A DNA stretch of 64,000 nt from Dromaius novaehollandiae. Lineage: Eukaryota > Chordata > Aves > Casuariiformes > Dromaiidae. The stretch is from contig NC_088117.1 in the NCBI RefSeq assembly GCF_036370855.1, forward strand, positions 806,001-870,000, in the 5' to 3' direction. Of the stretch, positions 1 to 64,000 are shown piece by piece. Positions within the stretch are counted from its first letter, which is position 1, and each line of letters opens with the position of its first letter. The notes beneath the pieces were generated by a model. The model saw only the letters and a program-made list of their open reading frames with translations. It had not been told where the DNA came from and made no database searches. A program made the position numbers and the translations under genes.

Positions 1-130
1 CCAGTTGATCAACAACTGTCCTGTGGCTAAGCAGAGTTTTAAGGAAAGGTGTCTTGTGACTAGTATTCTAATTCTCAGATCCTAAGTAGGAATGCTGATT
101 TTTTTTCCCCCCTTCTTTATGTTGGTGTAG

Positions 131-197
131 TGGATTCAAATATTCGTACATCTGCTTCAAAGAAGAAATCGGGGAGCCATCATGCGAAAGAAGTGAG
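131..197 (+). CDS. ANKMY1: Internal exon upstream of the MYND exon (ANKMY1-like gene)
   Basis: A 67-nt open segment lies between an AG acceptor (ttggtgtag) and a GTAGGT donor. Entered with two bases completing a codon, it encodes a short Ser/Lys/His-rich linker (reading DSNIRTSASKKKSGSHH and on) and leaves phase 2. That joins in frame to the MYND exon at 2,416, giving Arg-Thr-Pro across the junction. It is probably the linker before the zinc finger. The phase match is the main support; the linker itself has no recognisable domain. Earlier exons, including any ankyrin repeats, would lie before the window. Confidence 0.5.
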
Positions 198-2415
198 GTA
201 GGTGGAAGACACTGCATGCAAGTGTTGACTGTTCTTAGCCAAAAATATTATGTCCTGTTTTTTCCTCACCAGGCTTAATGTCACCCTACCATGTTTTTTC
301 TTTTCTAATTGTTTCCTCTTTAGTGTGTCCAGTCTTGTCAGCTACAGACAGCTTCTTCCTCTGTTCTGATCACATCATTCCTTTTCAGCTTCAGACTCTG
401 CCAGGAGAGTCTGCATAATATTCAGTCTTCTCGTGATAAGCAGTGTGGCCTGGTATCTTAAGCTAATTCATGACATCAGTGGCTTAGGGTAGCTTACAAA
501 TACTAAGAAATGGACACAGACAAGTTTTGTGGCTTGCATTTCTGGTCTCTAAATCAGGAAAGACTTCTAGAGTTTGAACATTAGTCTTGGAATTGTAGCA
601 TTCTCAGCGGTTTGAGTTACGGAGGAAATAGTTGGCTCAAGGATACTGTACTCTGTCATCAGTTTCTTCTGAGCAAGGCACTCTCATCATCCTGAACTTT
701 GTCTCAGTATTTGAATCAAGTGAGAATTTGAATCATGGTCAGGAACTGAGGCACTTTTCGCGGGCATAAGTTGTGAGGTAGTATTTCTGCTGAACCAAAA
801 TGGATCAACAGTAGCATAAGATGCAGAAATAGCCGGAAGAATGTAAACCAAGAACTAAAATGAAATCTGGAAGGTTAAAGCAGCACACAAACGTTTTACA
901 AATAGATGTTAGGGATGACTTGCAGGCAGAGATGAGATCTCAGTGAAAATTGCTAGCCATTTCCTTTGCCAGAATTGTGCAAGTTTTGTTTTCTCAATTA
1001 GTTTCAACAGCTGCCTGTCTGGTCACTATAGCCCAAGAATGGGAATTTCCCATAAACTTCCAAGTGCAAGACTTGTATCATGTTCTCAACATACAGCCCT
1101 AGGCAAATATGCAAGGTTATGATTTGTAATTGGACAGGCCTTTACATTTACAGCCAAAGGAGACAGCAACTGGTAGACAACTTATTATTTCAGGGATCCT
1201 GCCACTCTCTCCTGAAACTCTTTCCCTGCAAAGGCCTGATTCTACCCAAGCTCCTTGTTTGCCACCCTCTGTTCTTGGCTCCATGGAAGGATGGGAACAA
1301 TTTACCAGCTTATCTGTACAGTAACTGGAGTTCCTTGATATCATTGTTCCTATTTAGCTGTGGCTTATCCTCTGCTGACTACCACTGTGCCCACACTGTA
1401 GCTATCCTCTCATAGAACATTTGTTACTCTCAGGGAACTGATCCTTGGTCTTTTTCTCTTCTGGGGACTCTGCAGAAAAGTTGCTGCAGTTTCCAATTCA
1501 AGTTGGATGAATTGTTTTTGTAAAGACCTCTGTTGGACTGTGGCTGTGCTTTGACTGGATACTGACAGGAGTTGTCTGGGTCATTGCCTGCTACCTCCCT
1601 TAGCAAGGCATTTAATGGAATCCATGTCACATGACTAGAATGCTACAAAATCTGATTTGGTGTTAAGTGTAATGCATCCAGTGTTGCCTCTGATGCCTCT
1701 TAGCTCTTTAAAATTATACTAACACATGAATGAATCTATTGCATGAAATCACCTTTGGCTTTATGTTGTGGTCAAATTTCATAAGTGCAGAACAATTTGG
1801 CTCAGACCACATTAGGGAAATCGGTGCTGTAAGGGATTCTTAAATGCTCTGAAAAGGATATAGGTACATAGGCCAATTTGCACTTAGTAACATTCTACTT
1901 CCCAGTCCCACTGAAAATCTTTGCCTAAGCACTCTTTGCTGCTTCTTCCAGCTTTGCTGTGTTGCAGGGACCTGGCTGTAGCCCTGTTTGCCTCTGCAAT
2001 ATTCCAGTAGGTTCTGTCAGTTTTTTAAGTCTGCCTGCTTGGCTTTATTTCTGGCCGCATATTGTCTGCCCTGCCTGCCAGTTTGAAAGTGAATACCTCC
2101 AGACTCGGTTGTTACGAGCAAACTGAAGCACACCATGCACTAGGATGCAGATGTTGATTTGGTAAAGGCTTGGGAGTGTTCCTCACTAGGACGTTTGACT
2201 TTTCTAGGGGCTGGTGTGCAGCCCGGTCCCCAAATACTCCTAGGATAAGCTGCAGGGTCTCCTGTTTCTTTATCCGTGAATATTACGACATTTATATTTC
2301 TATATTGTGAGCCATTTTGATATAATTTTACTGTGATGAACAAACGTTGTCAGACTAAGAAAAAACTTCAAACAAACAATATTGTGCTTTTTTTTTATAA
2401 CTGCCTTTGTTCTAG
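198..2415 (+). other. Intron of the MYND gene
   Basis: An AT-rich stretch between two phase-matched exons. Short ORFs on both strands have no recognisable domain and no splice context. I see no gene or repeat of note. Confidence 0.45.
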
Positions 2416-2570
2416 GACACCGTTTTTTAAATACTGCTATCAGTGCGGACGTTCTGTTGGTGTTCAGCTGACATCTTGCATTCATTGCCATGAAATCTTC
2501 ACTTGCAGTGAAGCTTGCAGAAGGAAATCCTGGAAGGAGCGGCATAGGCATGAGTGTTCGGGATTGCTGG
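2416..2570 (+). CDS. ANKMY1: MYND zinc-finger exon (ANKMY1-like)
   Basis: A 155-nt exon (acceptor tgttctag, donor GTAGGT) encodes a full MYND zinc finger. The ligand pattern reads Cys-x2-Cys (YCYQCGRS), Cys-x2-Cys (SCIHCHE), Cys-x3-Cys (TCSEAC) and His-x3-Cys (RHRHEC). MYND fingers bind two zinc ions and usually mediate protein-protein contacts. The run YCYQCGRSVGVQL resembles, as I recall it, the C-terminal MYND finger of ANKMY1 (ankyrin repeat and MYND domain protein 1) more than those of DEAF1 or the SMYD proteins. The exon enters with one base and leaves with one base (phase 1), fitting the exon at 131-197. The gene symbol rests on recalled similarity of the finger alone; no ankyrin repeat is in the window. 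Confidence 0.65.
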
Positions 2571-4691
2571 GTAGGTCTGACAGTCACTAGTATGTGTGTA
2601 CAGTTGTTTGTGCATGTTTTACTGAGCTGGAATGTCTTCCTTGTAATGGCTCAGTAAAATGTGTTTTGGTTACAATTTAAACAAAAAAAATTCAGTTATT
2701 CCCTTGAATAGCTGTGTCTGTAAAACCATCAGCTTTAAGAGAGCTACTAATGTGTCATTACAGTCAGTTTCAAGAGAGAAGAATCTTTCAGGTGAGCACA
2801 GAACAAAAGGAAGATGCTCCTGAAGACTAATGTTCATTACTGAAATCATAAATATACAACTTTCCAAGCTGAAGAACCTCAATACATCTAACAAGCTAGG
2901 AGGAACGGGGCTTTCAGTACAAACTTTACCTCTATCTGCATATTAGAATAGAAATCTATGAGATTTCTGACCTTTGTGCATTGAATCATTGATACCACCC
3001 TACTGTGGTTCAGGTAAACTGCAGCATTTGTCATTGACAAAAAAAAGGACATTATACACGTTATACACATGCACACACTACACAGCAGTAGAAGACTGGC
3101 ATAGTGGATTTATACAAGAAATTAAAGTGCTGTCACCATATGAGATGCTCGCATATGAGCCACAATGAGGAATCTGAAATGTGAAGATAAATAAGGAACT
3201 GCTGCCATTCTGAGGCTGATCTGTCTTTTAGTGGCTGTCCAGCCACTAAAAAGTCGGTCCAGGATGGGTCTTTTAAATCTGGGTACTTGTAAAACCTGTG
3301 AAGGGAGTGAGGCCTGTCCAACTGGAGATGATTTATATGAAGCATACATGCTTATCAGTATGGGTTCTAAACATCTTCTAGCGGTTTTCCCAAGATAAGA
3401 TATCAGTGGTGTACTTCCCAGATTATATGGGAATAAATGAAACTGTTCTTAATAACGGGAGATTTCCCTTGCACCTTAATCAAGTGCTTTTTCTTCTTCC
3501 TGTTCCTTTCATAAAGTTTTGTTACACTCCTGCATATAATTAAAGCTTTTGAGTTTCACTCTTTTCTGGAAGCTACCTTTCACCCACTTACACACTTCTG
3601 CTTTTACAGCATTTGATGTATGAGAACTGCAACACGTGTATACAGAACACTCTGTTTTTACTACTATTTTTTCATATGTTTGGGATGGAAATGGGAACAG
3701 ACTTAGAAAGGGAAGTCCTGAAGACTGTGAATCGGAACCACTAGAAAACAATAAAAATGATCTGGGGGAATGGTAGAGGCTTCTGGGAAAACGGCACGGT
3801 GCATGCCACAGAAGGGTAACCAACCAGCTTGAGTTCGGTCAGACTCTGTCTTTAAGCACACAGTGTGTTGCTGACTGTCCTGCACCCTGACAGGCATGCT
3901 GACTTCTCTAAGCAACCATCATGGGCCAGTCAAAGCAGGACACTGGAATGGAGACAAAGTAGCAGCTACTCCACTCAGCTTAATTTTTGCATCATCCTCA
4001 AAGTGATAGAGAAGAATAATGAAGTGATAATAAAAAAACATGTTCGGAGCAGAATGTGCCTTGATAGATGCTGCAGAAGCAGCAAATAAAGCTGAAGGGC
4101 ACAGGTCAGATCTGATAAATTATAGCCCAACCCACAAACAGCAGAGATTTTACCACTTTAATGGCAATATATTGCTTATTTATGTTAAAAGATTTGACTT
4201 GAGAAAAGATTAGGAATTTTCCTAAAATATGAAAGGATCAGATATCTGATAAAACTCCTAGACCAATGAGGCATTTGAGCTTGTTTGACTAATGAAATCA
4301 ATATATACATACCTTCCAGTGAAAATGTCTTTGCTCACAAGGTGTTCCTTAGTCAAATTGTTTTCAATGGTTAATCCATTCTGGAACTACTGACAGATGA
4401 AAGAATCCTTGATGTGTGTATTTCAAGTCATGCTATTTATTTTCTTGAAACCAAAATGAAAGACTGAGCTTCTAAAGATAGAGCCTGGCAGAAGCACTTA
4501 CTGCTTAAATGGCATTGTCCTTCCCTTTTGCTTTTGAACATCTGAGCAACTCAGTAGTTAGAGCTTGGGTGAGTGAGGTGTTGAGTCTTCACTGCTGAAT
4601 TGTGACTGTTAACAGCTGCCATCCATATCTTCCTCTTCAAAACTCTTCCTGTTTTCTGGAGTTCTAGTTCCTCACTTTTGTTTACATGAAC
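2571..4691 (+). other. Presumed intron, no feature seen
   Basis: Single-copy-like AT-rich DNA downstream of the MYND exon. No convincing exon, RNA gene or mobile element was recognised. Confidence 0.35.
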
Positions 4692-4732
4692 AAAAAAAAA
4701 AAAAAAAGAAAAAGAAAAAAGAAAAAAGAAAA
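4692..4732 (+). repeat. A-rich tract
   Basis: A run of sixteen A followed by GAAAAA-type units. This is a simple low-complexity tract. Confidence 0.9.
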
Positions 4733-4820
4733 CTGACATTGAAGAAAATGATTATTTAAAATTAATGGAAAGCTTTTGTTCTTAAAAAATGTTATGATGG
4801 ACTGTTTGAACTGTTTTGTT

Positions 4821-4859
4821 GGAGCAGCTTCTCTTGGACACCATCTCCAAGCATATGAA
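4821..4859 (+). mobile_element. Short CR1 LINE fragment
   Basis: About 34 of 39 bases match the reverse transcriptase region of the CR1 copy at 9,603-9,640, including ACCATCTCCAAGCATATGAA. The flanks do not match clearly. It is a small relic or an old degraded insertion. Confidence 0.5.
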
Positions 4860-4937
4860 CCCTGCCAGACCATCTGGTGACCAGTTATGCAAAACAGGGG
4901 CGTCCTTGGCTGCAAGGGATGCACCAAAATAACACAG

Positions 4938-5345
4938 TTAAAAGTTCACTGGCTAATGATAACTATACAGCCCATGTGCACATTCTTGCTACAGATGGAA
5001 GGCAATGGTGGAGAATACGTGGGAAGAGAAGGAAATAATGGGAAATAGAGAATGATAGGGAATATACTGGGAATAGATGGGAATGATGGGGGAAATTAGG
5101 GAGTAGAAATGATGGGGAACAGATGGAATAATAGGAAATTGCAGGGAATAGATGCAGAATAGAAGGGGGTATAGTAAGGAATAGCTAGGAATAGAAAGAA
5201 ATTATGAGGAATAGTTCTGAATAGATGGGAATGACAGGGAGTAGAAGAGAATGATACACAATGCAGGGACTAGAAAGAAATTGAACACCTAAGGGAGCAG
5301 AAAGACAGAAAAGCATACAGAAAGGCGATAGAAGGAATGGAAGGA
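4938..5345 (+). repeat. Degenerate GGGAATAGA-type purine-rich repeat, copy 1
   Basis: A purine-rich array of imperfect units such as gggaatagat, gggaatgatg and ggaaatagag. The first 230 bases or so, together with the unique-looking leader (aaaagttcac ... gcacattcttgctacagatg), match the reverse complement of 12,785-13,030. The shared leader shows that this is a dispersed or duplicated element rather than chance simple sequence. Confidence 0.75.
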
Positions 5346-7671
5346 GATAGAAAGGACAGGCCCAGTTTAGACATGTTGTATCTGTGAAGTGCGAATGGTC
5401 ATTATCATATCACAGAGTAACAGATTGATAGTTTTGGCCTTCTGTCAGCCTGGGGACACTTGAAATGGTGACCTAGATGCTACACACTGGAACCATCTCT
5501 GTCAGCAGACTTAATATGTTTTTGAAAGTATTTTGAAGGAGATGTAGAAAAACAGTCCTGAATATACTGTGAAGTATAGCAGCTACACACTACACACTGG
5601 TTTGGTAGATAGACTTTAGTGGTGGATAGACCACTTCCAGTCCATCAGTTAAAAAAGACTTTTCCAGAGAGCAGGGACTGCAAGAACTTGCTAGTGTACT
5701 CTTTACCTCTACTTTTCCCATCAAAAATAACATCCAGAAGATCCTTCCAACACTGTTTAAATGCCCTATAATGTTTTGGTTGTGGGTTTTTTCCTAAGTG
5801 TCAAAGCTCAGAAAGCTGGTCAAGTCATTCCAGCTAAACAGTGCTAACAACAGAGCCCTGAAATGCTGTCAGGCTCCTTTGTTGAAGAAAAAATGATCAA
5901 ACAAACCTGAAAACCCACAGAATAGTTTATAAAGATCAGATTCTTATTTTTACTCTTTTAATATATAAGTATTAAATCTTTGTAAATTTCTGACCTGTAT
6001 AAAGTATTCTCCAACTACTGGGGTTTTTTGGTAAATATGTTAAGTAATTCCCCCGCCTCTTCAGCAGCTTTCTCACACTAATGCATGTATTTCTGTAGAA
6101 GTGTATAATCCCTTTTAATTGTTCATAATATCTTGTCTACTGTGTATTCCACAGTGTCTTTCCATATTGTTTTATTGCTGCTCAAGATGATCTAGTATCT
6201 AAATCTATGGCCAAGACAGTCTGAGCTTGAGGGAAGGTCAATTAATATGTTTCATTTGGTGTGGGGATGACAGATTAGATTTCTGATCTGTTATCTGTCC
6301 AAAAGCTGTGTTAAGTTTCTGCAATGATTACAGCTGGCAGAATACGCAAGCTTATTTAGACTAGGGATTTATATCATGACTAGTAAAGGCACATGGTTAT
6401 TCCTGTATTAACCAAATGTTTACTTGATTAAAAAAAAAATCTGTGTGGAGGGCCTTTAATAGAGGTCCAGTTTCTTGGGAACTTCCACTGCAGCTCCTGT
6501 AAAGCTGTTGGAGATAAATGGAGTGAGAAACAACTGTTTCTAGAGCTGCTTCTAAGCAAAAACAGAGCTCTAAAAGCTCTTTTTTTAATTAACCCCAAGG
6601 TATGTATTATATAAGTACCATCAGAAGGTTATCCAGATAATCTGTGAAACATTTTTTTAAACTGCTGAATCTGTTCTTGGCATCTTTTATGCCCTGTATC
6701 TATTCAGAAGGCATAGCAGTAAATTTAAGAGGCCTTACTGTCTCTCTTCAGTCTTCTCACTGCTCCTCCTTAGTTCCTGGTTTTTGGCAGTTCTGGGTGA
6801 CACCCTTTCAAGCACAGTTGTGTCGTCCTCTTGAAGCTGTGCATATGCCTGTTGTGTTGCATTCAGTGGAGCAGTACAGAAGCTCTGTGACCGAACCGTC
6901 AGGGCACTGTTATGTAATGTACAATTTAAGTCCGTTTTTCAGCATAAAGGCAGCAGTACAGCTAGGAAACATTTTTCAGAATTCGTGGAACAAGTGTGAG
7001 TGTGTTCATGTACCAAGATTTTTTCTTGGTAATAAACTTTTCTTTTTAACCAGTGTCTTCCTTCTTTTTTAATTTTAAGGTGCCAGGGATTTTTAGGGGA
7101 GGTGTGGGGGTTGTTTTATTTCTTTTTCCTCTCCCATGGTTGTCTTTCATCGAAAATGACCTGAAATTCCCCAACTCAGATCAGTTTGAGCAGTTCAGTC
7201 TGTTACTCTGAGAACCTCTGAACTTCCCCTCACCCCACCTTTTCAGGACCTTTCCTTTTCAGTTCCTTTCTCTTTTCTCTTTACTTTTTCTCCCTCGTCC
7301 TCTTCCTTTTGACTTGATGGCAGTGTAATTAGCATTTATTTTGTGCCCTAGGAGAAAAACTCTCAATGGTTAATTGAGTCCTGAAGTAACTAATAGTCAG
7401 CTTTAACCACAGTATTAAGACACTCTTAAATGTATTTACAAGAAGAAACAAGTATCCCTTACACTCCTGTATGTGGTCATTGTTGTCTAGGAAGTTATAG
7501 GTAGGTAAGTAGGTAGCCACTGCTGTCCAAGATAGAGTTGGTCTGTCTGTTGACATCACACTTGATAAACTGAGCCACAATAGGAACATTTTAAGTCTTG
7601 TACCTATATCTAGTTTATTGTTCCTAGGAAAACAAAGGTCACCTACACAAATATGGTGGTTTATTTTGCAG
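5346..7671 (+). other. Presumed intron, no feature seen
   Basis: AT-rich DNA. The 142-codon ORF at 6,644-7,072 has no domain, no splice context and a composition like its surroundings, so I do not call it a gene. Confidence 0.35.
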
Positions 7672-7766
7672 AGAAGAGTAGAGGTCAAGCACCTCTGGAT
7701 GCAAGCAGTGCGGCATGCAAAAAGGATGCCATTGGCAAAAAGGGGGAAAAAAGAAGAGAAAGATGA
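7672..7766 (+). CDS. ANKMY1: Candidate terminal exon of the MYND gene
   Basis: An acceptor (ttattttgcag) is followed by an open segment. Entered in phase 1, as required by the MYND exon donor, it reads a Lys-rich tail (beginning EKSRGQAPLDASSA) to TGA at 7,764-7,766. In the alternative frame the same exon stays open to 7,833 and would give a strongly basic Lys/Arg tail. I prefer the shorter frame because it needs no extra exon. An intervening exon could change the choice. Confidence 0.35.
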
Positions 7767-8183
7767 AAGGCGAAAGAGAAGAAAAAGTAAAGTTAGGAAG
7801 GGTGGAAGACAGCATCACAGGAAGGATGACTAACTTGTTTCAAGTCACACCTACTATTGTATGGGCAACATTTTTATAGGATTGTATACATTCTGCCTTG
7901 TACTCCACTTCTAGTGAGGTTAAAAATGACCTAATCTGACAAGTTTTGAGAAACTAAAGCCAAAGTCTTTCCAAGATGCTACATATGAGCTAAAGGACAG
8001 GTAATTCTACTAGATTCATTGAAACCAACCTGGGAATGGGGGGTACATACAAGTTAGGTATTAAGTAGATATATTTACTATTAAAAATGTATCAAACTCC
8101 CCATTGGTTTTACTGGTCTAATGCAATGTATATTTATTTTTAAACCAGTATGGCCCATAATTGAACTTCATTACATATATTCC
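7767..8183 (+). other. 3' UTR or intergenic DNA before the CR1
   Basis: AT-rich sequence with no clear gene. I found no unambiguous AATAAA close to the candidate stop codon. Confidence 0.3.
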
Positions 8184-9235
8184 CTCCCGTGGGGGACGGA
8201 GGGCCCATCTGCAAAACAGACTTGCTGTCTAGGGAGGTTCGCTGCTTGCTGGGGGCTCAGATCTGGGATGCTGTAGAGAGGTTGCTGAGGCTTGTCCAGT
8301 CCTTGGACTATTACCCCTTTCTGCTCATTCACATGCAAACTGATGATCCTATCAGGAGTCTTTGAATGTACCAAGAGTGACTACATGGCTCTGGGGGGGG
8401 GGGAGGAGTGAGGTCATGGGGGGCTAGGTGGTTTTCTCCTTGATACTACTAGTGAAGGGAAGAGGCTTAAGGAAGAGTGGATGGATCCTGACATTCAGCA
8501 CCTGGTTATGCAGCTGTGTTGATGACAGGGATTTGGCTTTGAAACCACAGGACCCTTTTTGAGAATTGAGGACTGATAAGAAGAGATGGAATCCACCTGC
8601 AAAGATGTTTTCCATCTCTGCCAACAGACTGACCAACCTGGTGAGAAAACTAGGAAAGATGGGGGAGGGAGATGACAACCCACAGTCAAGTGGGAAAGTG
8701 CTGGACTGGGTTGGCAAGCAAAAGCTGCAGGGTGGTGTAGATGAGAATCCTCAAAATTAACAGAACAGGGCAGAATGAGGTTCACCCCAAGTGCACACAC
8801 ATAAGTAAGAAAGTACAAAAAGGACAGCATTGCGGGGGAAGCTCTTATCCTTTTCCTGGGAAGTAGGTTGAACTGAGTGCCTCTCAGAAGGAACTTTACA
8901 CTAATGCATGCAGCATAAGGAACAAACAGGAGGAATTAGGTGTGCATGCAGTTACAGGGCTATGTTCTCATTGGGATCATCAGGACGTGGTGGGATAGCT
9001 CATACAACTAGAGCGCTACAATGGATGAATACAGGCTGTTTAGGAAGGACAGGCTGGGAAAGTGAGGGGAGGGAGTTGCCCTCTATGTGAGACGACAACT
9101 GGAATGCATGAAGCCCTGCCTACAGAAGGGAGATGAGCCAGCTGAGAGCTTATGGGTCAGGATTAATGGGCAGACCAATATAGGCAATGTTGTTGTGAGT
9201 GTCTGCTACAGACCACCTGATCAGGAAGAAGCAGA
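8184..9235 (+). mobile_element. Outer CR1 LINE, 5' part (ORF1 esterase region and start of endonuclease)
   Basis: From about 8,184 the sequence follows the CR1 non-LTR retrotransposon in sense orientation. It first resembles the ORF1 esterase-like region (gacggagggcccatctgcaa, gctgtctagggaggt), then the junction before ORF2, then the N-terminal half of the apurinic-type endonuclease, ending near the CYRPPDQEE motif. Stops and indels are frequent, so no protein is made. The element stops abruptly at 9,235 and resumes at 10,927 at the next endonuclease codons (DEAFFR), which shows it is interrupted rather than deleted. The 5' end is truncated within ORF1. Confidence 0.75.
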
Positions 9236-10926
9236 GAGAAGGCAAAGATACTGAATGTATTTCTTGCTTCAGTCTTCACTGCTAAGACCAGCCCTGAGGA
9301 ATCCCAAACCCTGGAGACAAGGGAGAAAGTCTGGAGAAAGGAAGACTTGGATAAGGAGGCTCAGGTTAGAGATCATTTAACCAAACTTGACATCCACAGG
9401 TCCATGGGCCTTGATGGGATTCACCCATGAGTGCTGAGGGAGCTGGCCAATGTCATTGCAAGGCCACTCTCAACCATCTTTGAAAGGACATGGAGAGCAA
9501 GAGAGGTACCTGAGGACTGGAAGAAAGCAAATGTCACTCCAATCTTCAAAAAGGGCAAGAAGGAGGGCCCAGGGACCCAACACGATCCCTGGGAAGGTGA
9601 TGGAGCAGCTCATTGTGGATACCATCTCCAAGCATATGAAGGACAAGAAGGTGATTGGGAGATGTCAGCACAAGGGGATGCCAGTTCACAAGGGGAAAGC
9701 ATGCTTAGCCAATCTGATGGCCTTCTGTGATGGAATGACTGGCTGGGGAGATGAGGGCAGAGCAGGGGATGTCGTCTCCCTTGACTTCAGGAAGGCTTTG
9801 GATACTGTCTCTCGTAACATCCTCTAGGCAAGCTGATGCAGTAGGGGTGAGATGAGCACAGTGAGGTGGACTGAAAGCTGGCTGAAAGGCAGAGCTCAGA
9901 GGGTTGTGATGAGTGTCGCAAAGTCTAGCTGGAGCCCTGTAGCTAGTGGTGTTCCCCCAGGGGTCAATACTGGCTCCAATCCTGTTCAACTTAGTCATCA
10001 GAGACCTGGATGAAGGGACAGAGGGCACCCTCAGCAAGTTTGCTGATGATGGAGAGGAGAGGATGATACACCAGAGGGCTGCGCTGCCATTCAGAGGGAC
10101 CTCGAGAGGCTGGACAGATGGGCAGAGGGGAACCTCATGACGTCCAACAAAGGGAAATGCAGAGTCCTGCCCCTGGGGAGGAATAACCCCAGGCACCAGT
10201 AGAGGCTGGGGCCTGATGTGCTGCAAAGCAGCTCTGCAGAGAAGGACCTGGCAGTTCCTGGTGGACAGCAAGTGGAACAAGAGCCAGCAGTGTGCCTTTG
10301 CAGAAAAAGAGGCCAACAGCATCATGGTCTGCATTAGGAAGAGCATTGCCTGCAGGTGGAGGGAGGTAACCCTCCCCCTCTACTCAGCGCTGGTGAGGCT
10401 GCATCTGGAGTACCGTATCCAGTTCTGGGCTCTCCAATACAAGAGAGACATGGAGCTACGGGAGCAAGCGCAACGAAGGGCTACTAAGATGGTGAAGGGA
10501 CTAGAGCGTGTCTTATAGGAAGAAAGGCTGAGAGAGCTGTGCCTGTTGAGCCTGGAGAAGAGAAGACAGAGGGGGAATCTTATGAATGTGTTTAAATATC
10601 TGAAGGGAGGGTGTCAGGAGGGTGGGACCAGACTCTTTTCAGTGGTGTCCAGTGATAGGACAAGAGTCAACAGGCACAAATGGAAACACAGGAAGTTCCG
10701 TCAGGACATAAGGAGAAACTTCTTTCCTGTGAGGGTGACTGAGCACTGGAACAGGTAGCCCAGAAAGGCTGTGAATTCCCCATCCTTGGAGATGTTCAAA
10801 AGCTGTGTGGACAGGGTCCTGGGTAACGTGCTGTAGGTGACCCTGCTTGAGCGGGCGAGGGGGGGGTGTTGGACTAGATGATCTCCAGAGGTGCCTTCCA
10901 ACCTCTATCATTCTGTGATTCTGTGG
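9236..10926 (+). mobile_element. Inner CR1 LINE inserted in the outer CR1 (reverse transcriptase and 3' end)
   Basis: A 5'-truncated CR1 begins at the linker before the reverse transcriptase. It runs through fragments of that domain (ORFs at 9,431-9,730, 9,946-10,140, 10,216-10,518) and the C-terminal region (FKYLKGG, RRNFFPVRVTEHWNR) to the diagnostic 3' end (cattctgtgattctgtgg). Frameshifts and internal deletions make it a pseudogene copy. The six bases agcaga occur at 9,230-9,235 and again at 10,927-10,932, as expected if they flank the insertion. Confidence 0.8.
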
Positions 10927-12066
10927 AGCAGATGAAGCCTTCTTCAGAAAACTGGAAGAAGCCTCATGTTCACCGGCCCTGGTCCTCATGGGGGACTTTA
11001 ACTACCCTGATATCTGCCGCAGGAACAACACAGCAGGGCACAAGCAAGCCAAGAGGTTCCTGGAGTGCATCAGTGACAACTTCCTGACTCAGGTGATTGA
11101 GGAGCCAGCGAGGAGAGGCAGTCTGCTAGACCTTGTACTTACAAACAAGGCAGGACTGGTCAGAGATGTGGAAGCTGTGGGCAGCCTTGGCAACAGCAAC
11201 CACAGGATGATGGAGTTCAGGATCCTGCAAGGAAGGAGCAAGGCAAAAAGCAGGATCACAACCCTGGGCTTCAGGAGTGCAGACTCTGGCCTGTTCAGGG
11301 CACTGCTTGGAAGAAACCCATGGGATGCAGCCCTGGAGAGAAGAGGAGTCCAGAAGTCCAGTACATGCTGGGGGCCAACCTGCTGAAGAGCAACTTTGCA
11401 GAAAATGACTTGAGGGTCCTGGTGGACAACAAGCTGAACATGACCAGCAATGTGCCTTTGCAGCAAAGCAGGCCAACAGCATCGTGGGCAGCATTAGAAA
11501 GAGCATTGCCAGCAGGCCAATGGAGGTGATCCTTCCCCTCTATTCAGCACAGGTCAGACCACATCTGAAGTGCTGTGTCCAGTTCTGGGCTCCACAGTAC
11601 AAGACAGACATGGAGCTACTGGAGCAAGCCCAGCGAAGGACCACAAAGAGGATTAAGGAACTGGAGCATCTCTCGTGCAAGGAGAGGCTGAGAGATCTGG
11701 GATTGTTTAGCTCTGAGAAGGCCCAGGGGGATCTTATCAATGTGTATAAATACCTGATGGGAGGGAGTAAACAAGCTGGAGCCTCACTCTTCTCCGTGGC
11801 ACCCAGTGGCAGGACAAGAAGCAATGGGCAGGAATTGAAAGACAGGAAATTCCACTTGAACATAATAAAAATCTTTTTTTCCTGTGAGGGTGATCAAACA
11901 TGGGAAGAGGTTGCCCAGAGAGGCCATGGAGTCTCCATTCCTGGAGATATTCAAAGCCCAACTGGACAAGGTCCTGAGCTCTCGCTGACCCTGCTTTGAG
12001 TCAGGGGGATGGACTACAGACTCCTAGAGGGTCCTTCCAACCTCAACAATTCTGTGATTCTGTGGT
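10927..12066 (+). mobile_element. Outer CR1 LINE, 3' part (rest of endonuclease, deleted RT, 3' end)
   Basis: The endonuclease resumes with the MGDFNYPDIC motif and RGSLLDLVLTNK (ORF 10,988-11,386). Near 11,360 it jumps by internal deletion to the C-terminal part of ORF2. It ends at about 12,063 with ccaacctcaacaattctgtgattctgtgg, the CR1 tail. It is inactive because of stops and the missing reverse transcriptase core. Confidence 0.75.
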
Positions 12067-12784
12067 TATATGATTACCACAACCAGCTCCACAGAAACCT
12101 TGCATGCAAAAGCAAAACAGAGAGGAGCGTTAAAGCTCTTCTTGGGGGGAGGGTGGGGAACGGAGATTTGGAGTTAGAAAAAAGTTACTCAGGTCAATAT
12201 TTTGCTATAGAAAAGATTCAAACAGATTCATACAGAAAGATTCAGAAATAATGTCCTTGTCATTGCCTTCTCGTGCAGAGAGTTTGCTATTAACCTACTT
12301 GAGAACTTTCCATGATAAACAGTTCCTGCCCCACAGAAATCTCTTATTGAGTGCCATGTGCCGTATCAAGGGATTCTCGCTTGCTTTGGATTTGTTGCTT
12401 TGAAGGGAAGTTATAGGGAACAGGAGTGGGTAGGGAAGGAGCAGTTGCTTCAGGATGGTGATTCTTGGTATTTTGATTTTAAAATTCTTATTTCTTTAAA
12501 GGGTTTTTTGTTGGGGCTTAATAATCTAGAGAAGAAAATGAACAAACATGTGCCATCTCTGTAGAGTGAGAACCAGAAAGACAGAGTAGTGGATTTAGAA
12601 TTGTCTTTCTTTCAGCCTGCTCTTTTGTGCCATAGTTTTTTATGTTTTAAGTAAGACTGAGGGTCATTAAACACTTTGAGAGCACATCTATTTATTGTTT
12701 ATAGATGTTGAACAGCCTGTTGGTGGGGGGCATGGAATAGCAAAATAAAGTCTATCTTTGCTTTAAGCAGATGCACTTCTGTCT
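12067..12784 (+). other. No feature seen
   Basis: AT-rich sequence between the CR1 and the pyrimidine-rich repeat. Nothing supportable was found on either strand. Confidence 0.35.
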
Positions 12785-13030
12785 CTGTTCCCCATCTATT
12801 CACTGCCATTCCCTATTATGCCATCTGTTCCCTATCATTGCCTTCTTTTCCCCATAATTTCTACTCTCTGATTTCTCCATCATTCCTGCCTATTCCCAGT
12901 ATATTCCCTATCATTCTTTTCCCATCATTTTCTTCTGTTCCTATGTATTCTCCATCATTGCCTACCATTTCATCTGTAGCAAGAACGTGCACACGGCCAC
13001 ACGGGTACTGTTACCAGGTGAACTTTTAAG
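12785..13030 (-). repeat. Degenerate GGGAATAGA-type repeat, copy 2 (inverted)
   Basis: Pyrimidine-rich on the + strand. Its reverse complement aligns with 4,938-5,175 from the leader (aaaagttcacctgg, gttcttgctacagatg) through the tandem units (agggaatatactgggaatag). The two copies are in opposite orientation about 7.7 kb apart, and copy 2 ends just before the palindrome arm is first visible. Confidence 0.75.
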
Positions 13031-14349
13031 CCTATTAAATGTTGATGCTTACATCAAAGCATGGGGAGAAACATGTGAGGACCCTGCTTACCTCTCTGTC
13101 TTCAGTTCTGCATGGCTGAGAGATGGAGTGTGACAGGACTTTTCTGGTTGTTGCTCAGAAATCAGCCGCTCAAGTCTGCCTGTAGTGCACTCCTACCCCT
13201 TGGGAGTTCTACTAAGCTCACTTGCCACCTGGAAATCCATATTGCTCCTGATGTTAGTGCTGACAAGTTAGCTGATCTTTCACTGCATGATTTGATGGTG
13301 AAAGGTATATCCGGTTTGGTAATGTCCATCTCTACCTCTAGATTGTTGTTCTGACTGTCTAGACCATCTCCCGGCACGCTGGGCAGGTGATGAATGAAAA
13401 CAGCAGGTTTATTGGCCTTGCACGAATCTTAAGTTTACCTCTTTCTAGGATGAATACCAGTGATGCTCCGTCATCTTTCAAACACAGAGAAGTTGCAGAT
13501 CAGTGGTGTCAGTAACACACCTGCTGATTTAGTTAAGCAGCTTCCCTATGGTAGTGGTATGTTTGTGTTCCTCAGCACTCCATGGTGTTAGTCTGAGGCA
13601 CCCTCAGTTCCTCTGTTTCGCTCCCAAGGCAGAGAGGCATTGAGGCAAGCAGAGGAGGCTCCACAGCTGGCTGTCCAGAAAAGGGAACCCATAAGGCTGT
13701 GGAAAGCTATGTCCACACTTTGCCATGTGATGCTACACGAGGACTGTCATGTTAGGGACAAAGTAGATGCTGCAGTCAAACAAGACATGCTATTTGAGGC
13801 CAGAGCCTTTCCAAGCCTGGGTTATCTTCCTGAAGCTGGACTTTAGCCCCCGAGCAGGGCAATCTGTATTGCCTTGACTCCCATTAGAAGCTCATGTTTC
13901 TTCTACTTCTCTCCTGGGGCACAGAACAGGCCATGAGGAGAGACCCTTTTCATTGGGTCTGAAAGCCCCATCCTGCACAAGCTCGAGTGACACCGCTCCG
14001 CCTTGAGCTCAGTTGCTGAGGAAGGTATGGGGAGAAGAAACCTCCACGCACACACTCTTCATGCCAGCCTCACAGTCCCTCCTGCACTACTGCAGTTGCA
14101 GCTCTCGACTCCTCCCCTCTCTGGGGCAAAGGAGCAGGAAAGAGAGGGAGTTTCCCTAAACCACGAAGAATGTGGCTCCAGCAGAAGAATTACGTAATGA
14201 CCCTTTAAACTGCCCCCAGAGCAGGGACTGAAACACATTCCCTGTCTCTGAGCTGTCCTTTTCCTGACCCTGCAAAGCTCGCATATTGCTCAGTGCAGAG
14301 CAATGCACACCTTGCCAAGGACAGATGCACAACAATTTGGAGATTTGGT

Positions 14350-17300
14350 TTTATTCAACACAAGAACGCTTTGGCAGCACAGCTGGCAGTTGCTGGTTCA
14401 CATTGTGCTGGACTGGCTCTCTAGCCCTGAGAAGTGAAAAGAAGTTCAGTTTTAGGTACAGAAAGAAAGCAAGGAAATACAGCAGGCCTAATGCAGGCCA
14501 GGTATTAATGGAGCCGCTTTGAGCAGCATTTCAGTGGTCTCTGTGATACGGCACAGGCACTCCTGCCCAAGCCAGTGAGAAGTCCCCAGTGCAACTAATC
14601 AGTCGGGGGCTGAGTCAAGTGGGAACTGAGTCAGGCAGTACCTGCGATGGAGTGAATAGGTATCAACCCCCAGGGCAAAGGGTCTTGGTGTCTGTACTCT
14701 GAGAGGGTAGGACAGGCTTGCCAGTCTGAAAATGGAGAGCCGAACGTTGGACAAATCCTTATGTCTTCAGCCACCTATGTCCAAAGCGGAAATCTTATTC
14801 TGAGTCATCAGCAACTTCCCCTTCAGTTAAGGACTGTCTGACCAAGGCCACAGACTCAGAAGTGTGCTGCTGTCCCTCCCACGGGAGGTGCCAGGAGAAG
14901 TCCCTCTAGGTGCTGCTGGAAGTGGAAGGAGAGAGGGACACCCCATTGCAGCAGATAGCTCTTTACTCACTTGAGCCTCCTCTTCATGATCCCTCTGTCT
15001 ACTGATCTCTCTTGTCTGTCCCTGCGTGACCTTCTCCACCAGAGATGTCACTGCTGCGAGCAATGCCTGCGTTTTCCTAGGAGAAATGTGCCTGCAAAAG
15101 CAGGGAGAAACCCTCTCTCATGCTCTGGTTGAAACCTTCCTGCCTCTCACCTTCCCCAGGCCCTGCACACAGAGTCTCACTGGTGCCCACAGCATGAGGT
15201 TTAGGCATTTGCTTTGGGCTGCAGAAAGGCACCTGGAGTTGGGGGCTCCTGACCCCAGGTCTCCCCATGGCTTGACAGCTCAGAGGAGAGCCACGGATCA
15301 GGGATTTGGATCCTTGACCCTGCAGATGGGTCAGTGCTACTCAGCTGCCCCAGGCCTTGGCACGACTTGCTCCATACTTACCTTTTTGGGGGTATCTCCA
15401 GTGAGTTGTCACCCTCCTTCTCTGAGGATGATTCGCCATCCTCTTTCCAGTTCCCCATCATTCCCTCTATGAGATCTGGGCTGGTCACCTTCCTCCTCAT
15501 GCTGGCAGAAGGGATTTGCGTGGTGCCCCAAGAAACAGTGGGTTTCTGCAAAGGAAGGGAGAATCTCAGACAAGCATGCTGCAAAGACACAGGGCTGTTT
15601 GCTAGCGTACAGATCCCAGGGGTGAATTCTGGCCAGGATACTGTGGCAGTAGAGGGGGAACCAGAAGAAGGACCTCCGCCTGCCCCAGGAGTTGGGATTT
15701 TGTTTTTTGTTGGTGGTGGGTTTGTGTTTTTTAAAGGAATTTCTAATCAAAAGCCCTCACAGTTTTGCAGAACTCTTTTTTACTTTCCATTTCATCCAGC
15801 ACCTAGCCATAATATCTCAACAGATACAGTTTCTACCACCATGCAGGGGCAAAAAGTAGCATGCAGTTTAGATGGAAGTGTGGGCAGAGGCCATACCACT
15901 GATCAGCGCTGAAGGCCTGTAGTGCTGCAAAGGCATGTTTACAACACTCCTTCTCAAATCTTTTTGTCCAGTGAAGTTAAAGACTTCATCCCTTGTGCAT
16001 TGAGACAAGCAGAACTTTTTTTAATGTCAGCATGCTTGGAAGGAAATCCTAGTGCTTCGGTTAAAAACTATAAACTTCCAGAAAATGTGCCTTCCTATTA
16101 CGAATAATGTTCCTGATCATTCCAATGCAGTGAAGACTAAATAAAAGAACTAGCTGCCTTATAGGTAGTCTAGGTATGGCTCAGGTCATTGGACTGTGAA
16201 CAGATGTGTCCAAATGCAAGTGCAGATACCTGAAACAGAGCTTGTCTGAGTTCGGGGGAGGGATGATCAGTGTATGTGCTCACCATGGCAGATTGCTGGC
16301 TTTGCCCTTTGGCTTCTTCTAACTACATCTCCCTTACAGTAATAAGCAGGCAAGCATGACAGATAGGAGTCACCTGCCCTGCAATTTTGCAGCAATGATG
16401 CCATGCTGACTTGGAGACCTTCAAAGCTCAGCTCTTCTGGAGGAGAGAAATGCTATTTTACTGAGTGTTTCACAAGGTTTCTGGTACCTGGGCCTTCCAC
16501 AGATGTTCCCTTTCCCTTCTTGCTGTTGATGAAGGCGACCTTGTCCTTGCTGTCTTCAGGTACTTCTTACGTAAGGCTTCCCAGTGTTTACTTTGATCTT
16601 TCCTCACAGGGAGAGAGTAGAATTCCTGAAGGGTCACAGAAATGCAACAGTAGCAGTGGGAGTCTCATCTGTGCTTTGTGGGATTTTTTTAGTTCTCACC
16701 CTCTCTTCTGCCCCTTGTCTTTAGCCTTTCTATCAGCCATGTCTGCTCCTCAGTTATAACAGGCACAACCAAAGCACAAACTGAACAATGATCTGAATAG
16801 AAATTATTTCCTACCCTAGAAAAGCCTGGCATTTTTATTTGCATTATGAACAGTGCCTTTTTATCTCCATGAAGAATGGTGCCAAGGAAGATGGTCTGAT
16901 ATGTTGCATAAGATGACGGGAGCAAAGAACACACTCCAAAAAGACAAACAACTGAAGATACGTGGTTTAAAGGAAGCTCCAGAAGAAATCACTTAATGTT
17001 CAAATGAGTACAGATTAGCTATTTCAGACTCTGTAGCCATATAACTGTGCTTTTCTACAATGAATTATGAGACAAGAATTACATCACTGTCTATCATGTA
17101 CCTGTCCTGCTCTCTCAGGACTGTCACAAATAGTTTGTGCAGGTTGGGGTCCAGCCACAGGAGTGTCATTGCCTTGGCTTTTCTTTTTCCTGCACATTCT
17201 CCACTTCAAAACAGCCAGCTCACTGCAGACACACAGCAAGAGGAGTTAGTGGGAGCACAGGGAAGATTGCCATCCTTTGCTCCCAGGCTGGGCACCCCGC

Positions 17301-20300
17301 TCTGCAGCAGAAGGTGGCTCTACTGGGGAAGTGTGTGTTGGGAACAGCCCTTCTTTCCCCTGCTGCTGCTGGGGGTGGAAGCAAGGGCGTTGCCTGAGGG
17401 GAAACACCACCCATATCTGGATATATTTACCACTGCAGCTTATCTTCCCGATCCCTCTCTTCATGCCTGTGTCCCCTCCGACTTCGGTCAACCTGTCCCA
17501 GGATGCACGTCACTATCTCGAGCAGGGCCTGGCTTGTCCCTGGGGAAATTGGCCTAGAACAACAGGAAGAAACCCTCACTCATGCTCTGGCTGAAACCTT
17601 CCTGCCTCTCACCTTCCCCAGGCCCTGCACACAGAGTCTCATTGGTGCCCACAGCATGAGGTTTAGGCATTTGCTTTGGGCTGCAGAAAGGCACCTGGAG
17701 TTGGGGGCTCCTGACCCCAGGTCTCCCCATGGCTTGACAGCTCAGAGGAGAGCCACGGATCAGGGATTTGGATCCTTGACCCTGCAGATGGGTCAGTGCT
17801 ACTCAGCTGCCCCAGGCCTTGGCACGACTTGCTCCATACTTACCTTTTTGGGGGTATCTCCAGCGAGTTGTCACCCTCCTTCTCTGAGGATGATTCGCCA
17901 TCCTCTTTCCAGTTCCCCATCATTCCCTCTATGAGATCTGGGCTGGTCACCTTCCTCCTCATGCTGGCAGAAGGGATTTGCGTGGTGCCCCAAGAAACAG
18001 TGGGTTTCTGCAAAGGAAGGGAGAATCTCAGACAAGCATGCTGCAAAGACACAGGGCTGTTTGCCAGCGTACAGATCCCAGGGGTGAATTCTGGCCGGGA
18101 TACTGTGGCAGTAGAGGGGGAACCAGAAGAAGGACCTCCGCCTGCCCCAGGAGTTGGATGCTGGAGTCTGACCAGGGTTTCACTGCATCGCCCAATTGAC
18201 CCTTTCTCATGAGACTCCTGCCATTTTGCAGTAACAGTTCCAGGAATACTTGAAATAGCCTGAAATCTCAAGCTCCTCTGTAGGAGAGAGATGTTTTCTT
18301 CCTGTCTATTTTAAAATGCTGCCTGTACCGTGGCCCTCTGTAGCTTATCGTTTCCTCTCCCAGGGATCGGTGGTGCCAATTTTTCCTTTTCTTTCCTTCT
18401 GTCTTTCTCTTTCTTCTGCCATTCTTTCTTCTCCTGTCTTTCTACAGCTTGAAGTTCACAGAGACCTCTTTGGTGTCGTTTCTTAACCTGGAGGATTCTT
18501 CTCTGGAGGGCCACAGAAATGTAACAGCAGCAATGTCAGTCTCATCTGCTTTTGTTTTTATATTCATTATTATTATTGATTTCTCACTCTCTTTTCTGCC
18601 CCTTTTTGTCAGCTGTGTTTTGCTCCTGAATTATCGTGGGCTCAACCAAGGTGTGAACTAACCAATGATCTAAAAAACTCCTATTTCCTATCCCAGAAAA
18701 GCCTGGCATTTTGATTTTGAACTCCATTATGAATAGTGGCAAGGAAGGTGTTCTAATGTGTTTCATGAGACAACAGAAGTGAAGAGCAGATTCTAAACAT
18801 ACAGTAACCCCCATCTTTTAAAGTAGACTCCAGGAGAAGTCACTTAATGTACAAATGAGCACACACTGCGACATCTTTTCAGAGTCAATGGCTGTACAAC
18901 CGTGCTTTTCTACAATAAACTACTACGCAAACATTGCATCACTCCCTATTATATACCTGCTCTTTTGTCTTAATAGCTTCAGCAATAAAGTTTACAAGTT
19001 TTGGTCCAGCATGAGGGATTTCTTTCTTTTTGGCTTCCACTTTCTTCACTGAGCTCCACTGGATTGGTGGTGGTGGACTAAAAAGGTAGAATAGAAGGCA
19101 TCTGTATGAGTAGAGGACGAGTTTGTTTTCCAGTTTGGTCTCCCAAGGTGTGCCCCTGCAGCAGAAGGCAGCTAGCTCTGCAGGAAGATTGGTTGCATTC
19201 GACCAAGTACTTTCAAATACAGAGAAAGAGATAACCCCAAGCTGCAACATCAGGTGTGGCACAACACTCCCTAGGAAAGCTCAGGATGCCCAGGTTTAGG
19301 CCTTCTCTTGGTAGATCAAGAAGAAGGCCAGAGTCATGGGAATGGAGGCTCCTGTCTGTTATTTCAAGGCTCTAATACCACAGATCCCTCCTGGCAGTTG
19401 CATTAATGCTCTGATTACCCAACAAGGAAACTTTAGCATCTGTACCACATGGTAATAGCCTGCCAGACTTAGCCCAGACATTGTGTCTGAAGGAAACTTC
19501 TTATTCCTAAAAAGAATAAGAGCACAGGGTCCCCCACATCCATTTTCCCCCAAGTCTGACCTGTCAGGAAGCCCTTTTCCCCTGGTTTTGTGCATCTTGT
19601 CTTCCTCCTTATGGATAGAAGTCTTTTTGGGTGGAGCATGCCTCTCTCTGGAGAGAAGGCGATTGTCAGGAAGAGCCCCTGCAAGCAAGAAAGCAGAGAA
19701 CTCTTCAAACAGCATCTTTGTGCCCATTCTAACAGGAATGATGGGCAGGTGTGCATACATGTGATGAAACTGCACCAAGCCATCCCCCTGGAGCCATGTT
19801 TCCCATGAGGTTTTAGGCCTTTCCTGACACTGGATGTTGTCCAACTCTTAATTTCTAAAGGGTAATGTTATTCCCTGGGGAATTCTGGTACTACTGGCTT
19901 CTCTTGTCTATATCGTGAAAAGCAGGGGGAGGCCTTGCTGAGAAATGCTGGTGACTAAATGGAGCCTTGCGGGGAAGGAGGGAGAAATTCCCATGAAGGG
20001 CACAGACTTTGGGATCTCTCTACAGATCTCGTGTGTGCAAGTTCACTCTTTTGGTGTGTTCAGCCCAAAGATACTTGTATGTTTGTGAACAATTAAGAAA
20101 GCAGGACTGGAATTCCCAACTTTCAAAATGAAATGAAGTTGCCTATGCCTTGCATTGTAGCCTTGGCTATAATGTCCCATTAGTGAGGAGAATGTCCAAA
20201 CACCACCCAGGTGTCAACCGTTCCACTACCTTTTTTGTTGCCATTATCATCCTTCTCCTCCTCCTGTTCTTCGGTGAGCTCTGCGGGTCCTTTGATGGCA

Positions 20301-23300
20301 GGCTGCACAATCTGGAGTTCATACCTGGAAACCAGAAGACTCCAGTTTGAATAAGAGCTCCATATTTGCTTTGCACCTTGTGTTAATAATCTGGTCACAA
20401 AGATATTAGGGAGCTAATGTAAAATTTCTGGTAAGAGAGCAGAATATGCAGCATTACTCTAGACTATATCCAGAAACTGTGTGATGCATCATAGAGGTCC
20501 ACTGCTGATTAGTTCTGAATAACTTCCTGAGAGGACTTCACAAGCCCTGGCAAGACAGCACAACCAGACGCAAGCTGAGAAGGTCCTGGCTTGGTCAGCC
20601 AGGGGCTGCTGAACCCAACATACTCACTGTGGGAAGACAATGACACTGCCAGAGCGGATCTGGGAAGCCACAGTCTCAGTGCCTGACAGGACTGAATCCC
20701 TCATCTCTGGCATCTGCAATAGAGACAGAGACATGTGAGATGATGCCAAGGAAATTGTCTTCTTGCTCACAGAGGCAGCAAGCCACTCTCCTGCTCCTGT
20801 CCCTCTGAAACCCTGTCACCAAGTGCTCCTTCATTAACAATAATAACAGTAATAGCAAAGAGAAGCTGTTAAATAGATAATTTGGAATGGGTAATAGCAT
20901 CACCAGGCTTTTTTCTGAGGGCAAGAATCATGAGATTCAGTCAGGAGGCCCATTCTTTTCTAATGGAGAAGTCCAAGAAGGCAAGCAGATTTGATTAGCT
21001 GGGGTTTCTGGGTGTTGGCTTTTGTCTTTTGGCTTGTTGTGACTGTTCCTGAATGGAGAACAAAGGACTCAGATATGGGCTTAACCCCAAGTCTCTCCTA
21101 GGATGCAAATGACTGCATCTGCAGCTTGGAGTTACAGAGAGGCATAGTCCTTCCTTTTCCTTTGCACAGTTGTTAAGACCTGGGAGTGCCAAATATCTGA
21201 GGGGGTCCGGATCTTGGATGGGGACCTACTGGAGCAAAGGCCCAGACAACATGCTGACAAGACCCCAGAGAGTGAGCCAGGTGGGAGAGACAGAGCTGGG
21301 AACCAGGGCTGTGCTGCAGCCTGGCTGCACGTCTTGGGGTAAATCATTCCTCCCTCAGAGGGAATGAGGAGCTCATGTCTGCCGGTGCCTCTGGGTCTCG
21401 CCCAAGGCAAGAAGCAGCTGTGAAAGACGTGCTGGACAGGGAGAAGGTGAGGGGGGCATGATGAGTTCTCCTGACACAAGAACTCAGGGCTGTCCCATGA
21501 AATGATTAGGCATGCATTTTCTAACAGGGGCTCAGAAATGTTTGTGTGTAGCAGATGGTGAAATTGCCAAACTCACTACCTCAGAATCCCAAACATGGCC
21601 AAAGCAGAAACTCATTAATAAGCAGCAAGGTCACCTGATGCTGTTAACTCAGAGTGGCACCAGCCCAAATAGCTTTTCTGCTTTTGAAAAGCCCACCAGC
21701 TTTTCTGCTGGTGCCCAAAGAGCTTTTTCTTAGGCTCTTTCCCTTAGGCTTTTTCTTGGGGATGGGAGTGGGCTCACGGGGTCTTTGATTGGACCCAGTA
21801 CAGCTTTTCTTACATCCTGCTGCTGCCAAGACCTCTGAATGTGAGAGAAGGCCTTTACAGAGAGCTATAGTCCATGTCTAGCCCCAGAAGCTAGACCTCT
21901 TTTGGAAAGAGGAGCTATGAGTTCTCTTGTCCTTTAAGAGAAGTGCAAAAGAACTCCAAGTAGTACTAGAAAAATGGAAATCTTACTCCAAGAAGAGCTT
22001 CTAGCATCTTTTCAGTCCCATTCAGCCTTTTCAGAAAGTCTTTATAAAATCTTATTTTCACATCTTTTCCCTGGATAACAAGCATGCCGACATCATTTAA
22101 AACAAAGGCAACATTCTTGCCATTCTCTATGCAGAGAGAGAAAAGACGCATGGTCTTTTCTATGCAACCCTCCACTGTCCTCTGAGAAACGGAGATGTCT
22201 GAGGCAATCCGAGCATACTGCAGTTGCTCAATGTGGTTATGATCTGGAAAATAGTGCAAGAGGAAGAAAGCGTTACTGAAATGCTAAACAGAATAAACTG
22301 AAGAGTCAGCATCTGCTAGGACTAGAGGTGATACAGAGTATAGGTTGGTTGGTACCTCTGGTAATTTCCCTGAAAGTAAGTGCTGTAATCCCTTCCTGGA
22401 GGAAGTTCAAAGCTCTCTTACAATTGAGATGCCAAGGGGACAGCAATGATTTCTTCAACACAGAAATAGGAAGAAAGCCTCTCAGCCCTGTGGTACGAAC
22501 AGTACACAGGACAGCACGACTAGCAGGGAGGATGGAGACAGTCCCCATGACAAGGGGGAGGATGCTTGCCCATTGCATCTCTTCTCTCAGGCCATATACT
22601 CTGGGTTTGAAGAAGATTAGCCATGCCATGTCAAATGGCTGGAATGAAGAAGGAAAACAGCAGGACTTCACAACAGCCCTTAGAATTCTTCTCCCCTCTC
22701 CCCTCCCCACCCCCCCAAGTTTATCTGCAAATGTCTCCACTGTTTGTGTCAGTGTCCTCTCCCCAGGGGACACCAGGCTGATGGTCACAGCAGAGAGAAG
22801 GTGAGGTGCTTTGAAAGGAGAGGATCGCTCCAGACACAGCTGCAAGAGTGAGCAAAGGGGTTTTTCTTCTTACCAGGAATATCTTTGTTGTCATACGGGA
22901 GATCATAAGCCTTTGCAATAGCCCTCGAAAGACGAAACACTGGTCTCTCAACAACCACCAGGTCATTCTTTCTATTCTGTACTCGCTCTCTAACAACAGC
23001 AAATGTCCCCAGTCCAGCAATTCTGACAGGCTGAAAAGAAAGAGAAAGTCTAATACGAAGCATTCTTGTGATGGAAAAACTGACTGAGGTTGTACCTGAC
23101 CTGGGCACTTTGGAGAGCTTTGGCAAAGGCCTACAGAGTCTGGAGTTTTTCCTCTTCCTCTTCTTCACCCTCTAAGAACTGTTTGGTGTAGTAAAAGCTG
23201 AGCAATTATCCATTGACTAGAGGAGACCTAAGGGCCTTTCTGCTCTCTCTGCAGGGACTAGAGAAGCTCCAGAAAGTGTCCATCACTTTCTGAAACTGCG

Positions 23301-23955
23301 CTTGGACTTCCACTTTTATCTCAATTGACAGGGAAGCTGGTCTGTGGCACATTAGTCAACCACAGTGTCCTTCTGGGGCATTTTCTGGCTTCCAAAGGAC
23401 AGAAAGAATCATGGCACTGCATGACATGGGGATATTAAGAGGACTGAAACCACCAGGGTATGAGGGGAGGAACAGGAGGCAAGTCCCACCTGGTACAGCA
23501 TGAGCTGTAGACTAAGGTAATAGGATGTACAAGTCCAGATGTTATTGAACTCTGCAAAGCAAATGATAGATATGTCAAGCTCTGAGTCAGCAAGCTCATA
23601 ACCACTCAGTGCACCTCCAACCAAGAAAGGCAGCAGACGCAAGTGTAGCCAAGCACCCCCCACCAACCCCAAAGAAATGCCTCTTTGACAGGAACTTCAC
23701 AGCTGAGGTCTTGACTGACTTCAGACTAAAATCTTGATTATGACCACAGGAAAGGTCTGGAGCTGAAAGGGAGACCTCAGAAGTGTTTTCACCCAGGGGA
23801 TCCTGTCTTCTCACATCCGCAGTGGGAAGGCATCTCTGAGTCCAAAGCCTGCTCTGCCAATTTGGAGGTGCAAGGAGAGCCGGTGTGAAGAAACCAGAGG
23901 CAGTGGCTAGCGGACAAGAAGCCAAGCTGAGTTGATGAAAAGTCAAAGGCTTCAT
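14350..23955 (-). CDS. CCDC81-like: CCDC81-like gene, left-arm copy
   Basis: Mirror copy of the right-arm gene. Exons on the minus strand, in transcript order: 23,490-23,551; 22,874-23,030; 21,987-22,243; 20,628-20,713; 20,230-20,324; 19,561-19,678; 18,957-19,077; 18,329-18,502; 17,844-18,160; 17,431-17,553; 17,102-17,222; 16,488-16,625; 15,382-15,545; 14,971-15,091; 14,663-14,725 (stop). The polyadenylation signal is the complement of 14,350-14,355. A possible first exon lies around 23,665-23,955. All translated exon segments I compared equal the right copy; the differences I saw are intronic, for example at 17,641. Exon phases are consistent throughout, so this copy looks as intact as its partner. 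Domains and caveats are given under the right-arm gene. Confidence 0.7.
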
Positions 23956-23970
23956 TTCTAAAACGTGCAG

Positions 23971-24327
23971 TGTGGCATTCGACGACATGGACCACAAGAA
24001 GAATGGTGCAAAAAAGCCTGTATTGAAAACACAATGGCTGGTTATATAGCCACCAGCTCAGCCACTCCTCCAAGTATCTTCTTGGCATTGTGGCATCTTG
24101 TGATAGGTGGGTAAGGTGTCTTCTGATGCCTAGCAGGCGGGCAGGACAGGCCAGCAGGACAGGCCCACCGCAGCTGCTGACACGTAGGCAGGAAGGCACA
24201 CCGTGACTGCTGACACAGGCAGGAAGACACATGATCACTGGCAACTTCATAGTTACCAGATCATTACTTTCTGCCTTAGAGATCCTCTGCTGTCCTACAC
24301 AGCATCACTCAATCTTGGTCCCCAACA
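23971..24327 (-). mobile_element. ERVK-like 3' LTR, left arm
   Basis: Reads TGTTGGGGACC to TGCCACA on the minus strand. It lacks 2 bp present in the right-arm copy and carries the duplicated cctgcct...gtcagcag segment typical of this 3' LTR. A polypurine tract (AAAAAGAGGGG on minus) precedes it. It lies immediately upstream of the left CCDC81-like gene in the same orientation. Confidence 0.85.
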
Positions 24328-24621
24328 TATCCCCTCTTTTTATTTATTAAACTTAAAGCTTGTCAGGTAGGGGAGACAGATAACAAGGATTAGAGATCTT
24401 ACCAAGATTACCAATTCACACGTCAGTGCCTTCTTAACTTATGCCCCAAGCCTAACGTCCAATCCTATCCCTTAAAAGGCTTCCCCTCTAATTCTATCTA
24501 ATCCACAACTTATCAGTGCACTTATATTCTATCCATAACTTATCAGTGCAGTTATATTCTATCTATAACTTATCCTATATTCTATCTATATCTTATCAGC
24601 CTATATTCTGTCTATATCTCA

Positions 24622-25314
24622 TCAATGCAATAAGCCTCTGCAAATCAACAGTGATCCTGCACAAGGCAGACAAACACCGCCGCAAATACCCCAAGATGGG
24701 TTCATCTCAACTGGCTCCCAGCCCTCACCCGGCATCCCGAGGAACACACCAACAGGTCGAATCAGTCGTACAGGTATCCAGTGAAGTCCGTTACCTGTGG
24801 AAACACAAGCGTAACCTTTCCCCCACGTTATTAGATCCACCGGTTCACTCCACTGACCTGTCTCCAGGTCCCTGTAGCGATCTCGAGGTTGTTCTCGCCC
24901 TGTAGGACATGAGAGATGCTTATTAACTGCACTCTGGTCCGTATATCGGTTTAAGAAGTTAAGAACATACAGAGCCTTCCAGAGTTGCTCTTGTGGGGAA
25001 GCGCCAGGGCTATTTCCCCTTTTTTGTTTCTCAAGCTTTTCTTTCAGGGTACGATGGGTACGTTCCACTATTGCCTGGCCAGCTGGGGAATGGGGAATTC
25101 CGGTCACATGAGTGACCCCCCAAGCTTGAAGAAATGCCCGTGTTCGTTGTGCTGTGTATGCGGGACCATTGTCAGTCTTAATTTGAGCAGGAACCCCCAT
25201 TACGGCGAAACAGGCAAGCCAGTGATGACAAACATCACGGCTCTTCTCCCCAACATGGGCAGTAGCGACAGCGTAATGGGAAAAGGTATCTACAGAGACG
25301 TGAACATACTTCAA
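24622..25314 (-). pseudogene. ERVK-like integrase remnant, left arm
   Basis: A 230-codon ORF covers the catalytic core with the first Asp (VSVDTFSHY), second Asp (KTDNGPAYT) and Glu (VERTHRTLK) of the DDE triad, then the C-terminal region. The N-terminal zinc-binding part is gone, lost in a deletion that joins it to RT sequence. Two residues differ from the right copy (Gly for Arg after HVT, Cys for Phe near the end). Confidence 0.8.
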
Positions 25315-25342
25315 TCTTCCAAACGAGGGATAATGGGTAACA

Positions 25343-26326
25343 CTATCTGTGTAGAACCCTTGACATGCAGTTGAAGTCCTGCTTGGCCAGTGCGATAGAG
25401 ATACTAGCCGGATCTTGCGCCAAAAGGCTTTGCAAACGATGGCGCCCTTTCTGAATAAGCAGCACCATCATCTCTATCCCAGTGGTCACGGTCCTCGAGA
25501 AAGCATGTGCTAGAAACACCCACTCCAGAATTCTTAAGGGATCAATGTCACCTGAAACCCATTGGCATAAGAGAGCGTAAGGTTGAAAGACATTATAAAT
25601 CAGAATCAGGCGAACTGGAAACATTGGAGAGATGCGATGAATCTGTTGATTTTGAATAGCTGCGGACACCCGTTGTAGGGCGTGCAGTGCTTCAGGAGTT
25701 AATGTTCGGGATGATGCTAAGTCTGACTCTCCCTTTAGCAGAGCAAAGAGAGGGGCTAGATCCTGTGTGGTAATGCCAAGATAAGGTCGCACCCAGTTAA
25801 TGGTGCCAAGTAGTTTCTGCAAGTCATTTAGGGTTTTAATATCAGATGCTAGCCGCAAAGGCTGCGGCAGAATAGCCGTGTCTGTAATTTTCCACCCTAA
25901 ATACTTCCAAGGCGCTTGCACTTGGACCTTTTCCTCGGCTATACACAGACCATTAGCACTCAAAGATTTCCGCAACTCTTTGACTACCGTTTGAACAGCA
26001 TCCCTCGAGGATGCGGAGATCAAAATATCATCCACATAGTGATAAATTAAAGCACTGGGATATGCTCTGCGAATAGGGAGGATAGCTCAAGCCACAAACA
26101 TTTGGCATATTGTCGGACTACTTAGCATCCCCTGAGGCAATACCGTCCAGTGAAAGCAAAGTGTAGACTCCTGATTGTTGATCGCTGGAACCGTAAATGC
26201 AAATCGTGGTGCATCTGCTGGATGTAACGGTATAGTGAAAAAACAACCCCTAAGATCAATAACAACAAGAGGCCATGATTCAGGTAACATTGCTGGTGGC
26301 GGGATCCCAGGTTGGAGTGTCCCCAT
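25343..26326 (-). pseudogene. ERVK-like reverse transcriptase remnant, left arm (nonsense mutation)
   Basis: Two ORFs (26,087-26,326 and 25,343-26,035) represent one RT segment that is continuous in the right arm. They are separated by an in-frame TGA at 26,087-26,089 created by a CGA-to-TGA (CpG-type) change. The YVDD catalytic motif is present just after the break. The RT N-terminus and the RNase H domain are missing. Confidence 0.8.
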
Positions 26327-26461
26327 AGGTTAACCCTCGGCGATAGCTTGAAATCAGTTCATGGTGTAAGCTGACTGGAGGCCGTAATCCTCAACCGAGT
26401 TCCTGACTCCTTTCACCGCCTCATAAGGCAGCTGCTCCCATGCAGTGGGTTGCCCTGCCTG

Positions 26462-27191
26462 CTATCGCCCCGGGAGGGCGTGGAGAATGTCCGAGTCTCC
26501 GCTTCGCAGCGCCTCCTGGCGGCAAAGCTCTAGCGCACCACAGCACTGCGCTAGCGCTGGCGTCGGGCCAACAGCTCTTCCCCAGGAAGCCGGGACGGCG
26601 GAGGGGGGCTGCGGGCGGTCCGCGTTCGTGGGCAGCCCCGCCTCTTGAGGGGAGGGCGGTCCCGGGGGGCGGTGCCAGGCGGGGGGTGGTTCCGGAGGGG
26701 GGCGGTGCCAGGCGGGGGGTGGTTCCGGAGGGGCCGTGGGCTGGACACCGCAGCGCGTAGTAGGGGGTGGATGAAAGTCCGCCTCCTGGTCCAGATCATT
26801 CGACCCTGAATTAAATGAGTCGTCACACTCGGAGTCCGGTCCGGGTATTATCGAGGACCTTACGGTGCTCTCACCGGCCGTTGCTGCGTAGGGCAAAAGT
26901 TCAGCCGCGTTTACTGCTTGCAAGCGGAGGAGGGCGGAAAAGACCTGTTGCCAAGTCACTAAAAGTTTCTTCGCCTTATCATCCCTCTGCCGCCGCAACT
27001 CGTCCCCAATTTGTTCCCACACCGCAACGCTTAGCGTTCCCTCCTGCGGGAACCAGGGACAATTATCCCGAGTCCACACTAACAGAGTCATTAGCGAATG
27101 CTGGGCAACATTCTGAAACCCATGAGTCTTTAAGACTTTCTGTAATACTTCCATATAACGTCTCTGATCCCTTGTAAGAGATTGCCCCATA
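26462..27191 (-). pseudogene. ERVK-like gag remnant, left arm
   Basis: Starts MGQSLTRDQRRYMEVLQ, a betaretrovirus-like matrix N-terminus with a candidate myristoylation glycine. A Pro-rich linker with two tandem copies of an EPPPAWHRPP unit follows. The frame closes at 26,462, just before a short capsid-like stretch (WEQLPYEAVK) that sits in another frame. Capsid, nucleocapsid and protease are deleted. Confidence 0.75.
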
Positions 27192-27388
27192 GTTCCCAGC
27201 TGCTCACCTGCCGTTCCGTGGTGGTGATGGGAGCGCTCAACTATCAACCGTCCTGACGTTCAGCTGGGCTATGCCACCGGATTTATTGGTTCTGTCTTTC
27301 CTGCTTCATTCTTCAGTACTTCCATTCGGAAGTTCCTTGACTCTATCTTTCAGGCTTCTATTTTTGGAATCCCGATTCGGGCGCCATT

Positions 27389-27738
27389 TGTGGCATACGA
27401 CGACACGGACCTCAAGAAGTATAGTGCAAAAAGCCTTTCTTGAAAACACAGTGGCAGGTTATATAGCCATCAACTCAGCCACTCCTCCAAGTATCTGCTT
27501 GGCATTGTGGCATCTTGTGATAGGTGGGTAAGGTGTCTTCTGATGCCTAGCAGGCGGGCAGGACAGGCCAGCAGGACAGGCCCACCGCAGCTGCTGACAC
27601 GTAGGCAGGAAGACACATGATCAGTGGCAACTCACGTGCACACATTCTGGGCACAAATCATAGTTACCACTTCATTACTTTCTGCCTTAGAGATCCTCTG
27701 CTGTCCTACACAGCATCATTCAATCTTGGTCCCCAACA
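27389..27738 (-). mobile_element. ERVK-like 5' LTR, left arm
   Basis: 350 bp, TGTTGGGGACC to TGCCACA on the minus strand, with a TATA box (ctatataacc) and the primer binding site directly after it. It differs from its own 3' LTR by a 25-bp insertion (tttgtgcccagaatgtgtgc region) and by lacking the duplicated segment. Confidence 0.85.
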
Positions 27739-28080
27739 CCCTGCACCCAAGCTTTTGCAACTCGGGAATCACTCCACATCACCTTGACAGGGTCAGTGCT
27801 TCTGCTAGAAAACCCGGGGGGCGGCTGGGCAGACTTAGCTCTGCTGCTCCACCACAGCCCACAAATCCCAAACCTACCAGAGGACAGGAAAAATGGAGGA
27901 AGCTCCCTGCCCTTCCTTTCTCTTTCCTGCCCTTCCCAAAGGTGATGTTGCCCTCATCACCAGGGCCACCAACACTCACCCCTCTCTCGGAGAGACACGT
28001 CCAGGCCAATACCTTCTTGCCAGGACTACAAGCCATCACTTAACTAAACCACAGGTGTCCCAGCTCTTCAAAGCACACAG
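27739..28080. other. Host segment between ERVK and ERV-A, left arm
   Basis: About 342 bp. Its inner 190 bp (27,739-27,927) match, in inverted orientation, a third copy at 30,773-30,881 that carries no provirus. No exon could be supported. Confidence 0.6.
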
Positions 28081-28618
28081 TGCTATGGAAAATTATGCTC
28101 GCCAGCCACCATAACAGGGTCCGACCCTAGGTTCCCGCTGAGAAGTTCAGAGCCAAATCAAAGCATATTTAATACAATTTAATGATGCATGTGCAGCAAT
28201 TGCAGCTGGAGCTAGGTGCCTCCCAAGAGGCACCCCAAACAAAGAAATCCCTGGGCAATTATACCCTCACAAGCTAAGCTCCCCACACCCCATGCAAAGC
28301 TTCAGACCAATCACCATATCTGGCTCTGGGGGCTTTGTGTTCTTCGGTGGCTCCCACTGCTGTCTCTAGGCAGCCTGATTTGCCTTACCTTTACTGTGGC
28401 GGCTTCTGCTGATGGACTTAGCTTCCTCGTAAGCTTCCTTATCTTTCCACCTTGCACCGGCCCTGGGGCCCTTCCTTACTGGACTAGCTGACAGTTCCTC
28501 ACGTTATCTGAGTGCAGCCTAAGGCTTCAGCACATTTAGCTACTCATGCTAAGCAAGGTTTATATAAGTTGTGCTAAGCTGTTACCTCTAGACAGTTCCA
28601 GCTCAATATTCTTTAACA
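28081..28618 (-). mobile_element. ERV-A 3' LTR, left arm
   Basis: Minus-strand LTR from TGTTAAAGAATATTGAGC (28,618 downward) to a CCATAGCA end. A purine-rich tract (acaaagggaggcc) precedes it. It matches 48,454-48,991 with few differences and is a longer-diverged relative of the solo LTR at 46,525-47,286. Confidence 0.8.
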
Positions 28619-29920
28619 GTCCTCCCTTTGTTTCTGGTAAGCATCCCTGCTAATCCTTTAGACAAGAGTTCTCAAAGGCTGTCAAGGCATACCATCACTT
28701 TCCATAATCTTATGTACAATAGGATCGTAAGTAATAGGCATAACATGGTTAAACTTAACACAACTACTCCTGGGTACAACACGTGAGTATGAATCCCTGT
28801 TGCAGTTGGTGATCATCCCAGAGGAGTTTCCCAACCATGATGTGCTCCGTCCTGCTTCACCCTTTCCAAGACGTCCTGTATCTCCTCTGTATCATGATGA
28901 GTGGCGATTAGAGCTTTTTGTCCATTGTTTTGGATGCGCTCTAGCAGCTGACGCAGCTCATCACGTTGCGGTAGTTTCTCCACCAATGTAAGATTCATTC
29001 CGATGGGGGTAAGCAGTCACGCTTGACTCAGTGTGTAATTAGATTGTAACAATGGATAAGACGTACCAGGAGCTGAAGAACTAAGTTACCAACACAACTA
29101 TTTGAGTGATTACTTGTCTTTACAGCAATGTCCACTATGAATATAAGACTACAAAGGGTTCTCATACATACACAGCCTTTCCCAATATATACAAGTACAG
29201 TCTAACAGCAAAATTTCCGTCTAACAGGCTGCTCTTAGCTGGAGTAGAAGTCCCTAAAGGTCTCCCACAGAGAATTTCAGCTGGTGGTAGTCCTACGGGT
29301 TGTTGTGGAGCATTTCGTACGTCCCACAGAGCGAAGTTTAGGGCTTCTGGCCATGTTAGGCCACTGTGTGTGCATACCTTTGCGATTCTTTCGTCGAAAG
29401 AATGACAGGACATTAGACCTCTCCTGAAGATTGTGGGTGGTAGGGAGTAGGGAGGTTTCTCTCTGTTCCTAGGGATTTATATAATTGATTGACTATGTCT
29501 GCCATAAATTGAGCGCCCCTGTCTGAATCAATGGCTTCTGGAACCCCATACCTGCGTATGATTTCTTTCAATAAGGCTTTACTACCCCTCCTGCGTCGTC
29601 CTTTCTTGTCGGGAAAGCTTCTACCCAGCCTGACAACTGATCTACTATCACTAACAAGCGTTTGCACCCATCGGTGGATGGCATATCCGCGTAATCTATT
29701 GGTAGCCTTTGAAAAGGGAAGCAGGCCCACGGTCTGCGTCCCCCTACCTCCAAGCTTGGTTTGCTGCTCGAGAACTTTTGGCAGGCTGGGCAGCTATTGC
29801 TTATTCTTTGTGCGGCCGTGTAAATTCCTGCACTGGCCCTTACTGTCTGTACCCGCTTAGCTACTGCCTCTGCTCCCTCATGAGCTTTCTCGTGAAACCA
29901 CCTGCTATAGGAATTACTTC

Positions 29921-29947
29921 TTTTTTTTTTTTTTTTTTTTTTTTTTT
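29921..29947 (+). repeat. 27-base poly(T) tract inside ERV-A
   Basis: An uninterrupted T run in the linker between RNase H and integrase. It is absent at the matching place in the right copy (about 47,330). Confidence 0.9.
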
Positions 29948-30540
29948 GGTAGAATTGGTTTTCCACTAATTGTCCATATTCCATCATCACTTTGTTTTGC
30001 TTCCCACTATTCCTATTATTTCTTCTCTTCCACGGAGCAGGCCTTTCAATACATGGTTCTGGGGTCTATTACATTTGGCCATTCACTTTGGTTCATCCTT
30101 GGAAGTGCCACCACACGGCCTCTCAGAGGTTCATGGGCTGCAGCCTTTGCAGCGGCGTCAGCTAAAGCATTTCCTTTACTGATTTCTGTAGTGTCTTTAG
30201 GATGGGCTGGGCAGTGTATTACAGCAATTCCTTTGGACTGCTTCCAGCCAGTTACATATTTCTTCTCCACTAGCTGTTTTCTTTCCTGATGACATTAAAA
30301 AAATCCTCGTTCTTTTCAAAAGGCAGATAGAGAGTTGGTTCTAATAGTTCTGCTCCTTGCACACTCTTTCTTGTGGGAAGCAGTTCGGCCTGTGTTACTC
30401 ATTCCTGGCTGACTACAGCATACTCAGTTCGTCGTTGTCCATGCAGGTAGCAGGATGAGCTGTCTACAAATAGAACTAGATGCGGGTTTTGCAAAGGAAC
30501 ATCAGTTAAATCGGTTCTCGGCTTAATGGCAGTGTGCATT

Positions 30541-33480
30541 GCGGGGCTGGCCTGGGAGGTTGCGGGTAGCGGTGCAGGGGCCGTTGCCCTGCAGCACCCA
30601 TCCAGGGAGCCAGGGCGGCTCTCCTTAAAAGGCTGAGCTGGGTGTGCTGGAGGAGCCCACGTCCTGCACAGCTCTGCCCATTTTAGCTTGAGGCTTGCTT
30701 TTGCTCCTCGGTTTATGGTGGGGCAGTAGTGCAGCGCTGAAGTCTGAAAAGCACGGGCATTGGGATGTGCGAGGAAGGAGAAAGGAAGGGCAGGGAGCTT
30801 CCTCCATTTTTCTAGCAGAAGCACTGACCCTGTCAAGCTGATGTTGAGTGATTCCCGAGTCGCAAAAGCTTGGGTGCAGGGGAGGCAGGAAAGGTCTGCG
30901 AGGAAAGAGTCGGTGGCCCAGAAGAACGTGCACAGGCAGGGAGGCAGCTTTATGCAAATGGTATTTCTGTCTTTCCTCATGTTTTGGCTTGTGCGTCCCC
31001 TGACTTCTACAATGACATCACGGGAGCGTGAAGGGCTCAGTTGTGCAAGCCTGGCCATAACTAGCACGCAGGGGGATTCTGTCGGTTCCCAGGCTCTGAC
31101 GTGAATTGTCCTCCTGGAGACGAGTTTAATATGCCCAAGGTGCAAATACTTCTCTTCCTGCAGGACTGAAGCTTCCAATGGCAGGGAGGTGGCTTTGGAA
31201 GAAAGTCTGGATGTGCAGGCGCTGGCACAGTGTTTGTTTCTTCTCGGAGCTTGTTGCCTCCTTCTTTGCAGAGGCCAAGGCTGCTCTTCAGCTCTGAGGT
31301 ACTTTGCTGTGGGCTCTGTTAGACCTGAGGAGGCAAAGAACGCCTCTGCCTCTGGAGGTGGCTGGGAAGGAGGCTCCTGTGCAGTGGGCTGGTCTGAGGG
31401 ACTTCGTGGCATGACTCCGTTTCCTTCCTCTTCCTGGGAAATGCCATTTCCTTTCCTGTCATTTCCCTGTCCCCAGTGAGCGCTCCTCTGACTCCAAGCC
31501 AGTGTTCTTGGGTGTTCTCCCTTGCAGACTCCTTTGAGACGAGGGGGCAGGTGACCGGTTTAATTTTCCTCGCCCCAGAGTTTTCAAGCTGGAACCATCT
31601 CCCATTGTTAGGGACTTGTTCTTCCTCAGAAGGCAGTTTGGTCTGTGTTCCTATTTCCCCCTTGCCGGGAGGCATTTCTTCTGCTTTGCCGCGGAGCAGT
31701 TGTTTGCAGATAAAAGCTGCGTTGCTCACTGCGTTCTGTTTTGGCTGCACGTTCAACAGCACGGGGGTTTAGGATGCTGGCCAGGCCCCTGTAGCTCTTG
31801 CTGACCAAAGGAGGCCAGCGTGGGCTTCTCTGGGTGTGTGCCCCCGAGAAAGGGGAGTGTGTGGGCAAAGACATGTGCTGCCTTGCAGGAAAGCGCAGAA
31901 TTGCTTCAGTAGCAGTCTCAGTGCTCGCCTAGAGTGGCACAGTCACCTTGGCAGCTGTCCGGAGAGAGGACTTCCTCTCCCCAGACATCTGCCTACTTCC
32001 AGAACGTTGACTATCTGCATACCAGAGAATTAGGCCGTTGATGGTTATCTTGACACTACCCTTCTGCAACAAAGACATCCCCTTCTGTAGGTGAGCAGAA
32101 GGGACGGAGTCACGAATGCCCCAGTCCCGTCACACCTGCCCTCCAACTTGGCCTCTGGGCTTTCTCAGGACAGCCTCTCAAACTCCGCCTAAAACCATTT
32201 CAGTTCAACAGTCCTGTGTTATGTATCCCTACTGCTTGTCCGTGGGAAGTATGGTGCTGGAGGGAGGCTCACCTGCTGGGTTAGCCTCACATTGCTGTCT
32301 TCCTAGGAAGAATGTGAGAACAACTCCTGCAACTTGGCTTTGAAAGGCTTTGTAAAGGTCATTAGCGCACCTTGGCTGGTCTCACGTGCTGCACAGGCGC
32401 CGAGCGGACTGAGAGCTGCAATAGCAGAGGCTTTGTGTCGGGCTTGCTCTGGCGATGCTTGGCTTGTGTGAACATGGTGGTTTAGGCAGGGGCCTCCCTG
32501 GGCCCAGCGAGTCTCTTGCATCATGTGACGCTGCTGCTCTTCCTCCTTTGGTCTCTGTGTAGGGCCAAGGGGTGTAAGTGCATCCCAAGAGGAAGAGGCG
32601 AGCAGGAGGAGGAAAGCATGTCAAGAACCCATCCTCTGCATGTGCACAGAGCTGCCAAAACTTGCTCACTTGTGCCAGCTGCCCCTTAGAAATGTCACCG
32701 GGTTCGCAGTACCCACCGCCCCCCTCTGCTGTTCTGCGGTGCTAGTTGCTGCTGTAGGAGCGGCCCAGCGCAAACAGGTCCTTTGGAAGCAAGCAGTGGT
32801 TTCAGGCTGGTTTGGCCGGCCTTGTTCCTGCAGCCTGGGACCATGTTGAGGTGTCCTGCTTGCGTGGCTTGGGTCCTGAGCGGTCTCCAAAGTCTTACGG
32901 GGTGGCCCGGCAGGTTTGGGGCAGTGGCGCAGGGGCAGTTCCCCTGCAGTCCCATCCTGGGAGCCCTAGGACAGGCTGGGGAGTCCCAGCAGGGCAAGGG
33001 CACCGCTCTGCTTAAAAGGCTGAGCTGGGTGTGCTGGAGACGCTGCAGTGTGTGAGCGACTGGTTTCTGCAGCTGCCTTCTCTGCTGTGGAGCTCTTTGG
33101 CAAGGGGGTGAAAACAACGATTTAGTACTTCCCTCTCCTCCTGCAGTCACGTCTCTCATGCTGCGTTTTCTCCCCCCAGCTTTTCTGTACTCATTCCCTG
33201 CCTTGCTGGTTCTCAAATCCCTGCCAGCTCCCCTTAGCCCTTGGGGGAGGGAAAGCCCTGCCTCTGGAAACCTCCCTGCTTCTTCAGAAGCTTGGGCAGT
33301 CTCATCATTCTTTAAACCCCAGCAGTGCACAGCTCTACTCCTTACAGCTTGGGGATGGAGGAAACAGAGGCTCAAAGCAAACAAAAGTAACACAGGTAGC
33401 AGTATTTGGGTTTGAATTTAACTTTGCCAAAAGAAGAAAAGAAAACTGGTGTCCCTTCTGCTGCAGCAGGGTAGTTTCTA
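30541..33480. other. Spacer DNA with local duplications, no clear gene
   Basis: Contains 30,560-30,660 and 32,900-33,045, which share a block ending aaggctgagctgggtgtgct, and the third copy of the pre-ERVK segment at 30,773-30,881. Long minus ORFs such as 30,399-31,412 start inside ERV-A RNase H and run through unrelated DNA, so they are not genes. No transcript structure was supported. Confidence 0.4.
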
Positions 33481-33482
33481 AA

Positions 33483-33488
33483 TATTTA
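33483..33488 (-). terminator. Candidate polyadenylation signal for the minus-strand membrane-protein gene
   Basis: TTTATT on + is AATAAA on the minus strand, downstream of the GC-rich block and of the last candidate exon at 34,466. It would end a long 3' UTR. Confidence 0.35.
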
Positions 33489-33559
33489 TTGTTATATAAT
33501 CCTTGGCTGCCTCAGCAACTGGACCAAAGTCCCTACCGGGGTCTTGACCAGAGCCAGCT

Positions 33560-34170
33560 GCTTCCAGGGGGGCAGGAGGGAAATGCAGGCAGGGGGCTGG
33601 GGGGCCGGGGAGGCGGTTTGGGAGGGCGCCGGGCAGCACCAGGCACAGCGGGTGGCAGCGGCTGCATCTGGGCTGCAGCCACGGTCTGCTGGTGCCCAGG
33701 TGCTGGGGCAGCGCTGGGGGGCCGCGAGGGCCGTGGGGGGGGCGGGCGGGGCGGGCGGCTGCCCGCGCGTGAGGGCTCCGGTTCTCTGGGGCGCCAGGGT
33801 GGGCGGGCCGGTCTTCCAGGTGCGCGTGGCGGCCGCTGGTGTTGCGTCCGGCTCTCCGGAGCACCGGGGCGGGTGGGCCGGTTGTCCTGGCGCGAGAGGC
33901 GGCCGCCGGCATCTGGTCTGGATCTCTGGGCTGCGCGGAGGTTCCTGCGGGGAGAGGTGGCTGTTCAGGACAGGCGGGCTGTGGGTCCCAGGGCAGAGGA
34001 GAGCCTGGACCTGCCAGGGCTGCAGCAGCCCCGCGGCGTGGACGGGCTCCGAGGGCCGCAGCTCTGGGCCCCGTCGGCCGCCTGGCTGGGCCGGGCCGCA
34101 GCTGACGCGGGGGTGCCGGGGGAGCGGCGTGCAGCCCCCGTGGGGCCTGGCACCCTGCCCCTGAGTAGGA
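33560..34170. promoter_or_regulatory. CpG- and G-rich island
   Basis: Very GC-rich with many CpG, strongly G-rich on the + strand (several GGGG runs at 33,588-33,640 and 33,730-33,760, so quadruplex formation is possible). Long ORFs are open on both strands only because stops are rare here. It may be a 3' UTR of the minus gene, an unannotated promoter, or an exon. Confidence 0.4.
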
Positions 34171-34465
34171 GCAGCGTGGTACTGAAAGCTACAAGTAGCA
34201 AACAGGGCACACTTGCACCCGCACAGCTTTGGTTTTGCTTCTCTGCACCAGCCACCCAAGCCCAGGGGCCTCTCAAGTCCTTCTTGGCCCATACCACATT
34301 GACCTGCCTTCTCTGCACATGCTGGGAAGGGGATCTACGTTTGAGAAACAGCAGACACTGAAGTACGTGCACAGTCTGCCAGAATCTAGGAGAGCTGCAG
34401 AGTCTCACTTCGCAGTGTGCCTGACAAAGACCAACACTCAACTTATAGTATTTGACTGACAGCGA

Positions 34466-34571
34466 CTACTCAGGGGATCCTCGAGGAAACAAGATCACAA
34501 CTTCTTCTGCCATGAATGCCCTTAACACGCTCTTTGCAATATGTATCCAAAGTACAAAATCACTGCCCGCA
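34466..34571 (-). CDS. Candidate last exon (cytoplasmic tail) of the membrane protein
   Basis: Follows a gtgttttcag acceptor on the minus strand, enters in the phase left by the TM exon, and encodes about 34 residues (including FVLWIHIAKSVLRAF) to TAG at 34,466-34,468. The hydrophobic make-up is unusual for a tail, so an alternative last exon is possible. Confidence 0.35.
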
Positions 34572-37500
34572 CTGAAAACACACTCGTTGGGAGTGTCCAG
34601 GTTCAGATGTTACAGCGTCCTTTCCCAGAGCCATGCCTAGAGCTGGGAAGAAGTCATCACCATCACCTGAGTTGCTCCGACAGCTAGGCTGAGGAGCACA
34701 TTTGGAATTAATGGCATTAGATAACAAGGTGATTTCTCTTCCCAAATTCCCTCAGAGTGGACTGTAGCTACTGCAGTTCTTACTTGCTATGGCAATCTCG
34801 CCCTTCTTTGTTTCTCTTCCTGACTTGGCTTTGCCTTCGTCTATGGCTGGGTCTTCTCTTTTAGCAACAGTGTCAGTATTAGGTAATACTGGCAACAGTA
34901 AGAATGGCTTTCAGAAAAGAATACTCATTGCTATGAACTAAGGGCTCAAATAGAAATTCTTACACCAGAAATCTCAACAGAGTACTGTCAGCAGCTAACT
35001 TTGCCCTCCAGAAGACTACATCTGTAAACTCTTCCTTACTAATAGCAGCTGTCTAATACAGAATTTTGGGAAAAAAAACAGTGAACTCACCGTTTCCTCC
35101 TCCTCATCAGCCAAATAACTAGGCAACACAACGCTGCTCCAGCCAAGAGGATACCCAAGACCGTTGCAGTGCGTACCGTGCAATGCTTTCGTATGTCTTT
35201 TGGCTCTGCGGCAGCTGCACTTCTCCCACTAGCCAAACCTGGAGGAAATTACACAAGGCCATATGTTACTGTGTTCTGCACTGCTGATAATCTCACAGTC
35301 TGTTTGACATTCCCAGGAAATTTTCTTTTTCCCTTTCTTAGCATCTCTGAAGGAGGGAAATCTCGGGGACGGCAACACTTGCTTGGTTTCAGTAGCAGCA
35401 AAGTCCCCAGGTCATTGCAAATCAGCACGCTTTGGAGTCTCTCTTTAGCCTCTCAGCCTTGTTTACCTTCTGGGATGGCCATAATCCAGGCTTCCCAATT
35501 GGAGGGGTTTGCTCTCCCTTTCTGGCAATCCTTCACATCCCACAATCCCTTTGGTGCTCCCTCGCCCTTCTGAGGCTCAAAAGGGCTGTTTCACGGAGGC
35601 ATCCTCTTGACACTTTGAGACAAGTCAGCCCACTGAACAAAACTCATCAGGCCAGAAGGAGAGCACACAGGGGTGCTCATCTGGTTTACCAGTAACTCCT
35701 CTGAGCGACGCGGACAAAAGCCATCCCGGGTCCAGGGAGTGCCACCCTGACTCTTCCCTCCCAGGTCAGCACACTTGCCCCAAGGGAAAAGAGTCCGGCT
35801 CTCTTGGGCTCCTGCTTCCATAGCCAGTGACACTGCTATTCCGGGCTACACCACGTCCCGGCTCCAACCGAAATGGTGGGTGCTGGCTGCGCTGCTCAGC
35901 CCAGCAGCCAGGGTGGGCACCTCTGCGGCAGCCTGCGGCAAAGACGACACCTGAACCTGGCTCTCTCCCTTTGCCTTTTCTCCAGCACAGGCACCACCTC
36001 CCCTTCCTTCGCCCTCTGGTCTTCCAAACACCACTCGTATGCTCCCAGTCTTCAGGACTCCTCTCTCACTTAGGCATCCCTGCAAGACTGCGCAGTACCT
36101 CGGTGCTTTGGAAAAAAGGCGTATTTCCTGTCGTGCAGGGCTTCTCCGGGCTGTGACACACTTGGAAGCGCTGTCAAGAATCAGAGAGAGGTAAAGCCTC
36201 AGCACTGCTCAGGCACACAGCATGCAGAAGGAGGCATGAGGTTCCCTCCAAACCCCTGCCCGGCCTGTGAATCAGGGCATCATTTAGGACCTCCTTTCAC
36301 AGCAGGGATCCCACTTGGTACTCCTTTTGTGCCTAGGGCCTCTGGGGACTCCCTGCAAGTTCTGAGATGCAGGTGGGGCAGGAGGTCTAGTCGATTAAGA
36401 GTCGTGTTTCCTAACTTGCGCTCAATGTGGTTAAAACTGCCTCCTTCCCCAAACGGCAAAGCTCCGAAATCCCAGAGAGCTGCATGGTGTGGGAAGTGAG
36501 GCTATCTCATAGGACCCACAAAGGTTTATATGCACATGTCTGGCACACTAATTGCAATCATCTCCACACACCAGAGGCAAAAAACATCTTCAGAAAGCCG
36601 CTCCTGGCTTGCTTTAGAACACTTCCAATGCCCTAAGACTTTAACATTTGGCCGCTGACATGCTGTGCAGTAGCAGGCCCCAAGGGAAGAGCCTGCAGAC
36701 ACACAGGGCTTTTGATTTCCTACAGCGGATGACAATGGACAGCAAGTACCTGGCATGCCTGTTGCTTGAGTTGCCTCTCTCTCTTCATCAGAGGCTGGCA
36801 GGCTGTGACTGCCTCTTGCCGGAAAGGTCTCCTTCTCCAGGGTCTCCTGATGATTCTCTTTGGAAAGAAAGCCAGACAGCTTGATCAGAAGGAACTGATC
36901 CTCACCACTTCCGCATGGTATCTTCAGGAGGCAATCCTTTTCAAAAGGCTTCAGTAAAAAGCTCAGAAACAAAACCTGGCATTTCGGGGTGGGCACCTGC
37001 TCACTAGCCCAATGTGTCCTTTGTAGAGAAAAATCAAAGCGCACAAAATCTTCCAGATAACCAATACAGGCAGCAACACCTGCTGTACGGGTGGGGAGAC
37101 GAGACAATTGCATGGGAACCTCTCATTCTCATGCCACTTGGTGCCTTTTTGAGAATTGGCAAGATGACATTGAATCCTTTCCTTCAAAGAGGGCAGGAAA
37201 AACCTGTAGCCGGTTCAGCTGGGGAAAAAGGCCTCCTGAGGACCAAGGCTCATCATGCCAACTCCACCACACAGTACGCGTAACAGTCACATACGGTACA
37301 CTGAGCCCCAAGCTCTTGCCACTGTGTTCAGGGCGCATTCACAAACATGCTGCAGCCTCAGCATCTTTGTCACCAGCAAGGCCTGGACAAAAGGAGACAA
37401 TCCCATACATCCCTGGCTTCTGCAGGACTGATAATCTCACTGCGTGTTTGGGACTCCCAGGCAATTTTACATGCCGTGGTGTTACTATGGCTGATTCTGG

Positions 37501-40500
37501 TCTCTTGGCACCGGCGGACAAGAAAGCTCACTGACACTTCTCAGGGGCAAGAGCCCACTGGCCAGTGAAAGCCTGAACCAGCGCTGCCCCTACCTGTGCC
37601 CCTGGGCTTCAGGGAGGGCATGTGTGCTGGGCACCTTGGATTCCCCAGGAGGGCAATAAAAGAGGAAAAAAGAGAAAATACTAATAGAAGACTCAAAAGG
37701 AAAGGAAGACAGACTACTTACCCCTGAGATCTCCCTGAGGCTCGAGCAGAGGCTCCAGCCCCTGAGAAGCTGCAGAAGCTTCAGTGACTTGAGGGACATC
37801 TGTAATTACACACGGAGGAGAAAAGGGTAGAATACCTGGGGCAATACACGTGTTTGTAAAGGAACTCCAGTGCACTGAAAGGGATGTTGCCATGCCCTGG
37901 GTAGGTCTAGATTCGCACAGCGGCCGAGGGGCCTGCCTGACCTTTGGCTAGGCACACAGCGCCTCTCACAGTAAACCAAGAGTCACGCCTCACCTCTGGG
38001 ATTCCCAAGAGACTAATTGCAAGCATCTCCACACACCAGAGACAAAAGTCATCTTCAGAAAGCCGCTCCCGCCTTGCTTTAGGACACTTCCCACACTCTA
38101 GCACCTTAACGTTAACAAACGCGGCGAAGAACACGCTTGTAGAAGAGACCCTCAACAAGCTCTGCGGCTTGCCAATGCCTGCAAAGTGTGACGTGGTGCG
38201 TCACTGCGGCGAGGCTCTGATCCATCCCTTTCTCCTGCGTAAGCCACAGCTTATCCATAGCTGTTTCTAAAACCTCACGTTTACAATGATCTCCCTTAAC
38301 ACAGAGTGAAATCTACCCACCAGCTGCTCTCTCCAAGTCCTTCAAGATGTCCTGAAGGAGTTTAGAATATTTCTCAGACGACTTTCCTCTCTGGGCCTTG
38401 TACCTCCTCTGCCGAGGACCTAAACAGAAAGTATTAAGTTAAATTGCACATGAACAACATCCGCACAAGTAAATGCTGCTTCTTTCAAATAACCCAAAAG
38501 AGTAGGCAAAGAGTCACGACTCACCTGTACGACTCCCCACAGACACTGCCTGGCCATCCAGACGAGAGGCTGCATAGCCATCTCCTGCGGCCGCATCTGC
38601 AACCAAAGAGACGAGCAGAGCTCTCGTTACCTATTTCCATATGCTGCTTCAGATTTGAATGGTAGCGAATGAGCATGGAATGTCTCATTACAGCAAGGCA
38701 CTCGTCTTGCCCTTCCGCTCCTGAGTCTTTGGCAAACACTTATCGGGTGCCTGCACAGGCACCACGTGGCTACAAATCCAAGCATGCTGGGAAAGGATGC
38801 CCTGGAGTTCACCTGAGCTCTAAGCTCAACCCCAACAAGCCTGCTGGCTTTGCTGTAGGCACTGGAAAAGCACAAGGCTGGAGCAGCCAGGCAAAGCACC
38901 CACCGCAGATCTCTGAAGCCCTCCCAAAGCCCGCTCTGCTCTTTTGCAGGCATGAGCCTCGGCCAAGGACTGAAGCTACACGGCCCACGAACACAACTCT
39001 GAAACCACAGGCTCCTCCCAGGAAGGGAATACATCTCCACCACTTACTCCTGGCATGCTGCTGAGGCTCAGAAGTGGGATCCAGCTGAGAAGCTGGAAGG
39101 CCCCTGCCTGCAGGAAGGCCTGTAAGCAAACACAGACAAGACAAGTTTTCATTATGTGCTGCAACATACTTCCACAGAAGCGCTTGAACCACCTGCAGAG
39201 GAAGTAGGAAGTACAAGTTCACAGGAACAAAGTAGTACATAGGAAGTTCTTATTCTTCCAGGGACATAAAAATTGATTACATACCCCTGGGAAGATCTGC
39301 AGGCTCAAGAACGGGATGCAGCTGAGAAACTGGAGAACCCTCAACTACAGCCACATCTGTAACCAAACACAGATGGGAGCAGTTCTCATCATGTATTTCC
39401 ATAGACAACTTCGGATTTGAAGGGTGGTGAATGACGGGGAACATACAATTACACCATACTTCTGCTCATGTGCACCTTGCAAACGCTTAGCGGGTGTCTG
39501 CAGTGGCACCGTACGGCCATAAATCTAAGCAGGCACAGAGCTGCTGCGGGAAAGCACACCCCGGAGTTCACACAAGCTGTAAACTCAACCCCAGCAAGCC
39601 CGCTGGCTTTGCAGCAGGCTTTGGAAGCAGCACAAAGACCCTGCAAGGCAAAGCACCCCGGGACACATCTCTCAAGGCCTCCCGAGTCCCACTCTGCTCT
39701 TCTGTGCCTCTGAGCACCAGCCAACGACTTATTCAGTTACACTCACCACCAGGAAAAGCTGGAAACGTAAAAGCTTCTTCTACGAAGCAAATACATATTC
39801 AGTACTTACCCTGGGGATCCTCCTGAGGGTCAGGAAGAGGAAACAGCCAAAATGCTGGATCACCAAAGCCTACAGGCAGAGCAGAAACCCAACACAGAGG
39901 TGGCAAGTTTTCCTTAGAAGCTGCTACCAACTTCTTCACAAAGCAGTTGTAATGAATGGAAGGGGGGTCACGTCATCACATGGGACATATATGTAGGTCA
40001 ATAGTCCCAAAGCTGTGGAGGGGCAGAGAGGACCTTTTGCCTGGCAGCTCTCAAAGGAAAGAAATGCTCACAACTTACCCCTGGGACTCCCCTGCGGCTG
40101 TAAAGCCCTTGGACCCCAGAGGAAGTATGAAGCACAATTTCATGGGAGCAAAATAGCACAAGGAAAGTTCTTGTTCTTTCAGGGAAGTAAAAACTGACTA
40201 CGTACCCCTGGGAAGACCTGGAGGCTCGGCAACGGGATGCAGCTGAGAAGCTGGATAATCCTCAGCTTCAGCCACATCTGTAAGCAACCACCGATGGGAG
40301 CAGTTCTCATCATGTATTGCCACAGACAGCCCCCAAGCACCCCCAAGACAAACAAACACGCGGCCCCTCGGCCCCTTCTTCCGCGGAGCTCTCTAACCTC
40401 CACCAAGGAAGCCAGCGCTCTGCAAAGGGGCAACCCTCAGCACCGGAGGACACGAAGCAGCATTCGCGCTGCGGGGGCACGAGAGCTCCCCGGCCAGCGC

Positions 40501-41021
40501 CAGGCCAAAGCGGCGCCAGGAAAGGCACGCTTCTGCTCTTGCCAGGGAAGCTCAGGTCCCCCGAGGACTCACCTCCAGCCTGTCCGCGAGGCTCGGCGCC
40601 GGCGTCCGGCCACGCAGCTGGATCGCCATCGCCGCCGGGCACCGCTGCAACCGCCCGCGGGGACAACAGCTCCCGTCAGCCAGCGCCAGGCGCCGCTCCA
40701 GGCACAGCTCTCGCCCCCGGCCCCCGCCGCCCCCCAGCGCACCCCCCTCCCCGCGGCCCCACGAGCCTCGCCCAGCCGCTCCCGGCCCCCGACGCCGCCT
40801 CCCGCCGCCCCGGCCGCTCGCCAGCCGGCCCCGCCGCCCCCAGCCTGCCGCGCCGCCTCCGCCTCCGCCTCCGCCTCCGGCGCCGCCCGCCCGCCCGCCC
40901 TACCTGGGCCCGGCGCTGCCCGCGGAGCAGCCCGGCTGTCCCGGGCACGCAGCGCCGCCAGGAGCCCGAGCAGCAGCAGCAGGCGCCGCCCGGCGCCGGA
41001 CGCCCCCCGCGCTCGCACCAT
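34466..41021 (-). CDS. Unrecognised type I membrane protein gene with tandem 24-codon exons
   Basis: Minus-strand exons with matching phases: 40,904-41,021 (ATG, signal peptide with RRLLLLLGLLAALRA core); 40,573-40,644; 40,206-40,277; 39,810-39,869; 39,285-39,356; 39,048-39,119; 38,525-38,596; 38,321-38,419; 37,722-37,799; 36,750-36,857; 35,091-35,238 (transmembrane); 34,466-34,571 (candidate tail and stop). All middle exons are phase 1-1, and five are exactly 72 nt. Several share the pattern PASQL-(H/D)-P-x3-EP, for example YPASQLHPVAEPPGLPRG. The TM exon encodes TVLGILLAGAALCCLVIWLM followed by RRRKR, a stop-transfer signal. Predicted product is about 360 residues: acidic, Pro-rich ectodomain and a very short tail. 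I do not recognise the family. Phase consistency and the CpG-island start support a real gene; exon inclusion is uncertain. Confidence 0.6.
35091..35238 (-). CDS. Transmembrane exon of the membrane-protein gene
   Basis: A 148-nt exon (acceptor tttcctccag, donor GTGAGT) encodes a juxtamembrane stretch with one Cys, a 20-residue hydrophobic helix (TVLGILLAGAALCCLVIWLM) and five basic residues. The positive-inside pattern fits a type I protein. It is the clearest single piece of evidence that the exon array encodes a membrane protein. Confidence 0.7.
36545..36650 (-). repeat. Intronic duplicated segment, copy 1
   Basis: Matches 38,008-38,112 over about 105 bp (cacacaccagaggcaaaa, cagaaagccgctcc, ctttagaacacttcc). 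It is part of the segmental duplication that appears to have multiplied exons in this gene. Confidence 0.7.
36750..36857 (-). CDS. Ser/Glu-rich exon of the membrane-protein gene
   Basis: Acceptor ctttctttccaaag on the minus strand, donor GTACTT. It encodes a 36-codon acidic segment (ETLEKETFPARGSHSLPASD) in phase 1-1, matching its neighbours. It is not obviously a copy of the 24-codon unit. Confidence 0.5.
38008..38112 (-). repeat. Intronic duplicated segment, copy 2
   Basis: Partner of 36,545-36,650 in direct orientation about 1.46 kb away, with roughly 85 percent identity by eye. Confidence 0.7.
38321..38419 (-). CDS. Basic helical exon of the membrane-protein gene
   Basis: A 99-nt phase 1-1 exon encodes a charged amphipathic stretch (RRYKAQRGKSSEKYSKLLQ, then ILKDLERAAG). 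It likely forms a helix and differs from the Pro-rich units around it. Confidence 0.55.
38525..40644 (-). repeat. Tandem array of related short exons with their flanks
   Basis: Exons at 38,525, 39,048, 39,285, 40,206 and 40,573 are each 72 nt, and 39,810 is 60 nt; all are phase 1-1. A shrunken relic lies at 40,080-40,105. Introns also match: 38,720-38,870 and 39,480-39,625 share gccataaatctaagca-like and ctcaacccca(a/g)caagcc blocks about 760 bp apart. The array therefore grew by segmental duplication of exon plus intron. Confidence 0.7.
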
Positions 41022-41700
41022 GCTGCCCGGCGCCAGCAGCCGCCCCCCGCCGGCGCCCTCGAGCAACGCGCGCGCGGAGCGGCGTCTGCGGGGCGCGGCG
41101 CGGCACAGCCCCGCGCAAAACCCCGCCCTGCAGCACCCCGCCCTGCACCGCCCCGCAGCACGACGCAGCGCAGAGCCCCGCACTGCACCGCAGCGCAGCG
41201 CAGCGCAGCGCAGCGCAACACCGCGCAGCACGACGCAGCGCAGCGCAGCGCGGGGCCCCTCTGTGAGCTCAGGGCGCGGCGCGGCGCAGCGCGGGGCCCC
41301 TCTGTGAGCTCAGGGGCGCCCTCCGCGCGGGAGGCGCAGGGGGCCGCGCACCCCCGCCGCGGCCCGCGCTCCCTCCGCGCGCCGGCGCCGGCGCCGCCCT
41401 GTGCGGGCAGCCCGGGCATGCTGGCGGCCGGGGGTGCTGCTGCCGCCCTCGAGGAGCCCCTCGGGGGCAGCCCGGCTCTCTGCCCACACGCTCGCGCCCC
41501 TGCGCTCGCCTCGCTGCTCGGCAGCTCCGCGCCAGCGCCTGCTCCGGCCTCGCTCGCTGCTCTCCTTCGCGCCCCGCTGCCGCCGCTCTGCCCCAGCGCC
41601 GGCGCCAGCTCTGCGCTTCTGGAGCTGGCCCGGGGGCAGCTGCTGACAGGCGGGGGGGCTCCAGGGCCAAGCCTGTGCCCCAGCTCTCCTCCCCCGCCCC
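40450..41700. promoter_or_regulatory. CpG island and probable promoter of the membrane-protein gene
   Basis: Dense CpG and GC content surround the ATG at 41,019-41,021 (minus). It includes a (CCTCCG)n run at 40,857-40,885, a (CAGCG)n run at 41,190-41,255, and two copies of a 26-bp block (gcggggcccctctgtgagct) near 41,258 and 41,293. No TATA box was seen. Very long ORFs across it on both strands are composition artefacts. Confidence 0.65.
41190..41255 (+). repeat. (CAGCG)n minisatellite
   Basis: Imperfect pentamer repeat gcagcgcagcgcagcgcagc, upstream of the minus-strand start codon. Confidence 0.85.
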
Positions 41701-41721
41701 GCTGGGACTCTGCCTGCTAAA

Positions 41722-43240
41722 GCCCTAAAGAAACACTACATCAGAACGTTGTATTTCTCCGTACGTGTTGCCAGTTTGGCAAAAGAATTGGAGGTGCATC
41801 TATCCCTAACTGAACTGTCCTCCATAAAACACAAAAAATCACTCCCACAGGTCAAAAAGCCCCACGCCCGGGTGAAGACCCCTCCCCGAGCATGTGTAGT
41901 AGTAAATTGGTGTGTAAGCAGTAGTATAATTGTCTGTAAATTACTCTCCAATCAGTGTAAAAGGGAAAGTTGCAAACCTTGCAATGTGTTTGTAAAAATG
42001 CTACTTGAAAAGGCGGGGGAGTGTGCTTGATTTGTGGGAAACTGTTACAAGACAACCCTGGGAAGCTCAGAAAGAATGTTCAAACTAGGTAGTTTAGGAT
42101 AACTTCTATTTTCTGAAAAGAAGCATTCTTTAATCAAGGGCATCCTAGAACTGCTAAAGCCCTAAAAGAAACATTAAATCAAAATGTTTTATTTCTAGGT
42201 ACGTATTGCCAATTTGGCAAAAGAACTGGAGGTGCACGTATCCCTAACTGAAGACCTTGGGACCTGGACTGTCAATTATTGAACTCAAGCTGTCTAGAGG
42301 TAGCCGCTTCGCACAACTTGTATAAAACTTGCTTAGCATGACTAGCTGAATTTGCTGGAGCCTTAGGCCGCACTCCTAGTCCAGTGAGAAAGGGCCCCGG
42401 AGCTGGTGGAGGCTGGAAAAATGAGGGAGTTACAAGCAGGTTGCATTCCTGCGCTTCACACTCCGAAAGGGAGGATGTCAAGGCTTTGAAATAAGGCCTG
42501 CTTGGGCGCCAGGAGCCTGGGAGACAAAGCCTCCTCTCACTGCGGGAGCAGTGTTCATTAGGAGGTCTGGACTATCTCCTCCTCGTCAGGACCTTGGGAG
42601 ATAACACCTGCTGTCCCTGCTGGGGCAGTGTCAGTTGCTGGAATGACCATCTCCTCCTCAGGAGCTTGAGAGACAGGGGCGGGACCCGGGCAATGAAGAA
42701 ATCCCTGACCAACCAGTGCAAAAGGGAAAGTTGCAAACCTGCCAATGTGTTTGTCTTGATGCTACTTGAAAAGCTGGAGGCGGGTGCTTGATTTGTGGGA
42801 AACCACCGAGCACCCAGGCTTGCGCAGCTCTGAGCTAAATAAGCCAATGTCTCTGCTGAGTGTGTAATTATTGGCTTATTGCACACCGGGCAACGAATCC
42901 GCTTTTTGGACAACACTCCTGGTGGCTTTGGGTGCTCTCTCTCTCAGCAAGGAGGAGGTGCTGACGCCCTCACATGTATCCTGGCCCCGGAGGCTGGGCT
43001 TTGTGAGCATGGCTTGTGTGTCTTGCCAGCCTCCCCTCTTTATGTTAATGCCCATTCCCAAACCGTATGAACACCCGGGATTGTAATGCTTTAAAGGAGT
43101 AATGGCAGGCAGTAAAGTCAAGCTTGCTCTTTTCCTATCAGTAACCTGAAGAAGGAATGCAAACGCTTCCTGGTCACCAATGTTAAGGAATTTCTGCTCT
43201 TTGGCAAACGCTGGTGCAGGCGAAACACTCCTCTTTGTGC
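41722..43240 (+). mobile_element. Mosaic of LTR fragments before ERV-A
   Basis: Two pairs of direct repeats are visible: 41,722-41,815 with 42,156-42,255 (aaagccctaaa ... gtatccctaactga) and 41,945-42,035 with 42,710-42,802 (aaagggaaagttgcaaacc ... gcttgatttgtgggaaac). Between them, 42,270-42,490 matches the ERV-A LTR starting TGTCAATTATTGAACTC. Near 42,880 there is a likely LTR end (ggcttattgcacaccgggc). The order suggests nested or recombined LTRs. No coding capacity. Confidence 0.5.
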
Positions 43241-43372
43241 TGTAGTTAAAGAATATTGAACCGAAGGTGTCTAGAGTAAACCACTTAACACAACTTACAT
43301 AAACCTTGCTTAGCATGAGTAGCTGAATTTGCTGAAGTCTTAGGCCGATAACGCAGATAACGTGATGAACCA
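43241..43372 (+). mobile_element. ERV-A 5' LTR, truncated
   Basis: Begins TGTAGTTAAAGAATATTG and follows the 48,454 LTR for about 130 bp, up to cgcagataacgtgatgaac. It then switches to reverse-transcriptase sequence. Confidence 0.65.
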
Positions 43373-43718
43373 CATTGGCCAAATGTTTCCCTGTAATTGA
43401 CCTAACTGCCGCTTCCTTGAGTGGATTCGAGTCCCGTCTCGATCCGGCCGGAACGGGGAGTGCGCAGCCGGGTCAGCGTAAGGCGCACCGCCAGACTGTA
43501 GAGACAGAAATCTGGAGTCGCTGTGACTGGTGTGAGTGTGAACAGTCCTGTGAGTGTGTGAGTGCGTATAACCTGGGAAGCGAAGGGGGCACCCGTCGGC
43601 TGCTAAAGCTGCCCACTGCGACGGGACTGCAGTCCTAGCAGTCAAAGCCTCGGGTGGTGTGAGTGCGGTTCCGAGAGAGAGAGAGAAAGTGTGATCACAG
43701 CAGCTGCAGGCAGGTATT

Positions 43719-43991
43719 GTGGGGGGGAGAGGAAAGAAAAAGAAAAAAAAGGCATATCTGATCACCATAGGATGCACTTTTCAGGAACTCAATGTGGGAA
43801 ATAATTCTGGCCTAGAGAAGGGGTGGCCCTTGGCTGAAATTTTGCAAAACTGGAGTAAGACTGATGGTAGTAAGAATCAAAGGAAAAAAGGGTTGATCCA
43901 AGTATGTCAGGAGGATTGGCCGTTGGTGACTAAGGAGGGTAACCCGGCAGAAGGATGGCCGCCGCAGGGAGCCTTTGATCAGCAGGAGTGA
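43719..43991 (+). pseudogene. ERV-A gag matrix remnant
   Basis: Encodes a Lys-rich start, then a matrix-like stretch ending GWPPQGAFD, which is the typical WP-x2-G-x-F ending of gammaretroviral matrix. Capsid and nucleocapsid are absent; protease follows within a few bases. Confidence 0.6.
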
Positions 43992-43994
43992 ACA

Positions 43995-44399
43995 GTGAAT
44001 CCTGTGGAAATTGGGGTAAATTCCTGGGATATAGATTTGGATGTCAGGGGGCAGATAGTGGCAAGTCTAGAAGGTCTAGAAGTGCCCTATCTAGTGGATA
44101 CTGAAGCTACTCTTTCCCTTTTGAGTTTTGAGCCTAAAGGATGCAAATCGTCAGATGAAATAATAGTACAAGGAGTGATGGGAAAAGGCAAATGAGCGTT
44201 AACTAAGCCCTTATTGCTCACTGTTGGAGGTAAAGGAGTGTGGGGACATTTCATGATTTCCACAGATTCACCCTCTTGCCTTTTAGGGAGAGATCTCCCG
44301 CAAGCCTTGGATACTCAGATCTGCTTACAGCCAGGAGGGATAAAATATACAGCCGGGAGGGATAAAATTAGTACTAATGGGCTCATGTGTTGTGGCTGA
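43995..44399 (+). pseudogene. ERV-A protease remnant
   Basis: The active-site region reads LVDTEAT where aspartic proteases have Asp-Thr-Gly; the Gly codon is GAA at 44,103-44,105. The C-terminal LLGRDL motif is in a second ORF (44,214-44,399). A stop separates the two. Inactive. Confidence 0.7.
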
Positions 44400-44639
44400 G
44401 ACACCAGAGCCAGAGTCAACTAATCTGCAAATTCCCATAGGTTTAGAATCAGTTCCTGGGAAGTTATGGAGCTCTTGAGGAATGGATGGTGGACTGTTGA
44501 AATCAGCTAGCTGAGTCTCGATAAAAGCAAAGGGGGGATTGCCTGCCACGGTTAAACGATACCCTACCCCCAAAGAAGCCAAGAAGAGTATCTGAAAGCA
44601 AACGGATCACGATGTAAAACTGGGTCTCCTTAGGGTCTG

Positions 44640-45480
44640 TGAATCCCCATACAACACTCCGATTGTGCCAGTTAAAAAGCACAGGCGGGATTCTGATGGC
44701 GATCCAGAATACCAGTTTGTCCAAGATTTGCGAGCAATCGATCAACGTGTGGTGACCCCTCCCCCAGTAGTGCCTGATCCTTCCACAGTGCTTTTACAAA
44801 TGCCACGTTGGGCAAAATGTTTCCCTGTAATTGACCTAACTGCTGCTTTCTTTAGGATCCCGCTTGAGGAAAGTAGTCAACCCTTGTTCGCCTTTACATG
44901 GAAAGGGCAACAGCGGACGTGGACACACCTCCCACAAGGGTTCACTGGCTCTCCCACCCTTTCCTCACAAGTGTTAAGGAATGATTTAAAAGATGTAGAA
45001 TTACCGGGTGGGTCAACTCTCAGGCAATATGTAGATGGTTTACTGATAGCGAGTAAGGATGAGGATACCTGTATAATGGACTCTGCATATCTGTGTCCTA
45101 CTTTAACAGAAAAAGGGTCACCGGGCATCTCCGTCTAAACTCCAGCTGTGTCAAAAAGAGGTAGAGTACTTGGGGTTCATTCTAAGAGAAGGGCAACGAC
45201 TCCCAGAGACCCAGAGAGAGTAAATGCTATCATAAAACTCCCCCGTGCAGTAACACAGAAACAGTTAGGAGGATTCCTTGGAGCTGTGGGATGTTGCAGA
45301 CCATGGGTTCCTGGGTTGGGAGAATTAGCAAAACCCCTGACAGAGGCCACTAGAAATGAAGCAGCAGAACCCATTGCGTGGGGCCTCGAAAGAGAGCAAG
45401 CTTTTAGAACTATGAAAGGAGCTTTGGCATCCGCGCCTGCTCTCGGGCTCCCAGAATATACAAAGCCCTTCAATTTATAG
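44640..45480 (+). pseudogene. ERV-A reverse transcriptase remnant
   Basis: Fingers and palm are recognisable (QDLRAIDQRV, FPVIDLTAAFFRIPL, HLPQGFTGSPT). The catalytic box reads YVDG at 45,028-45,039 instead of YVDD. A frameshift near 45,130 leads into the thumb/connection region (45,148-45,480). Confidence 0.8.
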
Positions 45481-45879
45481 GTACATGAACGTAAGGGGAT
45501 TGCCAGCAGAGTAATGAGGCAAAAAGTAGGACCCCACCAGAGACCGGTAGCATATTCTGCTCAGCTAGATTTGGTTGCAGCAGGGGCGCCATCCTGCACC
45601 AAATCGGTGGCAGCAACAGCGGCAATAGGGAGAGAGAAGCCGCCCTCTCATTCTGGGGCACCCTGTCACAGTTCATGTGCCGCACAAAGTGGAGATACTA
45701 TTAAACGATATGCGACCCAGGCATTATGGCCACAACGGGCACACAGATACGAACTAATCCTCCTCATGGCAGATAATGTAGTCCTAAAAAGATGCAATAC
45801 CCTGAATCCAGCAACTCTAATACCTCTGCCTGATGATGGAGAAAAACATCACCAATGTGAGCAGGTAATGCACACTTCC

Positions 45880-46510
45880 AGTAAGCCGAGAACCCATTTA
45901 ACTGATGTTCCTTTGCAAAAACCGGATCTGGTTCTATTTGTAAACAGCTCATCCTGCTACCCACATGGACAACGTCAAACTGGGTGTGCTGTAGTCAGCC
46001 AAAAACGAGTAATGGAGGCCGAACTGCTTCCCACATGAATGAGTGTGCAAGGCGCAGAACTAGTAGCCTTGACACGTGCAGGGCACCTAGGAAAAGGAAG
46101 CAAGTTGACATCTACAGTGCCTCTCGATATGCCTTTGGGATATGTGAGGCAACTGGGATGTTATGGAAAAAACGAGGATTTTTTTTTTTTTTTTTTACAT
46201 GATCAGGAAAGAAAATAGCCAGTGCAGAAGAAATACGTAATTGGCTGGAAGCAGTCCAAAGGCCCAAAGAAATTGCTGTAATACACTGCCCAGCCCATCC
46301 TAAAGACACTACAGAAATCAGTAAAGGAAATGCTTTAGCTGACGCCGCTGCAAAGGCTGCAGCCCATGAACCTCTGAGAGGCCGTGTGGTGGCACTTCCA
46401 AGGATGAACCAAAGTGAATGGCCAAATGTCATAGACCCCAGAACCATGTATGAGAAGGCCTGCTCCGTGGAAGAGAAGAAACAATGGGAACAAAGGGAAG
46501 TAGAACAAGA
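45880..46510 (+). pseudogene. ERV-A RNase H remnant, right copy
   Basis: Starts with LVLFVNSSS, where the first catalytic Asp is replaced by Asn (AAC at 45,943-45,945); the left copy keeps Asp. Frameshifts follow, then an 18-base T run at 46,179-46,196, then the C-terminal part with VIHCPAHPK and GNALADAAAK motifs. Confidence 0.75.
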
Positions 46511-46524
46511 TGATGATGGAATAT

Positions 46525-47286
46525 TGTTATGGAAATTAGGCTTGTCGGCCACCATAACAGGGCTCGACCCTAGGTTCCCGCAGAAAAATTTTGGAGCCAA
46601 ATCAAAACAAATTAAATATTAATGACGCGTGTGCAGTAATTACAGCTCGAGCTGGGTGCCTCCGAAGAGGGACCCTAACATAAACAAATCCTGGGCAATT
46701 ATAGTTTTTTCAACTTACATTTCCCACCCCTCACATGGTAGTTAGACCAATAGTAATTTTTTGGTCTGGGGTCTCCTGCTCCTCATTGGGTCTCATCATC
46801 ATTCTGAGGTAAGCTGTTTTTCTCCTTATTTTTGTTTTTTGCAGTCTCTGCTGACGGTTGTACCTCTGTTTTTGTGGGGTCTTACTGTTGTGTCTCAAGG
46901 TCCTGAGGAGGAGGTGATTCTAAATCATAACAATTAACACTGCCCCAGCAGTGAGCTAAGGCTTTGTCCCTCAAGGTCCTAATGCCCTGCACTGGTCTTA
47001 CTTCAAAGCCTTGACGCCCTCCCTTTCGGAGTGTGAGACGCATTCCTGCAGACACCCTCCCTTTCGGAGTGTGAGACGCAGGAATGCAGACTGCTTGTAA
47101 CTTCCTTATCTTCCTAGCTTGAACCAGCTCTGAGGCCCTTTTCTTACTGGACTAAGTAAAAGTTCATTATTTTATCTAAGTGCGGCCTAAGGCTTCAGCA
47201 AATTTAGCTACTCATGCTAAGCAAGTTTTATATAAGTTGTGCTAAGCGGCTACCTCTAGACAGTTTCAGTTCGCTATTCTTTAACA
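46525..47286 (-). mobile_element. Solo ERV-A-family LTR inserted in the right ERV-A
   Basis: Minus-strand LTR from TGTTAAAGAATAGCG (47,286 downward) to CCATAACA. It is flanked by AATAT on both sides (46,520-46,524 and 47,287-47,291), a 5-bp target duplication. The left arm has the uninterrupted site (ggaatatggac on the minus strand around 29,976). It contains two adjacent copies of a block with ccctttcggagtgtgagacg (about 47,015 and 47,060). No internal sequence remains, so it arose by LTR-LTR recombination. Confidence 0.85.
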
Positions 47287-47900
47287 AATATGGACAATTA
47301 GGGGGAAAACCAGTTCTGCCTCTCCCCAAAATGCAGTTCCTACAGCTAGGTGGTTTCACGAGAAAGCTCATGGGGGAGCAGAGGCGGTAGCTAGGCAAGT
47401 ACAGAAAGTCTGGGCCAGTGCAGGAATATACGTGGCTGCAAAAAGAACAGGACATTAGACGAAAGAATCGCAAAGGTATGCACACACAGTGGCCTAAAAT
47501 GGCCAGAAGCCCTAAACTTTGCTCTGTGGGACGTACGAAATGCTCCAGAACAACCCGTAGGACTACCACCAGCTGAAATCCTCTGTGGGAGACCTTTAGC
47601 TATACGAGGGACTTCTATTCCAGCTAAGAGCAGCCTGTTAGACGGAAATGAACGACTAAGCCAGTGTGATCTAAGTATGCAAAAAAGGTTTGAAAATCTT
47701 AAAAAATATGCTCAGTGGTATCAGTCCCCACCACCTGAAATACAAGTGCCTGATACACAGCCTGGGGATGAAGTTTTAGTTAAAGTATTTTTATGAAAAT
47801 CCAAGTTAAAACCCAAATGGGACAGGCCATATACTGTCATACTATGTTCCAATTTTGCTGTTAAAGTTAGACTGTACTTGTATATATTGGGAAAGGCTGT
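47287..47900 (+). pseudogene. ERV-A integrase remnant, right copy
   Basis: The N-terminal linker (WFHEKAHE-type) jumps at about 47,450 to the C-terminal part, so the catalytic core kept in the left arm is deleted here. A GPY/F-like ending (KWDRPYTV) is visible near 47,815, after 215 bp that the left copy lacks. Several stops. Confidence 0.65.
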
Positions 47901-48073
47901 GTATGTATGAGAACCCTTTGTAGTCTTATATTCGTAGAGAACATTGCTGTAAAGACAAGTAATCACTCAAATAGTTGCGTTGGTAACTTAGTTCTTCAGC
48001 TCCTGGTACGTCTTATCCATTGTTACAATCTAATTACACACTGAGTCAAGCTTGACTGCTTACCCCCATCGGA

Positions 48074-48403
48074 ATGAATCTTACATTGGTGGAGAAACTA
48101 CCGCAACGTGATGAGCTGCGTCAGCTGCTAGAGCGCATCCAAAACAATGGACAAAAAGCTCTAATCGCCACTCATCATGATACAGAGGAGATACAGGACG
48201 TCTTGGAAAGGGTGAAGCAGGACGGAGCACATCATGGTTGGGAAACTCCTCTGGGATGATCACCAACTGCAACAGGGATTCATACTCACGTGTTGTACCC
48301 AGGAGTAGTTGTGTTAAGTTTAACCATGTTATGCCTATTACTTACGATCCTATTGTACATTAGATTATGGAAAGTGATGGTATGCCTTGACAGCCTTTGA
48401 GAA
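48074..48403 (+). pseudogene. ERV-A envelope transmembrane-subunit remnant
   Basis: A 61-codon ORF encodes a coiled, charged stretch (RDELRQLLERIQNNG). After a stop and frame change it is followed by a hydrophobic segment (VVVLSLTMLCLLLTILLYI) and a short tail to TGA at about 48,400. The surface subunit and most of the ectodomain are missing. Mirror copy at 28,669-28,998. Confidence 0.6.
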
Positions 48404-48453
48404 CTCTTGTCTAAAGGATTAGCAGGGATGCTTACCAGAAACAAAGGGAGGCC

Positions 48454-48991
48454 TGTTAAAGAATATTGAGCTGGAACTGTCTAGAGGTAACAGCTTAGCA
48501 CAACTTATATAAACCTTGCTTAGCATGAGTAGCTAAATGTGCTGAAGCCTTAGGCTGCACTCAGATAACGTGAGGAACTGTCAGCTAGTCCAGTAAGGAA
48601 GGGCCCTAAGGCCGGTGCAAGGTGGAAAGATAAGGAAGCTTACGAGGAAGCTAAGGCCATCAGCAGAAGCCGCCACAGTAAAGATAAGGCAAATCAGGCT
48701 GCCTAGAGACAGCAGTGGGAGCCACCGAAGAACACGAAGCCCCCAGAGCCAGATATGGTGATTGGTCTGAAGCTTTGCATGGGGTGTGGGGAGCTTAGCT
48801 TGTGAGGGTATAATTGCCCAGGGATTTCTTTGTTTGGGGTGCCTCTTGGGAGGCACCTAGCTCCAGCTGCAATTGCTGCACATGCATCATTAAATTGTAT
48901 TAAATATGCTTTGATTTGGCTCTGAACTTCTCAGCGGGAACCTAGGGTCGGACCCTGTTATGGTGGCTGGCGAGCATAATTTTCCATAGCA
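48454..48991 (+). mobile_element. ERV-A 3' LTR, right arm
   Basis: TGTTAAAGAATATTGAGC to CCATAGCA, 538 bp, preceded by a polypurine tract (aaacaaagggaggcc). Mirror of 28,081-28,618. Confidence 0.8.
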
Positions 48992-49333
48992 CTGTGTGCT
49001 TTGAAGAGCTGGGACACCTGTGGTTTAGTTAAGTGATGGCTTGTAGTCCTGGCAAGAAGGTATTGGCCTGGACGTGTCTCTCTGAGAGAGGGGTGAGTGT
49101 TGGTGGCCCTGGTGATGAGGGCAACATCACCTTTGGGAAGGGCAGGAAAGAGAAAGGAAGGGCAGGGAGCTGCCTCCATTTTTCCTGTCCTCTGGTAGGT
49201 TTGGGATTTGTGGGCTGTGGTGGAGCAGCAGAGCTAAGTCTGCCCAGCCGCCCCCCGGGTTTTCTAGCAGAAGCACTGACCCTGTCAAGGTGATGTTGAG
49301 TGATTCCCGAGTTGCAAAAGCTTGGGTGCAGGG
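48992..49333. other. Host segment between ERV-A and ERVK, right arm
   Basis: Mirror of 27,739-28,080. From 49,145 on it resembles the third, provirus-free copy at 30,773-30,881 but carries about 80 extra bases (49,181-49,262). Confidence 0.6.
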
Positions 49334-49683
49334 TGTTGGGGACCAAGATTGAATGATGCTGTGTAGGACAGCAGAGGATCTCTAAGGCAGAAAGTAATGA
49401 AGTGGTAACTATGATTTGTGCCCAGAATGTGTGCACGTGAGTTGCCACTGATCATGTGTCTTCCTGCCTACGTGTCAGCAGCTGCGGTGGGCCTGTCCTG
49501 CTGGCCTGTCCTGCCCGCCTGCTAGGCATCAGAAGACACCTTACCCACCTATCACAAGATGCCACAATGCCAAGAAGATACTTGGAGGAGTGGCTGAGTT
49601 GATGGCTATATAACCTGCCACTGTGTTTTCAAGAAAGGCTTTTTGCACTACACTTCTTGAGGTCCGTGTCGTCGTATGCCACA
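49334..49683 (+). mobile_element. ERVK-like 5' LTR, right arm
   Basis: 350 bp from TGTTGGGGACC to TGCCACA, with TATA box ctatataacc near 49,607. The primer binding site tggcgcccgaatcggga starts at 49,686 and is complementary to a Lys-tRNA 3' end, as in betaretroviruses. Confidence 0.85.
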
Positions 49684-49880
49684 AATGGCGCCCGAATCGG
49701 GATTCCAAAAACAGAAGCCTGAAAAATAGAGTCAAGGAACTTCCGAATGGAAGTACTGAAGAATGAAGCAGGAAAGACAGAACCAATAAATCCGGTGGCA
49801 TAGCCCAGCTGAACGTCAGGACGGTTGATAGTTGAGCGCTCCCATCACCACCACGGAACGGCAGGTGAGCAGCTGGGAAC

Positions 49881-50610
49881 TATGGGGCAATCTCTTACAA
49901 GGGATCAGAGACGTTATATGGAAGTATTACAGAAAGTCTTAAAGACTCATGGGTTTCAGAATGTTGCCCAGCATTCGCTAATGACTCTGTTAGTGTGGAC
50001 TCGGGATAACTGTCCCTGGTTCCCGCAGGAGGGAACGCTAAGCGTTGCGGTGTGGGAACAAATTGGGGACGAGTTGCGGCGGCAGAGGGATGATAAGGCG
50101 AAGAAACTTTTAGTGACTTGGCAACAGGTCTTTTCCGCCCTCCTCCGCTTGCAAGCAGTAAACGCGGCTGAACTTTTGCCCTACGCAGCAACGGCCGGTG
50201 AGAGCACCGTAAGGTCCTCGATAATACCCGGACCGGACTCCGAGTGTGACGACTCATTTAATTCAGGGTCGAATGATCTGGACCAGGAGGCGGACTTTCA
50301 TCCACCCCCTACTACGCACTGCTGTGTCCAGCCCACGGCCCCTCCGGAACCACCCCCCGCCTGGCACCGCCCCCCTCCGGAACCACCCCCCGCCTGGCAC
50401 CGCCCCCCGGGACCGCCCTCCCCTCAAGAGGCGGGGCTGCCCACGAACGCGGACCGCCCGCAGCCCCCCTCCGCCGTCCCGGCTTCCTGGGGAAGAGCTG
50501 TTGGCCCGACGCCAGCGCTAGCGCAGTGCTGTGGTGCGCTAGAGCTTTGCCGCCAGGAGGCGCTGCGAAGCGGAGACTCGGACATTCTCCACGCCCTCCC
50601 GGGGCGATAG
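49881..50610 (+). pseudogene. ERVK-like gag remnant, right arm
   Basis: Matrix-like start MGQSLTRDQRRYMEVLQ, open for about 240 codons through a Pro-rich region with duplicated EPPPAWHRPP units. It ends before a short capsid-like stretch in another frame. Same structure as the left copy. Confidence 0.75.
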
Positions 50611-50745
50611 CAGGCAGGGCAACCCACTGCATGGGAGCAGCTGCCTTATGAGGCGGTGAAAGGAGTCAGGAACTCGGTTGAGGATTACGGCCTCCAGTCA
50701 GCTTACACCATGAACTGATTTCAAGCTATCGCCGAGGGTTAACCT

Positions 50746-51729
50746 ATGGGGACACTCCAACCTGGGATCCCGCCACCAGCAATGTTACCTGAATCATGGC
50801 CTCTTGTTGTTATTGATCGTAAGGGTTGTTTTTTCACTATACCGTTACATCCAGCAGATGCACCACGATTTGCATTTACGGTTCCAGCGATCAACAATCA
50901 GGAGTCTACACTTTGCTTTCACTGGACGGTATTGCCTCAGGGGATGCTAAGTAGTCCGACAATATGCCAAATGTTTGTGGCTCGAGCTATCCTCCCTATT
51001 CGCAGAGCATATCCCAGTGCTTTAATTTATCACTATGTGGATGATATTTTGATCTCCGCATCCTCGAGGGATGCTGTTCAAACGGTAGTCAAAGAGTTGC
51101 GGAAATCTTTGAGTGCTAATGGTCTGTGTATAGCCGAGGAAAAGGTCCAAGTGCAAGCGCCTTGGAAGTATTTAGGGTGGAAAATTACAGACACGGCTAT
51201 TCTGCCGCAGCCTTTGCGGCTAGCATCTGATATTAAAACCCTAAATGACTTGCAGAAACTACTTGGCACCATTAACTGGGTGCGACCTTATCTTGGCATT
51301 ACCACACAGGATCTAGCCCCTCTCTTTGCTCTGCTAAAGGGAGAGTCAGACTTAGCATCATCCCGAACATTAACTCCTGAAGCACTGCACGCCCTACAAC
51401 GGGTGTCCGCAGCTATTCAAAATCGACAGATTCATCGCATCTCTCCAATGTTTCCAGTTCGCCTGATTCTGATTTATAATGTCTTTCAACCTTACGCTCT
51501 CTTATGCCAATGGGTTTCAGGTGACATTGATCCCTTAAGAATTCTGGAGTGGGTGTTTCTAGCACATGCTTTCTCGAGGACCGTGACCACTGGGATAGAG
51601 ATGATGGTGCTGCTTATTCAGAAAGGGCGCCATCGTTTGCAAAGCCTTTTGGCGCAAGATCCGGCTAGTATCTCTATCGCACTGGCCAAGCAGGACTTCA
51701 ACTGCATGTCAAGGGTTCTACACAGATAG
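50746..51729 (+). pseudogene. ERVK-like reverse transcriptase segment, right arm
   Basis: A continuous 327-codon frame. It covers the palm ([28 protein letters not shown]), an unmutated YVDD box, and the thumb/connection (KYLGWKIT, LLGTINWVRPYLG). The RT N-terminus is replaced by a deletion joint, and the RNase H domain is missing. It stays open where the left copy has a stop, but without protease and a gag frame it would not be an active enzyme gene. Confidence 0.8.
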
Positions 51730-51757
51730 TGTTACCCATTATCCCTCGTTTGGAAGA

Positions 51758-52450
51758 TTGAAGTATGTTCACGTCTCTGTAGATACCTTTTCCCATTACG
51801 CTGTCGCTACTGCCCATGTTGGGGAGAAGAGCCGTGATGTTTGTCATCACTGGCTTGCCTGTTTCGCCGTAATGGGGGTTCCTGCTCAAATTAAGACTGA
51901 CAATGGTCCCGCATACACGGCACAACGAACACGGGCCTTTCTTCAAGCTTGGGGGGTCACTCATGTGACCAGAATTCCCCATTCCCCAGCTGGCCAGGCA
52001 ATAGTGGAACGTACCCATCGTACCCTGAAAGAAAAGCTTGAGAAACAAAAAAGGGGAAATAGCCCTGGCGCTTCCCCACAAGAGCAACTCTGGAAGGCTC
52101 TGTATGTTCTTAACTTCTTAAACCGATATACGGACCAGAGTGCAGTTAATAAGCATCTCTCATGTCCTACAGGGCGAGAACAACCTCGAGATCGCTACAG
52201 GGACCTGGAGACAGGTCAGTGGAGTGAACCGGTGGATCTAATAACGTGGGGGAAAGGTTACGCTTGTGTTTCCACAGGTAACGGACTTCACTGGATACCT
52301 GTACGACTGATTCGACCTGTTGGTGTGTTCCTCGGGATGCCGGGTGAGGGCTGGGAGCCAGTTGAGATGAACCCATCTTGGGGTATTTTCGGCGGTGTTT
52401 GTCTGCCTTGTGCAGGATCACTGTTGATTTGCAGAGGCTTATTGCATTGA
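51758..52450 (+). pseudogene. ERVK-like integrase segment, right arm
   Basis: A 230-codon frame with all three DDE positions (VSVDTFSHY, KTDNGPAYT, VERTHRTLK) and the C-terminal DNA-binding region. The N-terminal HHCC domain is lost. The ORF runs on into the tandem repeat that replaces env. Confidence 0.8.
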
Positions 52451-52454
52451 TGAG

Positions 52455-52575
52455 ATATAGACAGAATATAGGCTGATAAGATATAGATAGAATATAGGAT
52501 AAGTTATAGATAGAATATAACTGCACTGATAAGTTATGGATAGAATATAAGTGCACTGATAAGTTGTGGATTAGA
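52455..52575 (+). repeat. AT-rich tandem repeat in place of env
   Basis: About five imperfect units of gataagttatagatagaata with a longer period including tgcactgataag. Mirror at 24,497-24,617. Confidence 0.85.
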
Positions 52576-52744
52576 CAGAATTAGAGTGGAAGCCTTTTAA
52601 GGGATAGGATTGGACGTTAGGCTTGGGGCATAAGTTAAGAAGGCACTGACGTGTGAATTGGTAATCTTGGTAAGATCTCTAATCCTTGTTATCTGTCTCC
52701 CCTACCTGACAAGCTTTGAGTTTAATAAATAAAAAGAGGGGATA

Positions 52745-53103
52745 TGTTGGGGACCAAGATTGAGTGATGCTGTGTAGGACAGCAGAGGATCTCTAAGGCA
52801 GAAAGTAATGATCTGGTAACTATGAAGTTGCCAGTGATCATGTGTCTTCCTGCCTATGTGTCAGCAGTCACGGTGTGCCTTCCTGCCTATGTGTCAGCAG
52901 CTGCGGTGGGCCTGTCCTGCTGGCCTGTCCTGCCCGCCTGCTAGGCATCAGAAGACACCTTACCCACCTATCACAAGATGCCACAATGCCAAGAAGATAC
53001 TTGGAGGAGTGGCTGAGCTGGTGGCTATATAACCAGCCATTGTGTTTTCAATACAGGCTTTTTTGCACCATTCTTCTTGTGGTCCATGTCGTCGAATGCC
53101 ACA
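52745..53103 (+). promoter_or_regulatory. ERVK-like 3' LTR, potential promoter of the CCDC81-like gene
   Basis: TATATAA at 53,027-53,033 in a TGTTGGGG...TGCCACA LTR, same strand as the gene, ending 420 bp before the first recognised exon. The first ATG after the expected start site is at 53,086, still inside the LTR, and opens a frame to 53,478. That frame could splice at 53,410 (TTG/GTGGGG) in the phase the next exon needs. This is an inference; the donor is weak and an ATG at 53,119 is an alternative. Confidence 0.45.
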
Positions 53104-53118
53104 CTGCACGTTTTAGAA

Positions 53119-56100
53119 ATGAAGCCTTTGACTTTTCATCAACTCAGCTTGGCTTCTTGTCCGCTAGCCACTGCCTCTGGTTTCTTCACACCGGCTCTCC
53201 TTGCACCTCCAAATTGGCAGAGCAGGCTTTGGACTCAGAGATGCCTTCCCACTGCGGATGTGAGAAGACAGGATCCCCTGGGTGAAAACACTTCTGAGGT
53301 CTCCCTTTCAGCTCCAGACCTTTCCTGTGGTCATAATCAAGATTTTAGTCTGAAGTCAGTCAAGACCTCAGCTGTGAAGTTCCTGTCAAAGAGGCATTTC
53401 TTTGGGGTTGGTGGGGGGTGCTTGGCTACACTTGCGTCTGCTGCCTTTCTTGGTTGGAGGTGCACTGAGTGGTTATGAGCTTGCTGACTCAGAGCTTGAC
53501 ATATCTATCATTTGCTTTGCAGAGTTCAATAACATCTGGACTTGTACATCCTATTACCTTAGTCTACAGCTCATGCTGTACCAGGTGGGACTTGCCTCCT
53601 GTTCCTCCCCTCATACCCTGGTGGTTTCAGTCCTCTTAATATCCCCATGTCATGCAGTGCCATGATTCTTTCTGTCCTTTGGAAGCCAGAAAATGCCCCA
53701 GAAGGACACTGTGGTTGACTAATGTGCCACAGACCAGCTTCCCTGTCAATTGAGATAAAAGTGGAAGTCCAAGCGCAGTTTCAGAAAGTGATGGACACTT
53801 TCTGGAGCTTCTCTAGTCCCTGCAGAGAGAGCAGAAAGGCCCTTAGGTCTCCTCTAGTCAATGGATAATTGCTCAGCTTTTACTACACCAAACAGTTCTT
53901 AGAGGGTGAAGAAGAGGAAGAGGAAAAACTCCAGACTCTGTAGGCCTTTGCCAAAGCTCTCCAAAGTGCCCAGGTCAGGTACAACCTCAGTCAGTTTTTC
54001 CATCACAAGAATGCTTCGTATTAGACTTTCTCTTTCTTTTCAGCCTGTCAGAATTGCTGGACTGGGGACATTTGCTGTTGTTAGAGAGCGAGTACAGAAT
54101 AGAAAGAATGACCTGGTGGTTGTTGAGAGACCAGTGTTTCGTCTTTCGAGGGCTATTGCAAAGGCTTATGATCTCCCGTATGACAACAAAGATATTCCTG
54201 GTAAGAAGAAAAACCCCTTTGCTCACTCTTGCAGCTGTGTCTGGAGCGATCCTCTCCTTTCAAAGCACCTCACCTTCTCTCTGCTGTGACCATCAGCCTG
54301 GTGTCCCCTGGGGAGAGGACACTGACACAAACAGTGGAGACATTTGCAGATAAACTTGGGGGGGTGGGGAGGGGAGAGGGGAGAAGAATTCTAAGGGCTG
54401 TTGTGAAGTCCTGCTGTTTTCCTTCTTCATTCCAGCCATTTGACATGGCATGGCTAATCTTCTTCAAACCCAGAGTATATGGCCTGAGAGAAGAGATGCA
54501 ATGGGCAAGCATCCTCCCCCTTGTCATGGGGACTGTCTCCATCCTCCCTGCTAGTCGTGCTGTCCTGTGTACTGTTCGTACCACAGGGCTGAGAGGCTTT
54601 CTTCCTATTTCTGTGTTGAAGAAATCATTCCTGTCCCCTTGGCATCTCAATTGTAAGAGAGCTTTGAACTTCCTCCAGGAAGGGATTACAGCACTTACTT
54701 TCAGGGAAATTACCAGAGGTACCAACCAACCTATACTCTGTATCACCTCTAGTCCTAGCAGATGCTGACTCTTCAGTTTATTCTGTTTAGCATTTCAGTA
54801 ACGCTTTCTTCCTCTTGCACTATTTTCCAGATCATAACCACATTGAGCAACTGCAGTATGCTCGGATTGCCTCAGACATCTCCGTTTCTCAGAGGACAGT
54901 GGAGGGTTGCATAGAAAAGACCATGCGTCTTTTCTCTCTCTGCATAGAGAATGGCAAGAATGTTGCCTTTGTTTTAAATGATGTCGGCATGCTTGTTATC
55001 CAGGGAAAAGATGTGAAAATAAGATTTTATAAAGACTTTCTGAAAAGGCTGAATGGGACTGAAAAGATGCTAGAAGCTCTTCTTGGAGTAAGATTTCCAT
55101 TTTTCTAGTACTACTTGGAGTTCTTTTGCACTTCTCTTAAAGGACAAGGGAACTCATAGCTCCTCTTTCCAAAAGAGGTCTAGCTTCTGGGGCTAGACAT
55201 GGACTATAGCTCTCTGTAAAGGCCTTCTCTCACATTCAGAGGTCTTGGCAGCAGCAGGATGTAAGAAAAGCTGTACTGGGTCCAATCAAAGACCCCGTGA
55301 GCCCACTCCCATCCCCAAGAAAAAGTCTAAGGGAAAGAGCCTAAGAAAAAGCTCTTTGGGCACCAGCAGAAAAGCTGGTGGGCTTTTCAAAAGCAGAAAA
55401 GCTATTTGGGCTGGTGCCACTCTGAGTTAACAGCATCAGGTGACCTTGCTGCTTATTAATGAGTTTCTGCTTTGGCCATGTTTGGGATTCTGAGGTAGTG
55501 AGTTTGGCAATTTCACCATCTGCTACACACAAACATTTCTGAGCCCCTGTTAGAAAATGCATGCCTAATCATTTCATGGGACAGCCCTGAGTTCTTGTGT
55601 CAGGAGAACTCATCATGCCCCCCTCACCTTCTCCCTGTCCAGCACGTCTTTCACAGCTGCTTCTTGCCTTGGGCGAGACCCAGAGGCACCGGCAGACATG
55701 AGCTCCTCATTCCCTCTGAGGGAGGAATGATTTACCCCAAGACGTGCAGCCAGGCTGCAGCACAGCCCTGGTTCCCAGCTCTGTCTCTCCCACCTGGCTC
55801 ACTCTCTGGGGTCTTGTCAGCATGTTGTCTGGGCCTTTGCTCCAGTAGGTCCCCATCCAAGATCCGGACCCCCTCAGATATTTGGCACTCCCAGGTCTTA
55901 ACAACTGTGCAAAGGAAAAGGAAGGACTATGCCTCTCTGTAACTCCAAGCTGTAGATGCAGTCATTTGCATCCTAGGAGAGACTTGGGGTTAAGCCCATA
56001 TCTGAGTCCTTTGTTCTCCATTCAGGAACAGTCACAACAAGCCAAAAGACAAAAGCCAACACCCAGAAACCCCAGCTAATCAAATCTGCTTGCCTTCTTG

Positions 56101-59100
56101 GACTTCTCCATTAGAAAAGAATGGGCCTCCTGACTGAATCTCATGATTCTTGCCCTCAGAAAAAAGCCTGGTGATGCTATTACCCATTCCAAATTATCTA
56201 TTTAACAGCTTCTCTTTGCTATTACTGTTATTATTGTTAATGAAGGAGCACTTGGTGACAGGGTTTCAGAGGGACAGGAGCAGGAGAGTGGCTTGCTGCC
56301 TCTGTGAGCAAGAAGACAATTTCCTTGGCATCATCTCACATGTCTCTGTCTCTATTGCAGATGCCAGAGATGAGGGATTCAGTCCTGTCAGGCACTGAGA
56401 CTGTGGCTTCCCAGATCCGCTCTGGCAGTGTCATTGTCTTCCCACAGTGAGTATGTTGGGTTCAGCAGCCCCTGGCTGACCAAGCCAGGACCTTCTCAGC
56501 TTGCGTCTGGTTGTGCTGTCTTGCCAGGGCTTGTGAAGTCCTCTCAGGAAGTTATTCAGAACTAATCAGCAGTGGACCTCTATGATGCATCACACAGTTT
56601 CTGGATATAGTCTAGAGTAATGCTGCATATTCTGCTCTCTTACCAGAAATTTTACATTAGCTCCCTAATATCTTTGTGACCAGATTATTAACACAAGGTG
56701 CAAAGCAAATATGGAGCTCTTATTCAAACTGGAGTCTTCTGGTTTCCAGGTATGAACTCCAGATTGTGCAGCCTGCCATCAAAGGACCCGCAGAGCTCAC
56801 CGAAGAACAGGAGGAGGAGAAGGATGATAATGGCAACAAAAAAGGTAGTGGAACGGTTGACACCTGGGTGGTGTTTGGACATTCTCCTCACTAATGGGAC
56901 ATTATAGCCAAGGCTACAATGCAAGGCATAGGCAACTTCATTTCATTTTGAAAGTTGGGAATTCCAGTCCTGCTTTCTTAATTGTTCACAAACATACAAG
57001 TATCTTTGGGCTGAACACACCAAAAGAGTGAACTTGCACACACGAGATCTGTAGAGAGATCCCAAAGTCTGTGCCCTTCATGGGAATTTCTCCCTCCTTC
57101 CCCGCAAGGCTCCATTTAGTCACCAGCATTTCTCAGCAAGGCCTCCCCCTGCTTTTCACGATATAGACAAGAGAAGCCAGTAGTACCAGAATTCCCCAGG
57201 GAATAACATTACCCTTTAGAAATTAAGAGTTGGACAACATCCAGTGTCAGGAAAGGCCTAAAACCTCATGGGAAACATGGCTCCAGGGGGATGGCTTGGT
57301 GCAGTTTCATCACATGTATGCACACCTGCCCATCATTCCTGTTAGAATGGGCACAAAGATGCTGTTTGAAGAGTTCTCTGCTTTCTTGCTTGCAGGGGCT
57401 CTTCCTGACAATCGCCTTCTCTCCAGAGAGAGGCATGCTCCACCCAAAAAGACTTCTATCCATAAGGAGGAAGACAAGATGCACAAAACCAGGGGAAAAG
57501 GGCTTCCTGACAGGTCAGACTTGGGGGAAAATGGATGTGGGGGACCCTGTGCTCTTATTCTTTTTAGGAATAAGAAGTTTCCTTCAGACACAATGTCTGG
57601 GCTAAGTCTGGCAGGCTATTACCATGTGGTACAGATGCTAAAGTTTCCTTGTTGGGTAATCAGAGCATTAATGCAACTGCCAGGAGGGATCTGTGGTATT
57701 AGAGCCTTGAAATAACAGACAGGAGCCTCCATTCCCATGACTCTGGCCTTCTTCTTGATCTACCAAGAGAAGGCCTAAACCTGGGCATCCTGAGCTTTCC
57801 TAGGGAGTGTTGTGCCACACCTGATGTTGCAGCTTGGGGTTATCTCTTTCTCTGTATTTGAAAGTACTTGGTCGAATGCAACCAATCTTCCTGCAGAGCT
57901 AGCTGCCTTCTGCTGCAGGGGCACACCTTGGGAGACCAAACTGGAAAACAAACTCGTCCTCTACTCATACAGATGCCTTCTATTCTACCTTTTTAGTCCA
58001 CCACCACCAATCCAGTGGAGCTCAGTGAAGAAAGTGGAAGCCAAAAAGAAAGAAATCCCTCATGCTGGACCAAAACTTGTAAACTTTATTGCTGAAGCTA
58101 TTAAGACAAAAGAGCAGGTATATAATAGGGAGTGATGCAATGTTTGCGTAGTAGTTTATTGTAGAAAAGCACGGTTGTACAGCCATTGACTCTGAAAAGA
58201 TGTCGCAGTGTGTGCTCATTTGTACATTAAGTGACTTCTCCTGGAGTCTACTTTAAAAGATGGGGGTTACTGTATGTTTAGAATCTGCTCTTCACTTCTG
58301 TTGTCTCATGAAACACATTAGAACACCTTCCTTGCCACTATTCATAATGGAGTTCAAAATCAAAATGCCAGGCTTTTCTGGGATAGGAAATAGGAGTTTT
58401 TTAGATCATTGGTTAGTTCACACCTTGGTTGAGCCCACGATAATTCAGGAGCAAAACACAGCTGACAAAAAGGGGCAGAAAAGAGAGTGAGAAATCAATA
58501 ATAATAATGAATATAAAAACAAAAGCAGATGAGACTGACATTGCTGCTGTTACATTTCTGTGGCCCTCCAGAGAAGAATCCTCCAGGTTAAGAAACGACA
58601 CCAAAGAGGTCTCTGTGAACTTCAAGCTGTAGAAAGACAGGAGAAGAAAGAATGGCAGAAGAAAGAGAAAGACAGAAGGAAAGAAAAGGAAAAATTGGCA
58701 CCACCGATCCCTGGGAGAGGAAACGATAAGCTACAGAGGGCCACGGTACAGGCAGCATTTTAAAATAGACAGGAAGAAAACATCTCTCTCCTACAGAGGA
58801 GCTTGAGATTTCAGGCTATTTCAAGTATTCCTGGAACTGTTACTGCAAAATGGCAGGAGTCTCATGAGAAAGGGTCAATTGGGCGATGCAGTGAAACCCT
58901 GGTCAGACTCCAGCATCCAACTCCTGGGGCAGGCGGAGGTCCTTCTTCTGGTTCCCCCTCTACTGCCACAGTATCCCGGCCAGAATTCACCCCTGGGATC
59001 TGTACGCTGGCAAACAGCCCTGTGTCTTTGCAGCATGCTTGTCTGAGATTCTCCCTTCCTTTGCAGAAACCCACTGTTTCTTGGGGCACCACGCAAATCC

Positions 59101-62100
59101 CTTCTGCCAGCATGAGGAGGAAGGTGACCAGCCCAGATCTCATAGAGGGAATGATGGGGAACTGGAAAGAGGATGGCGAATCATCCTCAGAGAAGGAGGG
59201 TGACAACTCGCTGGAGATACCCCCAAAAAGGTAAGTATGGAGCAAGTCGTGCCAAGGCCTGGGGCAGCTGAGTAGCACTGACCCATCTGCAGGGTCAAGG
59301 ATCCAAATCCCTGATCCGTGGCTCTCCTCTGAGCTGTCAAGCCATGGGGAGACCTGGGGTCAGGAGCCCCCAACTCCAGGTGCCTTTCTGCAGCCCAAAG
59401 CAAATGCCTAAACCTCATGCTGTGGGCACCAGTGAGACTCTGTGTGCAGGGCCTGGGGAAGGTGAGAGGCAGGAAGGTTTCAGCCAGAGCATGAGTGAGG
59501 GTTTCTTCCTGTTGTTCTAGGCCAATTTCCCCAGGGACAAGCCAGGCCCTGCTCGAGATAGTGACGTGCATCCTGGGACAGGTTGACCGAAGTCGGAGGG
59601 GACACAGGCATGAAGAGAGGGATCGGGAAGATAAGCTGCAGTGGTAAATATATCCAGATATGGGTGGTGTTTCCCCTCAGGCAACGCCCTTGCTTCCACC
59701 CCCAGCAGCAGCAGGGGAAAGAAGGGCTGTTCCCAACACACACTTCCCCAGTAGAGCCACCTTCTGCTGCAGAGCGGGGTGCCCAGCCTGGGAGCAAAGG
59801 ATGGCAATCTTCCCTGTGCTCCCACTAACTCCTCTTGCTGTGTGTCTGCAGTGAGCTGGCTGTTTTGAAGTGGAGAATGTGCAGGAAAAAGAAAAGCCAA
59901 GGCAATGACACTCCTGTGGCTGGACCCCAACCTGCACAAACTATTTGTGACAGTCCTGAGAGAGCAGGACAGGTACATGATAGACAGTGATGTAATTCTT
60001 GTCTCATAATTCATTGTAGAAAAGCACAGTTATATGGCTACAGAGTCTGAAATAGCTAATCTGTACTCATTTGAACATTAAGTGATTTCTTCTGGAGCTT
60101 CCTTTAAACCACGTATCTTCAGTTGTTTGTCTTTTTGGAGTGTGTTCTTTGCTCCCGTCATCTTATGCAACATATCAGACCATCTTCCTTGGCACCATTC
60201 TTCATGGAGATAAAAAGGCACTGTTCATAATGCAAATAAAAATGCCAGGCTTTTCTAGGGTAGGAAATAATTTCTATTCAGATCATTGTTCAGTTTGTGC
60301 TTTGGTTGTGCCTGTTATAACTGAGGAGCAGACATGGCTGATAGAAAGGCTAAAGACAAGGGGCAGAAGAGAGGGTGAGAACTAAAAAAATCCCACAAAG
60401 CACAGATGAGACTCCCACTGCTACTGTTGCATTTCTGTGACCCTTCAGGAATTCTACTCTCTCCCTGTGAGGAAAGATCAAAGTAAACACTGGGAAGCCT
60501 TACGTAAGAAGTACCTGAAGACAGCAAGGACAAGGTCGCCTTCATCAACAGCAAGAAGGGAAAGGGAACATCTGTGGAAGGCCCAGGTACCAGAAACCTT
60601 GTGAAACACTCAGTAAAATAGCATTTCTCTCCTCCAGAAGAGCTGAGCTTTGAAGGTCTCCAAGTCAGCATGGCATCATTGCTGCAAAATTGCAGGGCAG
60701 GTGACTCCTATCTGTCATGCTTGCCTGCTTATTACTGTAAGGGAGATGTAGTTAGAAAAAGCCAAAGGGCAAAGCCAGCAATCTGCCATGGTGAGCACAT
60801 ACACTGATCATCCCTCCCCCGAACTCAGACAAGCTCTGTTTCAGGTATCTGCACTTGCATTTGGACACATCTGTTCACAGTCCAATGACCTGAGCCATAT
60901 CTAGACTACCTATAAGGCAGCTAGTTCTTTTATTTAGTCTTCACTGCATTGGAATGATCAGGATCATTATTCGTAATAGGAAGGCACATTTTCTGGAAGT
61001 TTATAGTTTTTAACCGAAGCACTAGGATTTCCTTCCAAGCATGCTGACATTAAAAAAAGTTCTGCTTGTCTCAATGCACAAGGGATGAAGTCTTTAACTT
61101 CACTGGACAAAAAGATTTGAGAAGGAGTGTTGTAAACATGCCTTTGCAGCACTACAGGCCTTCAGCGCTGATCAGTGGTATGGCCTCTGCCCACACTTCC
61201 ATCTAAACTGCATGCTACTTTTTGCCCCTGCATGGTGGTAGAAACTGTATCTGTTGAGATATTATGGCTAGGTGCTGGATGAAATGGAAAGTAAAAAAGA
61301 GTTCTGCAAAACTGTGAGGGCTTTTGATTAGAAATTCCTTTAAAAAACACAAACCCACCACCAACAAAAAACAAAATCCCAACTCCTGGGGCAGGCGGAG
61401 GTCCTTCTTCTGGTTCCCCCTCTACTGCCACAGTATCCTGGCCAGAATTCACCCCTGGGATCTGTACGCTAGCAAACAGCCCTGTGTCTTTGCAGCATGC
61501 TTGTCTGAGATTCTCCCTTCCTTTGCAGAAACCCACTGTTTCTTGGGGCACCACGCAAATCCCTTCTGCCAGCATGAGGAGGAAGGTGACCAGCCCAGAT
61601 CTCATAGAGGGAATGATGGGGAACTGGAAAGAGGATGGCGAATCATCCTCAGAGAAGGAGGGTGACAACTCACTGGAGATACCCCCAAAAAGGTAAGTAT
61701 GGAGCAAGTCGTGCCAAGGCCTGGGGCAGCTGAGTAGCACTGACCCATCTGCAGGGTCAAGGATCCAAATCCCTGATCCGTGGCTCTCCTCTGAGCTGTC
61801 AAGCCATGGGGAGACCTGGGGTCAGGAGCCCCCAACTCCAGGTGCCTTTCTGCAGCCCAAAGCAAATGCCTAAACCTCATGCTGTGGGCACCAGTGAGAC
61901 TCTGTGTGCAGGGCCTGGGGAAGGTGAGAGGCAGGAAGGTTTCAACCAGAGCATGAGAGAGGGTTTCTCCCTGCTTTTGCAGGCACATTTCTCCTAGGAA
62001 AACGCAGGCATTGCTCGCAGCAGTGACATCTCTGGTGGAGAAGGTCACGCAGGGACAGACAAGAGAGATCAGTAGACAGAGGGATCATGAAGAGGAGGCT

Positions 62101-62724
62101 CAAGTGAGTAAAGAGCTATCTGCTGCAATGGGGTGTCCCTCTCTCCTTCCACTTCCAGCAGCACCTAGAGGGACTTCTCCTGGCACCTCCCGTGGGAGGG
62201 ACAGCAGCACACTTCTGAGTCTGTGGCCTTGGTCAGACAGTCCTTAACTGAAGGGGAAGTTGCTGATGACTCAGAATAAGATTTCCGCTTTGGACATAGG
62301 TGGCTGAAGACATAAGGATTTGTCCAACGTTCGGCTCTCCATTTTCAGACTGGCAAGCCTGTCCTACCCTCTCAGAGTACAGACACCAAGACCCTTTGCC
62401 CTGGGGGTTGATACCTATTCACTCCATCGCAGGTACTGCCTGACTCAGTTCCCACTTGACTCAGCCCCCGACTGATTAGTTGCACTGGGGACTTCTCACT
62501 GGCTTGGGCAGGAGTGCCTGTGCCGTATCACAGAGACCACTGAAATGCTGCTCAAAGCGGCTCCATTAATACCTGGCCTGCATTAGGCCTGCTGTATTTC
62601 CTTGCTTTCTTTCTGTACCTAAAACTGAACTTCTTTTCACTTCTCAGGGCTAGAGAGCCAGTCCAGCACAATGTGAACCAGCAACTGCCAGCTGTGCTGC
62701 CAAAGCGTTCTTGTGTTGAATAAA
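53119..62724 (+). CDS. CCDC81-like: CCDC81-like gene, right-arm copy
   Basis: Exons: possible first exon to 53,410; 53,523-53,584; 54,044-54,200; 54,831-55,087; 56,361-56,446; 56,750-56,844; 57,396-57,513; 57,997-58,117; 58,572-58,745; 58,914-59,230; 59,521-59,643; 59,852-59,972; 60,449-60,586; 61,529-61,692; 61,983-62,103; 62,349-62,411 (TGA); AATAAA at 62,719. From 53,523 on the phases fit at every junction and give 705 codons without a stop. The first three exons encode two HU-like domains as in CCDC81 (PVRIAGLGTFAVV; KDVKIRFYKDFLKRLNGT), a centrosomal protein in mammals. Lys/Glu-rich coiled-coil cassettes follow. Further small exons may lie between 55,088 and 56,360. An intact-looking, expressed paralogue is likely, not proven. 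Confidence 0.75.
53523..54200 (+). CDS. CCDC81-like: HU-like domain 1 exons of the CCDC81-like gene
   Basis: Exon 53,523-53,584 gives the helix before the turn (IWTCTSYYLSLQLMLYQ). Exon 54,044-54,200 gives the strand region (PVRIAGLGTFAVVRERV) and RPVFRLSRAIAKAYDLPYD. The Leu-Tyr-Gln/Pro-Val-Arg joint falls where CCDC81 proteins have their conserved I-x-GLGTF loop. The short intron is 459 bp. Confidence 0.8.
54831..55087 (+). CDS. CCDC81-like: HU-like domain 2 exon of the CCDC81-like gene
   Basis: A 257-nt exon from DHNHIEQLQYARIASDISVS through VEGCIEKTMRLFSLCIENGK to FYKDFLKRLNGTEKMLEALLG. It enters in phase 1 and leaves in phase 0 before GTAAGA. Family resemblance is strong across the whole exon. 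Confidence 0.85.
55240..55430 (+). other. Ambiguous exon region after HU-like domain 2
   Basis: A good acceptor (tcacattcag) is followed either by a 21-nt in-frame microexon ending at a GTAAGA donor (55,261) or by a longer Lys-rich frame that stops at 55,428-55,430. The longer form would give a short protein ending after the HU domains. Confidence 0.35.
57997..59643 (+). CDS. CCDC81-like: Exon cassette A of the CCDC81-like gene
   Basis: Four exons: 57,997-58,117 (PPPPIQWSSVKKVEAKKKE, then GPKLVNFIAEAIKTKEQ), 58,572-58,745 (coiled coil, RQEKKEWQKKEKDRRKEKEK), 58,914-59,230 (Ser/Pro/Glu-rich, KPTVSWGTTQIPSASMRRK) and 59,521-59,643 (SQALLEIVTCILGQV). The introns between them also recur in cassette B. 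Confidence 0.7.
58917..59507 (+). repeat. Recent direct duplication, copy 1 (right arm)
   Basis: About 590 bp nearly identical to 61,379-61,968 (differences such as ccgggata/cctggcca-side changes and cgctgg/cgctag). Mirror copies lie in the left arm at 17,567-18,157 and 15,106-15,695. Confidence 0.85.
59852..62103 (+). CDS. CCDC81-like: Exon cassette B of the CCDC81-like gene (tandem duplicate of A)
   Basis: 59,852-59,972, 60,449-60,586, 61,529-61,692 and 61,983-62,103 match the four exons of cassette A in order and phase. The third exon is nearly identical to A over its last 164 nt but lacks A's acceptor, because the copied block begins just inside it (61,379). The other exons are more diverged, so two events of different age are likely. 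Confidence 0.7.
61379..61968 (+). repeat. Recent direct duplication, copy 2 (right arm)
   Basis: Partner of 58,917-59,507 about 2.46 kb downstream. It starts abruptly after caaaaaacaaaa, within the equivalent of the exon at 58,914. Confidence 0.85.
62349..62724 (+). CDS. CCDC81-like: Terminal exon and 3' UTR of the CCDC81-like gene, right arm
   Basis: Acceptor ccattttcag, 20 codons (TGKPVLPSQSTDTKTLCPGG) to TGA at 62,409-62,411, then a UTR to AATAAA at 62,719-62,724. It enters in phase 0, as the exon ending at 62,103 requires. Confidence 0.6.
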
Positions 62725-62740
62725 ACCAAATCTCCAAATT

Positions 62741-64000
62741 GTTGTGCATCTGTCCTTGGCAAGGTGTGCATTGCTCTGCACTGAGCAATATGCGAGCTTT
62801 GCAGGGTCAGGAAAAGGACAGCTCAGAGACAGGGAATGTGTTTCAGTCCCTGCTCTGGGGGCAGTTTAAAGGGTCATTACGTAATTCTTCTGCTGGAGCC
62901 ACATTCTTCGTGGTTTAGGGAAACTCCCTCTCTTTCCTGCTCCTTTGCCCCAGAGAGGGGAGGAGTCGAGAGCTGCAACTGCAGTAGTGCAGGAGGGACT
63001 GTGAGGCTGGCATGAAGAGTGTGTGCGTGGAGGTTTCTTCTCCCCATACCTTCCTCAGCAACTGAGCTCAAGGCGGAGCGGTGTCACTCGAGCTTGTGCA
63101 GGATGGGGCTTTCAGACCCAATGAAAAGGGTCTCTCCTCATGGCCTGTTCTGTGCCCCAGGAGAGAAGTAGAAGAAACATGAGCTTCTAATGGGAGTCAA
63201 GGCAATACAGATTGCCCTGCTCGGGGGCTAAAGTCCAGCTTCAGGAAGATAACCCAGGCTTGGAAAGGCTCTGGCCTCAAATAGCATGTCTTGTTTGACT
63301 GCAGCATCTACTTTGTCCCTAACATGACAGTCCTCGTGTAGCATCACATGGCAAAGTGTGGACATAGCTTTCCACAGCCTTATGGGTTCCCTTTTCTGGA
63401 CAGCCAGCTGTGGAGCCTCCTCTGCTTGCCTCAATGCCTCTCTGCCTTGGGAGCGAAACAGAGGAACTGAGGGTGCCTCAGACTAACACCATGGAGTGCT
63501 GAGGAACACAAACATACCACTACCATAGGGAAGCTGCTTAACTAAATCAGCAGGTGTGTTACTGACACCACTGATCTGCAACTTCTCTGTGTTTGAAAGA
63601 TGACGGAGCATCACTGGTATTCATCCTAGAAAGAGGTAAACTTAAGATTCGTGCAAGGCCAATAAACCTGCTGTTTTCATTCATCACCTGCCCAGCGTGC
63701 CGGGAGATGGTCTAGACAGTCAGAACAACAATCTAGAGGTAGAGATGGACATTACCAAACCGGATATACCTTTCACCATCAAATCATGCAGTGAAAGATC
63801 AGCTAACTTGTCAGCACTAACATCAGGAGCAATATGGATTTCCAGGTGGCAAGTGAGCTTAGTAGAACTCCCAAGGGGTAGGAGTGCACTACAGGCAGAC
63901 TTGAGCGGCTGATTTCTGAGCAACAACCAGAAAAGTCCTGTCACACTCCATCTCTCAGCCATGCAGAACTGAAGACAGAGAGGTAAGCAGGGTCCTCACA
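62741..64000. other. Outer arm sequence beyond the gene (mirrors 13,074-14,333)
   Basis: Both copies hold small ORFs and a second AATAAA at 63,659. The ORF at 63,697-63,912 is identical in both arms but shows no family. No feature could be assigned. Confidence 0.4.

Follow-up and report, generated by a model that had tools for sequence, protein, structure and literature searches.

A probable emu palindrome lined with endogenous retroviruses and bearing two CCDC81-like genes

When a gene-bearing block of DNA faces its own near-perfect mirror image across a spacer, it must be asked whether the two halves are the arms of a true palindrome or one locus represented twice and, if the palindrome is real, on which kind of chromosome it lies and how its arms came to be so alike. 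We compared the window, i.e., the whole 64-kb stretch (64,000 nucleotides) analysed here, with itself and found a single large inverted repeat, in which positions 13074–29206 (arm 1, forward strand, its outer mirror running to the window end) align with 64000–47866 in 16,135 columns, 99.727% of them identical. The differences between the arms amount to 42 substitutions, of which 27 are transitions, and one 2-base gap, giving an overall divergence of 0.26%, and the outermost stretch (13074–16109) has none. A chance origin is out, since five order-1 resamplings of the window yielded no inverted match longer than 24 bases. Arm 2 (47866–64000, reverse strand), defined by self-alignment and the count of differences, stops at the window end with its outer limit beyond, so that the arm length is at least 16.1 kb. 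Between the arms lies a spacer of 18,659 bases (29207–47865), defined by self-alignment, resampling and CpG bins, with a CpG-rich peak at 40–42 kb. Besides retroviral pieces and short repeats, its longest match within the window comprises 637 columns with 66.6% identity and falls inside the spacer itself. The locus has two of the features by which large palindromes are recognised, inverted arms more than 99% identical and a spacer unique within the window.

The inverted repeat had been proposed in a preliminary description, which gave arms of at least 17.5 kb around a 15.3-kb spacer. The repeat and the words "at least" stand, the latter because arm 2 is cut at 64000, but the sizes do not, as 1.3 kb of broken retroviral homology (29207–30540/45867–47865) had been counted in. 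We rejected a homogeneous 17.5-kb arm, since the inner pieces are only 86–92% alike, with indels on both sides. The arm itself contains a duplicated block (15047–15695, reverse strand; partner 17509–18157, 96.3% identity), which includes one exon and part of a second.

Each arm contains a CCDC81-like gene (14971–23551 on the reverse strand in arm 1, where 14 exons were placed, and 53523–62103 on the forward strand in arm 2), delimited by HU domains, by exons of the emu models P0005 and P0008 and by splice sites. Both copies are transcribed away from the spacer, in the head-opposed orientation described before. In single frames HU-CCDC81 domain 2 was detected with 88.3 bits, and domain 1 stayed below its cut-off in single exons alone. 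When seven exons were joined at their splice sites, an open chain of 298 residues was obtained, the same in both arms, in which both domains exceed the cut-offs of 26.1 bits (HU-CCDC81_euk_2 with 85.5 bits and HU-CCDC81_euk_1 with 27.5 bits, the latter match spanning only profile positions 24–87 of 89). Seven further exons, down to 14971, were placed through P0005 and P0008 with fitting splice sites, and the 14 placed exons fit in phase. The first seven are identical in the two arms, and none of the 42 substitutions falls within the 1,933 bases of placed exons.

The relatives P0002 and P0007 have about 20 initial residues that precede the first exon placed in the window. The stretch 23560–30000 yielded no recognisable first coding exon. 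Its candidates were dismissed as chance, since shuffled queries score as well: with three N-termini as queries, the best of 60 candidates was equalled by 85, 39 and 51 of 100 shuffled queries. The emu gene models begin at inner methionines, and the undetected start exon may be too diverged for recognition or may lie beyond 30000. As predicted from sequence, the gene is nearly complete and open, with no visible start within the searched stretch. Of the earlier claim that each arm carries a full, phase-consistent gene, the presence of CCDC81-like exons in both arms and their phase were confirmed; the word "full" has to be given up, as no start exon was recognised in 23560–30000 and HU domain 1 is entered only at position 24 of its profile. 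CCDC81-like proteins of other birds (goshawk P0007, 52% over the whole query, and ostrich P0012, 53% over 82%) likewise have both HU-CCDC81 domains and differ from the window gene in the start-codon exon, not found in the latter. A 2017 paper on HU/IHF proteins reportedly described CCDC81 and its expansion in birds; in the literature searched by gene name, no title or abstract opening was on this expansion.

Just upstream of the gene, and on the same strand, there is an ERV1 provirus (23971–27738, reverse strand, in arm 1, with LTRs at 27389–27738 and 23971–24327), mirrored in arm 2 (49334–53103, forward strand, with LTRs at 49334–49683 and 52745–53103). It was recognised as an endogenous retrovirus by its Gag_p10, reverse transcriptase (with thumb) and integrase domains and by paired TG...CA LTRs, and it is short, with interrupted frames. 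The two LTRs are 89% identical; 36 of the differences between them are common to both arms, and five alignment columns (four sites) are arm-specific. Since the provirus occupies the same place in both arms and shares these 36 differences, its insertion is older than the last common ancestor of the arms. No target-site duplication of the 4–6 bases that mark a simple insertion was found, the flanks agreeing at none of 6 bases, and at a single base if a length of 5 or 4 is assumed, as would be expected if recombination had joined two proviruses. The first placed exon follows the end of the 3' LTR, which is in sense direction, after approximately 0.4 kb, and we speculate that this LTR could serve as promoter of the predicted gene.

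The inner edges of the arms are lined by ERV2 fragments, inverted relative to each other. The left one (29207–30540, reverse strand) consists of pieces 86–92% alike to 47865–45867, with indels, and resembles integrase only weakly (21.0 bits; cut-off 32.6); the right one (44596–47865, forward strand) contains a reverse transcriptase above cut-off (51.9 bits) and RNase H pieces below it. The alignment piece that crosses the border (29000–29215) is 95.0% alike, and the pieces further in, up to 30540/45867, are 92.3, 86.5, 88.2, 91.4 and 88.5% alike, with indels in each of the two copies. Elsewhere in the spacer little was recognised: ten out of ten chosen frames had no Pfam family at E 0.05, two of a second set of eight gave weak retroviral matches below cut-off, and of two more chosen frames, one exceeded the cut-off for reverse transcriptase and the other fell short of that for integrase. 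One spacer frame matched 14 emu proteins, all encoded on a 219.5-Mb sequence, among the 7,980 candidates sharing most words with it; we read these matches as a shared repeat and not as a spacer gene, the 11 with an aligned part covering 16–21% of the query. In the left flank, none of ten chosen frames exceeded a Pfam cut-off, and a lone match of 13.4 bits (cut-off 27) was dismissed. No Rfam family was found in the window at gathering scores, and comparison of 20100–23100 with a phage collection gave zero matches, as expected.

The differences between the arms are far from evenly distributed. On arm 1 (forward strand), the outer, gene-bearing zone (13074–24183) has 8 differences in 11,110 bases (0.072%) and the inner, retroviral zone (24184–29206) has 34 in 5,023 bases (0.68%), a ninefold higher divergence. 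A uniform spread is rejected (Kolmogorov–Smirnov, p = 4e-10), and the best change point, at 24184 inside the ERV1 3' LTR, was equalled by none of 10,000 random placements; as there is no difference at all in 22445–24183, the change may sit anywhere in that stretch and its fit to the LTR is loose. Within the zones the spread is compatible with an even one (p = 0.50 and 0.16). A step model (lnL −269.7, three parameters) is ahead of a smooth gradient (lnL −270.8, two parameters) by a margin so small that a single late event is not demonstrated. The last 206 bases of the arm before the spacer are more diverged, with five substitutions (2.4%). The GC direction of the arm differences, which is unpolarised, is balanced (20 versus 18), and where polarity could be assigned, at five sites, the derived state is in arm 1 at three (one in the exon repeat and two in LTRs, one of the latter being the 2-base gap) and in arm 2 at two. 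Such non-uniform divergence fits gene conversion between the arms as a candidate process.

Base composition changes in the same region. In one-kb bins, the CpG observed/expected ratio is 0.02–0.35 in 1–24000 (24 bins), 0.28–0.95 in 24001–53000 (29 bins) and 0.10–0.24 beyond (11 bins), with borders at the ERV1 3' LTRs; the ranges of the bins overlap slightly, and the two sides, which mirror each other, count as one observation. Part of this contrast is due simply to the retroviral nature of the inner arm. Three observations meet near this LTR: composition shifts at it, the shift in divergence lies at the same point or at most 1.7 kb further out, and the first exon is unseen beyond it (to 30000). 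We infer that this border may be a junction made by recombination at ERV1.

The same pattern might be produced by a single recent inverted duplication never followed by exchange, if the CpG-rich retroviral inner zone merely mutated faster. This is what the CpG observed/expected ratios of the two zones (0.555 in the inner versus 0.167 in the outer) would lead one to expect, as would the CpG transitions, which account for 10 of the 34 inner differences and for none of the 8 outer ones. Nevertheless, the inner excess persists when these transitions are removed (24 versus 8, p = 4e-7), and we regard this explanation as quite improbable. An assembly artefact, in which the inverted ERV copies led to a head-to-head joining of the two haplotypes of a single locus, is unlikely in our judgement, even though inverted ERVs are indeed present at the inner borders and the divergence of 0.26% is within the range for two haplotypes of one locus and, hence, compatible with allelic variation. 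The inverted ERV2 copies, being only 86–92% alike and interrupted by indels, would be a poor trap for modern reads, the 64-kb window contains no N, and the derived states are divided between the arms (three and two), as expected for two templates, although two alleles would give the same division. A fold-back read chimera was also considered and is ruled out by the 18.7-kb spacer and by the private changes that the arms carry.

The relatives of the gene bear on both the artefact and the place of the locus. The only near-identical named matches in the two protein searches with the gene were Dromaius novaehollandiae LOC135330404 (99% over 66% of the query) and LOC135330406 (99% over 46%), by which the window is very likely from emu or a very close relative; the other named matches in both searches were from other birds, with 43–63% identity, and the proteins P0001 and P0006 are also 98–99% identical to the window gene. 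The two emu loci are on one sequence of 14,747,216 bases, and the numbers 404 and 406 suggest neighbours, presumably, by the usual numbering habit. The joined protein of the window differs from LOC135330404 at 2 of 195 aligned residues and from LOC135330406 at 1 of 140 and, further on, at three more; three of the shared residues separate the two loci, and none separates the two copies in the window. Owing to these differences, the window is very likely not the sequence behind the two models, which would be further copies if they come from the same assembly as the window. That one emu sequence carries two loci distinct both from each other and from the window speaks against an artefact, and the presence of both, at 99%, on a 14.75-Mb sequence argues against an artefact of one assembly and also against the Z chromosome, which in emu has approximately 81 Mb. 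A microchromosome-sized autosome is, accordingly, the most likely place of the palindrome, and the sex-chromosome origin raised in the preliminary description is unsupported. An ampliconic palindrome of the Y or W kind would share the high arm identity and the gene-bearing arms, and palindromes of the bird W are recorded in excerpts of PMC7787181; given the place of the nearest emu loci, we hold it very improbable here.

We favour, with a confidence only a little on the positive side, a real palindrome of the emu lineage, probably on a microchromosome-sized autosome, with inverted old ERVs and a spacer inside and an outer CCDC81-like block that was copied across more recently than the inner part diverged, either by arm-to-arm gene conversion or by break-induced copying through the inverted ERV1. 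The older core would be an inverted ERV pair flanking the spacer. The CCDC81-like gene would have lost its start exon at the present site of the ERV1 LTR. Exchange between the arms would then have carried the gene block across or have kept its two copies alike; a series of gene conversions and a single late copying through ERV1 would leave the same picture in the window. One gene probably became two via this inverted copying. A more specific version, which we offer tentatively and consider rather doubtful, is a nested, ERV-driven autosomal palindrome, in which an inverted ERV1–ERV2 pair came first and the CCDC81-like block was copied across afterwards with the ERV1 LTR as the border of the exchange, giving two identical genes whose start exon was replaced by an LTR that is perhaps the promoter for both.

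As described in parts of PMC3723533 and PMC8981503, the human Y palindromes P1–P8 and the primate X palindromes have inverted arms more than 99% identical, mostly unique spacers and arm genes, as the emu palindrome does, and their arms are homogenised by gene conversion. The emu palindrome differs from them in that it is probably not sex-linked, its arms measure at least 16 kb, its inner zone is about nine times more diverged than its outer one and gene conversion is a candidate only. Among birds, the duck W palindromes were formed, according to excerpts of PMC7787181, by nested repeats and transposable elements and measure 15.2–345.5 kb, a likeness to the ERV-lined emu palindrome; they lie on the W and seem, in the same excerpts, to be without robustly expressed genes, whereas the emu palindrome has open gene exons with nearest relatives on a sequence too small to be the Z. 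A palindrome of New World sparrows and blackbirds (Davis 2010, in the references of PMC7787181) is, by its title, likewise a bird palindrome with gene conversion, but W-linked. The bird palindromes named in these excerpts are all W-linked, and it is suggested there that sex-linked palindromes accompany strongly differentiated sex chromosomes. If the emu palindrome is autosomal, it would set a bound to that suggestion, as far as the excerpts present it, and one could read on a recombining chromosome in which order the ERVs were inserted, the inverted duplication arose and the arms were copied onto each other.

Within each arm of the palindrome, comparison of the window with itself identified an internally repeated block of 650 bases, at 15047-15695 and 17509-18157 in arm 1 and, mirrored, at 61379-62027 and 58917-59565 in arm 2. 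The two copies within each arm share 96.3-96.5% identity and contain one exon plus a portion of another, and, when emu model 406 (LOC135330406, near-identical to the CCDC81-like gene of each arm) was placed on the window, both were seen to supply an exon to it. One of the arm-to-arm differences, at position 17642, lies inside this block, with arm 1 carrying the derived state.

Outside the arms, LINE-like remains, presumably of CR1, were observed in the left flank (10919-11999), where the endonuclease match falls just below the cut-off (27.3 vs 27.4 bits); they are accompanied by a repeat pair of 75% identity (10196-10926 and 11358-12065). A CpG-rich stretch of the spacer (40001-42000, 69-70% G+C) had no Pfam family in a search of chosen spacer frames; in a protein search, emu proteins of the 219.5-Mb sequence match short pieces of it. 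Reading of the frames also suggested a signal-peptide-like start on its minus strand.

In ERV2, the diverged retroviral fragments at the inner arm edges, self-alignment revealed about 760 additional bases in the right copy (46525-47286), parts of which resemble 28426-28618 (85%) and 42281-42606 (70%); this segment is probably a further repeat inserted into that copy. In ERV1, the provirus mirrored in both arms, the reverse-transcriptase frame is shorter, from stop to stop, in arm 1 (247 residues, 25343-26086) than in arm 2 (328 residues, 50743-51729), and thus the state of the provirus is now starting to diverge between the arms.
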